DNA of 64,000 bases, taken from NCBI RefSeq assembly GCF_009360615.1, contig NZ_SPEY01000018.1, forward strand, positions 62,001 through 126,000. The letters run 5' to 3'. Below, one piece after another: positions 1 through 64,000 of the stretch. The notes beneath the pieces are model-generated. The model saw only the letters and a program-made list of their open reading frames with translations, did not search any database and was not told where the DNA came from. Source of the DNA: Comamonas sp. GTDB lineage: Bacteria; Pseudomonadota; Gammaproteobacteria; Burkholderiales; Burkholderiaceae_C. The position numbers were made by a program, and so were the translations under genes. How positions within the stretch are numbered: position 1 is the first letter of the stretch; the number at the start of each line of letters is the position of its first letter.

Positions 1-1
1 G

Positions 2-682
2 TTCTTCTTCGGCGGCAACACCTTCCACGGCATCTTCTCGGCACCTCCCTCGATCGAGCCCACCTTCATGAAGCTCGACATCAAGACGGCGCTGACCACG
101 GGCTTCCTCAATGTGGTGCTGGTGTTCTTCCTGGTCGAGCTGTTTGACGCCACCGGCACGCTGATGGGCGTGGCGCGCCGCGCCGGCCTGCTGGTGCCTG
201 AGCGCATGGGGCGTTTCAACCGCTCGCTGCTGGCCGATTCGGGCGCGATCTTCGTGGGCTCCATGCTGGGAACCTCCAGCACCACCGCCTATGTGGAGAG
301 CGCTGCCGGCGTGCAGGCCGGCGGCCGTACCGGCCTGACAGCCCTCACGGTTGCCATGCTTTTCCTGGCCTGTTTGTTCATCGCGCCGCTGGCCGGTGTG
401 GTGCCCGGCTATGCCACCGCACCCGCGCTGCTGTTCGTGGCCTGTCTGATGCTGCGTGACCTGACGGAAGTGCAGTGGGATGAGACCACCGAAGCCATAC
501 CGGCAGTCGTCACCGCGCTGATGATGCCTTTCACCTACTCCATCGCCAACGGCCTGGCCTTCGGCTTCATCACCTATGCCGTGCTCAAGCTGTTCACAGG
601 CAAGGTCAAGGAAGTGCACTGGATCATGTGGGTGATTGCCGCCCTGTTCCTGTTCAAGTTCATCTACGTCGGCGGTCACTGA
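2..682 (+). CDS. NCS2/AzgA-type purine (guanine/hypoxanthine) permease, C-terminal part
   Basis: The reading frame is open from base 2, so the gene begins outside the window; the last 226 residues are visible. They contain several hydrophobic membrane segments and the conserved family stretch LVELFDATGTLMGVA, followed by GSMLGTSSTTAYVESAAG, which is typical of the AzgA branch of nucleobase permeases. Family knowledge says these are inner-membrane proton symporters for adenine, guanine or hypoxanthine; the exact substrate cannot be read here. It ends at TGA 680-682 and is followed by a hairpin terminator at 750-787. The nearest downstream gene is an unrelated ABC operon. Confidence 0.88.
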   Translation, partial: FFFGGNTFHGIFSAPPSIEPTFMKLDIKTALTTGFLNVVLVFFLVELFDATGTLMGVARRAGLLVPERMGRFNRSLLADSGAIFVGSMLGTSSTTAYVESAAGVQAGGRTGLTALTVAMLFLACLFIAPLAGVVPGYATAPALLFVACLMLRDLTEVQWDETTEAIPAVVTALMMPFTYSIANGLAFGFITYAVLKLFTGKVKEVHWIMWVIAALFLFKFIYVGGH

Positions 683-1094
683 GTCCTCAGGCGCTGATCA
701 AACCCGGCATGGCTCGATGGAGCCGGCCGGACATGACACCCAAGATGCGAAAAGCAGTCCGGCCACTGGAGGGGCGGGCTGCTTTTTGCATTGCGAGCAG
801 CTGGCCATCGGCTCGGCGGACTCCGGCCTGTCCCCGGGCCGCCGCGCAGCCCGGCCTCAACAACTTTGATTTCATGAGCATATTGCCGAATCACAGCCTG
901 CGGTGCATGGGTGCGCATGGCCTCGATCGCTGCCTGCCGTCCTAAGTGCCTGACAGCACTGAGAAATCCAGGCACGGCCGCCGAACCGGCACCGATGCTC
1001 GGATGAGTTGGTTGTTTCCAAATTTGAAATCAATATTTTTGAATCGACCAACGGCTCCCTAGCATCTGCCCGGTTGCATACATGGGAGAAGAAA
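683..1094. other. Intergenic stretch between the permease and the ABC operon
   Basis: No convincing gene is present: short open frames here lack ribosome sites and family resemblance. It holds the terminator at 750-787 and, from about 1005 to 1050, an AT-richer stretch that is the likely promoter region of the downstream ABC operon. I could not define a -35/-10 pair with confidence. Confidence 0.5.
750..787. terminator. Rho-independent terminator after the purine permease
   Basis: AAAAGCAG at 750-757 pairs with CTGCTTTT at 779-786, followed by a further T. The flanking A and T runs would let it work on either strand, but only the + strand permease ends here. Confidence 0.7.
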
Positions 1095-2078
1095 GTGGAC
1101 AAGCGTCGATTTCTGCTGGCTGGGCCTTCATGGCTGGCAATGGCGGCCGCAGGCGTCAGCGGTGCTGCGCATGCAGCGTCGGACGCCAAGACCCGGCTGG
1201 TCGTCGCTGACCAGAGCGAGCTGATCCGCCATCTGCTGGATGCCAGCGGCGAGCGCAAGAAGATCGGCTTTCAGCTGGAACTGCCCAATTTCGCAGGCGG
1301 TCCGGCCATCTTCGAGGCCATCCGCGCCGGAGCGCTGGACATGGCCTATGTGGGCGACACACCTCCCATCCAGGCGCGTGCAGCAGGCGTGAACCTGCCC
1401 ATCATCGCAACCTTCACCCGAGCCAGAGCGGAATATCGTTTGCTGCAACATGCCGGCGCCGGTGTGGAGCGCCTGAGCGATCTGCGTGGCAAGCGTGTGA
1501 GCTATGTCGAAGGCTCGGGTCGCCAGGTTTTCCTGATCGAGGCCCTGAACCGGGCGGGCCTGACACTCAAGGATGTCACGCTGGTGCATCTGCGCGTGGC
1601 TGAACTCAACGATGCCCTGCGCGCCCGCGCGGTCGATGTCGCCACCATTGCCGAACCGCATGTCACGCGGCTGTCCAGGCAGATCGGTGCGCGTGTAGTG
1701 CCCGATCCCCTGGAGCGTCAGCTGCTGCCTTCCACCTCTTATATCTATGCCCGTCCGGAGGTGCTGGCCGATCCGCAGAAGGCCGAGGCCATCCGGGAGT
1801 TCCTGGCTGCTTTCGTGCGCGCGGGGCGCTGGAGCAATACCCATCGCAAGGAATGGGAGCAGCATTACCTGCGCAATTTCCAGCGTCTCGATGCCGAGAG
1901 CGCGGCAGCCATCCAGGCGGCCCAGGCTCCGCTGGAGTTCCAGACGGCGGCGCAGGCACAGCCTCACCACCAGAAGCTCATCGACATCCTGCACAGCGCA
2001 GGCAGTCTGCCCCGGCGCCTGGATGCCAGGGATTCCTTCCTGGCGAGCTATGACGGCGTGATCGTCGCCAATCGCTGA
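1095..2078 (+). CDS. ABC transporter substrate-binding protein, SsuA/TauA (sulfonate/nitrate) type
   Basis: A 327-residue periplasmic binding protein. I chose GTG 1095 because GGGAGAAG lies just upstream and translation then begins VDKRRFLLAGPSWLAMAAAG, a signal peptide with an arginine-rich start and an AHA cleavage region near residue 28; starting at 1008 would put nonsense before the signal. The mature part has the family pattern of an early ELPNFAGGPAIFEAIRAG stretch, a YVGDTPP ligand loop, and LRGKRVSYVEGSG. It heads an SBP–permease–ATPase–flavin monooxygenase operon, which points to an alkanesulfonate or other organosulfur ligand (inference). Confidence 0.88.
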   Translation: MDKRRFLLAGPSWLAMAAAGVSGAAHAASDAKTRLVVADQSELIRHLLDASGERKKIGFQLELPNFAGGPAIFEAIRAGALDMAYVGDTPPIQARAAGVNLPIIATFTRARAEYRLLQHAGAGVERLSDLRGKRVSYVEGSGRQVFLIEALNRAGLTLKDVTLVHLRVAELNDALRARAVDVATIAEPHVTRLSRQIGARVVPDPLERQLLPSTSYIYARPEVLADPQKAEAIREFLAAFVRAGRWSNTHRKEWEQHYLRNFQRLDAESAAAIQAAQAPLEFQTAAQAQPHHQKLIDILHSAGSLPRRLDARDSFLASYDGVIVANR

Positions 2079-2090
2079 GGAGCCGCCGTG

Positions 2091-2948
2091 ATGACACCGA
2101 TTCCTCTGGAGGTCCGGGCGGCAGAGTGGCAACCCGGAGACCGATCATCGCCGCTCGCGCGCGGCGGAAATGCGGCGGCACTGGTGCCGGCCCGCCTGCC
2201 GCCGGGCATGCTGCTGGCCGGCCCTGTCCTGCTGCTGCTGTCATGGGAGGCCGCGTCGCGTCTGGGCTATCTCTCGCCCGAGACACTGACCGCACCGTCG
2301 CAGGCCCTGCGCACAGGCTACGAGATGGTGCTCGACGGCAGCCTCCTGCCGCACCTGCTGGCTTCGGCCGGGCGTGCCTACACGGGACTGTTTCTGGGTA
2401 TCGTGGTCGGCGTGCTGCTGGCGCTGGCCGCCGGACTGAGCCGCACCGGCGAGGCCCTGATCGACGGCCTGGTGCAGGTCAAGCGGGCCGTTCCCACGCT
2501 GGCGCTGATTCCGCTGGCCATCATCTGGCTGGGCATCGGCGAGGCGATGAAGGTTTTCCTGATCTTTACCGCCGTGCTGATTCCCATCTACATCAACACG
2601 CATGCGGCGCTGCGCAGCATCGACATCGGCCACGTGGAGCTGGCGCAGACGCTGGGACTGTCCCGTGCCGAGTTCATCCGCAAGGTGGCCCTGCCGGGGG
2701 CATTGCCTGGCTTTTTCGTGGGCCTGCGCATGGCGGTCTCGCTGTGCTGGACGGCGCTGGTGGTGCTGGAGCTGATCAACACGCAGACCGGCATCGGCTA
2801 TCTGATGAACCGCGCACGGGACTGGGGGCAGACCGATGTGATCGTGGTGGGCATCCTGATCTATGCGCTGCTGGGCCTGCTGTCCGATGCCGCAGTGCGC
2901 CGTCTGGAGGCGCGCGTGCTGTCCTACCGGAGGTCGCTGGGGTCATGA
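2091..2948 (+). CDS. ABC transporter permease, SsuC type
   Basis: A 285-residue inner-membrane permease with about six hydrophobic segments and the cytoplasmic coupling loop near ELAQTLGLSRAEFIRKVALPGALPG (residues ~180-205; EAA-loop pattern). GAGGAG at 2077-2082 favours ATG 2091 over the adjacent GTG 2088. It follows the binding protein by 12 bases, and its stop overlaps the ATPase start by four bases (ATGA 2945-2948), so the three are co-translated. Its partners in the transport complex are the neighbouring SBP and ATPase. Confidence 0.9.
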   Translation: MTPIPLEVRAAEWQPGDRSSPLARGGNAAALVPARLPPGMLLAGPVLLLLSWEAASRLGYLSPETLTAPSQALRTGYEMVLDGSLLPHLLASAGRAYTGLFLGIVVGVLLALAAGLSRTGEALIDGLVQVKRAVPTLALIPLAIIWLGIGEAMKVFLIFTAVLIPIYINTHAALRSIDIGHVELAQTLGLSRAEFIRKVALPGALPGFFVGLRMAVSLCWTALVVLELINTQTGIGYLMNRARDWGQTDVIVVGILIYALLGLLSDAAVRRLEARVLSYRRSLGS

Positions 2949-3670
2949 GCCGTCCATTATTGACAGGTGCCGTGCAGCTGCATGGCTTCAGCCGCAGCTT
3001 TCAAGGCAGGCAGGTGCTCGACGATCTCCATCTCGATATTGCACCAGGGCAGTTCGTGGCACTGCTGGGGGAGTCGGGCTCGGGCAAGACCACGCTGTTG
3101 CGGGCCCTGGCCGGTCTGGATGTGGACGCCCGGAGTTCAGGGGCGGCCGTTGCACATGGCAATGTGTCCGTCCTGTTCCAGGACTCGCGCCTGCTGCCCT
3201 GGCTGACGGTGCTGGACAACCTGACGCTGGGTCTGGATGCACAGGCTGCCCGTCCTGCCGCAGGGCAGTTGCTGCGCGAGGTGGGGCTGGCAGACAAGGC
3301 CGCTGCCTGGCCTGCCACCTTGTCGGGCGGGCAGAAGCAACGTGCGGCACTGGCCCGCTCCTTGCTGCGAGAGCCCAATGTGCTGCTGGCCGACGAGCCT
3401 TTTGGCGCCCTGGATGCCCTGACCCGCTTGCGCATGCAGGGCCTGCTGCGGCGCATGGTGGAGCGCGTACGCCCGACGGTGATCCTGGTCACCCACGATG
3501 TGGATGAGGCCCTGCTGCTGGCAGACCGCATCCTGGTGCTCAGGGACGGAAAGATCGCCGAAGACCATGCGCTGGACCTGGCCCATCCGCGGCGCCCTGA
3601 TCACCCCGCTTTCATGCAGCTGCGCGCGACCCTGCTGCGCAGCCTGGGCGTGGAAGCCGAATTTGTCTGA
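2945..3670 (+). CDS. ABC transporter ATP-binding protein, SsuB type
   Basis: A 241-residue ATPase. Walker A GESGSGKTT lies near residues 42-50, the Q-loop at QDSRLLPW, the signature LSGGQKQR, Walker B VLLADEPFGALD, and the switch histidine in VTHDVDEA. The Q-loop sequence FQDSRLLPW is typical of the sulfonate/nitrate/taurine class. The start at ATG 2945 overlaps the permease stop; the open frame extends much further upstream but that part is a shadow of the permease gene. It should energise import through the upstream permease. Confidence 0.92.
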   Translation: MSRPLLTGAVQLHGFSRSFQGRQVLDDLHLDIAPGQFVALLGESGSGKTTLLRALAGLDVDARSSGAAVAHGNVSVLFQDSRLLPWLTVLDNLTLGLDAQAARPAAGQLLREVGLADKAAAWPATLSGGQKQRAALARSLLREPNVLLADEPFGALDALTRLRMQGLLRRMVERVRPTVILVTHDVDEALLLADRILVLRDGKIAEDHALDLAHPRRPDHPAFMQLRATLLRSLGVEAEFV

Positions 3671-3683
3671 GAGACGCTGTGCC

Positions 3684-5036
3684 ATGACCCCACAACTACA
3701 CCTGAACCTGTTTCTGATGACACGAGGCCACCATGAAGGTGCCTGGCGTCACCCCGGAGCCCACCCCAAGGCCCTGACCGACCTGCAGCTGTATGTGGAT
3801 GCGGCGCGCATTGCCGAGGCCGCCAGATTCGATGCCGTCTTTCTCGCCGACGGGCTGGTAGGGCCCGACAGCGGTCAGATGGCCTCCTCGGGCCAGCTGG
3901 AGCCCTTGCTGCTGCTGGCGGCGCTGGCGCAGCATACCGAGCGTATCGGGCTGATCGGAACGGCTTCCACCACCTACAGCCTGCCCTATACGCTGGCGCG
4001 GCAGTTCGCCACGTTGGACCACCTGTCCAAGGGTCGGGCGGGCTGGAATATCGTGACTTCCTGGCTGCCCCGGGCCGGCGAAAACTATGGGCTGCAGCAG
4101 AACGTCGAGCATGCCGAGCGCTACCGCATCGCCGAGGAGTTCGTGGCCGCCGTGGATGCGCTGTGGCGCAGCTTTCCGGGTGGAGCCGTGGTGGACGATG
4201 CTGCATCGGGCCAGTACCTGGACATCGGGCAGGTACGTCCCGTCAACTATGCGGGCACGCATATCCGCACGCGCGGGCCTTTGAACGTGCCGGGCAGCCC
4301 CCAGGGGCGTCCGGTGCTGGTGCAGGCCGGGCAGTCCGACACCGGCCGGGCCTTTGCCGCGCGATGGGCCGAGGCCATATTCACGGCGCATGGCAGCAAG
4401 GAGTCGGCGCAAGGCTTTTATGCCGATATCAAGGGACAGGCGAAGGTGCTGGGGCGCCGGGCCGAGGATATCGTGATCCTTCCGGGCATCAGCGCCGCGA
4501 TCGGATCGACGGAGTACGAAGCCCGCCAGGTGTGGGAGGAGCTCGACGGCCTGACCAGCATCGAAGTGGGTCTGGGACGCCTGTCGGCCCGCTTTGGCGG
4601 ACATGATTTCAGCAGCCTGCCGCTGGACCGCCGCCTGACGCGTGACGACTTTCCCGACCCCGCGCTGGTGGAGGCTTCGAAGAGCCGTGCCATCGGCTAT
4701 GTGGAGACCGCGCTGCGCGACGGGCTCACGCTGCGACAGCTGCTCAAGCGGCTGGCAGGCGCGCGCGGGCATCTGGCGATGGCCGGCACGCCCGAGCAGG
4801 TGGCCGACACGATCGAAGACTGGTTCCGCAGCGGCGCTGCCGATGGCTTCAATGTGATGCCACCGGTGATCACCCAGCAGCTGGAGCTGTTTGCCAGCGA
4901 GGTCGTGCCCATTTTGCGCAAGCGAGGGCTGTTCCGCAGCGACTACCAGAGCAGCACGCTGCGCGGTCATTTCGGCCTGCCCGACCTGCCGGCCTTGCAG
5001 CACAGGCTGCCGGAGGATGCCGCCGTAGCGGTCTGA
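3684..5036 (+). CDS. FMN-dependent monooxygenase, NtaA/SnaA/DszA (bacterial luciferase-like) family
   Basis: A 450-residue cytoplasmic enzyme, the usual size for this family. It starts MTPQLHLNLFLMTRGHHEGA, then has IAEAARFDAVFLADG, the STTYSLPYTLARQFATLDHLS segment, RAGWNIVTSW and RPVLVQAGQSDTGR, all hallmarks of NtaA/SnaA/DszA flavin monooxygenases that use FMNH2 from a separate reductase to cleave C-N or C-S bonds. It lies 13 bases after the ABC ATPase, so the operon probably imports and oxidises one organosulfur compound (inference). No flavin reductase gene is adjacent. The native substrate is not readable from sequence. Confidence 0.9.
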   Translation: MTPQLHLNLFLMTRGHHEGAWRHPGAHPKALTDLQLYVDAARIAEAARFDAVFLADGLVGPDSGQMASSGQLEPLLLLAALAQHTERIGLIGTASTTYSLPYTLARQFATLDHLSKGRAGWNIVTSWLPRAGENYGLQQNVEHAERYRIAEEFVAAVDALWRSFPGGAVVDDAASGQYLDIGQVRPVNYAGTHIRTRGPLNVPGSPQGRPVLVQAGQSDTGRAFAARWAEAIFTAHGSKESAQGFYADIKGQAKVLGRRAEDIVILPGISAAIGSTEYEARQVWEELDGLTSIEVGLGRLSARFGGHDFSSLPLDRRLTRDDFPDPALVEASKSRAIGYVETALRDGLTLRQLLKRLAGARGHLAMAGTPEQVADTIEDWFRSGAADGFNVMPPVITQQLELFASEVVPILRKRGLFRSDYQSSTLRGHFGLPDLPALQHRLPEDAAVAV

Positions 5037-5069
5037 GCCTGCGGGCGGGCGGCGTTCGCGCAGCCAGGC

Positions 5070-6230
5070 TCAGGCGGGGTAGATCGCACCCAGAACGCGC
5101 GGGCCGCTGGCCCCCGTCACACTGGCCCGGTTGCCGGGCAGGCCCAGCAGGCATTGGCGTGCCAGCCAGGCAAAGGCGGCAGCTTCCACTTCCAGCGGTG
5201 GCAGTCCGCGCTCTGCGGTGGATGCTACCGTCACGCCCGGCAGCAAGGCCGCAAGGCGTTGCATCAGGTGGGTGTTCAGCGCGCCGCCGCCGCAGACCAG
5301 CAGCTCGCGGCCATTCCTGCCAAAGCGCTGCACGGCATGGGCGCAGCTGGCGGCCGTGAACTCGGTCAGGGTGGCCTGCACATCGACGGCGGCAGCCTGC
5401 GCCGCATGGTCCTGCAGATGCGGCTCCAGCCAGCCGGGGTGAAACAGATCACGTCCCGTGCTCTTGGGCGGCTCCTGGGCCAGATAGGGATCGCCCAGCA
5501 TGGCGGCCAGCAGCTCGGGCAATACCCTGCCGCTGGCGGCCCACTGGCCGCTTTCGTCATAACTCTTGCCCGTGTGCTTCAGGCACCAGCCGTCCATCAG
5601 CGCATTGCCGGTGCCGGTATCGAAGCCGAGTACCGAGCCGTCCTCCCCGAGCACGCTGAGATTGGCAATGCCGCCGATATTGAGCACCAGGGCGGTTTCT
5701 CCGGGCTGGCCGAATACGCTTTGGTGAAAGGCCGGCACCAGCGGTGCACCCTGGCCACCCGCCGCCACATCACGGCTGCGCAGGTCCGCGACGACGGTGA
5801 TGCCGGTCAACTCCGCCAGCAGGGAAGGGCTGTTGAGCTGCAGCGTATAGCCCGTGCCATCGAACATCCGTGGGCGGTGGCGCACGGTCTGCCCGTGAGC
5901 GCCTATGGCGGCGATCTGCCCGGCCCGGGCGCCGGCCGCGGTCAGCAGTTGCTGCACCACCTGCGCATAGTGGCGCACCAGGGCATTGGCAGCCAGGGCG
6001 GCTCGATGCAATTCATCCCGCCCGCCTGCGGTATTGAGGTCCAGCAACTCGGCACGCAGTGCCGCGTCGAAGCTGCAGCTGGCGTGGTGCAGCACCTGCG
6101 CGCGGCGGCTGAAGTCCACGAGAACGCCATCGACGCCGTCGAGCGAGGTGCCGGACATCAGTCCGATGTAGAGCGGGCTCTGGGCGGCTTGTGCAATGGC
6201 ATTGGGCATGGCAGATCGGACGGTGGGCAT
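5070..6230 (-). CDS. anmK: Anhydro-N-acetylmuramic acid kinase
   Basis: AnmK opens 1,6-anhydro-MurNAc and phosphorylates it during murein recycling in the cytoplasm. The 386-residue product carries YIGLMSGTSLDGVDGVLVDF near the N terminus, GAHGQTVRHRP, NIGGIANLSVLG, GFDTGTGNALMD and VCGGGALNTHLM, all AnmK landmarks. The start at 6230 (MPTVRSAMPN) or 6209 (MPNAIAQ) cannot be decided, as neither has a strong ribosome site; codons further upstream are unlikely to be real. It sits downstream of an M23 peptidase and tyrS, an arrangement I recall as common in beta- and gammaproteobacteria and one that fits a cell-wall role. Confidence 0.93.
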   Translation of the reverse strand: MPTVRSAMPNAIAQAAQSPLYIGLMSGTSLDGVDGVLVDFSRRAQVLHHASCSFDAALRAELLDLNTAGGRDELHRAALAANALVRHYAQVVQQLLTAAGARAGQIAAIGAHGQTVRHRPRMFDGTGYTLQLNSPSLLAELTGITVVADLRSRDVAAGGQGAPLVPAFHQSVFGQPGETALVLNIGGIANLSVLGEDGSVLGFDTGTGNALMDGWCLKHTGKSYDESGQWAASGRVLPELLAAMLGDPYLAQEPPKSTGRDLFHPGWLEPHLQDHAAQAAAVDVQATLTEFTAASCAHAVQRFGRNGRELLVCGGGALNTHLMQRLAALLPGVTVASTAERGLPPLEVEAAAFAWLARQCLLGLPGNRASVTGASGPRVLGAIYPA

Positions 6231-6353
6231 GTAGGGTCTTGCGATCTTAGCGGTAGCGCCCGGCACCTGCCTGATGCGCGCGGTGAACGATCGGCATGCG
6301 GACATGAAAAAGGGCTGCAATGTGCAGCCCCTGGTGTGCATGGAGACGCCGGA

Positions 6354-7712
6354 TCAGCGAGCACTGGCCATGGCATACGATTGCGTGCCGGCGTTGAGTT
6401 CGATGCGCATCTGTGCGGCCTGCCGCTCGAAGGCAGGGCGGGCGGCCTTGGAGATGGGCTGGGCCGTATCGGTGATCTGGGCAATCGTCAGCGGGTCGCG
6501 CTGCTCGCCTTTCTCGCGGAACTCGAAGTGCAGATGAGGGCCGGTGGCCCAGCCCGTGGATCCCACGGCGCCGATGATGTCGCCCTGGTCCACGCGTTGA
6601 CCGCGCTTGACGTCGATGCGGCTCAGGTGGGCGTAGACGGTGGTGTGCTGGTTGGCGTGGTCGACAAAGATCACATTGCCGTAGCCGTTCTGCACGCCGG
6701 CAAAGGACACGACGCCGTCGCCCACGGTGCGCACCTTGGTGCCGGTGGGGGCCGCGAAGTCGGTGCCCAGGTGCGCGCGCCAGGTTTTCTGGATGGGGTG
6801 CACGCGCATGGAGAAGCCGCTGCTGATGCGCGAGAACTCCACGGGATAGTTCAGATAGGCCTGGCGCAGGCTCTTGCCGTCCAGCGTGTAGTAGGCGCCT
6901 TTCTTGCCGGCTTCCTGGAACCACATGGCCTGGTGCGACTTGCCGTTGTTGTGGAACTCGGTGCTCAGCACGCGGCCGGCACGCAGGGGCTCGCCATCGG
7001 CTTCCAGCGACTCATAGACCACGGCAAAGCGGTCGCCCTTGCGCAGGCCGCGGCGGAAGTCCAGTTCGCCCTGGAATATGTCGGCCATCTGCATGGAGAC
7101 GCTGTCGGGGATGTCGGAGGCATCCGTGGCGGCAAAGAAGGAAGAGCGGATGACGCCACCGGCCAGACGCGGGCTGGCCGTGAGCTTGCCGGTCTCGATC
7201 TTGGATTGCAGCTTGCCGTCCACACGCTCCACCGTCAGGCGCTGGAAGCTGCCGTCGTCGCCGGGCGCCCAGCGCACAGTCAGCTGGCTCAGCTGCTGGT
7301 CTGGCGTGGTTTCGGCGGACACCAGGCGTCCTGCGCGACCCAGCACGTTCTGGCGCACGTCATCGTTGCTGCGCAGGAAGGCTGCGGCCTGCGGGTCTGC
7401 AATGCCGAGGCGCTGCAGCAGCGACTCGGCCGTGTCGTTGGCACGGGTGTATTCGGAGCGGTACAGGGAGAAGGACTGCAGATCCGTCAGATCGGCCAGA
7501 TCCTGGCCGGCGGCCAGGGAGGTGACGGGTTCGGTCAGCGTGCGTACGGGAAGGTCGGCGGGGTCGGGGCCGAGGCTGGCCACTGCGAAGGCACCGCTGC
7601 CACCGGTCAGCAACACAGTCGCCAGCGCGGCCGTGGCGCGCCGGGGGTGTTTTTGCAGAGCCGATGTCAGCCGTGCGAGCAGCGCACCGCCGGCATTTTT
7701 CAAGCCAGTCAT
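6354..7712 (-). CDS. M23 (LytM-type) metallopeptidase, membrane-anchored murein hydrolase
   Basis: The product is 452 residues from ATG 7712. A single hydrophobic anchor lies near residues 24-42, followed by a long extracytoplasmic region and a C-terminal peptidase M23 domain. Zinc-ligand motifs are visible as HLGTDFAAP and HLHFEF, with the usual GNVIFVDH and [11 protein letters not shown] segments. Family knowledge: such proteins cut peptide cross-links in peptidoglycan in the periplasm. A start at 7805 adds 31 residues ahead of the anchor and cannot be excluded. It is divergent from tyrS and upstream of anmK, so the murein-related pair may be one transcription unit. Confidence 0.9.
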
Positions 7713-7903
7713 CAAAACATCAAATCCTTGGGAAAGCGTGTCGGGGGAGTTGGTATCTGTTACGACTGACACGTCTCCAGCAGCTCTACCGTGCCATAAG
7801 TCCATCCAAAGAGGTCTTTATGAGGGAGCAGTCTAGAATTGACCGTAACACCAAACCTCCGAGTATATCGGCCGCGTCCTACCTCGCCTGCCGAAAAACC
7901 CTT

Positions 7904-9136
7904 ATGAATCAATCTGCTGTTACAAGTTTTCCCGTGACCGACAGAGTGAACCAGGCGCTGGAAGTCACTCTGCGTGGAGTCGATGAGCTGCTGCCCAAGG
8001 ACGAGTGGGTTCAGAAACTGGCCAGGTCCGAAGCCACCGGTGTGCCCTTGCGCATCAAGCTGGGTCTGGACCCGACAGCTCCCGACATCCATCTGGGCCA
8101 TACCGTGGTGCTCAACAAGATGCGCCAGCTGCAGGATCTGGGCCATCAGGTGATTTTTCTGATCGGCGACTTCACCACGCTGATCGGCGATCCCTCGGGT
8201 CGCAACTCCACGCGTCCGCCGTTGACGGCCGAGCAGATCAAGGCCAACGCCGAGACGTATTACACCCAGGCCGCCAAGGTGCTGGACCCGACCAGGACCG
8301 AGGTGCGCTACAACAGCGAGTGGTGCGACCAGCTGGGCGCGAGGGGCATGATCCAGCTGTCGGCCAAGTACACGGTGGCGCGCATGATGGAGCGCAACGA
8401 TTTCCATACGCGATTCACCGACGGCAGCTCCATCAGCCTGCACGAGTTCCTCTATCCGCTGCTGCAGGGCTATGACTCGGTGGCGCTCAGATCCGACCTG
8501 GAGCTGGGCGGAACCGATCAGAAGTTCAATCTGATGATGGGCAGGCATCTGCAGGCCGAGTATGCTCAGGAGCAGCAGTGTGTGCTCACAATGCCGCTTC
8601 TGGTAGGCCTGGATGGCGTGCACAAGATGTCCAAGTCCAAGAACAACTACATCGGCATCACCGAGGACGCCAACACCATGTTCGCCAAGGTGCTGTCGAT
8701 TTCGGACGAACTGATGTGGGACTGGTACACCCTGCTGTCCTTCAAGAGCCTGGCCGATATCGCCGCGCTCAAGGCCGAGATCGAGGCCGGCGGCAACCCC
8801 AAGCATGCCAAGGTGGCCCTGGCCAAGGAAATCACCGCACGCTTCCACAGCGCAGCGGCGGCCGAGGCGGCCGAGCAGGATTTCATCAACCGCTCCAAGG
8901 GCGGCATCCCCGATGACATCCCTGAAATCAACCTGCCCGGTGCTCCGCTGGGTATTGGTGCGCTGGTCAAGCAGGCCAATCTGGCTGCATCGACCGGCGA
9001 AGCCAACCGCCTGATCGATGGCGGCGGCGTGCGCATCGACGGCAACGTCATCAGCGACCGCGCACTGAAGCTGGATGCCGGCACCTTTGTGCTGCAGGTG
9101 GGCAAGCGCAAGTTTGCGCGTGTCACGCTGAGCTGA
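7904..9136 (+). CDS. tyrS: Tyrosyl-tRNA synthetase
   Basis: This 410-residue cytoplasmic enzyme charges tRNA-Tyr. The class I signature is [15 protein letters not shown]; the second signature is [12 protein letters not shown]; and a C-terminal S4 RNA-binding domain begins near [20 protein letters not shown]. The size and the TyrS2-like layout with [18 protein letters not shown] fit the betaproteobacterial enzyme. I chose ATG 7904 because the upstream in-frame stretch is low-complexity leader and overlaps the divergent peptidase gene. The gene is followed by a large bidirectional hairpin at 9249-9336. Confidence 0.96.
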
Positions 9137-9248
9137 GCGCCCTGGGGCGCTTCGCCCCGTTCGCATCTTTGCGCTTGACGCCACAGGACAAGGCCTTTGC
9201 CGCGGTGGCGCGGCCTCAAGAGGTGACAGTAGAGGTGACAGTAAAAAT

Positions 9249-9336
9249 GAGAGCTGCTTACGCTTGATACATCTACGTTTCAATTCATTTTGTATTTGAA
9301 ATCTATGCAGGTCATGCGTAAGTAGCTCTCTTTTTT
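9249..9336. terminator. Long bidirectional hairpin terminator with nested stem, repeat-family member
   Basis: A 15-base arm at 9249-9263 (gagagctgcttacgc) pairs with 9316-9330 with one mismatch. It is preceded by AAAAA and followed by TTTTTT, so it can end both tyrS (+) and the LysR gene (-). The 52-base loop contains a second stem, TTTCAA with TTGAAA. The arm sequence agctgcttacgcttgat closely matches a segment inside the pxpB-pxpC gene (27346-27445, opposite orientation), marking a dispersed palindromic family. Confidence 0.75.
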
Positions 9337-10315
9337 ATTGGGTCGGCTCGCTCGCGCCCCGCATGGCGTCGCGTGTCTGGCGGGCTTGCTCCATCAGCCA
9401 CTGACAGAAAGCCTGTACCTCGGGTCGCTCGCTGCTGCGCGGGCCTTGCAGCAGCCAGTACGACAGAGGCGAGGCCAGGCGATGCGCGGGCAATACCTCG
9501 ATCAGGGTGCCGGCCGCCAGGGCATCGGCCACCAGCGGCAGGCGCGCGATGGCCAGACCCTGGCCCGCCAGCGCGGCCTGCACGATCTGGTGGGCGTAGT
9601 TGAAGTACAGCCAGCGCGGCGGCTGCAGCTGGTCGCAGCCGTTGGCGGCAAACCAGCGCTGCCAGCTCAGCCACTCCAGCTGGGGCATGCGGTGCACGTC
9701 GCCGGTTTCAATCAATGTGTAGCGGGCCGCATCGGCGGGGCTGTGCACGGCGGGGCCGCTCCTGAGCAGGGCTGGGCTTGCGACCAGCACCAGTTCTTCG
9801 CCAAACAGGGCCTTTGCCGCGGCATCGGAGACGCCGGCGCTGTAGCGTATGGCCAGGTCCACGTCGGTGGTTTCCAGATCCACCACGGCGTCTCCCGTGT
9901 CGATGCGAATGTCGATATCGGGATGGGCGCGCTGGAACGCCTCCAGGCGCGGAATCAGCCACATGGCGGCAAAGCTCGCCCATGTGGTGATGGCGACGCT
10001 CTTGCGGCCCACGGTCTGGCGGATCTGTCGCACGGTGGCATCGACCGACTCCAGTGCGGGCTGTACGGCATGCAGCAACTGGGCACCGGCTCCCGTGAGC
10101 TCCACGGCACGCGAATGGCGCAGGAACAGCGGGATGCCCACCTCGTCTTCCAGAGACTGGATCTGGCGGCTGACGGCAGACTGGGTCAGCGACAGCTCGT
10201 CCGCCGCAGCGCGAAAGTTCAGGTGCCTGGCCACGGCCACGAAGGCGCGCAGATGGCCGGCGCCGATGGCACGGGTACGAAGCAGCGGAGTGGGGCTTGT
10301 GGTGGCATGAGGCAT
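9335..10315 (-). CDS. LysR-family transcriptional regulator, GcvA-like
   Basis: The product is 326 residues. The N-terminal winged helix reads LRAFVAVARHLNFRAAADEL then LTQSAVSRQIQSLEDEVG, the LysR consensus; a type-2 periplasmic-binding effector domain follows, with WASFAAMWLIPRLEAF and TDVDLAIRYSAG. Start ATG 10315 gives a normal-length N terminus; the frame continues far upstream only as a shadow of glmU. The gene is divergent from glmU, with about 105 bases between them, but a GcvA-like regulator usually controls amino-acid or aromatic metabolism, and its target here is unknown. Confidence 0.88.
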   Translation of the reverse strand: MPHATTSPTPLLRTRAIGAGHLRAFVAVARHLNFRAAADELSLTQSAVSRQIQSLEDEVGIPLFLRHSRAVELTGAGAQLLHAVQPALESVDATVRQIRQTVGRKSVAITTWASFAAMWLIPRLEAFQRAHPDIDIRIDTGDAVVDLETTDVDLAIRYSAGVSDAAAKALFGEELVLVASPALLRSGPAVHSPADAARYTLIETGDVHRMPQLEWLSWQRWFAANGCDQLQPPRWLYFNYAHQIVQAALAGQGLAIARLPLVADALAAGTLIEVLPAHRLASPLSYWLLQGPRSSERPEVQAFCQWLMEQARQTRDAMRGASEPTQ

Positions 10316-10420
10316 GACAGGGCAAGCATAAGGTGTTTGTGGCAGGCTGTTGCCTGCGCTTGCAGTTGCTGACGCTGGCGATGGGCTGATAATCAGGCCG
10401 TTTTCATCCCACGAATCAAT

Positions 10421-11851
10421 ATGACTGCACCTCTGGACATCGTCGTCATGGCCGCCGGCAAAGGCACCCGCATGAAAAGCCGCCATCCCAAGGTGCTGCA
10501 AAGGCTGGCCGGTCGTGCCCTGTTGCAGCATGTGCTCGATACGGCAGCACAGCTCAATGCGCGCTCGGCCGTGGTGGTGACGGGCCATGGTGCTGCGGAA
10601 GTGGAAGCTGCCATCACCACCGCCAATGGCGCGGATGGCTCCATGGATCTGAAGTTCGTACGCCAGGAGCCCCAGCTGGGAACCGGCCATGCCGTGCAGC
10701 AGGCTGTGCCTGCGCTCAAGGACGATGGTCTGGTCGTGGTGCTGTCGGGCGATGTGCCGCTGACCCGGGCCGATACGCTGCAAGGTCTGCTCGATGCAGC
10801 CGGCAGCGACAAGATGGCGCTGCTGACCGTGAGCATGGCCGATCCCGCGGGCTATGGCCGCATCGTGCGCAACGATGCCGGCACGGTGCAGCGCATCGTC
10901 GAGCAAAAGGACGCCAGCGAAGCCGAGCGTGCCATCACCGAGATCTACAGCGGCATCATGGCCGTGCCCGCCAGGCATCTGACGGCATGGCTGGCCAGGC
11001 TCGACAACAACAACGCCCAGGGCGAGTACTACCTGACCGATATCGTCGCCATGGCCGTGGCCGACGGCGTGCCCGTGGTGGGTCACCGCATCGCCGATGC
11101 GCTGCAGGTGGCGGGTGTCAACAGCCCGCTGCAGCTGGCGGAGCTGGAGAGGGCGCACCAGTTGCGCCAGGCGCGTCAGCTGATGGAGCAGGGCGTGCGC
11201 ATGGCCGACCCGGCGCGCTTCGACCTGCGCGACGATGCCCGTGGCACCAAGGCCAGCCTGAGCTGCGGCCAGGATGTGGAAATCGACGTGAACTGCATCT
11301 TTGCCGGCAAGGTGACGATCGGTGCCGGCGCCAGGATCGGTGCCAACTGCCATCTCAGCAATGTCAGCATTGCCGAGGATGCCGTGATCCATCCTTTCAC
11401 GCACATCGATGGCGAGAAAGCCGGTGTGGAGGTGGGCCAGGGGGCACTGATCGGGCCGTTTGCTCGTCTGCGCCCCGGAGCGAGGCTGGGCCGCGAAGTG
11501 CACATCGGCAACTTCGTGGAAGTGAAGAACTCCACCCTGGCCGACGGTGCCAAGGCCAATCATCTGGCCTATCTGGGCGACGCCACGGTGGGCGAGCGCG
11601 TGAACTACGGCGCAGGCAGCATCACGGCCAACTATGACGGCGTGAACAAGCACCGCACCGTGATCGAGGCCGATGTGCATATCGGCAGCAATTGCGTGCT
11701 GGTGGCTCCCGTGACCATTGCCGCCGGCGGCACGGTGGGCGGCGGCTCCACCGTGACCAAGAATACCGAGGCAGGCGCCTTGACGGTCGGACGCGGCAAG
11801 CAGGTCAGCATCAGCAACTGGAAGCGCCCCGAGAAGCTGCCCAAAGCCTGA
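10421..11851 (+). CDS. glmU: Bifunctional GlcNAc-1-P uridyltransferase / GlcN-1-P acetyltransferase
   Basis: GlmU makes UDP-GlcNAc for peptidoglycan and LPS. The 476-residue product has the uridyltransferase loop VMAAGKGTRMKSRHPKVL at the N terminus, EYYLTDIVAMA, and a C-terminal left-handed beta-helix with VEVKNSTLADGAKANHLAYLGD and YGAGSITANYDG. Length and order match the family. The stop overlaps the start of a histidine kinase gene (TGATG, 11849-11853). Its pathway partner glmS is about 2.7 kb downstream on the same strand, separated by unrelated genes. Confidence 0.97.
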   Translation: MTAPLDIVVMAAGKGTRMKSRHPKVLQRLAGRALLQHVLDTAAQLNARSAVVVTGHGAAEVEAAITTANGADGSMDLKFVRQEPQLGTGHAVQQAVPALKDDGLVVVLSGDVPLTRADTLQGLLDAAGSDKMALLTVSMADPAGYGRIVRNDAGTVQRIVEQKDASEAERAITEIYSGIMAVPARHLTAWLARLDNNNAQGEYYLTDIVAMAVADGVPVVGHRIADALQVAGVNSPLQLAELERAHQLRQARQLMEQGVRMADPARFDLRDDARGTKASLSCGQDVEIDVNCIFAGKVTIGAGARIGANCHLSNVSIAEDAVIHPFTHIDGEKAGVEVGQGALIGPFARLRPGARLGREVHIGNFVEVKNSTLADGAKANHLAYLGDATVGERVNYGAGSITANYDGVNKHRTVIEADVHIGSNCVLVAPVTIAAGGTVGGGSTVTKNTEAGALTVGRGKQVSISNWKRPEKLPKA

Positions 11852-12648
11852 TGGAGCCCATGCAGCACGTTGTTGACAGCACGGCACCTCGGACGCTGGA
11901 GGAGGCGCTGGCGCTGCTGGCGGTGCGCGAGGCCGATCTGGCGGCCTTGCGTGCAGCCCAGCAGGAATGGGTGCATGCGGTTTCTCATGACCTGCGGGCC
12001 CCGCTGCGCCATCTGCTGGCTTTCAACCCGCTGATCGCCGAATTGCTGCAGTCCCCCTGCCCTGGCGTCGAGGATCTGGAAGAGGCGCGCAGCTTTTTGC
12101 AGACCATGGACCAGTCCGCCCAGCGCATGGCAGCCATGTTTGAAGGCTTGCTGCTGCTGGCGCGCGCCCAGCGCCATGTGTTGCAGCCGCAGCCCGTGGA
12201 CTTGCCGGCCTTGCTGGGCCGTCTGAGCCAGCGTCTGCAGGAGGGCGTCCAAGGCCGTTGCATTGAGTGGAGCCTGCCCGCAGTGGCTCCCGTGCTCCAG
12301 GCCGATCCGCATCTGCTGGAGCAGGCCTTGGACGCAGCACTGTCCAATGCCGTCAAGTTCACGCGAGCCGTGCCGCAGGCACGCATTCAGATCGATGTGC
12401 AGCGCGACGGACAAGGTGGCTGCTTCATCACGGTGACGGACAACGGCGCCGGCTTCGAGCAGGCGCGGGCAGGCAAGCTGTTTGGTGTGTTTCAGCGCAT
12501 GCACCGCGAATCCGAGTTCGAGGGCCTCGGCATCGGCCTGGCCCTGGTGCGCGATGTCTGTCGTCGCCATGGCGGCGATGTGGAAATTCAGGCGCAGCTC
12601 AATGCGGGATGCCAGTTGCAGATGCACTGGCCCAGCCGTGCGGTCTGA
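11851..12648 (+). CDS. Soluble sensor histidine kinase (HisKA + HATPase_c)
   Basis: The 265-residue protein has no membrane segment and only about 40 residues before the HisKA helix pair. The phosphoacceptor is His46 in AVSHDLRAPLRHLL; the N box lies around ALSNAVKFT, the G1 box at DNGAGFEQA and the G2 box at GLGIGLALVRDVCRRHGG. This resembles the output half of phytochrome-like or hybrid kinases. Its start overlaps the glmU stop, so translation is probably coupled. No response regulator is nearby, leaving the partner unknown. It ends four bases before the convergent diguanylate cyclase stop. Confidence 0.85.
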   Translation: MEPMQHVVDSTAPRTLEEALALLAVREADLAALRAAQQEWVHAVSHDLRAPLRHLLAFNPLIAELLQSPCPGVEDLEEARSFLQTMDQSAQRMAAMFEGLLLLARAQRHVLQPQPVDLPALLGRLSQRLQEGVQGRCIEWSLPAVAPVLQADPHLLEQALDAALSNAVKFTRAVPQARIQIDVQRDGQGGCFITVTDNGAGFEQARAGKLFGVFQRMHRESEFEGLGIGLALVRDVCRRHGGDVEIQAQLNAGCQLQMHWPSRAV

Positions 12649-12652
12649 GCCA

Positions 12653-13786
12653 TCAGGCCGAGCTGCGGTCCAGGCTTTGCGGCTCGGCACCCGCCGCACT
12701 GATCCGTGTCGATTCCGGCCGCATGGGCATGGTCGAGGGGCTGTGCTGCCTCTCGGGTTGCTGGGTGGCACCCATCACCTGGTCGCGCCCGCCGCTCTTG
12801 GCGCTGTAGAGCGCGCTGTCGGCCGCCTTGATCCATTCCGTCACCGAGCCGAAACTGTCATCGGCGGCGGCGACGCCGATGCTTGCGCTGATCTGCAGCT
12901 GCGGATAATCGCGAACGCGTATCTGGGCAATTTTCTCGCAAATGCGCATGGCCACGGAATATGCCTCCCTGGCCGTGGTGTGCTTGCAAAGCACGGTGAA
13001 TTCATCGCCGCCATACCGCCCCGCAATATCGTTGCTGCGAAGGCTGCTTCTAATGGCCAGCCCGATCAGCTTCAAAACATCGTCGCCCACAATATGACCG
13101 TACAAATCGTTCACGCTTTTGAAACGGTCAATGTCAATCACCAGCAGGCAGGTCTGCTCCTTGACGCTGCGGTGCTGGTGCAAGGCGGCACGGGCCTTTT
13201 TCCACCAGTAATCGCGGCTGTATACCGTGGTCAGCGGATCAATACGCCCCAAGAGCTTGAGTTGCAGATTCTGCCGGGCCAGCGTCTTGAGCATGCGGCT
13301 GTTGGACCAGCTGGCATAGGCGCTGTGCAGCACGATCAGCGGCAGCAGACTCAGCTGAACCGCCAGCGGGGCATCCCACTGCGGGCTGGGCGCAATGACC
13401 AGGCTCATGGAAAGCATGCCGCACAGCAGCGCGACCAGGGACGGCAGCCAGCGTCGCTTCAGGCCGGTATAGAAGCGGTCGGCCACGCCGATGGCCAGAA
13501 TGCAGATGCTGGGCAGCAGACTCCAGTGCATCAGAGCGATCCAGCAACCCACGATCAGCGCATCGATCAGTGAGTTGAAATACTCCGTCTGGAACTGATC
13601 CTGTTGCCGGCTCGAATGCAGAAACGCAATATGTGGCCATGCCAGCGCACTGACCGCCGTGAATGCCCACCAGGCGAGATTGGTCGGGAGATAAGACAGG
13701 CTTGCAGCCACCACCGCTCCGCCCAGTGCCATATAAGAGGCGCGCAGAGGATAAGTGCGTCGGTGAATATCTCGATGCAAGGGCAT
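12653..13786 (-). CDS. Diguanylate cyclase with MASE2-like membrane sensor domain
   Basis: The product is 377 residues. Residues ~15-160 hold several hydrophobic segments, and LPTNLAWWAFTAVSALAWPHIAFL near 33-56 matches the MASE2 sensor domain of AdrA/DgcC-type cyclases. A GGDEF domain follows, with the active-site motif G259-G-D-E-F263 intact and a product-inhibition I-site R250-S-N-D253 five residues before it. It should make c-di-GMP at the inner membrane, with feedback control. The C-terminal ~40 residues are Ser/Pro-rich tail. The signal and target are unknown. Confidence 0.9.
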   Translation of the reverse strand: MPLHRDIHRRTYPLRASYMALGGAVVAASLSYLPTNLAWWAFTAVSALAWPHIAFLHSSRQQDQFQTEYFNSLIDALIVGCWIALMHWSLLPSICILAIGVADRFYTGLKRRWLPSLVALLCGMLSMSLVIAPSPQWDAPLAVQLSLLPLIVLHSAYASWSNSRMLKTLARQNLQLKLLGRIDPLTTVYSRDYWWKKARAALHQHRSVKEQTCLLVIDIDRFKSVNDLYGHIVGDDVLKLIGLAIRSSLRSNDIAGRYGGDEFTVLCKHTTAREAYSVAMRICEKIAQIRVRDYPQLQISASIGVAAADDSFGSVTEWIKAADSALYSAKSGGRDQVMGATQQPERQHSPSTMPMRPESTRISAAGAEPQSLDRSSA

Positions 13787-13913
13787 CTGGTGGATTTGGC
13801 TTAAGTCAAGATCGCGAGAATAATCGAATTAATACAATTTGTATCAAATATTAAGGCGCCTGCGCGGCATCTACACCACACATTGCGGTTCAAGAATAAA
13901 GGCGTGCAAGTCT

Positions 13914-14414
13914 CTAATGGGCAGGGGCTGGCAAAGGCAGTTCGGTGCTGAATTTGGCGCGTTTGAGACTGAAGAAGGCTTTGACATTGCGCACATTGGC
14001 GTCCTGCGTGAACAGCTTCTGGCTCAAGGCCAGATAGGCTGGCATGTCGGCACTGGCAATGACAAGCACGAAGTCGGGTCCGGGAGACACGCGCCAGCAT
14101 TGCTGCACACCGGGCTCGGCAACGGCTTTGTGCTCGAATTGCAGCAGCGAGGTGCTGTCCTGACGGTCCAGGGAGACTTCCACAATGGCCTGCAGGCCAT
14201 GGCCGGTGAAGCGCGCAATGTGTTCGCTGCTGAGGATGGCGACCTGTTTTTCGATCAGGCCCAGCTCCTGCAACCGCTTGACCCGGCGCAGGCAGGTGGC
14301 GGCAGACAGCTCCAGCAGCCGGGCCAGGGCCTGGTTGCTCAGGCTGGCGTCCCGCTGCAGTTGCTGCAAGAGCAGCAGGTCGATGCGGTCCAAACTGATG
14401 GAATTTTCATTCAT
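13914..14414 (-). CDS. Lrp/AsnC-family transcriptional regulator
   Basis: The 166-residue product is the normal family length. An N-terminal helix-turn-helix (SLSNQALARLLELSAATCLRRVKRL, about residues 24-48) is followed by an AsnC ligand-binding domain with VLVIASADMPAYLAL. The gene is divergent from glmS. The intervening AT-rich DNA carries a perfect palindrome at 14424-14438, a candidate site for this regulator. The effector is probably an amino acid, by family rule, but cannot be named. Confidence 0.88.
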   Translation of the reverse strand: MNENSISLDRIDLLLLQQLQRDASLSNQALARLLELSAATCLRRVKRLQELGLIEKQVAILSSEHIARFTGHGLQAIVEVSLDRQDSTSLLQFEHKAVAEPGVQQCWRVSPGPDFVLVIASADMPAYLALSQKLFTQDANVRNVKAFFSLKRAKFSTELPLPAPAH

Positions 14415-14423
14415 TTATATGTA

Positions 14424-14438
14424 TTTTATTGAATAAAA
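14424..14438. promoter_or_regulatory. AT-rich palindrome between Lrp/AsnC regulator and glmS
   Basis: TTTTATT-G-AATAAAA is a perfect 15-base palindrome only 10 bases upstream of the regulator start, in an AT-rich intergenic region about 136 bases long. The position fits autoregulation by the Lrp/AsnC protein; this is inference from position and symmetry. Confidence 0.45.
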
Positions 14439-14550
14439 AATCAGAATGCATTTTTGATGAAATTTTTAATCAATTATCAATCAATGTTGAATGAAAATTT
14501 TTTCTCCTAACAGATAGCATGCTTGCTCAATCAACCTAAGGTGTACCTCT

Positions 14551-16467
14551 ATGTGTGGCATTGTTGCTGCGGTGTCTCATCGCAATATCGTTCCGGTTCT
14601 GGTCCAGGGTCTGCAGCGACTGGAGTACCGCGGTTATGACTCCTGCGGTGTGGCAGTGCAGGCGGCCGATGCCAACGGCCTGAGCCTGGGCCTGCAGCGT
14701 GCGCGTTCCACAGACCGGGTGGCCGAGCTGATGGAGCAGGTCAAGACCGAACATGTCGAAGGCTTCACCGGCATCGCCCATACCCGCTGGGCCACCCACG
14801 GCGAGCCTGCGGTGCGCAATGCCCATCCCCATTTCAGCCATGGCCCTGGCATCTCCCCCGTGGCCGATGCCGATGCGCCGGCACGCGTGGCCCTGGTGCA
14901 CAACGGCATCATCGAGAACTACGAAGCCTTGCGTACCGAGTTGCAGGCCAAGGGCTATGTCTTCGCCAGCCAGACCGACACCGAGGTCATCGCGCACCTG
15001 GTGGACAGCCTCTACAGCGGTGATCTTTTCGAGGCCGTGCAGGCCGCGACGGCCCGTCTGCATGGTGCCTATGCGATTGGCGTGATGCACAGGGACGAGC
15101 CCCAGCGCGTGGTCGGTGCGCGCGCCGGCTCGCCGCTGATCCTGGGCGTGGGCAAGGACGGCGGCGAGCATTTCCTGGCCAGCGACGCCATGGCGCTGGC
15201 GGGCGTCACCGATCAGATCGTGTATCTGGAAGAGGGCGACCTGATCGACCTGCAGCCCGGACGCTACTGGGTCGTCAGCAGGAGCGGCGAGCGCCTGACC
15301 GAGCAGCAGCGTCCGGTCAGAACCGTGATGGCGCACAGCGGTGCCGCAGAACTGGGCCCATATCGCCACTACATGCAGAAGGAAATCTTCGAGCAGCCGC
15401 GCGCGCTGGGCGATACGCTGGAGGGCTTGAAGAACATTGCCCCCGAGCTGTTTGACGGCGTCACCTCGGAGGGCAAGAGCGGTGCTGCGGCCTGGCGCGT
15501 TTTCAAGGAGATCGACCGGATCCTGATCCTGGCGTGCGGCACCAGCTATTACAGCGGCTGCACGGCCAAGTACTGGATCGAGGCGATTGCCGGCATTCCC
15601 TGCAATGTGGAAGTCGCCAGCGAGTACCGCTACCGCACCAGCGTGCCCGATCCCAAGACCCTGATCGTGACCATCAGCCAGTCGGGCGAGACGGCCGACA
15701 CGCTGGCGGCCCTGCGTCATGCCCAGAGCCTGGGCATGACGCACAGCCTGACCATCTGCAATGTGGCCACCAGCGCCATGGTGCGCGAGTGCGAGCTGGC
15801 CTATATCACCCGGGCCGGTGTGGAGATCGGCGTGGCATCGACCAAGGCCTTCACCACGCAGCTGGCCGGTCTGTTCCTGCTGACGCTGGCGTTGGCCCAG
15901 TCCAAGGGACGCCTGACGGAAGAGAAGGAGCAGCAGTATCTGACCGCCATGCGCCATCTTCCCGTGGCCCTGCAATCCGTGCTGGCGCTGGAGCCGCAGA
16001 TCATCAGCTGGGCCGAAGACTTTGCGAAGAAGGAAAACGCACTGTTCCTGGGTCGCGGCATTCACTACCCCATCGCTCTGGAAGGCGCGCTCAAGCTCAA
16101 GGAAATCAGCTATATCCACGCCGAGGCCTATCCTGCCGGCGAGCTCAAGCATGGCCCGCTGGCGCTGGTGGACAGCCAGATGCCTGTGGTCACCGTGGCA
16201 CCCAACGACGAACTGCTGGAAAAGCTCAAGAGCAATATGCAGGAAGTGCGTGCCCGTGGCGGCGTTCTTTATGTGCTGGCCGATGCCAAGACCAATATCG
16301 AAAGCAGCGAAGGCATGCATGTGATCCGCATGCCCGAGAACTATGGCGCCCTGAGCCCCATCCTGCACGTGGTGCCGCTGCAGCTGCTGGCCTATCACAC
16401 GGCGGTGGCGCGCGGCACGGATGTGGACAAGCCCCGCAACCTGGCCAAGTCGGTCACGGTGGAATAA
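14551..16467 (+). CDS. glmS: Glutamine–fructose-6-phosphate aminotransferase (isomerizing)
   Basis: GlmS makes glucosamine-6-phosphate, the first step toward UDP-GlcNAc. The 638-residue product begins [12 protein letters not shown], where Cys2 is the glutaminase nucleophile after Met removal, and continues with [10 protein letters not shown] and HTRWATHG. Two SIS sugar-isomerase domains follow ([24 protein letters not shown], then [26 protein letters not shown]), ending in the usual KSVTVE. AAGGTG lies upstream of ATG 14551. Two terminator hairpins follow. No glmS ribozyme-like element was recognised. Confidence 0.97.
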
Positions 16468-16491
16468 GCAGACGGTCTTTGCCACGGAAAA

Positions 16492-16540
16492 GCTTTCCTG
16501 GCTGAAGTCGCAGTCTCAGGCGACCCGGGAAAGTTTTTTT
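16492..16540 (+). terminator. Terminator after glmS
   Basis: CTTTCC at 16493-16498 pairs with GGGAAAG at 16527-16533, with an inner CTGA/TCAG stem, followed by TTTTTTT. Confidence 0.6.
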
Positions 16541-16587
16541 CGATGAAATCCTGGTGGAGCTGATGTCGGCAGCATCCTCAATGCGAT

Positions 16588-16613
16588 AAAAAGCGCTCGT
16601 TGGAGCGCTTTTT
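16588..16613. terminator. Second, perfect hairpin terminator downstream of glmS
   Basis: AAAAAGCGCTC (16588-16598), a four-base loop and GAGCGCTTTTT (16603-16613) form an 11-base perfect stem flanked by A and T runs. It can act on both strands, ending glmS readthrough and the leftward cupin operon. Confidence 0.75.
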
Positions 16614-16738
16614 CTATGGGGCGTCGGATGCGCTCGGCAGATGATGCTTCGGCCATCGGGCCGATTCAGGAATGCATGGTGTTCTTCAACAAGTCTCAGG
16701 CATCGGCATCCGCATGTTCGTGTGCTGCCGACCGGCTC

Positions 16739-17293
16739 TCAATCTGCGTCGATGCCTGCAACCAGCACAAAGGCAATACGAGCAGGTTTACCGGAGCGGT
16801 TGGCCCAGGCATGGTTGGTTCCACGCTGAATCAGAACATCGCCCGCTCGCAGCACGGTCTCTTCTTTATCCATGATGGCAATCAGCTCTCCTTCCAGCAT
16901 GAGCGCGTAGTCCACGGAGTCCGTGCGATGCATGCCAGGATGTTCGCCGGGCTGAACATTTCGATGGGCATCGCCATACATGCGTGAAAACGTCGCATTC
17001 AAAGCAGTCTGAAGTTCCTGAGGGTCGGCGGGCTCGGCAGGAATATCCAGAATGCGCAGCACGGTACCAAGTGGCGGGGGCGCAACGCCCTGGTGCAGAT
17101 GAATGGTGTCGGGTGAGCCAATGTGTGCAGGGGCCGCATCAGTTCGCCATAGATTGGTGATGCGATATCCGGGACGTTCTGGCACGAAGCGGATTGCGGG
17201 CGATGGGCCATCTTCGGCCAGATAGGAACGTCCTTGCTCATCATTGGCAGTGACGACGCGGCGAATGGGCGCTAGGGTTGTGGAGTTGTTCAT
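16739..17293 (-). CDS. Cupin-domain protein
   Basis: The product is 184 residues. A C-terminal cupin_2 barrel is visible: GEHPGMHRTDSVDYALMLEGEL carries the His and following acidic residue of motif 1, and GDVLIQRGTNHAWANRSGKPARIAFVLV forms motif 2 with its His. The N-terminal half (RRVVTANDEQGRSYLAEDG) is typical of cupins found next to decarboxylation or dioxygenase pathways, but no enzyme activity can be assigned. It lies 21 bases after a Bug-type binding protein gene and probably shares its promoter, next to a divergent TetR regulator. Confidence 0.82.
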   Translation of the reverse strand: MNNSTTLAPIRRVVTANDEQGRSYLAEDGPSPAIRFVPERPGYRITNLWRTDAAPAHIGSPDTIHLHQGVAPPPLGTVLRILDIPAEPADPQELQTALNATFSRMYGDAHRNVQPGEHPGMHRTDSVDYALMLEGELIAIMDKEETVLRAGDVLIQRGTNHAWANRSGKPARIAFVLVAGIDAD

Positions 17294-17314
17294 GGGCTGG
17301 CTGTGATGGATGGA

Positions 17315-18277
17315 TTAGTTTTTGCTGGCATTGCGCTTGGCTGTCTCGCCCTGCTTGCGAAACTCGGTGGTAATGCGCTTTTCCCATTGCTGACGGCTTT
17401 GGTAGTGCACGACCTGATCACCGCTTTGGGCAATGCGTTTGACCGATTCAGACTTGGTGGCTTTGGCACAGGCATCGTCTAGCCTTGCCAGTGCGGTCTC
17501 AGGAACCCCACGGGGAACAAAGAGGCCTGCAAAAGAGTCTTCCTGCACCTTCATGCCCAGTTCCTTGAAGGTGGGAGTGTCGGGAAACGCGGGATGACGA
17601 TGTTCCGAAGTAACGGCCAACAGCCGCAACTTGCCGGCACGAACCTGAGGTGCAGCAGAGGCTGCAATGCTGCTGACAAAGTCCAGGCGCCCTGCCAGCA
17701 ATTCCTGGATCGAACCCGCATCACCCTTGTATGGGATGTGATTGAGTTGTAGCTTCTGGTCTCGCTCGAGCTGATCTATGGCTAGAAAAGGGGCCGAGTT
17801 GGGGCCGGGAGAGCCGTAGTTCAGTGATTTCTGTTTGGCGGCGGCAATCAACTCCGCGATCGTTTTGTAGGGGCTGTCGGCACGCACGCTTACTCCCAGA
17901 ATGTTCTCGGTCACCCCGCACAGCGGTTGCACGGCATCAGGACTTAGCTTGAGTCCCTTGACGTAATGCGGTTGGATGGTGATGGGCGTCATGGGGGTAA
18001 AAGCCATGGTCAAGCCGTCGGCGGGAGATTGGGCCAGCACATTCATTCCAATGACGCCGGAGCCTCCCTCACGCGAAATCACGATGATGCTTTGACCCAG
18101 CTGCTTGTGCATTTCCTCCACCAGAGTCCTCGCCATTACATCGGTCGAGCTTCCTGCGGCCCAGGGATTGATGATGGTCAGTGGCCTATGGGGAAAATTC
18201 TCCTGAGCCTGGAGCGAGCCGACTCCCAGGCAAGTGAGCCCCATAACGAGGGAGGGTATGTGGCGCCAGATTTTCAT
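17315..18277 (-). CDS. Bug/TctC-family periplasmic tripartite-tricarboxylate substrate-binding protein
   Basis: The product is 320 residues with a signal peptide of about 24 residues ending in LQA. The Bug pattern is clear: RPLTIINPWAAGSSTDVMAR, GSGVIGMNVLAQSPADG, NYGSPGPNSAPFLAIDQL, HIPYKGDAGSIQELLAGRLD, LRLLAVTSEHRHPAFPDTPTF. AAGGAG precedes the ATG. Family knowledge: these bind carboxylates in the periplasm; most Bug proteins have no dedicated membrane partner, and none is seen here. Expression is probably controlled by the divergent TetR regulator through the inverted repeat at 18301-18320. Confidence 0.92.
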   Translation of the reverse strand: MKIWRHIPSLVMGLTCLGVGSLQAQENFPHRPLTIINPWAAGSSTDVMARTLVEEMHKQLGQSIIVISREGGSGVIGMNVLAQSPADGLTMAFTPMTPITIQPHYVKGLKLSPDAVQPLCGVTENILGVSVRADSPYKTIAELIAAAKQKSLNYGSPGPNSAPFLAIDQLERDQKLQLNHIPYKGDAGSIQELLAGRLDFVSSIAASAAPQVRAGKLRLLAVTSEHRHPAFPDTPTFKELGMKVQEDSFAGLFVPRGVPETALARLDDACAKATKSESVKRIAQSGDQVVHYQSRQQWEKRITTEFRKQGETAKRNASKN

Positions 18278-18300
18278 TGTTTGTCTCCTTGTATTTTTGA

Positions 18301-18320
18301 ATTCAGTCAGTCGACTGAAT
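18301..18320. promoter_or_regulatory. Inverted repeat, likely TetR operator
   Basis: ATTCAGTC-AGTC-GACTGAAT is a perfect 8+4+8 inverted repeat between the Bug binding-protein gene and the divergent TetR gene. Symmetry and position fit a TetR operator controlling both directions. Confidence 0.65.
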
Positions 18321-18363
18321 GAATATTGATGCAGAAATGAAGACTACGCAAGAGGACGATCAC

Positions 18364-19128
18364 GTGACCCCACTATCATTCGCAGTCATGAGAAAAACTG
18401 CCTCCGATGTTCCAGTCCTATTGGGGAGAAGGGCTGCCCTGCGCCAAGCCGAACAGGCGGAAGTCACTTCTTCGGGAGTTGACGTGCCACGTGCCCAAGC
18501 AAGGCAGCGCATGCTGTGCGCGGCTGAAAAATTGTTTGCGCAGCATGGTTACGCAGGGACATCGCTAAGAGCGGTGATGGCTGAAGCAGACGTGGACACG
18601 GGGGCGATTCACTATCATTTCAAGAACAAGCTGGGCTTGCTCAAGGCTCTTTTCGAAGAGCGCGTGCAACTGGTCAATGCGCAGAGAGAAGCCTTGCTGG
18701 CACAACTTGAACAGCGTCATGCGAACGATCCACCGAGCATTGAAGAAGTGCTTCGGGCGTTTATTGCTCCTGCATTGCGCACTGCTTACGGCTCGGAAGA
18801 GTCCTCGTTCAACCGGGTGGCTGCCTTGTGCTCGGTGGATCCTCTGAAAGAGGTCCGAGAGGTCGTATTCAAGGCGTATGACAAAACTGCTCTGAGGTTT
18901 GCCTTGCTGCTGCGCAGCGTGACACCTCATTTGAGTGAGACGGAGTTTCAGTGGCGCCTGGAGTGCATGTATGGTGCGATGATGTATATCCGCTCAGACA
19001 ATGGGCGTGTCAGCCATATGCTCAATGACAGGCATCGCAGTGACCCGGTGGAAAAGGTAATTGAGCAGTTGATTGCTTTCACAGCGGCAGGGTTCGCGGG
19101 ATCGCAGATGGCGCATCGACAAGGTTGA
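18364..19128 (+). CDS. TetR-family transcriptional regulator
   Basis: The product is 254 residues from GTG 18364. The DNA-binding helices read QRMLCAAEKLFAQHGYAGTSLRAVMAEADVDTGAIHYHFKNK, a canonical TetR N-terminal domain, preceded by about 45 extra residues. The frame also allows ATG 18319, but that codon lies inside the palindromic operator, whereas GTG 18364 has AGAGGA seven bases upstream; ATG 18388 is another option. The C-terminal ligand domain is not assignable. It is divergent from the Bug–cupin operon and ends before a strong hairpin. Confidence 0.85.
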   Translation: MTPLSFAVMRKTASDVPVLLGRRAALRQAEQAEVTSSGVDVPRAQARQRMLCAAEKLFAQHGYAGTSLRAVMAEADVDTGAIHYHFKNKLGLLKALFEERVQLVNAQREALLAQLEQRHANDPPSIEEVLRAFIAPALRTAYGSEESSFNRVAALCSVDPLKEVREVVFKAYDKTALRFALLLRSVTPHLSETEFQWRLECMYGAMMYIRSDNGRVSHMLNDRHRSDPVEKVIEQLIAFTAAGFAGSQMAHRQG

Positions 19129-19228
19129 GCGAGAGCTCAAGGCATTGACGGCATGCGATGGAATGGATTGGAAAAGGAATGGACGCCGCATGAATCCTGG
19201 GTCTGTGCTTGCGGCACCCATTCGCCGA

Positions 19229-19263
19229 AATAGAAAAGCGCTCCATGGGAGCGCTTTTCTATT
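19229..19263. terminator. Perfect hairpin terminator after the TetR gene
   Basis: A 16-base perfect stem, 19229-19244 with 19248-19263, closed by a three-base loop, with the GAAAAGCGCTCC core and a T-rich end. The stem core AAAAGCGCTC is the same as that of the hairpin at 16588-16613, so the Bug–cupin–TetR block is bracketed by near-identical hairpins. Confidence 0.8.
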
Positions 19264-19300
19264 TCTGGCATCGCGGGCGGGTGGCTGGCTTCAGCGCTGG

Positions 19301-19423
19301 CTAGACTCCTGCTGCCTTGAAGACCCGACGCAGAACCTGCATGGGGAGAAATTTGACGCGGCGGCGTTTGAGTTCGTGGCGATAGAGGCGCTCCCTCTCA
19401 ATGAAGTTGATTTTTTCTTTCAT
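19301..19423 (-). CDS. Possible 40-residue basic small protein
   Basis: An open frame on the minus strand begins MKEKINFIERERLYRHELKR and ends in LRRVFKAAGV before TAG at 19301-19303. It is rich in Arg, Lys and Glu, with a predicted amphipathic helical look. No clear ribosome site precedes ATG 19423. I do not recognise a family. It lies in an otherwise empty 480-base gap between the TetR gene and the TRAP operon, which makes it worth listing, but it may be chance. Confidence 0.3.
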   Translation of the reverse strand: MKEKINFIERERLYRHELKRRRVKFLPMQVLRRVFKAAGV

Positions 19424-19611
19424 TGCGATGTGTCTGGATGGCTAACCCCGACAATCTAACAGCGTGGCGGGCATTTTTCGTAACACCCTGTCAGAGGGGT
19501 CCGGCGTCATCGTCCTTGCACCGAAACCGGAATTGCCCGGCATGCAGGCAGCCGTGCTGGCCTGCCTGTGAAGAGTGCCCAGTGCGGGGCGTTCTTGCAG
19601 AGCGATTTTTC

Positions 19612-20907
19612 TTACATATTATTGGGCAGCACGGTCACGATCTGAGGGAAGAACCACAGTATCACGAGTGCCAGCACCATGAGCAGGAAGTACGGTGCGC
19701 AGACGCGGGCTAGATAGGTGATCTGCTTTCCCGTCATGCCCTGCAGCACGAACAGGTTGAAGCCCACGGGCGGTGTGATCTGTGCGGTCTCCACCGTGAT
19801 CACGAGGAAGATGCCGAACCACAGGGGGTCGATGCCAGCGGCCTGGATGATGGGCAGGACCACGCCGGAGGTCAGCACAATGGTGGAGATGCCGTCGAGA
19901 AAGCAGCCGATGAGAATGTAGAACAGGCCCAGCACCGCAATCAGCATGGCGGGCGAGAGGTGGAGGCTGCCCACGTATTCGGCCAATTGGCGTGGCAGAC
20001 CGATATAGCCCATGGACAAGGTCATGAAGGCAGCGCCGGCGAGGATCAGCGCAATCATGCAGTAAAGCCGGGTGGCTCCGAACAGCGAGTCCTTGAAGTT
20101 CTTCCAGCTCAGCGCACCCTGCAGGGCCGACAGGATCAGTGAGCCCAGCACGCCTATGCCTGCCGCTTCGGTCGCCGTGGCAATGCCGCTGTAGATACTG
20201 GCAATCACGCCCGAGATCAGCAGCACGACGGGAATCAGGTGGCGTGACTCGTAGACTTTTTGCCTGAAGCTCAAGGCGCTGTCGGCCTTGGGTACCTGGT
20301 CCGGGTGCATCAGGGCCCAGACCATGATCCAGCCGCTGAACATCAGGGCCAGCATGATGCCCGGCAGCACGCCCGCCATGAAGAGCTTGGAGATCGACAG
20401 CTCGGCCGACACGCCGTAGACGATCAAGATGATGGATGGCGGAATCAGCAGGCCCAGCGTGGCGGGGCCGCCCAGCGAGCCGATCACCATGTTCTCCGGA
20501 TAGCCGCGTTTGCGCAGTTCGGGCACATTCATCTTGCCCACGGTGGCGCAGGTGGCGGCCGAGGAGCCGGACACTGCGGCAAAAATCGTGCAACCGATGA
20601 CGTTGGTGTGCAGCAGGCGGCCCGGCAGCGCATTGACCCAGGGAGCGAGACCGCGAAACATGCTTTCGGACAGATTGGTGCGGTAGAGAATCTCGCCCAT
20701 CCAGACAAACAGCGGCAAGGCCGTCAAGGTCCAGCTGCTGGCAGAGCCCCAGATGGTCATGGCCATGGCATCGCCCGCTGCACGGGCCGTGAAGAACTCC
20801 ATGCCGAACCATGCGACGCCTGCCAGAGTCAGCCCGACCCAGACTCCGCCGCCCAGCAGGACCAGCAGCACCCCGATCAGTGCAATGCTAGCGGTGATTT
20901 CATTCAT
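19612..20907 (-). CDS. TRAP transporter large permease (DctM type)
   Basis: The 431-residue inner-membrane protein has about twelve hydrophobic segments. Family stretches include FVWMGEILYRTNLSESMFRGL, SGSSAATCATVGKMNVPELRKRGYPE, GGPATLGLLIPPSIILIVYG and the C-terminal TPPVGFNLFVLQGMTGK. AAGGA precedes ATG 20907, and the gene overlaps the small permease by eight bases. With the small permease and binding protein it forms a sodium- or proton-driven TRAP importer, probably for an organic acid. Confidence 0.93.
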   Translation of the reverse strand: MNEITASIALIGVLLVLLGGGVWVGLTLAGVAWFGMEFFTARAAGDAMAMTIWGSASSWTLTALPLFVWMGEILYRTNLSESMFRGLAPWVNALPGRLLHTNVIGCTIFAAVSGSSAATCATVGKMNVPELRKRGYPENMVIGSLGGPATLGLLIPPSIILIVYGVSAELSISKLFMAGVLPGIMLALMFSGWIMVWALMHPDQVPKADSALSFRQKVYESRHLIPVVLLISGVIASIYSGIATATEAAGIGVLGSLILSALQGALSWKNFKDSLFGATRLYCMIALILAGAAFMTLSMGYIGLPRQLAEYVGSLHLSPAMLIAVLGLFYILIGCFLDGISTIVLTSGVVLPIIQAAGIDPLWFGIFLVITVETAQITPPVGFNLFVLQGMTGKQITYLARVCAPYFLLMVLALVILWFFPQIVTVLPNNM

Positions 20908-21406
20908 GAGGAGTTCCTTCCTTTTCCACGGCCTTGCGTCTGCCCAGCAGCTCCAGCACCAGCTCGTCACAGAACGCGATGAAGAAAACCACGGTACCCA
21001 GGGCCATGAAGATCTGCGGAATCCACAAGGGGGTGGCGTCGATGCCCACGGAGATGTCTTCGATCTCCCAGGACTGCCAGACCAGGCGCGTGGAATAGAA
21101 CGCCAGAAAGGCCGAAAGAAGGGTGGCGACGCCCAGGGCGGTCAATTCCAGTGCCTTGTAGGCCTGGCCCTTGAGCGCTCCCAGCAGCAGGGTGACGCGG
21201 ATATGTTCACCTTTCTTCAAGGTGCTGGCCAGCGCCATGAAGCCGGCGCCTGCCATGGCATAGCCCGCGTAGGCATCGGTGCCCGGGGCGCTGAAGCCGA
21301 AAAGCCGGCTGGTGATGGTCAGCAGCACCATCGCCAGCACGCCGATCATGGCGATGCCGGCAAGCCAGGCACTGCCGTCATAGAGGCCGTTGAGTAACTT
21401 GCGCAT
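20900..21406 (-). CDS. TRAP transporter small permease (DctQ type)
   Basis: The 168-residue product has four hydrophobic segments, beginning MRKLLNGLYDGSAWLAGIAMIGV, then TDAYAGYAMAGAGFMALASTLKKGEHIRV, the DctQ signature region, and a C-terminal segment IPQIFMALGTVVFFIAFCDEL. It sits between the binding protein and the large permease in one leftward operon, overlapping the latter. Confidence 0.9.
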   Translation of the reverse strand: MRKLLNGLYDGSAWLAGIAMIGVLAMVLLTITSRLFGFSAPGTDAYAGYAMAGAGFMALASTLKKGEHIRVTLLLGALKGQAYKALELTALGVATLLSAFLAFYSTRLVWQSWEIEDISVGIDATPLWIPQIFMALGTVVFFIAFCDELVLELLGRRKAVEKEGTPHE

Positions 21407-21486
21407 ACGTGTCTTCCTGAGCGGATGAGGTCATCGACCGCGCGGCCCCGAATGCCAGGGCCGGGCGAACCGATGCCATCTGCGCC

Positions 21487-22470
21487 TTACTTGCCAGCCT
21501 TGTAGCCGTCGAGAATGGCCTGGCCGTCAGCGCCGGCCTTGTCCGTCCATTCCTTGATCACGGTCGCACCGATCTTGCCCAGGTCTGCCTTGAGCTGGGC
21601 GGAGGGCTGCTCGACCTGCATGCCGCCTTGCTTGAGGGCGGCAATCGAGCGCGCATCCACGTCCCTGGACTCTTTCCAGCCGCGCTGCTCGGCGGCGGCT
21701 GCGGCCTTGAGCACGGCCTCCTGCGTGCTCTTGTCCAGTGCGCCAAAGGCCTTCTTGCTCACGGTCACGGCATTCTTGGGAATCCAGGCCTGCACGTTGT
21801 AGTAGTACTTCAGGCTTTCAAACAGCTTGTTGTCGGCGCCGGTCGCGCTGGAAGTGATCAGGCCGTCCACCACGCCGGTCGCCAGGGCCTGGGACAGCTC
21901 GGCTTCCTGCACGGTCACGGGCTGGGCGCCGATCAGCTCGCCGATACGGGCCGTGGTCGGGGAGTACACGCGCCACTTCATGCCCTTGAGATCAGCCGCG
22001 GAGCTGATGGGCTTCTTGGTGTAGATGCCCTGGGGAGGCCAGGCCACGGAATACAGCAGCACCTGCCCCTGCTTGTCCAGCAACTTCTGCAGCGCGGGTT
22101 TCTGTGCCTGGTAGAGCCGGTAGGCATCGTCATAGCTGTTCACCAGGAAGGGCAGACCGTCGACGCCGAAGATCTGCGACTCGTTCTGGAAGCTCACCAG
22201 AAAGAACTCGCCCATCTGCGCATTGCCGGTTTGCACGGCACGCTTGATTTCGGGCATCTTGAACAGCGATGCACCAAAGTGCGGCGTGATCCTGAGCTTG
22301 CCGCCGGTGGCGGCGTCCACATCCTTCACGAACAGTTCGTTGTTCTTGGAGTGAAAGTTTCCAGGCCCGTATGCGGTGGCGAAATCCCACCTGGCTTGTG
22401 CCATGGCTTGGCCGGCAATGCCGATGCCGGCGAGCAGGGTTGCGGTGGCGCAGAAAAGGCGACGCTTCAT
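21487..22470 (-). CDS. TRAP transporter substrate-binding protein (DctP type)
   Basis: The product is 327 residues from ATG 22470, with GAGGAG just upstream and a signal peptide MKRRLFCATATLLAGIGIAG ending near QAMA. The DctP pattern appears at ELFVKDVDAATGGKLRITPHFGASLFKMPEIKRAVQTG and in MKWRVYSPTTARIGELIGAQPVTV, where the Arg is the usual carboxylate ligand. It heads the TRAP operon, downstream of a GntR regulator on the same strand; a candidate operator for that regulator lies between them at 22624-22636. Confidence 0.92.
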   Translation of the reverse strand: MKRRLFCATATLLAGIGIAGQAMAQARWDFATAYGPGNFHSKNNELFVKDVDAATGGKLRITPHFGASLFKMPEIKRAVQTGNAQMGEFFLVSFQNESQIFGVDGLPFLVNSYDDAYRLYQAQKPALQKLLDKQGQVLLYSVAWPPQGIYTKKPISSAADLKGMKWRVYSPTTARIGELIGAQPVTVQEAELSQALATGVVDGLITSSATGADNKLFESLKYYYNVQAWIPKNAVTVSKKAFGALDKSTQEAVLKAAAAAEQRGWKESRDVDARSIAALKQGGMQVEQPSAQLKADLGKIGATVIKEWTDKAGADGQAILDGYKAGK

Positions 22471-22623
22471 GAAAACTCCTCGGATAAGAGATGCGGACAA
22501 ATGAACTCAGGCAAGAGTTGTGCCAAAAGTAGCATTTGTCTCAACAAGCATCCATGAGGGATTTCAACGAGTTTTCACAAAGCGTAGGGCGTTTTCTTTC
22601 TTGTCTCCATCGGGTAGGCTTGG

Positions 22624-22636
22624 ATTGTTGAACAAG
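22624..22636. promoter_or_regulatory. Candidate GntR operator upstream of the TRAP operon
   Basis: ATTGTT-G-AACAAG matches the palindrome ATTGTT-C-AACAAT found at 23466-23478 in front of the divergent oxoproline operon. A related looser copy (TTGTCTCAACAA) is at 22536-22547. Confidence 0.5.
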
Positions 22637-22641
22637 AAACT

Positions 22642-23319
22642 TCAGGGAGCCTTGATGCCCGCCTCTGCCAGACGCCGGGCATAGGCGGCCAGGATGATGC
22701 GCTCCGAGTGCACCAGATAGGCACTGAGTTCCTGCGCCGCCTCTGCGGGCCTGCCGGCTTCGAAGATCTGCAGGATCTTCAGGTTCATGGCCACATAGGG
22801 GGCATGCAGAAAATGCGGATCGCGCAACAGGCCGAAGGCCAGGCGCAGCTCCGCCAGCAGGTGCGAGAACATCTCGTTGAGACGCTCGCTGTCGGCCAGG
22901 GCCACGATGGCTTTGTGAAATGCCATATTGGCGGTGCCCACCTCGGACCAGTCTTCGGCCTCGCTGTGTCGCTGGCCGCTTTCCACGGCCTCGCGCATCC
23001 GCGTCAGCGCCGGGTGCATGGGATAGGCCTGTGCCAGCGCCTGACATTCGATCATGCGCCGCACGCGATAGATATCGATGATGGACGCCATGCTGGGCAC
23101 GGCCACCGATACGCCCTTGTTGGGCTCGTGCACCAGCAGACCTTCCTTGGTCAGCATGCGGAACACCTCGCGCAAGGTGTTGCGCGAAATATCCAGCGCT
23201 TCGCTGAGTGCCGCTTCGGACAGTCGCTGGCCCGGGCTCAGCACGCCCTTGACCAGCTGGCTGCGGATTTCTTCGGCGATGCGTTCGGTCAGGTTCTGGA
23301 CCTCTGCTGCGACTTTCAT
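22642..23319 (-). CDS. GntR-family transcriptional regulator (FadR/FCD subclass)
   Basis: The product is 225 residues from ATG 23319 (AGGGAA upstream). The winged helix spans LTERIAEEIRSQLVKGVLSPGQRL to ALSEALDISRNTLREVFRMLTKEGLL, and the FCD effector domain follows with the metal/ligand residues in MIECQAL, MAFHKAIVALADSERL and AYLVHSERIILAAY. It lies between a TRAP importer on its own strand and a divergent 5-oxoproline operon, and is the natural candidate to control both (inference supported by the shared TTGTT/AACAA palindromes). Confidence 0.92.
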   Translation of the reverse strand: MKVAAEVQNLTERIAEEIRSQLVKGVLSPGQRLSEAALSEALDISRNTLREVFRMLTKEGLLVHEPNKGVSVAVPSMASIIDIYRVRRMIECQALAQAYPMHPALTRMREAVESGQRHSEAEDWSEVGTANMAFHKAIVALADSERLNEMFSHLLAELRLAFGLLRDPHFLHAPYVAMNLKILQIFEAGRPAEAAQELSAYLVHSERIILAAYARRLAEAGIKAP

Positions 23320-23465
23320 GGCGTTCCCTTTTGGCTGTCGCCAGAGTGTAGCCATCGTTCTGTTGACTCAGAGAAGTCCGACAGTTTGGTGATACCTAGG
23401 GTTTGCTCTATTACAAAGTCTATTTGTTCTGCAAACAATTTCATTTGTGGAATCAATCTAAATAG

Positions 23466-23478
23466 ATTGTTCAACAAT
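23466..23478. promoter_or_regulatory. Candidate GntR operator upstream of the 5-oxoproline operon
   Basis: ATTGTT-C-AACAAT is a perfect 13-base palindrome in the divergent intergenic region. TTGTT-N5-AACAA at 23424-23438 is a second, wider-spaced copy. Both resemble the site at 22624-22636. Confidence 0.55.
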
Positions 23479-23601
23479 ATGAGGAGACGAGGCAGAGCTG
23501 GCCCGCCTTCCTCCAAAGAGCTGGGCGGGTTGCCGAGAGCGTTCCCGTCTTTGGTAGAGCCCGCCGCGCAGCGGATCAGGGCGTGATTTCCGGAGGCTTC
23601 C

Positions 23602-24321
23602 ATGCCTGTAGACGTAAACCTGTGGCCGCTGATCGGCGTGCTCATCATCATTGCCGGCTTCGCGCTGCGCTTTAACCCCATGCTGGTGGTCATCGTGACC
23701 GCCATCGGCACCGCCTTGGCGGCGGGCTTTCCGCTGGACAAGGTGCTTGCCGCCATCGGGACCGGCTTCATCAAGACCCGCAATCTGCCGCTCATCATCC
23801 TGCTGCCGCTGGCCGTGATCGGCCTGCTGGAGCGCCATGGCCTGCGTCAGCATGCGCAGAGCTGGATCAGCTCCATCAAGTCGGCCACTGCCGGCCGCCT
23901 GCTGATCGTCTACCTGGCAGCGCGTCAGCTCACGGCAGCCATCGGCCTGACCAGCCTTGGCGGTCATCCCCAGATGGTGCGTCCGCTGCTGGCCCCCATG
24001 GCCGAAGGCGCGACGGAAAACCGCTACGGCAAGCTGTCGGGCAAGGTGCGCGAGAAGCTGCGTGCCATGTCGGCTGCCACGGACAACGTGGGCCTGTTCT
24101 TCGGCGAGGACATCTTCGTGGCCTTCGGTGCCATCGTGCTGATGACCACCTTCCTGAAGGAGGCCGGCATCGAGGTCGAACCGATCCATGTCGCGCTGTG
24201 GGGCATTCCTACGGCCATCTCGGCCTTTGCCATCCATGCCTTCCGCCTGCATCGCCTGGACAGGCAGCTGGCGCGTGAAATTGCTGCGGAAAAGAAAGCT
24301 GCTCAGGGAGAGTCGGCATGA
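23602..24321 (+). CDS. DUF969 membrane protein, putative 5-oxoproline transporter subunit
   Basis: The 239-residue inner-membrane protein has about six hydrophobic stretches. It contains NLWPLIGVLIIIAGFALRFNP, a conserved IGTGFIKTRNLPLIILLPLAVIGLLE region and LTSLGGHPQMVRPL, typical of DUF969. Family knowledge: DUF969 and DUF979 genes co-occur with pxpABC and are proposed to import 5-oxoproline; that function is inferred from context. The stop overlaps the DUF979 start by four bases. An adjacent divergent GntR gene probably regulates it. Confidence 0.88.
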   Translation: MPVDVNLWPLIGVLIIIAGFALRFNPMLVVIVTAIGTALAAGFPLDKVLAAIGTGFIKTRNLPLIILLPLAVIGLLERHGLRQHAQSWISSIKSATAGRLLIVYLAARQLTAAIGLTSLGGHPQMVRPLLAPMAEGATENRYGKLSGKVREKLRAMSAATDNVGLFFGEDIFVAFGAIVLMTTFLKEAGIEVEPIHVALWGIPTAISAFAIHAFRLHRLDRQLAREIAAEKKAAQGESA

Positions 24322-25271
24322 CCATCACCATTCAATACCTGTACTACCTCGTCGGCCTGGTGCTGGCGGTGACGGCCGTGATGACGCTGCGCGACGGCAG
24401 CAACCCGCGCCGTTTCTCGGCGGGCCTGTTCTGGGCGCTGTATGCGCTGGTGTTCCTCGTTGGCGATCTGCTGCCGCCCGTATGGGTGGGGGCGGTGGCG
24501 GTCGTCATGGCCCTGATTGCCGGTTTCGGCGGCGTGATGGGCGGCAAGCATCAGCCGCGCACCGATGCACAGTACCTGGAAAGCGCCAGGCGCCTGGGCA
24601 ACAAGCTGTTCGTGCCGGCGCTGGCCATCCCGCTGATCACCATGGTGGGCACGCTGTCGGCCAAGCATCTGGTCTTTGGCGGCACTCCTCTGATCGACCC
24701 CAAGAACAGCACCCTGGTCAGTCTGGGCATCGGCTGCGTGATCGCGCTGGTGCTGGCCTGCAAGATGACGCGCGAGACTCCCGTGCAGGGCCTGCGCGAG
24801 TCGCACCGCCTGATCGATGCACTGGGCTGGGCCCTGGTGCTGCCGCAGATGCTGGGCATGCTGGGTCTGGTGTTTTCGGATGCCGGTGTGGGCAAGGCCG
24901 TGGCCTATGTGACCACCACCTACATCAATATGGATGTGCGCTTTGTGGCCGTGGCCGTGTATGTGATCGGCATGGCGCTGTTCACCGTCATCATGGGCAA
25001 TGGCTTTGCGGCCTTTCCGGTGATGACCGGCGGTGTGGGCGTGCCCGTGCTGGTTGGCGTCTACCATGGTGACCCGGCCGTGATGGCGGCAGTCGGCATG
25101 TTGTCGGGCTACTGCGGCACCTTGCTGACGCCCATGGCGGCCAACTTCAACCTGGTGCCCGCAGCACTGCTGGAAATTGACAAGAATGCCGTCATCCGTG
25201 CGCAGGTTCCCACGGCCATCACGCTGCTGATCGTCAATGTGTTCCTGCTCAACTTCCTGATGTTCCGATAA
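24318..25271 (+). CDS. DUF979 membrane protein, putative 5-oxoproline transporter subunit
   Basis: A 317-residue, strongly hydrophobic protein with about nine membrane segments. YLYYLVGLVLAVTAVMTLRD at the N terminus and MGNGFAAFPVMTGGVG plus GYCGTLLTPMAANFNLVPAALLE near the C terminus are DUF979 features. Translationally coupled to DUF969 (ATGA overlap at 24318-24321), it likely forms a two-component importer with it. It is followed 12 bases later by the pyroglutamyl peptidase gene. Confidence 0.88.
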   Translation: MTITIQYLYYLVGLVLAVTAVMTLRDGSNPRRFSAGLFWALYALVFLVGDLLPPVWVGAVAVVMALIAGFGGVMGGKHQPRTDAQYLESARRLGNKLFVPALAIPLITMVGTLSAKHLVFGGTPLIDPKNSTLVSLGIGCVIALVLACKMTRETPVQGLRESHRLIDALGWALVLPQMLGMLGLVFSDAGVGKAVAYVTTTYINMDVRFVAVAVYVIGMALFTVIMGNGFAAFPVMTGGVGVPVLVGVYHGDPAVMAAVGMLSGYCGTLLTPMAANFNLVPAALLEIDKNAVIRAQVPTAITLLIVNVFLLNFLMFR

Positions 25272-25283
25272 GAGAGAGTTGCC

Positions 25284-25946
25284 ATGACTGAGGCTGCCCA
25301 CCGAATCCTGCTGACCGGCTTTGAGCCCTTCGACAAAGATAGCGTCAACCCCTCGTGGGAAGTGGCGCGCGCGCTGGATGGCGAGCTGATTGCGGACGGT
25401 GTGGTGCATGCCGTGCAACTGCCCTGCGTGTTCGGTGCGGCCATGGCGGCGCTCGACGAGGCGCTGGCCAGGCTGCAGCCCACGCTGATCATCAGCCTGG
25501 GGCTGGCCGGGGGGCGCAGCGAAATCACGCCGGAGCGTGTGGCCATCAATATCGACGATGCCCGCATTCCGGACAACGCGGGCCATCAGCCCGTCGACCA
25601 GTCCGTGGTGCGCGACGCGCCCGCGGCCTATTTCTCGACCCTGCCCATCAAGGCCATGGTGCGCCATCTGCGCGATGCGGGCATTCCGGCTTCGGTATCG
25701 AACACGGCGGGCACTTTTGTCTGCAACCATGTGTTCTATGCCCTGATGCACAGGTTGTCTCGCCGTGCGGGCCCCGGCGTTCGCGGCGGCTTTATTCACA
25801 TACCCGCGCTGCCGCAGCAGGCCGCGCGCCAGCCCGGCATGGCCAGCATGGCGCTGCAAACACAGATTCAGGGCATACGCACAGCCATTCACACCGCCAT
25901 GACGGTGGAGAAGGATTTGCAGGAACACGCAGGTCAGCTGCATTGA
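25284..25946 (+). CDS. pcp: Pyrrolidone-carboxylate (pyroglutamyl) peptidase I
   Basis: This cytoplasmic cysteine peptidase removes N-terminal 5-oxoproline from peptides, feeding the oxoprolinase encoded next. The 220-residue product has [18 protein letters not shown], the Glu motif TPERVAIN (Glu84), the nucleophile motif [14 protein letters not shown] (Cys147), and the His motif [10 protein letters not shown] (His172), so the C15 catalytic triad is complete. GAGAG precedes ATG 25284. It sits mid-operon between the DUF979 transporter and pxpA. Confidence 0.94.
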
Positions 25947-25966
25947 GGCCGACCGGGAGAAGAATG

Positions 25967-26734
25967 ATGAGAATGGATTTGAACAGCGATCTGGGCGAGA
26001 GCTTCGGCGCCTGGCGCATGGGCGACGATGCGGCCATGCTGGACATCGTCAGCAGCGCCAATGTGGCTTGCGGCTTTCACGCCGGGGATGCAGCGGGGAT
26101 ACTGGCCACGCTCAAGGCCGCCAAGGCACGCGGCGTGGTCGTCGGCGCGCACGTCGCCTATCGTGACCTGTCGGGTTTCGGGCGGCGCAACATGGATGTG
26201 GCCAGTGGCGATCTGGTGGCCGACGTGATCTACCAGATCGGCGCTCTGCAGGGCCTCGCGCAGGCGGCCGGCACCAGCGTCCAGTACGTCAAGCCACACG
26301 GCGCGCTCTACAACACCATTGCCCAGGACAAGCGTCAGGCCATGGATGTGATCAATGCCATCAAGGCCATCAATCCCAGGCTGGTGCTCATGGCTCTGGC
26401 AGGAGCGCCCCTGATTGCCTGGGCCCGCGATGCGGGCCTGCGCGTTGTGGCCGAGGCCTTTGCCGATCGCGGCTATACGCCCGAGGGGGCGCTGGTCTCG
26501 CGGCGCGAACCCGGTGCCGTGCTGCACGACGAGCGCCTGATCGCCCAGCGCATGCTGACCCTGGTGCGTGAAGGCGTGATCGAGGCCGTGGACGGCAGCC
26601 TGGTGCGTGTGGAGGCCGATTCCATCTGCGTGCATGGCGACAGCCCCGGTGCCGTGGCCATTGCACGCAACATCCGCCAGCGTTTCGAGCAGGAGGGCGT
26701 GCAGATCACCTCCTTTGTGGAAACCGCGCCATGA
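25967..26734 (+). CDS. pxpA: 5-oxoprolinase subunit A (LamB/YcsF family)
   Basis: The 255-residue product starts [20 protein letters not shown], then has [44 protein letters not shown] and the C-terminal [15 protein letters not shown], all PxpA signatures. GGGAG at 25955 gives best spacing to ATG 25967, though 25964 and 25973 are also in frame. With PxpB and PxpC it performs ATP-dependent opening of 5-oxoproline to glutamate. It overlaps the pxpB-pxpC fusion by four bases. Confidence 0.95.
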
Positions 26735-28377
26735 GCACCATGCGCTTTTTGCCCGTCAACCGCCAGGCCATTCTGGTGGAGTTGGCCGATCTGCAGCAGA
26801 CGCTGGTGCTGCTGGGGGCCTTGCAGGCCAGCCCCATCGAGGGCGTGCAGGAGCTCGTGCCCGCCGCGCGCACGATTCTGGTCCAGTTCGCGCCCCATGT
26901 CATCGGCGCGGCGCAGCTGGTGCGGCGCATTGCGGCCTGCGACCTGAGCGGCAGCGTGCAGCGCTCGGACGTGCTGGTACAGATTCCCGTTCGCTATGAG
27001 GGCGAGGATCTGGCCGAAGTCGCACAGATACTGGGCATCACGACCGAAGAAGTGGTGCGCCGCCACACGGGCAGCGAATGGTCCGTGGCCTTTACCGGCT
27101 TCGCACCGGGCTTTGCCTACCTGAGCGGCGGCGACCCCGTCTTCAACGTGCCACGCCGTGCGACGCCGCGCACCAGGGTGCCGGCGGGAGCCGTGGCGCT
27201 GGCCGGCAGCTTCAGCGCAGTGTATCCCCAGGCCAGCCCCGGAGGATGGCAGATCATTGGCATCACCGATGCCGCCATGTGGGATCTGGCGCGCGATCTG
27301 CCGGCTTTGCTGCAGCCCGGCTACCGCGTGCAGTTTGTCGATATTGCTACTCAAGTAGAAGCAGCTGGCGCTCTATCCAATTCGATTTCAGATGGAAAAG
27401 TATCGGAGATCAAAAGCGATCAGGCGCAAGCAGCTACGAATTTCAATGAATGCGCCTTGCGCGTGCGCGCCACGGGTCTGCTCACGCTGTTCCAGGACCG
27501 GGGCCGTCACGGCCAGGCCGGACAGGGCGTGTCGGCTTCGGGGGCCATGGACCAGGCCGCTTTCAAGGCGGCCAACCGGCTGGTTGGCAATGCCAGCCAT
27601 TTGCCGGTGCTGGAGACAGTAGGCGGCGGCCTGTCGCTGCAGAGCGTGGGCGAGAACGTGGTGGCCGTGACCGGCGCGGACGCTCCTCTTGGCATCACCA
27701 CGGCCGACGGACGCCGCTGGTCGGTGCCCTGCCATGCCGCGATTGCGCTGGCCGACGGTGACACGCTGAGCCTTGGCCAGCCTCTGTCCGGTGCCCGCTG
27801 CTATGTGGCGGTACGCGGTGGCTACGATGTCGCTCCCGTGCTGGGCAGCGCTTCGACAGACACTCTGGCCCATGTCGGGCCGCCGGCCCTGCACAGCGGC
27901 CAGTTGCTGAGAGTACTGCCGACCCGCCATGCCGTGGTGGCCGAGCTGGCCCTGCCTGCGCAGGAGCTGCCGGCCCCGGACGCGGAGGTCGTGCTGGACG
28001 TGGAGCTGGGGCCGCGCACCGACTGGTTCACGCCCGAGGCCGTGGCCTTGCTGTCCGCCCAGCGCTGGCAGGTCACGCCCCAGTCCAATCGCGTGGGCCT
28101 GCGCCTGGCCGGCGAACAGGCGCTGACGCGCGCCGTGACCGGCGAGCTGCCCAGCGAAGGCACGCCGCTGGGGGCCATCCAGGTTCCCGCCAGCGGTCAG
28201 CCCGTGCTGTTTCTGGCCGACCATCCCCTGACCGGCGGCTATCCCGTGATCGGCTGCGTAGCCCCTCACCATCTGGATCTTGCGGGGCAGATTCCCGTCG
28301 GAGCCTGGATTCGTTTTAACCCTGTCCGCGCCTTTGCAGAGCTGGTGCCTGCAGCCGCCGATGGAGGAGTGATCTGA
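26731..28377 (+). CDS. Fused 5-oxoprolinase subunits B and C (KipI–KipA, AHS1–AHS2)
   Basis: The 548-residue product joins PxpB (about residues 1-207; [35 protein letters not shown]) to PxpC (about 243-548; [46 protein letters not shown]). Separate genes are the commoner arrangement. The linker, about residues 206-240, is encoded by AT-richer DNA that is a member of a palindromic repeat family (27346-27445), and it falls exactly where a PxpB stop and PxpC start would lie. Both halves look complete. PxpB and PxpC are homologues of the carboxyltransferase domains of urea carboxylase, which matters for the biotin enzyme next door. Confidence 0.93.
27346..27445. repeat. Palindromic repeat element translated in frame as the PxpB–PxpC linker
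   Basis: Read on the minus strand, agctgcttgcgcctgat (27420-27436) matches agctgcttacgcttgat of the tyrS hairpin in 15 of 17 positions. The opposite arm AGCAGCTGGCGCT lies at 27359-27371. The element is AT-richer than its surroundings and encodes polar, low-complexity residues ([20 protein letters not shown]). Confidence 0.6.
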
Positions 28378-28496
28378 TGAAAAAAGTTCTGATTGCCAAC
28401 CGTGGCGAAAACAGCTGCGCAGCAGTTGTTTCACCAGATTGCCGGGCCTGCGCAGCAGGCAGCGGCGGTCTCGCATCCCTGTCTTACGCTTCCTGA
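28377..28496 (+). pseudogene. Decayed duplicate of the 5' end of the biotin carboxylase gene
   Basis: ATG 28377 overlaps the fusion stop and begins [11 protein letters not shown], the same as the true carboxylase start [13 protein letters not shown] 26-base stretch (28383-28408) recurs exactly at 28516-28541. After the repeat the frame runs into unrelated residues and stops at 28494-28496, giving a 39-codon remnant. It could act as a short coupled leader frame, but no function is evident. Confidence 0.7.
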
Positions 28497-28506
28497 GGTG
28501 GCAACC

Positions 28507-30234
28507 ATGATTACCAAAGTTCTGATTGCCAACCGTGGCGAGATCGCCGTGCGCATTGCACGAGCCTGTGCCGACTACGGCGTGAAATCCGTCGCCGTCT
28601 ACGCCGACGCCGATATCGATGCCCTGCATGTGCGCCGCGCCGACGAGGCTTACGGCCTTGATGGCGACAAGAGCGCCGACACCTATCTGAACATCGCCAA
28701 GCTGATTGCAATCGCCAAGCGTTCGGGCGCCGATGCCGTGCATCCCGGCTATGGCTTTCTGTCCGAGAGCGAAGCCTTTGCGCAGGCCGTGCTGGATGCG
28801 GGGCTGGTCTGGATCGGCCCGCGCCCCGACACCATTGCCAAGCTGGGTGACAAGGTCGAGGCGCGCAAGATTGCGCTGCAGGTCGGTGCGCCGCTGGTGG
28901 CCGGCACGCCCGATCCCGTCCAGGATGCCGACGAAGTGCTGGCCTTTGCCCGGCAGCACGGTCTGCCCATCATCATCAAGGCTGCTTTTGGCGGCGGTGG
29001 CCGTGGCATGAAGATCGCATGGCGCATGGACGAAGTGGCCGAGCTGTATGCCTCTGCCGTGCGCGAGGCGGTGACGGCTTTTGGCCGCGGCGAATGCTTT
29101 GTGGAGCAGTTCCTCGACAAGCCGCGCCATATCGAGGCGCAGGTGATTGCCGACACGCACGGCAATGTGGTGGTGCTGGGCACGCGCGATTGCTCGCTGC
29201 AGCGTCGCAACCAGAAACTGGTGGAAGAGGCTCCTGCGCCCTTCATCACCGAGGCCCAGCGGGAGCGCATTCACAGTGCGGCGAAGGCGATCTGTGCCCA
29301 AGCCGGCTATGTCAGCGCGGGAACCGTGGAATTCCTGCTCAGCGGCAACGGCGCCATTTCCTTCCTCGAGGTCAATACCCGCCTGCAGGTCGAGCACACC
29401 GTGACCGAGGAAACCACGGGCATCGATCTGGTGATGGAGCAGCTGCGCGTGGCCGACGGCCTGCCGCTGTCGTTCACCCAGACTCCGCCGCCGCGCGCCC
29501 ATTCCTTCGAGTTCCGTATCAATGCCGAAGATGTGGGGCGCGGCTTCCTGCCCACGCCGGGGCTGATCACGCGTTTTGCCCCACCTTCGGGGCCGGGTGT
29601 GCGCCTCGATTCTGGCGTCGAAACCGGCTCGGTGATCCCCGGCACGTTTGACTCCATGATGGCCAAGCTCATTGTCACGGGTGCCACGCGGGAGCAGGCC
29701 CTGGCGCGTGCGCGCCGTGCTCTGGCCGAGTTCCGCATCGAGGGCGTGGCTTCGGTGCTGCCGTTCCACAAGGCCGTGCTCGCACAGGACGACTTTGTCG
29801 GCACCCATGGCTTCAAGGTCCACACCCGCTGGATCGAGACCGAGTTTTCCGAGCCGCTGGCCGCGGCCGCTCGCGCCGAGCCTGTGGCCGACACCAGCCT
29901 GCTGCGCACGGCCATCGAGATCGACGGCCGCCGCGTGCAGCTGGGCCTGCCCGCCATGCTGCTGCAAGGACTGTCGGCGCCGGCGAGCGGTGCGACCCAG
30001 GCCGCAGCGTCGCAAAACGTGGACCCCGATGCCGTCATCTCGCCGATCGCCGGCAATCTGCATGCCTGGAAGGTGGCCGATGGCGACGAGGTCAAGGAAG
30101 GCGATGTGATCGCCGTGATGGAAGCCATGAAGATGGAAATGCAGGTTTCGGCCCACAAGAGCGGCCGCATCACACTGGCCGTGCAGCCAGGCACTGCACA
30201 GGTCTTGAGCGCCGTGATCGCGCATATCCGATAG
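28507..30234 (+). CDS. Biotin carboxylase with C-terminal biotin-carboxyl-carrier domain (no carboxyltransferase)
   Basis: The product is 575 residues from ATG 28507, preceded by GAGGTGG. The biotin carboxylase domain covers residues 1-450: [26 protein letters not shown], the glycine loop [28 protein letters not shown] linker leads to a biotinyl domain with [11 protein letters not shown], in which Lys542 is the biotin site. Acetyl- or propionyl-CoA carboxyltransferase genes are absent here. Such BC-BCCP genes recur beside pxp genes (recalled), with no established role. It may charge the PxpB-PxpC homologues of urea-carboxylase domains, which is a hypothesis. It is followed by a strong terminator. 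Confidence 0.93.
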
Positions 30235-30250
30235 ACATAGCCAGCCCCGC

Positions 30251-30285
30251 ACAAAGCGCGACCTCCGTGTCGCGCTTTGTTTTTC
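30251..30285. terminator. Terminator of the 5-oxoproline operon
   Basis: ACAAAGCGCGAC (30251-30262) pairs perfectly with GTCGCGCTTTGT (30269-30280), followed by TTTTT. It abuts the stop of the convergent TetR gene. Confidence 0.85.
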
Positions 30286-30938
30286 TAGCCTCGTTTCACG
30301 CAGCTCATGGCCATGGCCACCAGCGCATCGAGAAAATCGGGTGAGCGGGCCTGCTGAGGCACGTCGTGCACGGCGCTGTGAATGATCTCGCGCAGGCCCT
30401 GGCCCAGCAGATAGGCAGCCAGTGGCAGGTTTTCGGTCTGTACCTGCGAGCCATGCATCTGCAGCAGCGGCAGCCAGGTGGTGTTGATGAATTCCTCCCG
30501 GCTGGCCTGCGGTGCATGCCACAGGCCCAGATGCAAGGCCGTGCGATAGCGCGCATGGAAAGCACGGCTGAGCTGGTGCAGGCGCTGCTCGACCCGAATC
30601 ATGTTCGCAAAGATCTGGCGCAATATGGCTTCGAGCGGCAGGCCCTGCAACTGCTCGCGCATCTGGAAGAGCTGCTCGGATTCCTGATTGAGCAGGCGTT
30701 CATACACTGCTGCAATCATGGACTCCTTGTTGGGAAAGTATTGGTAGATGGAGCCCACGGCAGCACCCGAAACCTCTGCAATGCGATTGACCGTGAGAGC
30801 GTCCTCGCCCTCTTTTTCGAGAAGGCGCAAACAGGCTTCGGCAATGGCATCGACCAGCGCTCTGGAGCGCGCCTGCACAGGCTGTTTGCGCGGTTGCGGC
30901 AACTGGTCCTTGGGGAGTGGGGTGGTGGGCGCGTCCAT
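30285..30938 (-). CDS. TetR-family transcriptional regulator
   Basis: The product is 217 residues from ATG 30938; codons upstream to 31046 give a non-family leader and were left out. The HTH reads ALVDAIAEACLRLLEKEGEDALTVNRIAEVSGAAVGSIYQYFPNKESM. The C-terminal domain resembles that of TetR proteins with HQLSRAFHARYRTALHLGLWH, unassigned. It is divergent from the dioxygenase–aldolase–dehydrogenase genes, about 245 bases apart, and is their likely regulator. Confidence 0.88.
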   Translation of the reverse strand: MDAPTTPLPKDQLPQPRKQPVQARSRALVDAIAEACLRLLEKEGEDALTVNRIAEVSGAAVGSIYQYFPNKESMIAAVYERLLNQESEQLFQMREQLQGLPLEAILRQIFANMIRVEQRLHQLSRAFHARYRTALHLGLWHAPQASREEFINTTWLPLLQMHGSQVQTENLPLAAYLLGQGLREIIHSAVHDVPQQARSPDFLDALVAMAMSCVKRG

Positions 30939-31182
30939 GAAATGCAAGTCCTGTCCTCGGTTTATCTGTTGGGCCTGATTTTTTCTTTTTCCATCAATGA
31001 CTTGCGACGTCTTCGAGGGAGCCGGAATGCGAGTGGAAAAACGCACTCCCTCTGCCTAGACTTTGTGCAAGGCTGCTCCCCATCCTAGCGCTAAGGAGCG
31101 GCCCGACAGAGCCTGAGGCAGACGCTGTGGAGGAGACAGAAGCACTGCACTCGGGCAAGACATTGCATAGAGGAGAAAGTCC

Positions 31183-32064
31183 ATGTCATCCCCCATCTCG
31201 GTTCGGATTCTCGGCCCGCGCATCGGTGCCGAAGTGCTGAAGCTGGACCTGGCAGACCCGTTGTCTGCGCAAACCCTGCAGGAGTTGGAAGCCGCCCTGC
31301 TCAGGCATGAGGCACTGGTGCTGCATGTGCCCGATATGACGCCCGATCAGCATCTGGCGATTGCCCGTCATTTTGGCGAGGCCGAAGTCCATACCTTCTA
31401 TCCCAATCTGGGCCAGGGCTATGAGCAGATCACAGTCATAGACTCCAAGCTCGGCGACCGCGCCGATATGTGGCACCACGACGAGAGCTTTCTGCCCAGT
31501 CCGCCCATCGTCACCATGACCCATGCGCGCATCCTGCCGCCCACGGGAGGTGATACCTGCTGGATCAGCATGACCAGTGCCTACGATGCGCTGTCGCCGC
31601 AGATGAAGCAGTACCTCGATGGTCTGAGTGCCTGGCATGACATGAACAGCCCCATGACGGCAGCGCTGCAGCATGGCATCTGCACGCATGAGCGCTATGT
31701 GGAAGTGGTCGCGCAAAACCGTCGCCAGTTGCACCCCATGGTGCGCTTGCATCCGCTCACAGGGCGCAAGGCGCTCTACGTCAGTCCCACCTATGTCACG
31801 CATATAGATGGTCTGCCACAGGCCGAAAGCCGTGCCATCCTGGCCTATCTGCATGCGCACTGCATGCAGGTGGAGTTCCTGTTCAAGCACCGCTGGGCGC
31901 TGGGCGATATGGTGATCTGGGACAACCGCAGCGTGGTGCACAACGCCATCATGGACTATGCGCCGCACCAGCGTCGCATGCACCGTGCGTCGGTATTTGC
32001 ACGCCAGGGCGTTGCCGCCCGGAAGCACAACGAACAGGAGGCCGCATGCGCCACGACGGACTGA
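31183..32064 (+). CDS. TauD/TfdA-family Fe(II)/2-oxoglutarate dioxygenase
   Basis: The 293-residue cytoplasmic oxygenase has the facial triad as WHHDESF (His98, Asp100) and a distal His267 in RRMHRASV; GDMVIWDNRSVVHNA precedes it, as in TauD, and the Arg in RRMHRA would bind 2-oxoglutarate. GGAGAAAG precedes ATG 31183. Family members hydroxylate taurine, 2,4-D and other acids; the substrate is not determined. Its end overlaps the aldolase-family gene by 19 bases, so they are co-expressed. Confidence 0.9.
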   Translation: MSSPISVRILGPRIGAEVLKLDLADPLSAQTLQELEAALLRHEALVLHVPDMTPDQHLAIARHFGEAEVHTFYPNLGQGYEQITVIDSKLGDRADMWHHDESFLPSPPIVTMTHARILPPTGGDTCWISMTSAYDALSPQMKQYLDGLSAWHDMNSPMTAALQHGICTHERYVEVVAQNRRQLHPMVRLHPLTGRKALYVSPTYVTHIDGLPQAESRAILAYLHAHCMQVEFLFKHRWALGDMVIWDNRSVVHNAIMDYAPHQRRMHRASVFARQGVAARKHNEQEAACATTD

Positions 32065-32816
32065 ACCGGGAGCTGCTGTCCAGATACGCGCCGCGTCCGG
32101 GCCGCAAGCCGCTGCTGCCGGCGCTCGGTGATCGCCAGCAGCTTGCGCTGCTGTGCCGCGTGCTCTCGCGCGAAGGCTATAACGACCATATCGCGGGCCA
32201 CATCACGCTGCGCCTGGATGACGGCAGCTATCTTGCCAACCCCTGGGAACTGACCTGGAGCGAGCTGACGGCCTCGGACATCCTGCGGCTGGACGCACAA
32301 GGCCAGGTGATCGAAGGGGCGTGGAACATCACTCCGGCCATCCGGCTGCACATGGATGTGCATGAAAAGCGCCACGATGTGCGCGTGGTCATCCACAACC
32401 ATCCCGAATGGAGTTCGGTCTGGTCGGCCACGGGCAAGGTGCCGCCGGTGTATGACCAGACCTCGGCCCTGGTCGATACCGACCCCGTGGTCTATGACGA
32501 ATACCGGGGCACGGTGGAGCAGCGCGAGCTGGGCAATGCCGTGGCCAGCGCATTGGGCCAGAGCAAATGGGCGCTGCTGGCCAATCATGGTGCGCTGGTG
32601 GTGGGCGAGAGCATTCGACAGGCGCATCTGCGGGCCATCACGCTGGAGTGGCGCTGCCGCCTGGCCTGGCGGGTGCAGGCGCTCGGTGGCGGCACCCCCT
32701 TGAGCGATGCCGTGATCCAGGCGACCGGAGCGCGTACCGACCTCAACGGCTTTCCCTTCCTCTGGGAGGCCATGTGTCGCGAGGAAATCCGCCGCGATCC
32801 TGGCGTGCTGGAGTAG
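32046..32816 (+). CDS. Class II aldolase/adducin-family protein
   Basis: The 256-residue product contains the class II aldolase fold: EGYNDHIAGHITLRLDDG, the metal-binding HNHPEWSSVWSATG, and LLANHGALVVGESIRQAHLRA with the third His. Start ATG 32046 follows AGGAGG inside the preceding gene. Relatives are fuculose-P aldolases, ribulose-P epimerases and decarboxylases; residues here do not fix the reaction. It lies between a dioxygenase and a 2-hydroxyacid dehydrogenase, suggesting a short catabolic route. Confidence 0.9.
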   Translation: MRHDGLNRELLSRYAPRPGRKPLLPALGDRQQLALLCRVLSREGYNDHIAGHITLRLDDGSYLANPWELTWSELTASDILRLDAQGQVIEGAWNITPAIRLHMDVHEKRHDVRVVIHNHPEWSSVWSATGKVPPVYDQTSALVDTDPVVYDEYRGTVEQRELGNAVASALGQSKWALLANHGALVVGESIRQAHLRAITLEWRCRLAWRVQALGGGTPLSDAVIQATGARTDLNGFPFLWEAMCREEIRRDPGVLE

Positions 32817-32889
32817 GCCCGCTTTTGCTTTCCGCCCGCTGCTTGCTGGCGGGAAGCGAAGACTGCATCGATCAACCGGAAGCCCTCCC

Positions 32890-33840
32890 ATGTCCATCCA
32901 AGAATCACCGAACCCGCAGCGTCCCCGGCTGCTGCTTCACACGGCGCTGGCGCCAGCCATGCGCGAGAGACTGCAGCTGCAGTTCGAGCTGCTTGAGGCG
33001 GCCGGGGTCGGCAGCGCCTGGCGCAGCGAGCTGTGCGGTCAGGTGCGAGCCATGCTGTGCAATGCCCAGTCCATCGTCAGCCGCGAACAGATGCGGCAGT
33101 GGCCGGCGCTGGAGCTGATCGTCGTCGTCGGCGTGGGCCGGGACGGCATCGATCTTGAGGCTGCTGCAGAACTGGGCATCAAGGTGAGCAGGGCACCCGA
33201 TGTCTGTGCCGAAGACGTCGCCGACCACACGCTGGCCCTGCTGCTGGCTGCCACGCGGCAGATCGTGCAGGCCCATGAGTTTGTGCGGCAGGGGCGCTGG
33301 CCGCAGGGGCGGTATCCGCCCACGCTGCGCTTTTCGGGGCGGCGCATGGGCATCGTCGGCCTGGGGCGCATCGGCCGTGCCGTGGCCAGGCGCTCGCAGG
33401 CCTTTGATATGTCGATTGCCTATACGGGGCGCGCTCCCAAGAACGATGTGCCGTACCGCTGGTGTGACAGTGTGCTGGAGCTGGCCGCAGATGTGGATTT
33501 TCTCGTGGTCTGCGCCAGCGGCGGTCCTGCAACCCGGGGGCTGATCGATGCCTGCGTGCTGCAGGCCCTGGGGCCGCAGGGTGTGCTGGTGAACGTGGGG
33601 CGCGGCTCCATCGTCGATGAAGCGGCATTGCAGCAGGCTCTGCAGGAACGCACGATTGCGGCGGCGGCACTCGACGTGTTCGCGCACGAGCCGCAAGTGT
33701 CCGAGGTCTTGACCGGCCTGCCCAACACGGTGCTGACGCCGCACATGGCCAGTTCCACCCTGCAAGGCCTGCAGGACCTGTTTGCGCAGGCCGAGGCGCA
33801 CCTGCTGGCGCATTTCGGCCTGGCGCCGCACACCGTCTGA
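32890..33840 (+). CDS. D-isomer-specific 2-hydroxyacid dehydrogenase
   Basis: The 316-residue NAD(P)-dependent enzyme has the Rossmann motif MGIVGLGRIGRAVARR (about 154-169), the catalytic Arg in LVNVGRGSIVDEAAL, the Glu in DVFAHEPQV, and the His in TPHMASST. GVGRDGIDLEAAAELGIKVS near residue 80-100 and EDVADHTLALLLA are also typical of the GhrB/hydroxypyruvate reductase-like group. It lies 73 bases after the aldolase and probably reduces or oxidises the product of that enzyme. Confidence 0.91.
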   Translation: MSIQESPNPQRPRLLLHTALAPAMRERLQLQFELLEAAGVGSAWRSELCGQVRAMLCNAQSIVSREQMRQWPALELIVVVGVGRDGIDLEAAAELGIKVSRAPDVCAEDVADHTLALLLAATRQIVQAHEFVRQGRWPQGRYPPTLRFSGRRMGIVGLGRIGRAVARRSQAFDMSIAYTGRAPKNDVPYRWCDSVLELAADVDFLVVCASGGPATRGLIDACVLQALGPQGVLVNVGRGSIVDEAALQQALQERTIAAAALDVFAHEPQVSEVLTGLPNTVLTPHMASSTLQGLQDLFAQAEAHLLAHFGLAPHTV

Positions 33841-33886
33841 AGCCGCGCATGCCTGCACCGGTTCTGCAGGGGTTCTTGCCGGCCGC

Positions 33887-33917
33887 TTGACCTTTACATG
33901 ATGTCAATGTCTACAGT
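33887..33917 (+). promoter_or_regulatory. MerR/CueR-type promoter with 19-base spacer and dyad
   Basis: TTGACC (33887-33892) and TACAGT (33912-33917) are separated by 19 bases, the over-long spacing that MerR-family activators correct. The spacer contains the near-perfect dyad ACCTTTACATGATGTCAATGT (33890-33910 plus one base), the usual CueR layout. It lies directly upstream of the copper ATPase. No MerR-family gene is in the window. Confidence 0.8.
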
Positions 33918-33943
33918 GATCTCCAACGTGAATGGAGAACGCG

Positions 33944-36427
33944 ATGAATGCACTGACCCCAAGCGCAGCCTTTGAGCTGTCCGTGGAAGGAATGACCTGC
34001 GCTTCCTGCGTGGGCCGGGTGGAGCGGGCGCTCAGGAAAGTGCCCGGTGTGCAGGAGGCCGTGGTCAATCTGGCCACGGAAAAAGCCAGTCTCACCGTGG
34101 CCGATCCGGCGCAGGCTGCGGCCATCCTGCCGCAGGCTGTGGCGGCGATCGAAAAGGCGGGCTACGCGGTGCCCTCGCAAAGCGTGGATCTGCAGGTCGG
34201 CGGCATGACCTGTGCATCCTGCGTGGGGCGTGTGGAGCGCGCGCTCAGGAAAGTGCCCGGAGTGCAGGATGCAGTGGTGAATCTTGCGACCGAACGTGCG
34301 AGCGTGCAGCTGCAGGGCGGCGTGACGGTGGGCGCTCTGATCGCGGCGATTGAAAAGGCCGGCTATGAAGCGCAGCCCGTGGCGCACAGCGCCGGCGCGG
34401 CCGGCGAGGACGCCACAGCCGAGCGCCAGGCGCAGGAGCGCGAATCACTCAAGCGTTCCCTGATCTTTGCGACCGTGTTCGCCCTGCCCGTGTTTCTGCT
34501 GGAGATGGGCGGTCACATGGTGCCTGCGTTTCACCACTGGATTGCGGGCAGCATCGGCACGCAGAACAGCTGGTACCTCCAGTGCGCGCTGACAGCCGTG
34601 GTGCTGTTCGGGCCGGGACGGCGCTTCTTCGAGAAAGGCGTGCCCGCGCTGCTGCGCGCTGCGCCCGATATGAATTCTCTGGTCGCGGTGGGCACCTCGG
34701 CGGCATTCGCCTATTCGGTGGTCGCAACCTTTGTGCCGCAGTGGCTGCCTGCAGGCACCGTGAATGTGTACTTCGAGGCTGCGGCCGTCATCGTGGCGCT
34801 GATCCTGCTGGGCCGCTTTCTGGAGGCGCGTGCCAAGGGCAATACCTCGGAGGCCATTCGCCGTCTGGTGCAGCTGCAGGCCAAGACCGCGCGCGTGCGC
34901 AAGGGTGGCCAGGTCCAGGAAGTCGATATCGCCCAGGTGCGTGCCGGCGATCTGATCGAAGTGCGGCCGGGCGAGCGCATTCCGGTCGATGGCGAGGTCG
35001 TCGAAGGCCGCAGCTTTGTCGATGAATCCATGATCAGCGGCGAGCCCGTGCCGGTCGAGAAGGCCGAGGGTGCCGAAGTGGTGGGCGGCACGGTCAATCA
35101 GAACGGGGCGCTGGCTTTCAGGGCCACCAAGGTGGGCGCCGATACGCTGCTGGCACAGATCATCCGCATGGTGGAGCAGGCCCAGGGCAGCAAGCTGCCG
35201 ATTCAGGCGCTGGTGGACAAGATCACCATGTGGTTTGTGCCGGCCGTCATGGCCGCGGCCCTGCTGACTTTCGTGATCTGGCTGGTCTGGGGTCCCGATC
35301 CTGCGCTGAGCTTTGCCCTGGTCAATGCCGTGGCCGTGCTCATCATTGCCTGCCCCTGTGCCATGGGGCTGGCCACGCCGACTTCCATCATGGTGGGAAC
35401 CGGGCGTGCCGCGCAAATGGGAGTGTTGCTGCGCAAGGGCGAGGCACTGCAGCAGCTCAAGGATGCCAGGGTGGTGGCGGTGGACAAGACCGGCACGCTG
35501 ACCCGTGGCCGTCCCGAGCTGACCGATCTGGTGCTGGCCGACGGGTTTGAGCGCGGCGCCGTGCTGGCGCAGGTGGCTGCCGTGGAGGATCGCAGCGAGC
35601 ACCCGATTGCGCGTGCCATTGTCGATGCGGCCAAAGCCGAAGGGCTGGAGATTCCGGCCATCAGCGATTTCGCCTCGGTGACCGGTTTCGGCGTGCGTGC
35701 CGTGGTGCTGGGCGACCAAGTGGAGATCGGTGCCGACCGCTTCATGCGCGAGCTCGGCCTGAGCGTTGACGGTTTTGCGGCCGAGGCCGAGCGCCTGGGC
35801 AGCGAAGGCAAGACGCCGCTGTATGCCGCCATCGGCGGACGGGTGGCGGCCATGATTGCCGTGGCCGATCCGATCAAGCCCACCAGCAAGCCCGCGATCG
35901 ATGCCCTGCACGCACTGGGCCTGACGGTGGCCATGATCACCGGCGACAACCGCCACACGGCCGAGGCGATCGCCAGGCAGCTGGGCATTGACGAGGTGGT
36001 GGCCGAGGTGCTGCCCGGCGGCAAGGTCGAGAGCGTGAAGCGTCTCAAGGCCGAGCATGGCACGCTGGCCTATGTGGGCGACGGCATCAACGACGCACCG
36101 GCCCTGGCCGAGGCCGATGTGGGCATTGCCATCGGCACGGGCACCGATATCGCCATCGAGGCGGCCGATGTGGTGCTGATGTCTGGGGATCTCTCGGGCG
36201 TGCCGAATGCGATCGCGCTGTCCAAGGCCACCATGAAGAACATTGGCGAGAACCTGTTCTGGGCCTTTGCCTACAACGTGGCGCTGATACCGGTGGCGGC
36301 AGGTCTGCTCTATCCGTTCAACGGCATGCTGCTGTCGCCCGTGTTTGCCGCTGGGGCCATGGCGCTGTCCAGCGTATTCGTGCTCTCCAACGCACTGCGG
36401 CTCAAGCGCTTCAAACCCGCTCTCTGA
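33944..36427 (+). CDS. copA: Cu(I)-exporting P1B-type ATPase with two HMA domains
   Basis: The 827-residue inner-membrane pump has two N-terminal heavy-metal domains with GMTCASC (Cys19/Cys22 and Cys90/Cys93), eight membrane segments, the transport motif CPC (470-472) in [12 protein letters not shown], the phosphorylation site D514[14 protein letters not shown], and [20 protein letters not shown]. These define a Cu(I)/Ag(I) exporter. I start at ATG 33944 rather than 33932 because GGAG is correctly spaced and the mapped -10 would leave no leader for 33932. The CueR-type promoter supports copper induction. Confidence 0.94.
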
Positions 36428-36455
36428 CAAGAGGGCCGGCAGCAACGGATGGACA

Positions 36456-36480
36456 GGCGCCGGAAGATGTTCCGGCGCTT
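36456..36480. terminator. Hairpin between copA and ribE
   Basis: GCGCCGGAA and TTCCGGCGC form a 9-base perfect stem with a four-base loop between the convergent genes; the T tract is weak. Confidence 0.5.
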
Positions 36481-36495
36481 ATCCCTTGGCCAGGG

Positions 36496-37203
36496 CTATT
36501 GTCTGGGCAGTTGTGGCACGTCCACGAAGTCGTCAAGGCTCAGTCCTTTTTCCTGCAGCAGGGCTTCGAGCACGGGCTTGAGCCGGCCCAGGCTGGCTTC
36601 CACGGTTTCGCGCACGGTATCGACCACCACCTGGGTGCTGCGCTCGATCTCGATATTGACCAGATCGCCGACCTTCTTGTCGCCGAACACCGTCATGCGC
36701 AGGGTTTCGGGAATCAGCCAGACCTCGAACCAGCCCTCCTTGCGGTTCACCTCCGCCACCGTCAGGCTGGCGCCGTTGACGGCGATATAGCCCTTGGCAA
36801 ACACATAGGGGCGAAAGGCCTCGGGAATGCCGAAGCGGATCTTGTGATTGGTCTCGGTCTGCATCACCTCCAGCAGCGGCGCCATGAAGTCCACATGGCC
36901 CGACAGCGGGTGGCCGCCAATCTCGGCACCGTCCTTGGCGGCGCGCTCCACATTGAGCGTGTCGCCGGCCTTGCAGCTGCCCAGCGTGGTGATGTTCAGG
37001 CTTTGCAGCATCACATCAAAGCTGGCGCTGGTGGGCGAGAGGTTTTCGGTCACCGTCAGGCAGACGCCGTCATGCGAGACGCTGGCGCCAATGGCCAGAT
37101 CCTGGCAGAAGCCTTCGGGAAACTCCATGATGAAGGTGCGCAAGCCGTCCTGGTCGCGCAGCGCGGCAATCTTTGCCACGGCCTGAATGATGCCGGTAAA
37201 CAC
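36496..37203 (-). CDS. ribE: Riboflavin synthase, alpha subunit
   Basis: This enzyme dismutates two 6,7-dimethyl-8-ribityllumazine molecules to riboflavin. The 235-residue product starts MFTGIIQAVAKI, the conserved lumazine-binding N terminus, and has two related barrels: SHDGVCLTVTE with GDTLNVERA, and VNGASLTVAEV with GDLVNIEIERSTQ; GGHPLSGHVD is also typical. The second domain is intact. It stands alone with no other rib gene and no recognised FMN riboswitch upstream. The C-terminal tail beyond the second barrel is slightly longer than usual. Confidence 0.95.
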   Translation of the reverse strand: MFTGIIQAVAKIAALRDQDGLRTFIMEFPEGFCQDLAIGASVSHDGVCLTVTENLSPTSASFDVMLQSLNITTLGSCKAGDTLNVERAAKDGAEIGGHPLSGHVDFMAPLLEVMQTETNHKIRFGIPEAFRPYVFAKGYIAVNGASLTVAEVNRKEGWFEVWLIPETLRMTVFGDKKVGDLVNIEIERSTQVVVDTVRETVEASLGRLKPVLEALLQEKGLSLDDFVDVPQLPRQ

Positions 37204-37296
37204 GGGGCAGACTCTCTTATCAACAGGCGGGCGCCGGGCGCTGGCCTTGGGTCAAAACGGCTATTTTGCCTGTTTGCCCGGTAACCCGGCCAGCGT

Positions 37297-38172
37297 CTAG
37301 GCGAAGGCCGGCCGGCCTTCCCAGAAGCCGCTGATCAGTGCCTCGGGCTTTTTGAGCGCACGCACCCAGGCGCAGTCGGGCCAGGCCTGCATCTGTACAT
37401 TCATGCCGGCAAACACGCCATAGCCCGGGCCGGCCGCGATCTCGCCATCGGCCTGCAGGGTCTCACCGCTGCGGATGCTGCAGGCCGCGCGGATATCGCC
37501 CTGAGCCTTGATGCCCCAGCCGGCCTGAATATGGTTGCCGCACAGAATGCCGTCGTTGCCGGCAATGCCGTGGCCTACATCGAGCAGGCCCTGTACCTCG
37601 ATGGCGCCGCCTGCTTTCAGGCCCTTGCCGCAGTGCATATCGCCTTGCACCTGGACTTCCTGGCCGATATGGGCATTGCCTTTGAGCTTTACATGGCTGC
37701 CGCTGCGTAGCTCCCAGCCGCAGCGCAGGTCTTCGGCGCGTACCTCGCCTTGCACCTCCACGCTCCAGGCCGCCTTGATGCTGCCGCCGGCCTGCAGCAG
37801 TTCACCGGCAAAGATGGCACCGCCGCATTGAATCTCTTCGCCTGCTTCGAGCTTGCCCGCGCGTATGCCGCCGCCTGCCTGCAGGCTGCGGCCTACCAGC
37901 AGCTGGCCGGTGACGCGCACATCGCCGTGCACGATCAGCGTGCCGGCATAGACGAAGTGGTCGGCCTCCAGATGCTCGAGCTCCAGCACGCTGTTGGTGG
38001 AGCCGAAGTTCTCCAGCAGCCAGCGTGCATCTTCCACACGGCCTGCGGCCACCTGGGTGTCCATGGCAGCCTGGTAGTCCCCGCCGGCCAGGTTGTTGCG
38101 CACAAACCAGCGGTAACCCATGGCACAGGGATTTTTGCCGCGCAAGAAATTTTGAGTGAGTTCCATGTCCAT
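37297..38172 (-). CDS. Beta-helix repeat protein, possible polymer-forming (bactofilin-like) protein
   Basis: The 291-residue product starts at ATG 38172 behind GGAGG. An N-terminal domain (NPCAMGYRWFVRN, then a helical region to about residue 60) is followed by some 200 residues of short glycine-rich beta-strand repeats, for example RAGKLEAGEEIQCGGAIFAG and ELRSGSHVKLKGNAHIG, the pattern of a right-handed parallel beta-helix as in bactofilins. There is no signal peptide or membrane segment, so it should be cytoplasmic. I do not know its function; it stands alone between ribE and an empty stretch. Confidence 0.8.
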   Translation of the reverse strand: MDMELTQNFLRGKNPCAMGYRWFVRNNLAGGDYQAAMDTQVAAGRVEDARWLLENFGSTNSVLELEHLEADHFVYAGTLIVHGDVRVTGQLLVGRSLQAGGGIRAGKLEAGEEIQCGGAIFAGELLQAGGSIKAAWSVEVQGEVRAEDLRCGWELRSGSHVKLKGNAHIGQEVQVQGDMHCGKGLKAGGAIEVQGLLDVGHGIAGNDGILCGNHIQAGWGIKAQGDIRAACSIRSGETLQADGEIAAGPGYGVFAGMNVQMQAWPDCAWVRALKKPEALISGFWEGRPAFA

Positions 38173-38684
38173 GGCTGACCTCCGGATCGTCCTTTGAGCA
38201 AGATGCGGTGCGCGTGGCAGTACAGGGCCGCGAAGGCGTGGACGTACCTCTCCCATGCACCAGGGAAATGCTGTTCTGGAAGGCCGTGCGGAGGATGTGA
38301 GCTGTGTGCTTCAAGCCTTCCGCACGGCGGCGGAAAGCATGGCCGTGACACCGCTCAGGCTCACGAATGCGGTGGGAATGCCATGGCGGCGGGTGTGCAG
38401 CGCACGCAGCACGCAGGCACGCGCGGGCAGCTCTGCAGCAAGGGCAGAGCGGCGCAGGCGGGCAGCGGTGGACAGGTGCAGGCAGGCCATGGTGTGGGGC
38501 ATGAAGGAAGCGGCAATTATGCCGCGCGCCCCGGGCGGGTGCTGATGACCCCCTGCTTGTCCGTTATTTCATGGCACTGTGCATGGCCGGGCACCGCGCA
38601 AGGGCCGCCCCGCAGCGTCGGTGCCGTGCCCCTCCGGCGAAGCCGGAGAGGGGGAAGACGCGAAGCAGCACAGGGGGCTCTATC
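38173..38684. other. Intergenic stretch with inverted repeats, no convincing gene
   Basis: GCCGTGCGGA at about 38282-38291 has its reverse complement about 30 bases downstream, and a longer palindromic element occupies 38591-38680. A 63-codon minus-strand frame (38311-38502) and a 96-codon plus-strand frame (38255-38545) exist, but neither has a ribosome site or family look. Confidence 0.5.
38591..38680. repeat. Intergenic palindromic repeat element
   Basis: CCCCTCCGGC-GAA-GCCGGAGaGGGG (38629-38653) is a strong hairpin, flanked on its left by GCACCG/CGGTGC (38591-38596, 38619-38624). I recall very similar intergenic sequences repeated in Comamonadaceae genomes, but copy number cannot be checked here. 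Confidence 0.5.
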
Positions 38685-39923
38685 TCAGCGGCTTTGCGCT
38701 GCGGCCTGGCACAGACGCTCCACGGCCTGCGCGATCTGCGGCACTTCGGGCGCGGCAAACGACATGCGCAGCGTGTGCAGGTCGGGGGCGTCCGGATAGA
38801 AGGCCTTGCCTGGCACATAAATTACGCCCTGGGCCACGGCGGCTTCGAAGAGCTTTTGCGGATCGATCTGGCGGTCCAGCTCGGCCCAGACGAACATGCC
38901 GCCTGCGGGGCGCGAGCAGCGTATGCCGCTGTCCGGTGACGCGTTCAAGCCCTGGACCAGGGCCTGCATGCGTCGCTGGTATTCCTGGCGCGCGCGCTGC
39001 ACGGTGGCCGGGTAGCGCCCGCTGACCAGATAGCAGGCGGCGACCGACTGCGTCAGCGGCGAGGTGCACAGGTCGGCTGTCTGCTTGGCCACCGTGCAGC
39101 GGCGCAGCAGCGGTGCGTCGGCCAGCATCCAGCCCACGCGCAGCGCGGGCGCAACGGTCTTGGACAGGCTGGACAGATAGATGACGGGGTTGGAGCCGGG
39201 CTCGGTCAGGCGCTCGCCCGCGGCGCGCACGGTGCCAGGCATGGCCTGGGTGACGTCGCCTGGCTCGTCGAAGCGCAGCTCGCCATAGGGGTCGTCCTCG
39301 ACCACCCAGAAGCCGTGCTGCCTGGCCAGTTGCACCAGAGCCTCGCGGCGTTCGGCCGCCAGCAGCGTGCCGCGCGGGTTGGAGAAGTTCGGCACGGTAT
39401 AGAGCAGCTTGGGGCGCTGGTCGGCGGGCAGTGCGGCCAGCAGATCGGCCAGGGCTTCTGTCTGCAGGCCTTGCTCGTCCATGGGAATGGGCAGGATGCG
39501 GGCCTGCGCCAGACGCAGGGCCTGCAGCGTGGCCGGATAGGCGGGCACCTCGACCAGCACCGTGTCGCCGGGCTCGACGAGTACGCGCACCAGCAGGTCA
39601 AAGGCCTGCTGCGATCCGGTGGTCACGAGGATGTCGGCGGCCGTCGCCTGCATGCCGCGCTCGCGCGCCTGCTGCGCCAGGGCCTCACGCAGTTCGCTCA
39701 GGCCTTCGGTGGCGCCATATTGCAGCGCGCCCGGACCCTGTGTCATGGCCTGTGCGGCGGCCTGGGCCAGGCCCTCGGCATCGAAGAGGCTGGGCGATGG
39801 ATAGCCGCCGGCCAGCGAGATCATGCCGGGGCGAGAAAGATAGGGAAACAGCTCGCGTATCGGCGATCCCGCAGGCTCGGCAAACACGGCGGCAAAGGGT
39901 GCCAGTGCGCTGTCCTGACTCAT
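38685..39923 (-). CDS. PLP-dependent aminotransferase, likely 2-aminoadipate transaminase
   Basis: A 412-residue fold-type I class I/II aminotransferase. It shows MISLAGGYPSPSLFD, QYGATEGLSELREAL, TGSQQAFDLL, LYTVPNFSNPRGTL, VVEDDPYGELRF, and the PLP lysine in YLSSLSKTVAPALRVGW. This pattern matches LysN/ARO8-like 2-aminoadipate transaminases. It overlaps hglS by four bases, whose substrate is 2-oxoadipate, so conversion of 2-aminoadipate to 2-oxoadipate in lysine catabolism is the best reading. It has no N-terminal GntR domain, so it is not a MocR regulator. Confidence 0.85.
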   Translation of the reverse strand: MSQDSALAPFAAVFAEPAGSPIRELFPYLSRPGMISLAGGYPSPSLFDAEGLAQAAAQAMTQGPGALQYGATEGLSELREALAQQARERGMQATAADILVTTGSQQAFDLLVRVLVEPGDTVLVEVPAYPATLQALRLAQARILPIPMDEQGLQTEALADLLAALPADQRPKLLYTVPNFSNPRGTLLAAERREALVQLARQHGFWVVEDDPYGELRFDEPGDVTQAMPGTVRAAGERLTEPGSNPVIYLSSLSKTVAPALRVGWMLADAPLLRRCTVAKQTADLCTSPLTQSVAACYLVSGRYPATVQRARQEYQRRMQALVQGLNASPDSGIRCSRPAGGMFVWAELDRQIDPQKLFEAAVAQGVIYVPGKAFYPDAPDLHTLRMSFAAPEVPQIAQAVERLCQAAAQSR

Positions 39924-41338
39924 GCCGCAGCTCCCGACAGCAGCCCGAGAACCTGGGCCCTGGATTGTTGCTCGCTGGCCTCGTACAAGGCGATTTCGTC
40001 ATGCACGCGTGCGCCCAGTGCGCTCTCGAAGACCTGCTGCGCGGCATGGGCCTGGTATTGCTTTTGCTCCTCGCCGCCGAGGTTGGACTGGAAGATGCCG
40101 GCCGCGCTCACGGGCAGGAAATCCTCATAGGTGATCGGCTCGGCCTGCACCAGTCCCTTGCCGATCAGCGCTTCCAGATCTGCCTCGGCAGCGTCCTGGG
40201 GCAACTGAGCCTGAGCATGTTCGGTCAGGCTGTAGCGGTAGAAGGCCAGACCCTGGCGGCGAAGTTCCTCGTGGGTGTCGGGAAACTGCGTGAAGACCTG
40301 TTGCAGGCGGTGTGCATAGTCGGGCGCGGCGCTGCCCGCGCTGTCTATGCCGCGCACCAGACCCAGCAGCTCGTCGTACAGAGCGCGGCCCTTGCGTGTC
40401 AGCGCGACGCCGCGCTGCTCGATCTCGCCAAAGCGGGCGGTATGGGCGCCGGCATTGTCCGCGTTGGCGTCGGCATCGGTAAAGCGCACGGCCTCCTTGA
40501 GCGCCTTGAAGCTGGTCTGGCGCAGCAGGATCGGGCAGGCGCGCTGCGGCGGGCCTTCGACCACGTCCTTGGCATCCATGCCGCGCGCGGGCATATCGGC
40601 CTGGGCCAGGTCGATGTCCAGCGTGCGCGGCGTCAGATGGTTGATGTGGGGTCCCTTGAAGCACACCACATCGGCCACCAGGCGGTGGGCTTTCTGCAGG
40701 GCGTTGTAGGTCGCGGCATCCACGGTGGCGTCGCTGTGCCAGCGGAAGGTCTCCAGGGCCTGCTGCACAAAGGCGTCGGCATCGCCGCTGTCCAGGCCGC
40801 CGTCACGCTCGGCCTGGGCGATGAGCTCCAGTGCGCGCGGCGTGAAGATGCGGCGGCGCTGGAGGATCTCGGCGGCCTGCGCGCGCAGCGCCTCATCGGC
40901 GATCAGCTCCAGACGCAGCAGCGAGGTGAAGACGCGAAACGGGTTGGCCAGCAGCGCCTCGTCGTGCACGGGGCGAAAGGCCGTGGAGTGCACGGGAACG
41001 CCGGCCACCGAGAGGTCGTAATAGCCCACGGGCTCCATGCCCATCACGGCAAACAGGCGGCGCAGCGTGGCCAGTTCCTCGGCCGTGCCCACGCGGATGG
41101 CGCCATGGCGCTCCACATCCAGGCGCTCAAGCTCGCCGCTTTTGCTCATGCGCTGGCGCAGATCCGGGTCGGCCTGCAGCGCCAGTGCGTTGACATCGGC
41201 CACCAGGTCGATCAGCGTTCCGTACTGCGGCACTTCCTTGCGGTACATCTCGGACATGGCACGCGAGAAGCGCGTGCGGATCTCGTTGGAGGAGACAAAT
41301 CGGGCAGCTGTGGAAGAGGCGTGGGGCGTGGCACTCAT
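39920..41338 (-). CDS. hglS: 2-oxoadipate dioxygenase/decarboxylase (HglS/YdcJ family)
   Basis: The family enzyme converts 2-oxoadipate to D-2-hydroxyglutarate with O2, using Fe(II). The 472-residue product has RHGAIRVGT (His78, Arg82), HINHLTPRTLDID (His234 candidate) and FGEIEQRG (Glu305 candidate), which correspond in order and spacing to the recalled HglS metal and substrate residues (His70, Arg74, His226, Glu294). SNEIRTRFSRAMSEMYRKEVPQYG near the N terminus is also diagnostic. It is co-transcribed with the aminotransferase and divergent from a LysR regulator. Confidence 0.88.
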   Translation of the reverse strand: MSATPHASSTAARFVSSNEIRTRFSRAMSEMYRKEVPQYGTLIDLVADVNALALQADPDLRQRMSKSGELERLDVERHGAIRVGTAEELATLRRLFAVMGMEPVGYYDLSVAGVPVHSTAFRPVHDEALLANPFRVFTSLLRLELIADEALRAQAAEILQRRRIFTPRALELIAQAERDGGLDSGDADAFVQQALETFRWHSDATVDAATYNALQKAHRLVADVVCFKGPHINHLTPRTLDIDLAQADMPARGMDAKDVVEGPPQRACPILLRQTSFKALKEAVRFTDADANADNAGAHTARFGEIEQRGVALTRKGRALYDELLGLVRGIDSAGSAAPDYAHRLQQVFTQFPDTHEELRRQGLAFYRYSLTEHAQAQLPQDAAEADLEALIGKGLVQAEPITYEDFLPVSAAGIFQSNLGGEEQKQYQAHAAQQVFESALGARVHDEIALYEASEQQSRAQVLGLLSGAAA

Positions 41339-41470
41339 GACGAAACAGAAGAGTCTTGGGTTCGTGGGATGGTCACGCCGCTGGCGTGGCCGCAGGAATA
41401 TGCAGGATGTTGTGCGTCGTCATGACTTTGGTCAAACGATAATCCTGCCTCCAGGTCATACCTAAACGGA

Positions 41471-42427
41471 ATGAACCTGCTAGCAGCCCCACACTCACCG
41501 GTTCCCTCCATGCAGCTATCCCGTCGCTTTCTGCCCCCCATGTCCCTGCTTTGCGCGTTCGAGGCCTCGGCGCGGCACCAGAGCTTTACCGCGGCGGCCG
41601 CCGAGCTGCATCTCACGCAAAGTGCCGTCAGCCGACAGATCCGCGCGCTGGAGGAGCGCCTGGGCACCGAGCTGTTCGTGCGCGAGCGCCAGACCGTTCG
41701 CCTGAGCGCTGCGGGTCAGGTCTACGCGCAGGAGATTCGCGCCGCCCTGGCGCGCATCTCCAATGCCACGCTGGGCTTTCGCACCAATCCCCAAGGCGGC
41801 AGCCTGAACCTGGCCATCCTGCCGACCTTCGGCACGCGCTGGCTGGCGCCGCGGCTGCCGCAGTTCTTCAGTGCCCATCCAGGCATCACCATCAATCTGA
41901 CCACGCGGCTGTCGCAGTTCGATTTCCAGCTCGAAGCCGTGGATGCCGCCATTCATTTCGGGCTGCCGAACTGGCCGGGCGCGGAGCTGGAGTTTCTGAT
42001 GAGCGAGACCGTGGTGCCGGCCTGCAGCCCCGAGGTGGCGGCCCGCCATGGTTTTGCCCGGCCCCAGGACCTGCTGCGTGCGCCGCTGCTGCATCTGGCG
42101 TCGCGTCCCGACGCCTGGCAGCGCTGGTTCGGCAGCCAGGGCTGCCAGGGCGGTGATATGCAGGGCATGCTGTTCGATCAGTTCGCCACGGCAGCGCAGG
42201 CGGCGATTGCCGGCGTGGGCGTGGCGCTGCTGCCCAAGTTTCTGATCCTGCGCGAGCTGCAGGCCGGCGATCTGGTCCAGGCCCTGCCGCAGCTGCCCGA
42301 GGTGCAAAGCGCCGAACGCTACTACCTGGCCTGGCCGACCAGCCGCTCGGCCTATCCGCCGCTGCAGGCCTTCCAGGGCTGGCTCAAGCAGGTCGCGCAG
42401 GAGTTCGCTTCCTCTGCACCGCTGTAA
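41471..42427 (+). CDS. LysR-family transcriptional regulator, probable controller of hglS operon
   Basis: The 318-residue protein has the LysR HTH in CAFEASARHQSFTAAAAELHLTQSAVSRQIRALEERLGTELF and an effector domain of the GcvA subclass (ILPTFGTRWLAPRLPQFF, AIHFGLPNWPGA). ATG 41471 or 41510 may be the start; neither has a strong ribosome site. It is divergent from hglS and the aminotransferase, with CACGCC-GCT-GGCGTG (41374-41388) between them as a possible site. It should sense a lysine-pathway metabolite, by context. Confidence 0.87.
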   Translation: MNLLAAPHSPVPSMQLSRRFLPPMSLLCAFEASARHQSFTAAAAELHLTQSAVSRQIRALEERLGTELFVRERQTVRLSAAGQVYAQEIRAALARISNATLGFRTNPQGGSLNLAILPTFGTRWLAPRLPQFFSAHPGITINLTTRLSQFDFQLEAVDAAIHFGLPNWPGAELEFLMSETVVPACSPEVAARHGFARPQDLLRAPLLHLASRPDAWQRWFGSQGCQGGDMQGMLFDQFATAAQAAIAGVGVALLPKFLILRELQAGDLVQALPQLPEVQSAERYYLAWPTSRSAYPPLQAFQGWLKQVAQEFASSAPL

Positions 42428-42432
42428 TAAAA

Positions 42433-42524
42433 AAGGAGCTGCCAGCGCAGCTCCTTCAAGGAATTCAGGCATGAAAATGTCTGAAGTGCTTTATCAGTAT
42501 ACGCAGTCAGCTATCAATAAAGCA
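42433..42524 (-). terminator. Hairpin pair ending the leftward amino-acid binding-protein gene
   Basis: AAGGAGCTG (42433-42441) and CAGCTCCTT (42448-42456) pair perfectly and are preceded by an A run, giving a terminator on the minus strand. A second inverted repeat, TGCTTTAT (42487-42494) with ATAAAGCA (42517-42524), lies closer to the gene. The minus-strand words ttgatagctg and gcgctggcagctc resemble the palindromic family at 9249 and 27346. Confidence 0.6.
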
Positions 42525-42552
42525 TGACTCCAGGCGCAGGCCGGTGGTTGCT

Positions 42553-43464
42553 TCAGCTGTTGTAGGCTTCCAGCGGCTTGTCGTTGGGCGCTTGCAGCAG
42601 CTGCTTGAGCGTCTCGCTCATGGGCAGGTTCAGCGGCATCTCCTTGGGCGGAATGGGCTGCATAAACCATTTGTCGTAGATCTTTGCCACTTCGCCGGAC
42701 TTCATCATGCGCACCAGGGCATCGTCCACGGCCTTCTTGAAGCCGGGATCGTCCTTGCGCATCAGCAGCGCGATGGGCTCCGAACCCAGCGCCTCGCCCA
42801 CGATCTTGTAGCCCTTGGGGTCCTTGGAGTTGGCGATCACGCCGGCCAGCAGGTTGTCGTCGAGCACGAAGGCGTCTGCGCGGCCGGACTCCAGCATCAG
42901 AAAGCTCTCGAAATGGTCCTTGCCCAGCTGGGTCGGCAGCTTCACATTGTTCTCATGGCTGTACTTGCGCAGCAGCTGCACGGCGGTGGTGCCGGCCGAG
43001 GCTGCCACGGTCTTGCCGTCGAGTTGCTTGAACGAGGTCACGGGCGAGTCCGCGCGCACGGCCATGCGCACCTGGCTGACATAGGTGGTGACGGCAAAGG
43101 CGACCTGCTTCTGGCGGCTGAGATTGTTGGTCGTGGGGCCGCAGCCCAGATCCACCGTGCCGTTCTGTACCAGAGGCATGGTGTTCTGTGCAGTGATGGC
43201 CATGTACTCGATCTTGGCGCTGGGCGCGATCTGGGCAAGAACCTTCTCGCACAGCTCCACGTGGTAGCCGGTGAAGCGGTGGTTGGCGCCGATGGCGTAG
43301 GCCATGGGGGCCGAGCTTTCGCGCACGCCGATGACCACCTTGCCGGTTTTCTGCAGCTTCTCCAGGGTGCCGCCGGAGGCGGTCTGGGCCTGGGCGCCGA
43401 AGGCGGTCATGGCGGCTACAAGGGCGGTACATGCCAGCGTTATGTTCGCGGTCATCGGGCGCAT
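42553..43464 (-). CDS. Periplasmic amino-acid-binding protein (family 3 SBP, GltI-like)
   Basis: The 303-residue product has a signal peptide (MRPMTANITLACTALVAAMT, cleavage near AQA) and a family 3 solute-binding fold: LEKLQKTGKVVIGVRESSAPMAY, GYHVELCEKV, GTVDLGCGPTTNNLSR, LDGKTVAASAGTTAVQLLRKY, GRADAFVLDDNLLAGV. This resembles glutamate/aspartate binding proteins. GAGGAG precedes the start. No permease or ATPase is adjacent, so it must use a transporter encoded elsewhere. Confidence 0.9.
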   Translation of the reverse strand: MRPMTANITLACTALVAAMTAFGAQAQTASGGTLEKLQKTGKVVIGVRESSAPMAYAIGANHRFTGYHVELCEKVLAQIAPSAKIEYMAITAQNTMPLVQNGTVDLGCGPTTNNLSRQKQVAFAVTTYVSQVRMAVRADSPVTSFKQLDGKTVAASAGTTAVQLLRKYSHENNVKLPTQLGKDHFESFLMLESGRADAFVLDDNLLAGVIANSKDPKGYKIVGEALGSEPIALLMRKDDPGFKKAVDDALVRMMKSGEVAKIYDKWFMQPIPPKEMPLNLPMSETLKQLLQAPNDKPLEAYNS

Positions 43465-43927
43465 GGGGAAGTCTCCTCGGAAAGTGGGCGTATCGAAAAC
43501 GCAATGCAGTTGTTGTTCGGGCGTTCATGGTGCCGCGCATTGCCTGCAACCCATGAACCGGCAGGACCCGTTGCCTGAGCAGCCTGTCTGTCAAGATCCT
43601 GCATCAACTATCCGGCAAATAGCGGCGGCTTCATAACGATGAAACGGAAGAAGGTCATGCCTGTGGCGTATGACCCGACAGCATGGGGCCGATGCGGCTG
43701 CATTTGCGGCAAAGCCATAGCGGGAAGGCCGACAGGGCTTTTTGGGTAATATCTGCGCCTGTTGCACAGGCCCGCGCGCATGGTTTGCGGCGCATACCGC
43801 CTTGCCTCGCCAGGGCCGGCCGTGCCGCTGCCGCCTGGTCCGGCTCCGTTTTCGGTTCGCGCAGCGCCGCCCACAAGGGCGCCACACAATGACTGTGCGT
43901 GCGTGAACCCGTTTTGAGACAGACTCC
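43465..43927. other. Intergenic stretch without a supported gene
   Basis: Only a short hairpin, GCCTGT-TGC-ACAGGC at 43759-43773, stands out. Open frames here on the minus strand continue from shadows of the DUF2760 gene. The promoter of the DUF2760–Hsp70 pair must lie at the right end. Confidence 0.45.
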
Positions 43928-44593
43928 ATGACTGCCAATACTCCCCCCTCATTCCTGAGCCGCATCGCCATCGCGATCGGCAGCTTCTTTGCCATTCTCG
44001 GTAACGGTCGCCTTGCCGCCGACGTGAGCCGCCTGCGCGCCGGTGAGGCCTTTGCCGCCGACGTCGCGCCCAGGGAAGTGCGCGTGGAAGTGCCGGTCGA
44101 GAAGATCGTCGAAGTCCGCGTCGAAGTGCCGGTCGAGAAAATCGTGGAGAAGACCGTCGAGAAACGCGTCGAGGTCCCGGTCGAGAAAACCGTCGAGGTG
44201 GAGAAACTGGTCGCCACCGACAGCGCCGCCCTGCAACTGCTGGGCCTGATGCAGCGCGAGGCCCGCTTTGTGGACTTCATCCAGGAGGATGTCTCCCCCT
44301 ACACCGATGCCGAAATCGGCGCTGCCGCGCGCGTGGTGCACGAAGGCTGTCGAAAGGTGCTGCGCGAGCATTTCACGCTCTCCCCCGTGCGCAGCGAAGC
44401 CGAAGGTTCGCGCATCACATTGCTGGCCGGCTTTGACGCCGCTGCCGTGCGCCTGACAGGCAATGTGGTCGGTCATGCACCGTTCACCGGCACGCTGTCC
44501 CACCGTGGCTGGCTGGTGACGCAGGTCAAGCTGCCTCAGCTCATCGACAGCCAGGCCGCCAAGGTCATCGCCCAGGCCGAAGTGGAGCTGTAA
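43928..44593 (+). CDS. DUF2760 protein with Glu/Val/Lys-rich repeat segment
   Basis: The product is 221 residues. A hydrophobic N-terminal helix (about 11-29) may anchor it to the membrane. Residues 49-93 are a charged repeat built on EVPVEKIVE and EVRVEVPVEK units, likely an extended strand or coiled segment. The C-terminal DUF2760 domain has ALQLLGLMQREARFVDFIQED, DAEIGAAARVVHEGCRKVL and GTLSHRGWLVTQVKLP. Family knowledge: DUF2760 genes sit next to Hsp70 genes; function unknown. Here it is three bases upstream of one. Confidence 0.88.
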   Translation: MTANTPPSFLSRIAIAIGSFFAILGNGRLAADVSRLRAGEAFAADVAPREVRVEVPVEKIVEVRVEVPVEKIVEKTVEKRVEVPVEKTVEVEKLVATDSAALQLLGLMQREARFVDFIQEDVSPYTDAEIGAAARVVHEGCRKVLREHFTLSPVRSEAEGSRITLLAGFDAAAVRLTGNVVGHAPFTGTLSHRGWLVTQVKLPQLIDSQAAKVIAQAEVEL

Positions 44594-44596
44594 ACC

Positions 44597-46561
44597 ATGA
44601 ACATGTTTGCCTCCATCGCCGCATCCGGTGCGGCCCCCCAGGCCGCGCCCGTGGCTGCTGGCGCTCAGCCGCAAGGCGCTGCTGCACAGGTCGATGTTCC
44701 ATCTGCCGGCGCTCGGTTCAGCATCGGCATCGATCTGGGCACCACGCACTGCGCGCTGTCCTATGTGAACAAGACCGCCAGCGATGGCGAGAAGGTGGTG
44801 CAGGGCGTGCTGGACATCCCCCAGCTCACGGCTCCCGGCAGTGTCGAGGCCAGGCCCCTGCTGCCGTCCTTTCTCTATCTGCCGCACCAGAGCGAGCTGA
44901 CCGAGGCCGAGCGCAGCTTGCCCGGTGCGCCAGTCGATTTCATCACCGGCGAATTCGCCCGCAGCCGTGGCGCGGCCACGCCCATCCGTCTGGTGAGCAG
45001 CGCCAAGAGCTGGCTCTGCCACCCCGGCGTCGATCGCCGCGCCGGCATTCTGCCCGCCGATGCCCCGGAGGAAGTCAGCCGCATCTCGCCGCTGACCGCT
45101 TCCACCCGCTATCTCGAACATCTGCGCCGCGCCTGGGAGCAGGCCCATCCCGAGGCCCCGTTCGAGCAGCAGGACATTACCGTCACCATCCCGGCATCGT
45201 TCGACCCCGCCGCACGCGAGCTGACGGCCGAGGCCTGCAAGGCCGCAGGCTTTGCCAGACTAACGCTGCTCGAAGAGCCCCAGGCCGCGCTGTACAGCTG
45301 GATCCAGGCCAGCGGCGGCCAATGGCGCAAGCAGGTCAGGCATGGCGACATCATCCTCGTCGTGGACGTGGGCGGCGGCACCACCGACCTGTCGCTGATC
45401 GCGGTGCTGGAGCGCGAAGGCAATCTGGAGCTGCAGCGCATTGCCGTGGGCGAACACATTCTGCTGGGTGGCGACAACATGGACCTGGCCCTGGCCTATG
45501 GTGTGGCACGCAAGCTGGCGACCGAGGGCAAGCAACTGGATGCCTGGCAAACCCGCGCGCTGGCCCATGGCTGCCGCGCTGCCAAGGAGCAATTGCTGGC
45601 CGACGCAAGCCTGCAGGCCGTGCCCGTGGTCGTGCCCAGCCGGGGCAGCAAGCTCATCGGCGGAAGCATCCGCACCGAAGTCACCAGGGACGAAGTACTG
45701 GCCATGCTGGTCGAAGGTTTTTTCCCCAAGGTGGCCGTCAGCGACAAGCCCAAGACCCGTGCGCGCGGCGCACTCACGCAACTGGGCCTGCCCTATGCGC
45801 AGGATGCCGCGGTCACGCGCCATCTGGCAGCCTTTCTGAGCCGTCAGGTTCATGCGCTGGCCGAGATCGAGGGCCTGAACGGCGATCAGATCGACGGCTC
45901 CACCTTTCTGCATCCCACGGCCATTCTGTTCAACGGTGGCGTGCTCAAGGCGCCGCAGATCGAGCAGCGCATTCTGGAAGTCATCAACGGCTGGCTGGAC
46001 GACGAGGCCTGTGAGCCTGCGCGTCTGCTGGACGGTGCCAACCTCGATCTGGCCGTGGCGCGCGGTGCGGCCTATTACGGCCATATCGCCACCAGCGGCC
46101 GCGGCGTGCGCATTCGCGGCGGCACGGCCCAGTCCTACTACGTGGGCGTGGAGAGCAATATGCCCGCCATCCCCGGCATGGAGCCGCCCCTGTCCGCCCT
46201 GTGCCTGGCACCGTTCGGCATGGAAGAGGGCACGGAAGTCGCGCTGCCTGACGAAGAGTTCGGCCTGGTCGTGGGCGAGCCCGTGCGTCTGCGCTTCTTC
46301 GGCTCGTCCGTGCGCCGCACCGATCAGGTCGGCGCCATGCTGGACTTCTGGTCGCCCGAAGAGCTGGTGGAGCTGCAGGAGATCGAGCTGAATCTGCCCG
46401 CCGCCGGCCGTGCGGCCGGCGAGGTGGTGCCCGTGACCCTGGAGGCGCGCGTGACCGATATCGGCACCCTGGAACTCAATGCCGTGCCCGTGGGCGGAAG
46501 CGAGCGCTGGAAGGTGGAATTCGATGTGCGCGCGGAGACCGCTGCGGAGGTTGCCGAGTAA
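44597..46561 (+). CDS. Hsp70-family chaperone-like protein (DnaK paralogue)
   Basis: The 654-residue protein has an Ala/Pro/Gln-rich start of about 40 residues, then the Hsp70 ATPase: phosphate-1 IGIDLGTTHCALSYVN, phosphate-2 VVDVGGGTTDLSLI, and the adenosine loop FNGGVLKAPQIEQRI. The region past residue 530 is shorter than and unlike the DnaK substrate-binding domain and lacks its lid. It is not the housekeeping DnaK. Coupling to DUF2760 suggests a dedicated machine. The second, larger Hsp70 that I recall following this pair in other genomes is absent; a terminator and porin remnant follow instead. Confidence 0.9.
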   Translation: MNMFASIAASGAAPQAAPVAAGAQPQGAAAQVDVPSAGARFSIGIDLGTTHCALSYVNKTASDGEKVVQGVLDIPQLTAPGSVEARPLLPSFLYLPHQSELTEAERSLPGAPVDFITGEFARSRGAATPIRLVSSAKSWLCHPGVDRRAGILPADAPEEVSRISPLTASTRYLEHLRRAWEQAHPEAPFEQQDITVTIPASFDPAARELTAEACKAAGFARLTLLEEPQAALYSWIQASGGQWRKQVRHGDIILVVDVGGGTTDLSLIAVLEREGNLELQRIAVGEHILLGGDNMDLALAYGVARKLATEGKQLDAWQTRALAHGCRAAKEQLLADASLQAVPVVVPSRGSKLIGGSIRTEVTRDEVLAMLVEGFFPKVAVSDKPKTRARGALTQLGLPYAQDAAVTRHLAAFLSRQVHALAEIEGLNGDQIDGSTFLHPTAILFNGGVLKAPQIEQRILEVINGWLDDEACEPARLLDGANLDLAVARGAAYYGHIATSGRGVRIRGGTAQSYYVGVESNMPAIPGMEPPLSALCLAPFGMEEGTEVALPDEEFGLVVGEPVRLRFFGSSVRRTDQVGAMLDFWSPEELVELQEIELNLPAAGRAAGEVVPVTLEARVTDIGTLELNAVPVGGSERWKVEFDVRAETAAEVAE

Positions 46562-46917
46562 GGCCGTTGAGTCACTTGACTGCGAAAGCCCGCCGGCCGA
46601 TGGGTTGGCGGGCTTTTTCTGTTCTGGGCACGGCTTGCGCAGAGCAGGTTCAGGCAAGACGACTGCTTCTGCAGGCAGGCCCTTTTTTGCATTCTTGTTT
46701 GCGTAAGTCTCAGCGGAGTTTGCGGTTGCATGTCTGCCCTTGCCCAAGACATGTCGCCCCAACAAGCCAGCGGCAGAAGCAATCTGAAACAGGATCTTCA
46801 GCCCAAATCAGCCTCTGGCCCAATCACAGAAAGCACGATCAGCTCATTTTTTGAGGAAGCAGGGTGCGCACCATGCCCGCCAGCAACATGGCACGCGCCC
46901 GCCGCTCAAGCAGAGAT
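46562..46917. other. Intergenic stretch between Hsp70 terminator and porin remnant
   Basis: Beyond the terminator at 46585-46618 no gene or structured element is convincing. It is probably degraded flank of the porin pseudogene. Confidence 0.4.
46585..46618 (+). terminator. Terminator of the DUF2760–Hsp70 operon
   Basis: AAAGCCCGCC (46585-46594) pairs with GGCGGGCTTT (46607-46616), followed by TT. Confidence 0.8.
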
Positions 46918-47810
46918 CTAGAACGCATGGCGCAGACCGATGCTCAGGCTGCTGGCATCCTGCCCATAGCCCACGCCACCCTTGAAGTTATAGCCATAGG
47001 CCACGCCGGATCCGTTGTCGATGCGCGTGTAGGCCGCGTAGAGCTTGGTGCGTTTGCCCAGGTGGTGGTTGTAGCCGAGAATCCACTGGCGTGCGCTGCT
47101 GCCGGGCACATGGCTCCAGCGGTCGGCGCAGCCGTAGCCGTAGCCCGGGGCGACTTCCGAAGCGCCGGCCCGGTAGACCGCAGTCACGCGTGCCGCATCG
47201 GGGCTGCCGCAGTCGGCACCGCCATGGCTGCACAGCGAGCCCGAACCGTTGTCCGAGCGCTGGTGGTAGGCACCGATCTGCGGCGCGTTCCAGATGCAGT
47301 GGCCGCGCAGGGCGAACTGCCTGTCGTCACCCAGCTGGGTAAAGCCTGCGCCCAGGGCCAGCGGGCCGCGTTCCCGGTTGGCATAGAGGTCATGGCCGTT
47401 CTTCTTGCTGCACGGTGCCAGCCGTCTTTTGGTGCAGCGATGCCTGGGCTTCCACCGTCAGTCCGGCCCAGGCGCAGCCTGCCCAGGCAGCCCGAGGGGG
47501 TGACTTCGCTCTGGCGCTGAAAGGCCGGTGCGCCGGCGCTGCCTGTGACGGCACCGGTGTCTCGGCCTCAAGGCCGGATTCGAGCTGAAAGCAGCCCTGA
47601 GGATGCCGCCCAGGTCTTCACTGCCCACAAAGCCAAAGCGCGAGTGGTTGTTGAACAGTCTGGTCAGGCTGTTGGCTCCGACCTTCTGGTGCTCGAACGA
47701 GGTGTCGAGACGGCCATGGATCTGCACGCTGCCTTGGCGAGGTCGGAAGCTCCGGCGGTGGCCAGAACGGCGAAGAGGAAACGAGACACAGTTGCTGTTT
47801 TGACTGGCAT
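46918..47810 (-). pseudogene. Decayed Burkholderiales-type outer-membrane porin (OmpC-like)
   Basis: Three minus-strand frames together spell a porin. From 47810 a signal peptide MPVKTATVSRFLFAVLATAG can be read; in a second frame SVQIHGRLDTSFEHQKVGAN and RLFNNHSRFGFVGSEDLGG follow (about 47735-47585); the end is in a third frame, NHHLGKRTKLYAAYTRIDNG to the C-terminal GLRHAF at 46918. At least two frameshifts and internal loss (about 890 bases against the usual 1,050 or more) make it nonfunctional. Sequencing error alone would not explain the missing length. Confidence 0.8.
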
Positions 47811-48052
47811 GTAGCGAATAGCCTTCGATCTTTGCCATGAAACCTGCACGAACCTGCGCGCTTGCAACAAGGCAGATCCGGTGCCAGCGGACATGCTCCG
47901 GTTTGGACTGTGATCTCCTAGCGTTCTGCCCGCGCCTGCGTTGGGCAGCACTGCTGCGGAACCGTTTGACGGACCACCGGTGCTTTTGGGGCAACTTCCC
48001 GAGAGAGTCGGATACCTGCTCTGCCTGAGGCCGGCTGCGCGTGTGTGCCGCT

Positions 48053-49312
48053 CTAGAAGACGCGACCCTCTTGCAGATGGGTGCGTGTGCCATTGAGCTC
48101 GTAGTCGCCAACGACCCGTGACTTGTGCAGCAAGGGGTTGTGGCTGAAGATGGTGCGCAGATTGCGCCAGTGCCTGTCCAGATTCAGTTTGCGGGAGGTG
48201 GCCGAGGCTCCTCCAACCTCGAACATCCGCTCGGCGGCGTTGAGAGCCAGGCGGCTGACGACGAGCTGCGTCTTGGCCGTAGCCAGTGCGCCCTGCAGCA
48301 CGATGTTCTCGGTGTCCTCATGCTCCACCAGCAGTGCCTCGGCACCCAGGTCAAGCTGGCGGGCGTTTTCTGCCACCAACTGGTCTATGGCATAGCTGGC
48401 TGCGGCCAGCTCTCCCACCACCGCCTGCACAAAATGATCATCGCACGAACGCTCGGCAGGACTGTGCATGGCCGGGCGCCCGAGGTGCAGTACATAGTGT
48501 CGTGCATCGCTGAAGAGGTTGCGCACTATGCCGGCTGCAGTGGCCACCAGAATCAGCTGTCGTAATGCCGAGGCATGGCGGCCCGGCAATTGCTCGCGGG
48601 AGCTGGGACTGATCTCGTCGTCGTGCACCAGCACATTGTCCAGTTCCACGCTGCCGCTGGCCGTCAGGCGCTGGCCCATGCCGTCCCAGTCGTCGAGCAC
48701 GCGCACGCCTTCGCGTTGAACGGGTATCACAGCCGTGACGCCCTGCTCCTGCGCGTTGACGGCAAAGACATTGAAATAGTCCGCATAGGCGGTTCCGGTG
48801 GCATAGTATTTTTTGCCATTGAGGCGGTGGTGTTCTCCATCGCGCCGCAGTGTCGAGGTGCTGATACCTGCGCGTGCCGTGCCCAGCTCGGTGAATGCAC
48901 CACCGAACAGCTTGCCTTCCAGCACCCAGCCGATCTGGCGCTGTGCCAGCGGCGAAGGGCTTCGGTCCAGACGCAGCAGCTCGGTCGTGTTGAAGTGAGT
49001 GCGCAGTGCATGGGCCACGTTCGAATCGGCTGCTGCGAGCGTGGCGACCACCTCGATGACATCGGCGATGGAGCCGCCGGGGCCGCCTTGCTCGAGACCG
49101 ATGCGCAGAGCCCCTATGCCTGAAGCACGCAGCAGATCAAAAGCCGCAAAAGGGGCTTCGCGCTGCAGCTCGCGCTGCGCCGCGCCGGGAGCAATGGCTG
49201 CGGCGAGCTGCGGCAGACCCGAGAGTATGTCTGTGCGGCCTGGGCGAGCGGATGGCGCTGCAGATTCCTGTGCGGCCGCGGCTTGCCGCAGAGGTGTGAC
49301 GAATGCATTCAT
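48053..49312 (-). CDS. Acyl-CoA-dehydrogenase-fold flavin oxidase/monooxygenase, SfnB/DszC-like
   Basis: The 419-residue product has an ACAD fold with STSTLRRDGEHHRLNGKKYYATGTAYADYFNVFA and RVLDDWDGMGQRLTASGSVELDNV, the stretch typical of SfnB/DszC-type members that use reduced flavin and O2 on sulfur compounds rather than acyl-CoA. THFNTTELLR lies near residue 110, and the C-terminal helical domain ends NPLLHKSRVVGDYELNG. It is the last gene of the leftward arm of the organosulfur locus, after an aldo/keto reductase and an Opp-type importer. Substrate unknown. Confidence 0.86.
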   Translation of the reverse strand: MNAFVTPLRQAAAAQESAAPSARPGRTDILSGLPQLAAAIAPGAAQRELQREAPFAAFDLLRASGIGALRIGLEQGGPGGSIADVIEVVATLAAADSNVAHALRTHFNTTELLRLDRSPSPLAQRQIGWVLEGKLFGGAFTELGTARAGISTSTLRRDGEHHRLNGKKYYATGTAYADYFNVFAVNAQEQGVTAVIPVQREGVRVLDDWDGMGQRLTASGSVELDNVLVHDDEISPSSREQLPGRHASALRQLILVATAAGIVRNLFSDARHYVLHLGRPAMHSPAERSCDDHFVQAVVGELAAASYAIDQLVAENARQLDLGAEALLVEHEDTENIVLQGALATAKTQLVVSRLALNAAERMFEVGGASATSRKLNLDRHWRNLRTIFSHNPLLHKSRVVGDYELNGTRTHLQEGRVF

Positions 49313-49410
49313 CGGTGATGGCCTGTTTCGGACTTTGAGTGGCAGACGCCACCGTGAAAGCCGGGTCGGGCAGAAGTTTCACGATGGCACCTGCAGAGGC
49401 GTCTGCCGGC

Positions 49411-50427
49411 TTATGCGGCGGCAACGTAGGGAATGCGGCCTTCCACAGGGTGACCGGGGTCGGTGAAGCCCAGTGTTGAAGGATGGCCGGCAGCTACCAG
49501 GCGGTTGACCAGGGCTTCGTCCTCGGCAGTGAACTGGTAGTTCAGAGCGCGGATGTAGCCTTCCCACTGCTCGGGAGTGCGGGGGCCGGCAATCGCAGAG
49601 GTGATCAGGCGGTTGTTGAGCACCCAGGCCAGAGCAAAATCGACGGTGCTGATGTCGCGCGCGTCGGTGTGCCGTTTGATTTCGGCAGCGATGTCGATGG
49701 ATTCGGGACGCCACTCGGTCTCCAGCAGGCGCTTGTCCTTGCGTGCGGCGCGTGAGCCAGGATCGGCAGCCTCCAGGCTCGGGTACTTGGCGGTCAGCAC
49801 CCCTCTCGCGAGAGGGCTGTAGGAGACTACGCCCAGTCCATAGGCTGCCGCCGCCGGCAACTGCTCTGCTTCCGCCGTGCGGTTGACGATGTTGTAGAGC
49901 GGCTGGCTGGCGATGGGCCGGTCTATGCCTTCGGCATCGGCCAGGTGCGCCACCTCGGCAATGCGCCAGCCGCGGAAGTTGGACAGGCCGAAGTAGCGCA
50001 GCTTGCCGGCGCGGATCAGATCGCCGATGGCGCGGACTGCTTCGCCTAGCGGGGCATCGAAATCTGCGCGGTGAAAGTACAGCAGGTCAATGTAGTCCGT
50101 GCCAAGGCGGCGCAGGCTGTTTTCCACCGATTCGATGATCCATTTGCGGGAGGTGCCGGCACGATTGGGGCCTTCGCCCAGAGGGTTGCCGAACTTGGTC
50201 GCCAGAACCCAGTCGTTGCGGTCTGCGGCCAGGGCACGGCCCACAACCTGCTCGGTCACGCCCTTTTGATAAACATCAGCGGTATCGATGAAGTTGATGC
50301 CCTGGGATTTGGCCCTGGCGATGATCTCATGCGAGGTTTTTTCATCGGTGGGGCCTCCAAACATCATGGTGCCCAGTGCGAGGCGGGAGACTTTGAGGCC
50401 GCTGCGGCCCAGATAGCGATAGGTCAT
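49411..50427 (-). CDS. Aldo/keto reductase
   Basis: The 338-residue NADPH-dependent oxidoreductase begins MTYRYLGRSGLKVSRLALGT. The catalytic tetrad can be read as Asp and Tyr in INFIDTADVYQKGVTE, Lys in VLATKFGNPLG, and His in YIDLLYFHRAD; SAIAGPRTPEQWE is the cofactor-binding region. It resembles YajO/Tas-type reductases. It lies between the importer genes and the SfnB/DszC-like gene on one strand, so a role in processing the imported compound is likely but unspecified. Confidence 0.91.
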   Translation of the reverse strand: MTYRYLGRSGLKVSRLALGTMMFGGPTDEKTSHEIIARAKSQGINFIDTADVYQKGVTEQVVGRALAADRNDWVLATKFGNPLGEGPNRAGTSRKWIIESVENSLRRLGTDYIDLLYFHRADFDAPLGEAVRAIGDLIRAGKLRYFGLSNFRGWRIAEVAHLADAEGIDRPIASQPLYNIVNRTAEAEQLPAAAAYGLGVVSYSPLARGVLTAKYPSLEAADPGSRAARKDKRLLETEWRPESIDIAAEIKRHTDARDISTVDFALAWVLNNRLITSAIAGPRTPEQWEGYIRALNYQFTAEDEALVNRLVAAGHPSTLGFTDPGHPVEGRIPYVAAA

Positions 50428-50448
50428 GGAGATGGCTTTGATCGGTGG

Positions 50449-51408
50449 TTAGTGGAGAAAGGAAATCACAGAGGTCTGTGGATGGTGGCAAGCGACCTGG
50501 TGGCCGCCTCCCAGATCGGTCAATGCAGGCTCCTGCCTCAGGCACAGTTCGCTGGCCCTGGGGCAGCGAGGATGGAAACGGCAGCCCGACGGCAGGTTCT
50601 GCGGACTTGGGAGATCGCCGCTCAGCGGGGCTGCCTGCCGGTGGCGGGATGGGTCGGGCACGGCATCGATCAAGGCCTGGGTGTAGGGGTGGCGAGGAGT
50701 GCTCCAAAGGCTGCGGCGATCGGCGCTCTCGACGATGCGCCCCAGATACATGACTAGCACGCGGTCGGCAAAATACTGCACCACGGACAGATCGTGCGAG
50801 ATGAACAGGTAGGAGAGACCGAACTCGCGTTTCATCTCGACCAGAAGGTTCAGAATCTGGGCCTGAATCGACAGGTCCAGGGCTGATACCGGCTCGTCGC
50901 AGACCACCAGATCTGGCTGCAGCATCAAAGCCCGTGCAATGCCCAGGCGCTGGCGCTGGCCGCCCGAGAATTCATGCGGGTAACGACTCAAGGCGCTGCG
51001 CGGCAGGCCTACGCGGTCGAGCAACTGCTCCACTTGCCTGCGGCGCTGGGAACGATCACCGAGGCCATGCACCTGCAACGGCGTCTCGAGAATGCTGCCA
51101 ATGCTGTGGCGCGGATTCAGCGAGGCGAACGGGTCCTGGAAGATCATCTGCATGCGCTTGCGCAGGCCGCGCAACTGGGCGCCCTTGAGCGGCAGGATGT
51201 CCTGTCCGTCGAGCGTGATATGCCCTGCAGTCGGTCTTTCGAGCCGCAGCAGGCTGCGACCCAGGGTAGATTTGCCGCAACCCGACTCGCCCACCAGGCC
51301 CACGGTTTCGCCGCGTTCCACGGTGAAGGAAACGCCATCCACGGCGCGCAGCACGCCCTTGGGCAGTTTGAAATGGGTCTGAAGATCGCTGACGTTCAGC
51401 AGGCTCAT
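50449..51408 (-). CDS. Oligopeptide-type ABC transporter ATP-binding protein (OppF/DppF)
   Basis: The product is 319 residues from ATG 51408; the upstream extension is outside the family. Walker A GESGCGKST, Q-loop QDPFASLNPR, signature FSGGQRQR, Walker B LVVCDEPVSALD, switch His in ISHDLSV. The C-terminal oligopeptide/dipeptide domain has SGCRFHPRCPRASELC, with Cys residues typical of OppF. It pairs with the adjacent OppD-type ATPase. Confidence 0.93.
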   Translation of the reverse strand: MSLLNVSDLQTHFKLPKGVLRAVDGVSFTVERGETVGLVGESGCGKSTLGRSLLRLERPTAGHITLDGQDILPLKGAQLRGLRKRMQMIFQDPFASLNPRHSIGSILETPLQVHGLGDRSQRRRQVEQLLDRVGLPRSALSRYPHEFSGGQRQRLGIARALMLQPDLVVCDEPVSALDLSIQAQILNLLVEMKREFGLSYLFISHDLSVVQYFADRVLVMYLGRIVESADRRSLWSTPRHPYTQALIDAVPDPSRHRQAAPLSGDLPSPQNLPSGCRFHPRCPRASELCLRQEPALTDLGGGHQVACHHPQTSVISFLH

Positions 51409-51415
51409 GGCAATC

Positions 51416-52414
<999 letters not shown>

Positions 52415-53431
52415 TCAGCGCTCCTGCGAAAAACGTGGGTTCAGCGCGTCGTTGAGGCCGTCGCCGATGAGGTTGAAGGCCAGCACGGCAAACACTATGG
52501 CCAGGCCCGGCGCGGCGGTCAGATACCAGGCGGTACGCAGCAGCTCGCGCCCCGCGCCGATCATGCTGCCCCAACTGACGACATTGGGGTCGCCCATGCC
52601 CATGAAGGACAGCGCGGATTCCAGCAGAATGGCCGAGGCCACCATGACCGAGGAGGTGACGATGATCGGGGGCAGGGCATTGGGAAGGATTTCGCGCAGG
52701 ATGATGCGGGCATGCGAGTAGCCCAGGGCACGCGCGGCCAGCACAAAGTCCTTTTCGCGCAGCGAACGGAACTCGGCGCGCACCAGGCGAGCCACGGTCG
52801 GCCAGGTCACCAGACCTATGGCCATGACGATCGTGCCTATCGCCGGTTGTGCAATGGCGACCAGAACGACCAGCAGGATGAAGCCGGGAATGGTCTGGAA
52901 CAGCACCACCACGCGCTGCAGCACGTCATCGACCCAGCCTCCGAAATAGCCGCTGATCGAGCCGATACCGATGCCCAGGCTCAGACCGATCAGGGTTGCC
53001 GAGATGCCTACCAGCAGCGAAATCCGGGCGCCGTGGGCAATGCCGGCCGCTACATCACGCCCCATGGAATCGGTGCCGAGCAGAAACTGCGAGTCCTGGC
53101 CTGGCCAGAGAAAGGGCTGGGCCACCATGTCCAGCGGATCGCCGGGATAAAGCCAGGGGGCAGCCAGGGCCAGCGCCAGAACCGCCAGCAAAAAGGCGCA
53201 GCCCAGCATGGCCGTTGGGTTGTGCAGAAAAATGCGCAGTGCTCGATGGCCCTGGCTTGTGCTGCCTGCACTGGCCTCGCTGGTGGTGGTACGCACTGCA
53301 TCGGGTGCGTGCACATTGGGCCAGGGGGGCGCCGGCTCGGGCGCTGCGGCCTCGTTGCGCGCGGCAGTCGCAGCCGATGTAGCCGCGTTCGGTGCGGTCT
53401 GCAGCAGATCAGGTGTGGATGACAGGGACAT
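52415..53431 (-). CDS. Oligopeptide-type ABC transporter permease (OppC/DppC)
   Basis: The product is 338 residues from ATG 53431 (MSLSSTPDLLQ). An unusually long Ala/Pro-rich N-terminal tail of about 70 residues precedes the first membrane segment (NPTAMLGCAFLLAVLALALA); the periplasmic motif HLLGTDSMGRDV of the family appears as QFLLGTDSMGRDV; the EAA loop is at RALGYSHARIILREILPNALPP. Start and the preceding stop overlap by one base. Confidence 0.93.
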   Translation of the reverse strand: MSLSSTPDLLQTAPNAATSAATAARNEAAAPEPAPPWPNVHAPDAVRTTTSEASAGSTSQGHRALRIFLHNPTAMLGCAFLLAVLALALAAPWLYPGDPLDMVAQPFLWPGQDSQFLLGTDSMGRDVAAGIAHGARISLLVGISATLIGLSLGIGIGSISGYFGGWVDDVLQRVVVLFQTIPGFILLVVLVAIAQPAIGTIVMAIGLVTWPTVARLVRAEFRSLREKDFVLAARALGYSHARIILREILPNALPPIIVTSSVMVASAILLESALSFMGMGDPNVVSWGSMIGAGRELLRTAWYLTAAPGLAIVFAVLAFNLIGDGLNDALNPRFSQER

Positions 53432-54417
53432 CAGCGAACCTCGATGCGCGGGTCCAGCCACGCGTGCAGCAGATCGACCAGCACATTGGCGGCGATCACC
53501 AGCAGGGAAGAAAGAAACAGCACGCCCATCAGCACATTGAAGTCACGGCTGAGCACGGCTTCGAACGCGAGCCGACCCAGGCCAGGCCAGCTGTAGACGG
53601 TTTCGACGACCACGGCGCCGCCAAGCATGCCGCCCAGGTGCATGCCCGCCATGGTCGTGACGGGTAGCAGGGCGTTGCGCAATACATGGCGCAGCGTGAT
53701 GCGCCAGGGAGAAAGGCCCTTGGCTGCTGCGGTGCGCACAAAGTCCTGGGACTGCACCTCCAGCATGGCCGCACGTGTCAGCCGCGCATAGATGGCGACA
53801 AAGAACAAGGCCAGCGAGGTGGCAGGCAGGACCATGTAGCGCAACTGGTCCAGCACGGCGGCCAGACCGCTGAGCTGCGAGCCAATGCTGGCCGATCCGC
53901 CGCTGGGCAACCAGCCCAGCTGCACCGAGAACAGCACGATCAGCATCAGCCCGATCCAGAAGCCCGGCACCGAATAGAACAGCAGGGACAGCACCGAGAG
54001 CAGGCGGTCGGGCAGGCGACCTGCGAAGTACGCCATGGTTGCACCCAGCGCGATGCCCAGCGTCAGCGCGATGGACAGGGCCAGTCCCATCAGCAGCAGC
54101 GTGCTTGGCAGGCGCTGAGCTATCAGAGCCATCACCGGCATGTTGTAGCGCGGCGAGAAGCCCAGGCTGAGGTGGGCGAGGTTGCCCAGATAGGCCTGCA
54201 ACTGCTGGAGCACCGTCAGATCGAGCCCGAAGCGCGAGCGCAGTGCCGCCAGGGTCTCGGCCGTGGCCGCGCCGGCTTCACCGGCCATGACATCGGCGGC
54301 ATCGCCCGGCGTCAGCTGCAGCAGCAGAAAGTTCAATACGGCGACGCCCAGCACGGTGGGGACCGCATATTTCGCATTGAACCAAAGCGAGCGTAATAAA
54401 CGTGGAGTGGCACTCAT
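53431..54417 (-). CDS. Oligopeptide-type ABC transporter permease (OppB/DppB)
   Basis: The 328-residue product begins MSATPRLLRSLWFNAKYAVP and has six membrane segments, LTPGDAADVM early, and the EAA loop around RTAAAKGLSPWRITLRHVLRNALLPV, plus VETVYSWPGLGRLAFEAVLSRD, all OppB features. ATG 54417 has no strong ribosome site, but upstream codons are worse. It is the first gene of the leftward arm; the AT-rich 358-base region before it separates it from the divergent monooxygenase gene. Confidence 0.93.
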   Translation of the reverse strand: MSATPRLLRSLWFNAKYAVPTVLGVAVLNFLLLQLTPGDAADVMAGEAGAATAETLAALRSRFGLDLTVLQQLQAYLGNLAHLSLGFSPRYNMPVMALIAQRLPSTLLLMGLALSIALTLGIALGATMAYFAGRLPDRLLSVLSLLFYSVPGFWIGLMLIVLFSVQLGWLPSGGSASIGSQLSGLAAVLDQLRYMVLPATSLALFFVAIYARLTRAAMLEVQSQDFVRTAAAKGLSPWRITLRHVLRNALLPVTTMAGMHLGGMLGGAVVVETVYSWPGLGRLAFEAVLSRDFNVLMGVLFLSSLLVIAANVLVDLLHAWLDPRIEVR

Positions 54418-54775
54418 GGGCAATCGTGTGTTAATCCATGAATGATAGAGGCGTAAATATTCAGTGAAATCTGTTTATTGAGCCTGATTTCTTATATCGA
54501 TCATTGAAAAATAAATAAGAAAGATTTCATGAGTGAATTATTGGAGAAGTACAGATTATATTTTTGAGATTCTTGTTTATGTTTGAAAAATCTATAGGCG
54601 TGAGTATTCGGATTTGCTTGAGGGGCAAGGGCTTGGCATATTTCTGAATATGCAAATGCGAAATTATTGCTAGGGATATCAGAGTCGTCATGTGATTATT
54701 GGAAGGCGCTGTGATTCGGTATTTTCATTTCTATAGAAATATCTGCGTCACATATCAAGACCCCATGGCTGATCT
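54418..54775. other. AT-rich divergent control region of the organosulfur locus
   Basis: No gene. Markedly more AT-rich than its flanks. It holds two perfect inverted repeats: TTTCTTAT/ATAAGAAA (54488-54495 and 54515-54522) and GCATATT-TCTG-AATATGC (54636-54653). Promoters for both arms must lie here. Confidence 0.6.
54636..54653. promoter_or_regulatory. Perfect 18-base inverted repeat, candidate operator
   Basis: GCATATT-TCTG-AATATGC lies between the divergent oppB-like and monooxygenase genes. Symmetry and position suggest a regulator-binding site; the regulator is not in the window. Confidence 0.5.
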
Positions 54776-55960
54776 ATGACTTCTGCATTACGACCTGGCT
54801 CTCTCGTGGATTGGGAGAATTTCCCTTCACCTCTTGAATATTCCGAAAGCCCGCTTTCCAAGGCTTTCAATCAGCCGGTTCTGCTCGGCCTGTTTCTGCC
54901 CATACAGGCCGGTGGCTGGAGTGCTTCGACCTTGCCGCGCAGCACCGACTGGAGTTTTGACTACAACCGGGATCTGGTGCTTCACGCCGAGAAGCTGGGG
55001 TTCGACCTGGTGTTTGCCTTGTCGCAATGGCTGCCCAAGGGCGGGTATGGCGGAGTCTTCAATGGCCAGGCGCTGGATTCGTTTGCCACGACGGCGGCAC
55101 TGACTTCTGTCACCAGCCGCATCATGCTGATCTCGACCATCCACGTGCTCTACGGACCTCTGCACCCCCTGCATCTGGCCAAGTGGGGCGCCACGCTGGA
55201 TCACATCTCGGGAGGGCGCTGGGGCATCAATGTGGTGACGGGTCATCGCGAGGTGGAGCACAAGATGTTCGGCTGGGAGCAGATCGAGCATGACCAGCGC
55301 TATGCGCTGGCTTCGGAGTTCATCGAAGTGGTGCAGCGCCTGTGGGTCGATGAAGAGAATTTCTCGTTCTCGGGCCGCTCGCCCTGGAGGCTGGGCGGCG
55401 GCTTTGTGAGTCCCAAGCCGCGCTATGGCCGGCCGGTGCTGGTCAATGCCACGGGCTCGGAGGCGGGCATCGAATTCGCGGCCAGATACTCGGACCTGAT
55501 TTTCATCACCAGCCCTGGCGCCTCGGACTTCGCGCGCGCCATCGAAGTGCTGCCCGACCATGCGGCGCGGGTCAAGCAGGTGGCGCGCAACGCGGGGCGA
55601 TCGGTGCGCACCTTGCTCAATCCCATGGTGATCAGCCGTGAGACCGAGAAGGAAACCTGGGCCTATCACGACGCCATCGTGGCCCATCAGGACCTGCGCA
55701 CACCCGAGGGCTTCAACAGCCACAAAAGCGATGCCCATGCCTGGAAGGGGCGTGCAGGTCTTGATGCGCCCAAGCGTCGGGCCATAGGTGGAAACATCGA
55801 AGTCATCGGCACGCCCGAGCAGGTGGTCGAGCAGTTCGTGCAACTCAAGCGTGCAGGCATTGACGGCCTGCAACTGAGCTTCTTCGACTTCAAGCCCGAT
55901 CTGGAATTTTTCGGTGATCGCATTCTGCCGCTCATGAAGCAGGCTGGTCTGCGCTTGTGA
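54776..55960 (+). CDS. LLM-class FMN-dependent monooxygenase, SfnG/SsuD-like
   Basis: The 394-residue luciferase-fold enzyme has DWSFDYNRDLVLHAEKLGFDLVFALSQ, KWGATLDHISGGRWGINVVTGH, EHDQRYALASEFIEVVQRLW, and GGGFVSPKPRYGRPVLVNATGSEAG, as in dimethylsulfone and alkanesulfonate monooxygenases, which use FMNH2 and O2 to cleave C-S bonds. It opens the rightward arm of the locus. Substrate unknown; a separate flavin reductase would be needed and none is present. Confidence 0.9.
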   Translation: MTSALRPGSLVDWENFPSPLEYSESPLSKAFNQPVLLGLFLPIQAGGWSASTLPRSTDWSFDYNRDLVLHAEKLGFDLVFALSQWLPKGGYGGVFNGQALDSFATTAALTSVTSRIMLISTIHVLYGPLHPLHLAKWGATLDHISGGRWGINVVTGHREVEHKMFGWEQIEHDQRYALASEFIEVVQRLWVDEENFSFSGRSPWRLGGGFVSPKPRYGRPVLVNATGSEAGIEFAARYSDLIFITSPGASDFARAIEVLPDHAARVKQVARNAGRSVRTLLNPMVISRETEKETWAYHDAIVAHQDLRTPEGFNSHKSDAHAWKGRAGLDAPKRRAIGGNIEVIGTPEQVVEQFVQLKRAGIDGLQLSFFDFKPDLEFFGDRILPLMKQAGLRL

Positions 55961-56007
55961 GCGCCGCCGTTCTGCATCGTCCTTTCTCTTTCTTGCGGAT
56001 CTCTCCC

Positions 56008-57594
56008 ATGCATACCATTTACAAGCCCATGTTCTGGGCTCTGCTGTCCGTGATGACTGCGGGCGCTCATGGCCAGACGCAGGCCACCCCCGTCAAAGGG
56101 GGCACGGTGACAGCGGTGGTCGCCCAGGAACCCACCTCGCTGGTATCGTTTCTGGACACCAAGACCGACAACCGCGATCTCAGTGCCAAGATCACCGAAG
56201 GCCTTTTGCGCTATGACGCTCAGTTCAAACCCCAGCCGTTGCTGGCCACATCCTGGAGCATCAGCCCTGACGGCCTCAGATACACGTTCAAGCTGCGCCA
56301 GGGGGTGAAGTTCCATGACGGCCAGGATTTCAGCTCGGCCGATGTACGCTATTCGCTGCTGACCCAGAAAAAGCTGGGGCCGCGCGGCCGCATCACGCTG
56401 CAGAGCCTGGAGCGTGTGGATACGCCCGATCCCCACACGGCCGTGCTGGTGCTCTCCAAACCGGCGCCTTTTCTGCTGAAGTCGCTGTCGTCGGCAGAGC
56501 TGCCCATCGTTCCGGCCCGGCGTTACGGCGATGCCGATCCGCTGGCCAGTCCCAACATCACGGCCCCCGTGGGCACCGGTCCCTTTGTGTTCGATCAATG
56601 GGTGCGCGGCAGCCATGTGATCCTCAAGCGCAATCCGAACTACTGGCGCCAGGGCGTGCCCCATGTGGATCGCGTGGTCTTCCGTTTTGTCCGCGATCCC
56701 TCGGCGATCTCTGCGGCCGTGGAAACGGGCGAGGCCGATATCGCCCAGAACCTGAGTCTGGCCGATCTCGGACGCCTGCTGCAAAAGCCCGCGCTCAAGC
56801 TGGACGCGAGCTATGACGCCTTTCTCAACAATGCGTCCTTTCTTGAATTCAATGTAGAGAATCCGGTACTGGCCAAAGCCGAGGTGCGTCATGCGATCGC
56901 CCATGCCGTGGACCGCCAGTTCATCGTCAACAACGTCTACTACAAGCAGGCGGAGCTGGTGAACTCGCCGATTCCCAGGGTGCTCGCCGGCTATTACGAC
57001 GACAGCAGCTTCAGGTACGGCTTCGATGTGAACCGCGCCAACCAGTTGCTCGATGCTGCGGGCTATCCGCGCCAGGCCAACGGCCAGCGCTTCAGCGTCC
57101 GGCTCAGCTATATCCCCGGTGCCCAGTTCAAGCAGACGGCAGAGTACCTGCGCTCCGCACTCAACCGCGTGGGTATCAAGGTGGATATCCTCGATGGCGA
57201 CCTGCCGACTTTTCTCAAACGCGTCTACAGCTCGCGCGAGTTCGATCTGAACATCAACGGCCTGGGTCGATTGTTCGATCCCTCGGTGGGGGTGCAGCGT
57301 ATCTACTGGTCCGACGGTATCAAGAACCCGTTGATCTGGATCAATGCCTCGCATTACAACAATCCCCAGGTCGACGAGCTGTTCCGCCAGGCGGCCGTCG
57401 AGTTGGACGACAGCCGGCGTGCCGCACAGTTCCGCCAGATCCAGCAGATCGTGGGACGGGATCTGCCCGTCTATCCGCTGGCCACCGTGCCATCGGCGCT
57501 GCGCGTGCACAGCACCCGCGTCCACGGGCTCAACAACAGCATCGACCTGACGGCAGGCGACTTCTCCGATCTCTGGCTGGAGCCCCGCAAATGA
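56008..57594 (+). CDS. Peptide/opine-type ABC substrate-binding protein (SBP family 5), first copy
   Basis: The product is 528 residues from ATG 56008, with a Sec signal peptide HTIYKPMFWALLSVMTAGAH. SBP_bac_5 features: ITEGLLRYDAQFKPQPLLATSWSISPDG, FKLRQGVKFHDGQDFSSADV, VGTGPFVFDQWVRGSHVILKRNPNYW. It should deliver ligand to the divergent OppBCDF-type importer, which has no binding protein of its own on that strand. It overlaps the amidase gene by four bases. Confidence 0.92.
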   Translation: MHTIYKPMFWALLSVMTAGAHGQTQATPVKGGTVTAVVAQEPTSLVSFLDTKTDNRDLSAKITEGLLRYDAQFKPQPLLATSWSISPDGLRYTFKLRQGVKFHDGQDFSSADVRYSLLTQKKLGPRGRITLQSLERVDTPDPHTAVLVLSKPAPFLLKSLSSAELPIVPARRYGDADPLASPNITAPVGTGPFVFDQWVRGSHVILKRNPNYWRQGVPHVDRVVFRFVRDPSAISAAVETGEADIAQNLSLADLGRLLQKPALKLDASYDAFLNNASFLEFNVENPVLAKAEVRHAIAHAVDRQFIVNNVYYKQAELVNSPIPRVLAGYYDDSSFRYGFDVNRANQLLDAAGYPRQANGQRFSVRLSYIPGAQFKQTAEYLRSALNRVGIKVDILDGDLPTFLKRVYSSREFDLNINGLGRLFDPSVGVQRIYWSDGIKNPLIWINASHYNNPQVDELFRQAAVELDDSRRAAQFRQIQQIVGRDLPVYPLATVPSALRVHSTRVHGLNNSIDLTAGDFSDLWLEPRK

Positions 57595-59123
57595 CAGCCG
57601 TGAATCCGTCCCTTCCCACGCCGGCCGATGACGGGCTTGAATCCCTGGTCTTTGCCAGTGCACGCGAGCAGGCCCAGGCCCTGGCCGACGGCCGGGTCAC
57701 GGCCGTGGCGCTGCTGGAGCAGGCGCTGGCGCGCATGGAGCGTCATGAGGCACAACTCAATGCAGTGCCCGTGCGCGCCGTGGCCCAGGCTCGCAGCGAT
57801 GCGCTGCAGGCCGATGCCGCCTTGCAGCGCGGCGAGCGCAGACCGTTGCTGGGCGTGCCCATCACGGTCAAGGAGAACTTCGACGTGGCCGGCCTAGCCA
57901 CCACCGTGGGCAACCCCGACTTCCAGGACAATATCGCGCGCCAGGATGCTTTGGCCGTGGCTGCGCTGCGCGCGGCGGGAGCCGTGCTCATCGGCAAGAG
58001 CAATGTGCCGCATTCCCTGGCTGATCTGCAAAGCTACAACACCATCTACGGCACCAGCCGCAATCCCTGGGATCTGCAGCGTACGCCGGGCGGATCTTCG
58101 GGTGGCGGCGCGGCTGCCGTGGCTGCAGGCTATGTGGCTCTCGAGCTGGGCACCGACATAGGTGGCTCGGTACGCATACCCGCGCATTTCAACGGCATCT
58201 TCGGGCACAAGACCAGCTATGGGCTGATCTCCATGCGCGGAGCCGGAGCGCCCCAGGGGCGCTTCAGTGCACGTGATCTGTCGGTGGCCGGGCCGCTGGC
58301 GCGCACCGCACAGGATCTGGAACTGGCACTGGACCTGTTGCTGAACCTTGACCCGCTGGAGGCCAAGGGCTGGAAATTCACACTGCCACCGGCGCGCCAC
58401 CGGCAGCTCAGGGATTTCCGCGTACTGGTGATCGATGCCTGGCCCGGGACCAAGCCCAGCCTTTCCGAGCAGCTCGTCATAGACCGCGTACTCAAAGGAC
58501 TGAAATCTGAGGGTGTGACGCCGGTGCTGTGGCGCGATCTTCCGGCGGCACTGCGCCCCGACCTCGGGGAGCAGCACCGCACCTATCGCAGCCTGCTGGG
58601 CGCGTCGGTGGCGAATCCGCCGCCGCTGTCGCCGGCCCAGCGCAAGCGCCTGGCCGAGTTGGCGGCGGATGATCGCAGCGCCGAGGCGGCCTTGCTGCGA
58701 GCGCCCAGCCTGCCGCATGCGACTTGGCTGCAGGACAACGAGCACCGCCATGCCCTGCGCCATCAGTGGGAGCAGCTGTTCACCCACTTCGATGTGCTGC
58801 TCAGCCCCGTCGCCCCCACGCCAGCCTTTGCGCACCAGCACCAGGAGCCCAAGGAGGAGCGCCGCTTTCCGGTGGCGTATGCCGACGGCATGCGCCAGCT
58901 GGGGTTTCGCGAGCTCTTCAACTGGGCGGGCCTGCCCGTACTGCCCGGCTTGCCGGCGACCAGTTTTCCGCTGGGCCTGGACGACGACGGGCTGCCCGTC
59001 AGCGCCCAGGCCGTGGGTCCGTATCTCGAGGACCGCACCACGATCGCCTTTGCCCATGCGTTCGAGCTCGCGCATGGCGGCTTTGTGGCACCGCCGCTTC
59101 ACAGCCTGGAGGTCGTGGCATGA
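57591..59123 (+). CDS. Amidase (amidase-signature family)
   Basis: The 510-residue Ser-cisSer-Lys hydrolase has Lys94 in ITVKENFDVAG, cis-Ser169 in RTPGGSSGGGAAA and the nucleophile Ser193 in GTDIGGSVRIP. Length is normal. No signal peptide, so it is cytoplasmic. Coupled to the binding protein before it and to the ACAD-fold gene after it (ATGA overlaps on both sides). An amide or sulfonamide-like group on the imported compound could be its target, but this is inference from context. Confidence 0.92.
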   Translation: MTAVNPSLPTPADDGLESLVFASAREQAQALADGRVTAVALLEQALARMERHEAQLNAVPVRAVAQARSDALQADAALQRGERRPLLGVPITVKENFDVAGLATTVGNPDFQDNIARQDALAVAALRAAGAVLIGKSNVPHSLADLQSYNTIYGTSRNPWDLQRTPGGSSGGGAAAVAAGYVALELGTDIGGSVRIPAHFNGIFGHKTSYGLISMRGAGAPQGRFSARDLSVAGPLARTAQDLELALDLLLNLDPLEAKGWKFTLPPARHRQLRDFRVLVIDAWPGTKPSLSEQLVIDRVLKGLKSEGVTPVLWRDLPAALRPDLGEQHRTYRSLLGASVANPPPLSPAQRKRLAELAADDRSAEAALLRAPSLPHATWLQDNEHRHALRHQWEQLFTHFDVLLSPVAPTPAFAHQHQEPKEERRFPVAYADGMRQLGFRELFNWAGLPVLPGLPATSFPLGLDDDGLPVSAQAVGPYLEDRTTIAFAHAFELAHGGFVAPPLHSLEVVA

Positions 59124-60358
59124 GCGAAATTGTGCAAATGGAGCGCGGGCATCTCTCGCCTGCCAAGGCCAGGGACCCCGCACCGCTTGGCGTGACCGCG
59201 CAGCAGGCACCGGAGCTGGTGGCCAGGGCCGCAGCGCTGGCCGTGCAGCTGGCGGTGCTGGCCGCTGCTCACGATAGCAGCGGCGCACCGCCCGCACCGC
59301 AATTTGCGTTGCTGCACGATGCCGACCTGCTGCGCCTGACGATTGCGAAAGAGGCTGGCGGCCATGGTGCGGGCCTGGCGACGGCACGCGCCGTGGTTGG
59401 CGCCGTGGCCCAGGGCGATCCCGCGGTGGCGCTGATTCTGTCCATGCACTACAGCATGCATGCGGCGATAGCGCGCTCCCAGCAGGCGGGTTCGGGGGAA
59501 TGGTCTGCGGCACTGGCGACCGAGCTGATTGCTGCCAGTCTGCAAGGGCCTGCGCTGCTCAATGCAGCCCAGGTGGAACCTGAGCTGGGCTCGCCCTCCC
59601 ATGGCGGTTTGCCTGCGGCAAGGGCCCGGCGTGTGCAAGGGGGCTGGCAGCTCAGCGGGCACAAGATCTATGTCACGGGCGGGCCGTTGCTGGCATGGAT
59701 CAGCGTGCTGGCGGTGACCGACGAGGACAAGCCGCGCCTGGGCAGCTTTGTGCTGCCGCGCGGCACGCCGGGCTCGCGTCTGGTCGAGACCTGGGACCCC
59801 ATGGGCATGCGTGCCACGGTCAGCCAGGATTTGCTGCTGGAAGAGGCCTGGGTGCCCGACCACCATGCGGTGGGCCTGCGCCCGGCCGCTCAGGGCCTGC
59901 AGCGCGAGGCGCATGGTATTGCCTGGTATTTCAGTCTGGTGGCCAGTGTCTACGATGGCGCGGCGCGCGCTGCACGCGACTGGCTGGCCGACTTTCTCAA
60001 TCACCGGCGCCCCAGTGCACTGGGCGGTGCGTCCCTGGCTTCGCTGCCCACGGTGCAGGAGAAGTTTGGCGAGATCGAAGTGCTGCTGCAGGCCAGTGAC
60101 TGCCTGCTGGACAGCCACGCACGCGCCTATGACGCGGGCTCTGCTCCCGACGGGCTGGCGGCAGTGGCCAAGCATGTCGCCGTGGAAAACGCCGTGCGTG
60201 CCGCCACGCTGGCTCTGGAGTTGGCCGGCAACCACGGTCTGGCGCGTCGCAATCCGCTGGAGCGCCATCTGCGCAATGTGCTTTGCAGCCAGATCCATTC
60301 ACCGCCCAACAACCTGATTCGCAGCAATGCCGGCCGCGCAGGCCTGCAGCGCCGCTAG
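59120..60358 (+). CDS. Acyl-CoA-dehydrogenase-fold flavoprotein, DszC-like, second copy
   Basis: The product is 412 residues from ATG 59120. ACAD-fold landmarks: LLRLTIAKEAGGHGAGLATAR, AVALILSMHYSMHAAIARS, GWQLSGHKIYVTGGPLLAWISVLAV, SRLVETWDPMGMRATVSQDLLLE, and HGLARRNPLERHLRNVLCSQIHSPPNN. Its placement among monooxygenase, binding-protein and desulfinase-like genes favours a flavin-dependent oxygenase over a true dehydrogenase. It differs clearly from the copy at 48053-49312, so the two probably act on different intermediates. Confidence 0.85.
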   Translation: MSEIVQMERGHLSPAKARDPAPLGVTAQQAPELVARAAALAVQLAVLAAAHDSSGAPPAPQFALLHDADLLRLTIAKEAGGHGAGLATARAVVGAVAQGDPAVALILSMHYSMHAAIARSQQAGSGEWSAALATELIAASLQGPALLNAAQVEPELGSPSHGGLPAARARRVQGGWQLSGHKIYVTGGPLLAWISVLAVTDEDKPRLGSFVLPRGTPGSRLVETWDPMGMRATVSQDLLLEEAWVPDHHAVGLRPAAQGLQREAHGIAWYFSLVASVYDGAARAARDWLADFLNHRRPSALGGASLASLPTVQEKFGEIEVLLQASDCLLDSHARAYDAGSAPDGLAAVAKHVAVENAVRAATLALELAGNHGLARRNPLERHLRNVLCSQIHSPPNNLIRSNAGRAGLQRR

Positions 60359-60399
60359 AGCGCGCTCTCCGTCTGTTTTCCACTCCGACTGCCTTCACC

Positions 60400-62025
60400 A
60401 TGTCCGCTGATATCGACTCTTCTCCGGCCTCGCGCCGCAGCTTTGTGCTGGCCGCCGCAGCCTCCGGCCTGTCCTCCATCGTTCCCTCGGTCGGCTGGGC
60501 CCAGCAGGAAAAGCCGCAAAAAGGCGGCACGCTGACGCTGCTGCTGTTTCCCGAGCCGCCGACATTGACCACGATTGCACATACGGCGGGTTCGTCAGTG
60601 ACGATCTCGGGCAAGGTCACCGAGGGCTTGCTGACCTATGACTTCAACCTCAACCCCCAGCCCCAGTTGGCGGTGTCGTGGACCATCAGTCCCGATGGCC
60701 TGCTCTACAGCTTCAAGCTGCGCCAGGGTGTGAAATGGCATGACGGCAAGCCGTTCACGTCGGCCGACGTGGCGCATTCCATCGCCTTGCTCAAGGAGTT
60801 CCATCCGCGTGGTCGCGCCACTTTTGCCAGCGTCTCAGAGGTCCAGACACCCGATGCGCACACCGTGGTGCTCAAGCTAAGCAAGCCGATTCCCTATCTG
60901 ATCACGGCGCTGGCGGCCTCGGAATCGCCCATGGTGCCCAAGCATCTGTATTCCACGGGGCGTGCCGATGCCAATCCGGCCAACAATGCACCGGTGGGGA
61001 CCGGGCCTTTCGTGTTCAAGGAATGGGTGCGCGGCAGCCATGTGATTTACGAGCGCAACCCCCATTACTGGGATGGTGACAAACCGTATATCGACCGGCT
61101 GATCGTGCGCTTCATTCCCGATGCAGCGGCACGCACGGCAGCGATTGAAAGCGGGCAGGTGCAAATTGCTCCGAGTTCGCCGGTGCCCTTCTCCGAAGTC
61201 GATCGCCTGCGCACCAAGCCCGGCCTGAGCTTCGAGACCCGGGGTTATGAGTACATCAACACCGTTTATCGTCTGGAATTCAACCTGGAGCACGAGGCCT
61301 TGAAGGATCTACGGGTGCGCCAGGCCATTGCCCACGCGATCCAGCGCGAAAACCTGCTCAAGGTCGCCTGGTACGGTCAGGGGCGGCTGACCTCGGGGCC
61401 GGTCCATCCCGCCCTCAAGAAATTCTATGTGCCTGACCTTCCCCTACTGCCCCATGACCTCAAGGCTGCCGAGAAGCTGCTGGACGATGCCGGGCTGCGG
61501 CGCGGCAAGGCTGGTGGCAATTGGCGCATCCGGCTGCATCTGACGCCGATTCCCAACGAGGGCGGCCAGCGTACGGCAGATTTTCTCAAGCAGGCCCTGG
61601 GGCGCATAGGCATTGACGTGCAGATCAACGGCCAGGACTTCGCCACTTACATCAAGCGCGTCTACACCGATCGTGCTTTCGATCTGCATGTCAGCGCCAT
61701 GAGCAACACCTTCGACCCTACCGTGGGCATACAGCGGCTGTACTGGTCAAAGAACTTCAAGCGCGGCCTTCCTTTCTCCAATGGAGCCCACTATGTCAGC
61801 CCCGAGGTGGACCGCTTGCTGGAGTCCGCAGCCGTCGAGGTCAACGAGCCGCAGCGCATCCGCGATATCGCCGAGTTCCAGAAGCGCATCGCCCTCGATC
61901 TGCCGGACATCACTCTGGTCGCGCCGCATATCTACACCATCGTCGACAAGCGTGTGCGTAACCACACGGTGGGCGCCGACGGCGTGGCCGGAAATCTGGC
62001 AAGCGTGTGGCTGGCGGCATCCTGA
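60400..62025 (+). CDS. Peptide/opine-type ABC substrate-binding protein (SBP family 5), second copy, Tat-like signal
   Basis: The product is 541 residues from ATG 60400. The N terminus has SRRSFVLAAAASGLS, a twin-arginine-type signal, unlike the first copy. SBP_bac_5 stretches match the first copy closely in VGTGPFVF, EWVRGSHVIYERNPHYW and DPTVGIQRLYWS. Two binding proteins for one importer suggest two related ligands. A 31-base gap separates it from the desulfinase-like gene. Confidence 0.92.
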   Translation: MSADIDSSPASRRSFVLAAAASGLSSIVPSVGWAQQEKPQKGGTLTLLLFPEPPTLTTIAHTAGSSVTISGKVTEGLLTYDFNLNPQPQLAVSWTISPDGLLYSFKLRQGVKWHDGKPFTSADVAHSIALLKEFHPRGRATFASVSEVQTPDAHTVVLKLSKPIPYLITALAASESPMVPKHLYSTGRADANPANNAPVGTGPFVFKEWVRGSHVIYERNPHYWDGDKPYIDRLIVRFIPDAAARTAAIESGQVQIAPSSPVPFSEVDRLRTKPGLSFETRGYEYINTVYRLEFNLEHEALKDLRVRQAIAHAIQRENLLKVAWYGQGRLTSGPVHPALKKFYVPDLPLLPHDLKAAEKLLDDAGLRRGKAGGNWRIRLHLTPIPNEGGQRTADFLKQALGRIGIDVQINGQDFATYIKRVYTDRAFDLHVSAMSNTFDPTVGIQRLYWSKNFKRGLPFSNGAHYVSPEVDRLLESAAVEVNEPQRIRDIAEFQKRIALDLPDITLVAPHIYTIVDKRVRNHTVGADGVAGNLASVWLAAS

Positions 62026-62056
62026 TTCTTTCACCGTCTCAATCAAGGAGAAACGC

Positions 62057-63142
62057 ATGAGTTCCACCCACAGCACGGCGGCTCAGCCGCAATCCCTCTG
62101 GTATACCCGCTGCCCCGTGCCGTCCCCGCTGGGGATTGCCGCGCAGCAAGGCTGGCTGCAGTCGGCCTTTGCTGAGCTGGGCATTGGTGTGGAGTCGATT
62201 TTCGACTCCAAGGACCGCAGCGTGCGAGAAAGCCATTTCGACCATCATCTGTCATGGTCCTTCCGGCAGGGCGGCAATATTCCCCCGATCTGGGCGCGCG
62301 CCAAAGGGCGCGATACCCGGCTCGTCGCCATCACCTGGACCGACGAATTCCAGGCACTGATCACGTTGCCTGGTCGCGGCATTCATGCGCCCGAGCAACT
62401 GGCCGGCAGGCGCTTTGGCGTACCAGCCCGCGTCAATGACCTGATCGACTTCCACCGCGCGACGGCACTCAAGGGGCTGGTCTCCGGCCTGTCGCTGGCT
62501 GGCCTCAGCCATCGCGATGTGGAGCTGGTCGACCTGGTGATCGAGGAGTCCATCATCCAGGAGCAGGGCACGCCCAGCCTGTTCGGCCTGCGCCGCCGCC
62601 ACCCTTATTTCCGCGAAGTCGAGGCCCTGGTGCGCGGCGAAGTGGATGCGATATTCGTCAAAGGTGCCGAAGGGGTGTTGGTGGCCAATCTGATGGGCGC
62701 CCAGATTGTCAGCGAGTTCGGCTCTCACCCCGACCCGCGTGTGCGCATCAACAATGGCACGCCACGTACGCTGACCGTGGATGCGGCCCTGGCCGGGCAA
62801 CGCCCGGACCTGGTGGTGGAACTGCTGCGCGTGGTGCAGCGCGCAGGCCGCTGGGCCGAAGCCCATCCCGACGAGACGCTGCGGTTTGTCGCGAGGGAAA
62901 TCGCCACCAGCGAGGAGGCGATCCTGGCTTCGAATGGGCCCGATGTGCACCGCCATCTGGACATCAGCCTGAAGCCGGAGCTGATTGATGCCATCGGCTA
63001 TTTCAAGGACTTTCTGCTCGAATGGGGATTCCTTGCCGCTGACTTTTCCCTCGCGGACTGGGTGGACCAGAGGCCGTTGGCCGCCTTGCTTGCCCAGCAG
63101 TCCGCTGCTGCCGAGCGGCCCGAGGCGGCAGTCAGCGCATGA
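62057..63142 (+). CDS. DszB-like sulfinate desulfinase (periplasmic-binding fold, cytoplasmic)
   Basis: The product is 361 residues; AAGGAG precedes ATG 62057. The N terminus has no signal peptide, arguing against a transport binding protein although the fold is the same. Compared from memory with Rhodococcus DszB (365 residues): YTRCPVPSPL puts Cys19 at the DszB nucleophile Cys27, and HF-N8-R-x-GG-x-IPP places His60 and Arg70 exactly as in DszB. LAGRRFGVPA and a C-terminal helical tail also align. DszB hydrolyses an aryl sulfinate to sulfite. A scavenged binding protein is the alternative. Confidence 0.8.
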   Translation: MSSTHSTAAQPQSLWYTRCPVPSPLGIAAQQGWLQSAFAELGIGVESIFDSKDRSVRESHFDHHLSWSFRQGGNIPPIWARAKGRDTRLVAITWTDEFQALITLPGRGIHAPEQLAGRRFGVPARVNDLIDFHRATALKGLVSGLSLAGLSHRDVELVDLVIEESIIQEQGTPSLFGLRRRHPYFREVEALVRGEVDAIFVKGAEGVLVANLMGAQIVSEFGSHPDPRVRINNGTPRTLTVDAALAGQRPDLVVELLRVVQRAGRWAEAHPDETLRFVAREIATSEEAILASNGPDVHRHLDISLKPELIDAIGYFKDFLLEWGFLAADFSLADWVDQRPLAALLAQQSAAAERPEAAVSA

Positions 63143-64000
63143 GCAAGAGAGCAGAACCCAGAGTTCTGGTCAGTGGTGCCAGTGGGCGGCTGGGGCAGTT
63201 GCTGGTGCCGCGTTTGCTGGCACGCCATGCGCGTGTGCGCGTGCTGGTGCGCTGCGCCGCCACGGCACGCTCGCTATGGGGTGATGCGGTGGAGATTGCA
63301 GAAGCCAGCTTCAATGAACAGGCCTCCTTGTGCGAGGCCATGCCCGGGGCGGACAGCCTGTTCCTGCTTTCGCCCATAGGCCCCGCGCTGGCCGCGCAGC
63401 AGTCGCGCGTGATCGAGGCCGCGCAGGCCGCCGGTCTGTCTCATATCGTCAAGCTTTCGGGCTCGGACTGGACGATAAATCCTTCTGGTCTCTCGCTGTC
63501 GGGCGATGCCCATGGCCATGTTGAGCAGCTTTTGCAGGACAGCGGCATCTCGCATGTGGTGCTGCGCCCCAATGCCTGGATGCAGGTGGGCTTGAGCCGG
63601 GTGGCCGGCGATCTGCGCGAGGGCGATGCGATCCGTTGCAACCACATCGGCGCCGCTGTGTCCTACATCGATGCCAGGGACATTGCCGATGTGGCCGTGC
63701 AGGCGCTGCTCAATCAGAGGCTGGTGCGCCAAATGCGCGAGCGCGCGCCCGGACCGTGGGTGCTGACTGGTGGGCAGGCGGTGGGCGCGCAGCAACTGGC
63801 GCAGATCGCCTCGCACCACCTGTCCCGGCCGATTCGGGTGGAGGCGCCATTGCCTGCGCTTGCGCAGGACCCGTTCATTGCTCGGGTGCATGGGCAGTTC
63901 TTTGCTCTGATGAGCGAGGGACATGCGGCCGCGGTGACCGATACCGTCAGACTGGTGCTGGGGCGCGAGCCACGCAACGTGGCGGATTTTCTGGCCGAAC
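63139..64000 (+). CDS. NmrA-like NAD(P)-binding protein, 3' end cut by window
   Basis: ATG 63139 overlaps the stop of the desulfinase-like gene; the frame is open to the window edge (287 residues visible). The dinucleotide motif reads VLVSGASGRLGQLLVPRLL (residues 9-27), followed by RVRVLVRC, GADSLFLLSPIGP and YIDARDIADVAVQALL, as in NmrA/atypical short-chain dehydrogenases. It belongs to the rightward arm. A role as a reductase or redox sensor is possible but not shown. Confidence 0.85.
   Translation, partial: MSKRAEPRVLVSGASGRLGQLLVPRLLARHARVRVLVRCAATARSLWGDAVEIAEASFNEQASLCEAMPGADSLFLLSPIGPALAAQQSRVIEAAQAAGLSHIVKLSGSDWTINPSGLSLSGDAHGHVEQLLQDSGISHVVLRPNAWMQVGLSRVAGDLREGDAIRCNHIGAAVSYIDARDIADVAVQALLNQRLVRQMRERAPGPWVLTGGQAVGAQQLAQIASHHLSRPIRVEAPLPALAQDPFIARVHGQFFALMSEGHAAAVTDTVRLVLGREPRNVADFLAE

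What the first reader, a model, noticed from the sequence alone, without database searches (positions are those of the whole stretch)
48053..64000. Two-armed organosulfur locus with a full 4S-like enzyme set and its own Opp-type importer
The sequence shows divergent operons with an OppBCDF-type importer, two SBP family 5 proteins, two ACAD-fold (SfnB/DszC-like) oxidases, an SfnG/SsuD-like FMN monooxygenase, an amidase, an aldo/keto reductase and a DszB-like protein. In Rhodococcus, DszC, DszA and DszB oxidise dibenzothiophene to a sulfone, then a sulfinate, then release sulfite. The same three roles are represented here, with transport and an amide hydrolase. I infer a route for an imported, probably amide-containing organosulfur compound. 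I know of no described pathway with this gene set.
Basis: partly seen in the sequence, partly recalled or inferred. Interest (0 to 1): 0.9.

Follow-up and report, generated by a model that had tools for sequence, protein, structure and literature searches.

The report
Conserved sulfur-scavenging cluster with DszB-like desulfinase
A soil bacterium carries a compact, swappable set of 13 genes that looks built to import an organic sulfur compound, oxidise it and cut the sulfur off with a relative of the oil-desulfurising enzyme DszB; similar layouts recur in root-nodule and other soil bacteria, but the compound is not known.

Summary
At 48053-64035 two divergent arms hold an SfnB/DszC-like oxygenase, aldo/keto reductase and OppFDCB; and an SfnG-like monooxygenase, two binding proteins, amidase, a second ACAD-fold oxygenase, a DszB-like protein and an NmrA-type reductase. 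It is one unit: in 5 of 5 cluster-less relatives examined about 16.3 kb is missing, and 8 of 8 other carriers of the genus keep the order. The divergent AKR-Opp arm lies beside the DszB-like gene in 60 of 79 loci of a genome scan, those 60 alphaproteobacterial by title. DszB is the protein's only PDB sequence match and top fold match; its Cys27, His60 and Arg70 are invariant in 39 of 39 aligned sequences. Likely role: sulfur scavenging by a 4S-like route (import, S-oxidation, C-S cleavage to sulfinate, desulfination to sulfite). Corrections: the DszA role is filled by an SfnG-like enzyme; DszB's Tyr63 and Gln65 are replaced, so the substrate is probably not dibenzothiophene-derived; the amidase is a betaproteobacterial accessory. 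Substrate, activity and sulfur regulation are unproven.

The parts
48053..49312 (-). ACAD1: flavin-dependent S-oxygenase candidate of the SfnB/DszC/MsuC type
   Evidence: NCBIfam SfnB 283 bits (cut-off 430.9), DszC model 137 (cut-off 850); PDB best TdsC 153 bits, then 8cda 150, 6u76 methanesulfinate monooxygenase 137, DszC 113
49411..50427 (-). AKR: aldo/keto reductase; the motifs usual for the Asp-Tyr-Lys-His tetrad are present
   Evidence: Pfam PF00248 216 bits; motif positions (tetrad recalled)
50449..51492 (-). OppF-type ATPase
   Evidence: Pfam ABC_tran + oligo_HPY
51416..52414 (-). OppD-type ATPase
   Evidence: Pfam ABC_tran + oligo_HPY
52415..53461 (-). OppC-type permease
   Evidence: Pfam BPD_transp_1 + OppC_N
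53431..54423 (-). OppB-type permease
   Evidence: Pfam BPD_transp_1 + BPD_transp_1_N
54424..54775 (.). shared divergent intergenic region (352 bp), with blocks conserved among 9 Comamonas sequences
54776..55960 (+). LLM: FMNH2-dependent monooxygenase, SfnG/RutA-like (sulfone-cleaving candidate)
   Evidence: Pfam Bac_luciferase 180 bits; SfnG model 202 (cut-off 382.95), RutA 154 (cut-off 498.3); PDB SfnG 159, RutA 131, DszA 84
55957..57594 (+). SBPa: family 5 solute-binding protein with N-terminal hydrophobic stretch (start 55957 GTG or 56008 ATG)
   Evidence: PF00496 293 bits
57591..59123 (+). amidase; the motifs usual for the Ser-Ser-Lys triad are present (betaproteobacterial accessory)
   Evidence: PF01425 294 bits; PRK06170 model 534 bits, over its cut-off 503; motifs (triad recalled)
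59120..60358 (+). ACAD2: second ACAD-fold protein, monooxygenase type
   Evidence: PDB 5gj7/5z8t 166 bits, DszC 40; fold search best 5z8t 'Flavin-containing monooxygenase'; C-terminal IHSPP, His393 invariant in the 25 rows of A4
60400..62025 (+). SBPb: family 5 solute-binding protein with a Tat-like signal (RRSF, by eye)
   Evidence: PF00496 297 bits; start chosen at MSADID
62057..63142 (+). DszB-like sulfinate desulfinase candidate; Cys19, His60, Arg70, Gly73
63139..64000 (+). NmrA-like NAD(P)-binding reductase; continues past the window end to 64035 on the window scale
47912..64000 (.). block that is absent from relatives (about 47912 to 64180 on the window scale)
   Evidence: empty sites L112-L116, 5 of 5 examined

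Best explanation
The block is one accessory sulfur-acquisition module. Two family-5 binding proteins and OppBCDF import a soluble organosulfur compound (inferred). In Comamonas and related betaproteobacteria an amidase trims an amide from it (inferred). The SfnB/DszC-like enzyme, perhaps helped by the second ACAD-fold monooxygenase, oxidises the sulfur to the sulfone with FMNH2 (inferred from family). The SfnG-like enzyme cleaves one C-S bond to give a sulfinate and an aldehyde, which the aldo/keto reductase would reduce (inferred by analogy to SfnG; the aldehyde product is recalled). The DszB-like enzyme, probably cytoplasmic, releases sulfite from the sulfinate by Cys-proton substitution (inferred from conserved catalytic residues), and sulfite enters cysteine synthesis. 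Reduced FMN comes from elsewhere: an SsuE-type reductase is encoded on another contig. Shown here: gene set, boundaries, presence or absence as a block, conservation, catalytic residues and predicted fold. Not shown: substrate, activity and regulation.
For: Unit: empty site in 5 of 5 relatives examined; Hsp70-pair gap 17.6-34.8 kb in 8 carriers against at most 5.1 kb in 33 of 34 non-carriers; ACAD2 orthologues (83% or more) in exactly the 9 of 53 genus genomes that hold the DszB-like gene. Conservation. Desulfinase: DszB is the only PDB sequence match and leads the fold search at 1e-20 against 9e-15 for SsuA; C19, H60, R70, G73 invariant in 39 of 39; a C--H(x9)R-x-G-G pattern, written after seeing that alignment, in 106 of 107 DszB-like frames and in no other of 8,298 frames, at least five genomes being counted twice; Cys27 essential and RXGG conserved in DszB (PMC6100217 sections 4 and 8). 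S-oxygenase. LLM. Where the SfnG-like LLM is missing (28 of 79), a DmoA- or SsuD-type LLM lies within the stretch in 25. FMN reductase: SsuE over its cut-off in the own genome, MsuE beside the cluster in Mesorhizobium. [quoted passage not shown] Further sulfur-type genes by family resemblance in 65 of 79 stretches, but in only 17 of 79 if LLMs are left out; no chance control.
Against: No sulfur-limitation or phenotype data for this locus were found. Matches to SfnB, SfnG and DszC models are below their equivalog cut-offs. The NMT1/SsuA fold is shared with binding proteins and with Thi5. ACAD1 (390 bits or more) is present in 50 and the SfnG-like LLM in 51 of 79 stretches, and 4 of 79 have no ACAD hit of 100 bits; flanks and contig ends limit these counts. 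In 14 of 79 the Opp arm is not in the divergent place, in Variovorax rearranged or not in reach. Of the sulfur genes seen in annotated plasmids, sulfite oxidase recurs in 0 and TauA in 1 of 79 stretches. His60 of DszB is not essential: its Gln mutant lost about 17-fold. One divergent paralogue (L066) lacks the cysteine. The hydropathy test did not separate the DszB-like protein from exported proteins. The expression data met for a probable S. meliloti counterpart do not mention sulfur.
Confidence: 0.65

Rival explanations
1. The 62057 protein is an SsuA/THI5-like binding protein (as public annotation calls its relatives), and the locus is an importer with flavin enzymes for some sulfonate or vitamin-like compound, with no desulfinase step.
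For: Pfam gives only NMT1 (30.5 bits) and NCBIfam only SsuA_fam at 65 bits, below the cut-off of 163.5; SsuA is the next fold match; relatives with an annotated gene are named ABC transporter substrate-binding protein.
Against: No export signal evident by eye (the hydropathy measure is weak); DszB outranks SsuA by five orders or more in the fold search and is the only PDB sequence match; the active-site Cys, His and Arg are invariant; the locus already has two family-5 binding proteins.
Confidence: 0.2
2. The locus degrades an N-heterocycle or amide for nitrogen or carbon: RutA-like LLM opens an amide, the amidase finishes, the NMT1-like protein binds a pyrimidine.
For: RutA is the second-best model and PDB match of the LLM; amidase over its cut-off; nitrate assimilation-type genes lie downstream.
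Against: SfnG outranks RutA; ACAD1 matches sulfur oxygenases; DszB-like active site; the amidase is found in 11 of 79 stretches only; the nitrate-type genes lie beyond the downstream Hsp70 gene, outside the inserted block; sulfur-linked neighbours in five annotated plasmid stretches.
Confidence: 0.1
3. A true 4S or benzothiophene (bds-type) pathway for thiophenic hydrocarbons (a special case of the best explanation, so the odds overlap).
For: Same three enzyme roles; Sinorhizobium sp. KT55 desulfurises benzothiophene and is reported to use dimethyl sulfone as sulfur source (passages of PMC3868597 and PMC6630823), and sinorhizobia carry this locus.
Against: DszB Tyr63 and Gln65 replaced by invariant His and Leu; an Opp importer, amidase and reductases suggest a polar, water-soluble substrate (inference); KT55's genome was not looked for here, so its genes are unknown to me.
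Confidence: 0.1

Closest known systems
dsz operon (4S pathway) of Rhodococcus
   Same: Roles of S-oxygenase (DszC-like), sulfone-cleaving LLM and DszB-like desulfinase with the same catalytic Cys, His and Arg
   Different: LLM nearer SfnG than DszA; order and strands differ (dsz order recalled); Opp importer, AKR, amidase, second ACAD and NmrA added; DszB residues Tyr63/Gln65 not kept
bdsABC and neighbouring transporter genes of Gordonia terrae C-6 (benzothiophene)
   Same: Desulfinase, FMNH2-dependent monooxygenase and alkanesulfonate-type LLM in one operon; ABC transporter genes with adjacent numbers are also up on benzothiophene (PMC3868597 passages)
   Different: The adjacent importer is annotated as sulfonate/nitrate/taurine type, not Opp; actinobacterial; no AKR or amidase mentioned in the passages read
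sfn genes for dimethyl sulfone use in Pseudomonas (SfnB, SfnG)
   Same: SfnB-like ACAD and SfnG-like LLM
   Different: Both below the equivalog cut-offs; a DszB-like enzyme and Opp importer are added (sfn gene content recalled)
Divergent operons sma2085-sma2077 and sma2087-sma2101 on S. meliloti pSymA
   Same: Five-gene and eight-gene divergent operons (PMC5940162 section 16) fit the layout found at pSymA 1168362-1189399 and in strain M162
   Different: The record held carries no gene names there, so identity of the tags with this locus is my inference; no amidase of this family found; second DszB-like copy; DmoA-type LLM

Membership tests
DszB / HBPS desulfinase family | Sequence and fold similarity to DszB over SsuA-type binding proteins | tested here: met
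DszB / HBPS desulfinase family | Catalytic Cys27, His60, Arg70 and RXGG motif | tested here: met
   39 of 39 sequences, the window's own included; alignment to DszB; roles from PMC6100217
DszB / HBPS desulfinase family | Tyr63 and Gln65, whose mutation affects DszB activity | tested here: not met
   invariant His63 and Leu65 instead; a sign of another substrate, not of another fold
DszB / HBPS desulfinase family | Cytoplasmic, no export signal | tested here: inconclusive
   no signal evident by eye, but the hydropathy measure does not discriminate
DszB / HBPS desulfinase family | Releases sulfite from a sulfinate | not testable with these tools
   needs an enzyme assay
4S pathway (dszABC) | DszC-type S-oxygenase | tested here: inconclusive
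   a relative: TdsC is the best PDB match; but the DszC equivalog cut-off is not reached, 137 against 850 bits
4S pathway (dszABC) | DszA-type sulfone monooxygenase | tested here: not met
   SfnG 159 and RutA 131 outrank DszA 84 bits
4S pathway (dszABC) | Conversion of dibenzothiophene to 2-hydroxybiphenyl | not tested
   no experiment
SfnB and SfnG equivalogs (dimethyl sulfone use) | Score over the curated NCBIfam cut-offs | tested here: not met
   SfnB 283 of 430.9, SfnG 202 of 382.95
Opp/Dpp-type ABC importer | Two BPD permeases, two ATPases with oligo_HPY domain, family-5 binding protein | tested here: met
Amidase signature family | Family profile and Lys, cis-Ser and Ser motifs | tested here: met
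   PF01425 and PRK06170 over the cut-off; motifs (triad recalled)
Sulfur-starvation regulon | Induction when sulfate is limiting | not tested
   no expression data on sulfur for this locus were found in the ten paper searches

The most novel reading that the evidence does not exclude
This is a further type of complete natural desulfurisation pathway ending in a DszB-type desulfinase, beside dsz/tds and bds: a mobile module of plant- and soil-associated alpha- and betaproteobacteria that imports a polar aryl or alkenyl organosulfur compound through an Opp transporter. If so, DszB-type enzymes are general soil sulfur-scavenging desulfinases and the fuel-desulfurising 4S enzymes are one specialised branch; the benzothiophene desulfurisation by Sinorhizobium sp. 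KT55 could come from it.
Probability: 0.4. Interest if true: 0.75.

Novelty: new variant of a known kind. Interest (0 to 1): 0.6.

Why it matters
DszB-type desulfinases are known to me from a few fuel-desulfurising bacteria, where this step is the slowest (PMC6100217, section 4). A family with the same catalytic residues, conserved with its own importer across nodule, root and soil bacteria, would give a natural role to this chemistry, a pool of new desulfinases, and a defined locus for testing how such bacteria obtain sulfur from organic matter. The public annotation seen names these proteins as transporter binding proteins, so a likely enzyme is hidden in plain sight.

Tried and rejected
Considered: (1) binding protein, not enzyme, for 62057: kept as a rival at 0.2. 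(2) Nitrogen/pyrimidine locus: kept at 0.1. (3) Chance neighbourhood: rejected by the empty site and by conservation. (4) ACAD2 as a true acyl-CoA dehydrogenase: disfavoured, because 5z8t/5gj7 are the nearest structures and its C-terminal stretch reads IHSPP where, as I recall, such dehydrogenases carry a catalytic glutamate; I made no alignment with one. (5) ACAD2 as a 3-sulfinopropanoyl-CoA desulfinase: the model scores 91 bits against a cut-off of 600. (6) Regulation: no regulator in the block; the shared intergenic region has conserved blocks but I did not identify a site. (7) Substrate: not determined.

Literature searches (10 of 10 used), in openly licensed PMC papers only, listed no paper that I recognised as describing this gene set; listings and abstract beginnings were seen, most papers were not opened. 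One search was too broad to be informative. One search did not identify a paper for 5gj7/5z8t. Searches used S. meliloti locus tags that I recalled; they led to PMC5940162. Seen of papers: PMC5940162 passages and section 16; PMC6100217 outline, sections 4 and 8; passages only of PMC3868597, PMC11852219, PMC6395730, PMC3511301, PMC6630823, PMC4327732. PMC6395730 reports a sulfolane-degrading Rhodoferax without dszB.

Counts: neighbourhood counts use score thresholds set by me, on stretches of at most 10 kb each side, some cut by contig ends. The 79 loci are those kept by the tool (129 relatives; best 80 kept, 79 distinct); five are Comamonas and at least two contigs or strains give two loci each. 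A1 holds 38 of the 79 plus the window's protein. Five of 94 plasmid records were read with annotation, a sixth came without annotation. Hsp70-gap counts use 42 of 53 genomes; 11 were left out (5 without any match; 6 with partners split, missing or fragmented, among them the carrier G007). The five empty-site genomes are 5 of 44 genus genomes without the DszB-like gene. L038 was dropped from A1.
Full report
What is there. Frames and family scans confirm a two-armed locus. The minus arm reads OppB, OppC, OppD, OppF, aldo/keto reductase and an ACAD-fold protein nearest the SfnB/DszC group. The plus arm reads an SfnG-like LLM, a family-5 binding protein, an amidase, a second ACAD-fold protein, another family-5 binding protein, a DszB-like protein and an NmrA-like reductase. 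The last gene runs off the window; the contig continues and it ends at 64035 on the window scale. Past it come an Hsp70-type gene with a DUF3731 domain, a TctC-type receptor, a nitrate-sensing regulator and nitrate-type transport and reductase genes, which are not part of the locus.

Where it comes from. The window lies at contig C33 62001-126000 of its assembly. The gene is patchy: 9 of 53 genomes of the genus at E 1e-20 or better and 10 of 200 drawn from the family at 1e-60 or better, the own genome included in both.

It is one unit. The cluster sits between two Hsp70-type genes. In 8 carriers the gap between them is 17.6 to 34.8 kb, and in 33 of 34 non-carriers it is 5.1 kb or less, with one of 11.0 kb (coordinates, typed into; 42 of 53 genomes usable). 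DNA alignment of five non-carriers runs up to window position 47906-47911 and resumes at 64178-64186, with about 115-127 bases of their own between. So a block of about 16.3 kb with exactly these 13 genes is present or absent. All 8 other carrier stretches taken from the genus show the same 13 genes in the same order (in one, G014, the ACAD2 frame is split by a stop). Orthologues of ACAD2 (83% or more) occur in exactly the nine genomes with the DszB-like gene; nine further genomes hold only 43-46% relatives, and one carrier (G017) has such a relative as well.

It is conserved far away. A scan of species genomes gave 79 loci for the DszB-like protein. OppB and OppC lie upstream on the opposite strand in 65 of 79, and AKR with Opp genes in that layout in 60 of 79; the other five are the Comamonas loci, whose stretches end before the AKR. 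By record title the 60 are Alphaproteobacteria of Rhizobium, Agrobacterium, Mesorhizobium, Phyllobacterium, Devosia, Neorhizobium, Sinorhizobium, Ensifer and some smaller genera. With Comamonas the layout spans two classes. ACAD2 is found in 64, the SfnG-like LLM in 51, ACAD1 in 50, the amidase in 11 of 79. The 28 stretches without the SfnG-like LLM mostly hold another LLM (DmoA-type in 20, SsuD-type in 16, neither in 3). In Variovorax, Curvibacter and some others the Opp arm is rearranged or not in reach (14 loci listed). No formal chance model was run; the same divergent order in different genera and classes is the argument.

The desulfinase. The 62057 protein has two PDB sequence matches, both DszB; a profile of 39 sequences gives DszB at 8.7e-23 over most of the length and nothing else at 0.001. 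Its predicted structure (mean pLDDT 87) matches DszB at 1e-20; the next protein, SsuA, is at 9e-15. Cys27, His60, Arg70 and Gly73 of DszB align with Cys19, His60, Arg70 and Gly73, invariant in 39 of 39. A pattern of these residues, written after seeing that alignment, occurs in 106 of 107 DszB-like frames and in none of the other frames among 8,298; at least five Comamonas genomes are in that set twice, and the exception is a divergent, partly seen copy in a Devosia locus. In DszB Cys27 is essential, His60 and Arg70 appear to hydrogen-bond the substrate, and RXGG is conserved in homologues; the His60Gln mutant keeps some activity (PMC6100217, sections 4 and 8 read). Tyr63 and Gln65 of DszB, reported there to affect activity, are replaced by invariant His and Leu; Ser25 is Thr in the window's protein. 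So it very probably is a DszB-type enzyme for a different substrate.

The oxygenases. ACAD1 matches TdsC (153 bits), a 'probable monooxygenase' (8cda, 150), a methanesulfinate monooxygenase (137) and DszC (113) in the PDB. The LLM matches SfnG (159), RutA (131) and DszA (84). ACAD2 matches 5gj7/5z8t (166 bits), and its model (mean pLDDT 82) matches 5z8t, titled 'Flavin-containing monooxygenase', best. No flavin reductase lies in the block; an SsuE over its cut-off is on contig C116, and an MsuE over its cut-off lies beside the Mesorhizobium cluster.

Setting in other bacteria. The five annotated plasmid stretches hold further sulfur-linked genes: sulfonate binding protein, sulfurtransferase, cysteine dioxygenase and cystathionine beta-lyase in Variovorax, TauA in Allorhizobium, a rhodanese-like protein in R. 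acidisoli, sulfite oxidase in S. meliloti, MsuE and a rhodanese-like protein in Mesorhizobium. Searching the 79 stretches with such proteins gave at least one in 65, mostly LLMs; leaving the two LLM queries out it is 17 of 79, with rhodanese in 10, MsuE in 7, sulfurtransferase in 2, TauA in 1 and sulfite oxidase in 0 (no chance control). In S. meliloti, divergent operons sma2085-sma2077 and sma2087-sma2101 rise when pSymB 635,940-869,642 is deleted (PMC5940162, section 16 read); the words sulfur, sulfate and sulfonate do not occur in that paper's main text. The layout fits pSymA near 1178362, but the record held has no tags there, so the identification is mine. That paper shows two active divergent promoters, not a sulfur function. 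Another paper states, as data not shown, that SMa2103, a sulfite-oxidising enzyme gene, is up in the presence of taurine (PMC3511301 passage); whether it is the sulfite oxidase gene beside this locus I did not verify.

Mechanism proposed. Import by the Opp system; S-oxidation by ACAD1, possibly ACAD2; oxidative C-S cleavage by the LLM to sulfinate plus aldehyde; aldehyde reduction by the AKR; desulfination to sulfite by the DszB-like enzyme. The amidase would act on an amide in the betaproteobacterial version only. All steps are inferred from families and conserved residues; none is shown by experiment. [quoted passage not shown]

Known or new. The nearest described case met is bdsABC of Gordonia terrae C-6: desulfinase, DszC-like and LLM genes in one operon, with up-regulated transporter genes of neighbouring numbers; peptide-type ABC genes elsewhere in that genome are up as well, one set numbered next to a monooxygenase gene (PMC3868597 passages). 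The present set differs in its Opp importer, divergent layout, AKR, second ACAD, NmrA and amidase. Hence a new variant of a known kind.

Noticed in passing
window 44597-46561 and 64178 onward (L003 about 4178-7031): The cluster is inserted between two Hsp70-type genes, the first preceded by DUF2760 and the second carrying DUF3731, which are near neighbours in 33 of 34 usable non-carriers; in the G018 group the gap is larger (24.6-34.8 kb).
   Followed up: yes
window 54424-54775: Divergent intergenic region with conserved blocks in Comamonas and, in the window, a perfect inverted repeat GCATAT-N6-ATATGC just before a conserved AAATGC; the repeat is not kept in the more distant carriers; possible regulator site, unidentified.
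   Followed up: partly
L018 15974-19304 and L066: Sinorhizobium, Neorhizobium, Devosia and some other loci carry a second DszB-like copy on the plus arm; a further copy in L066 (minus strand, 3-656) lacks the catalytic cysteine.
   Followed up: partly
L015 9648-10058: In Variovorax paradoxus VAI-C a gene annotated as NAD(+)--rifampin ADP-ribosyltransferase (arr) lies inside the cluster.
   Followed up: no
G014:C1:1455015-1456190 and L103 10770-11186 region: The ACAD2 gene is interrupted by a stop codon in one Comamonas genome and falls into two frames in S. meliloti 1021, while the rest of the cluster keeps its order.
   Followed up: no
L016 18903-28551: Next to the Allorhizobium cluster lies a second importer with TIGR04028-type binding protein, LLM, alkylhydroperoxidase-domain proteins and a 2-oxoglutarate oxygenase, another set whose role is not clear to me.
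   Followed up: no
L002 (own genome, contig C58 1683-2066): A distant relative (29% over part) of the DszB-like protein exists in the same genome; not examined.
   Followed up: no
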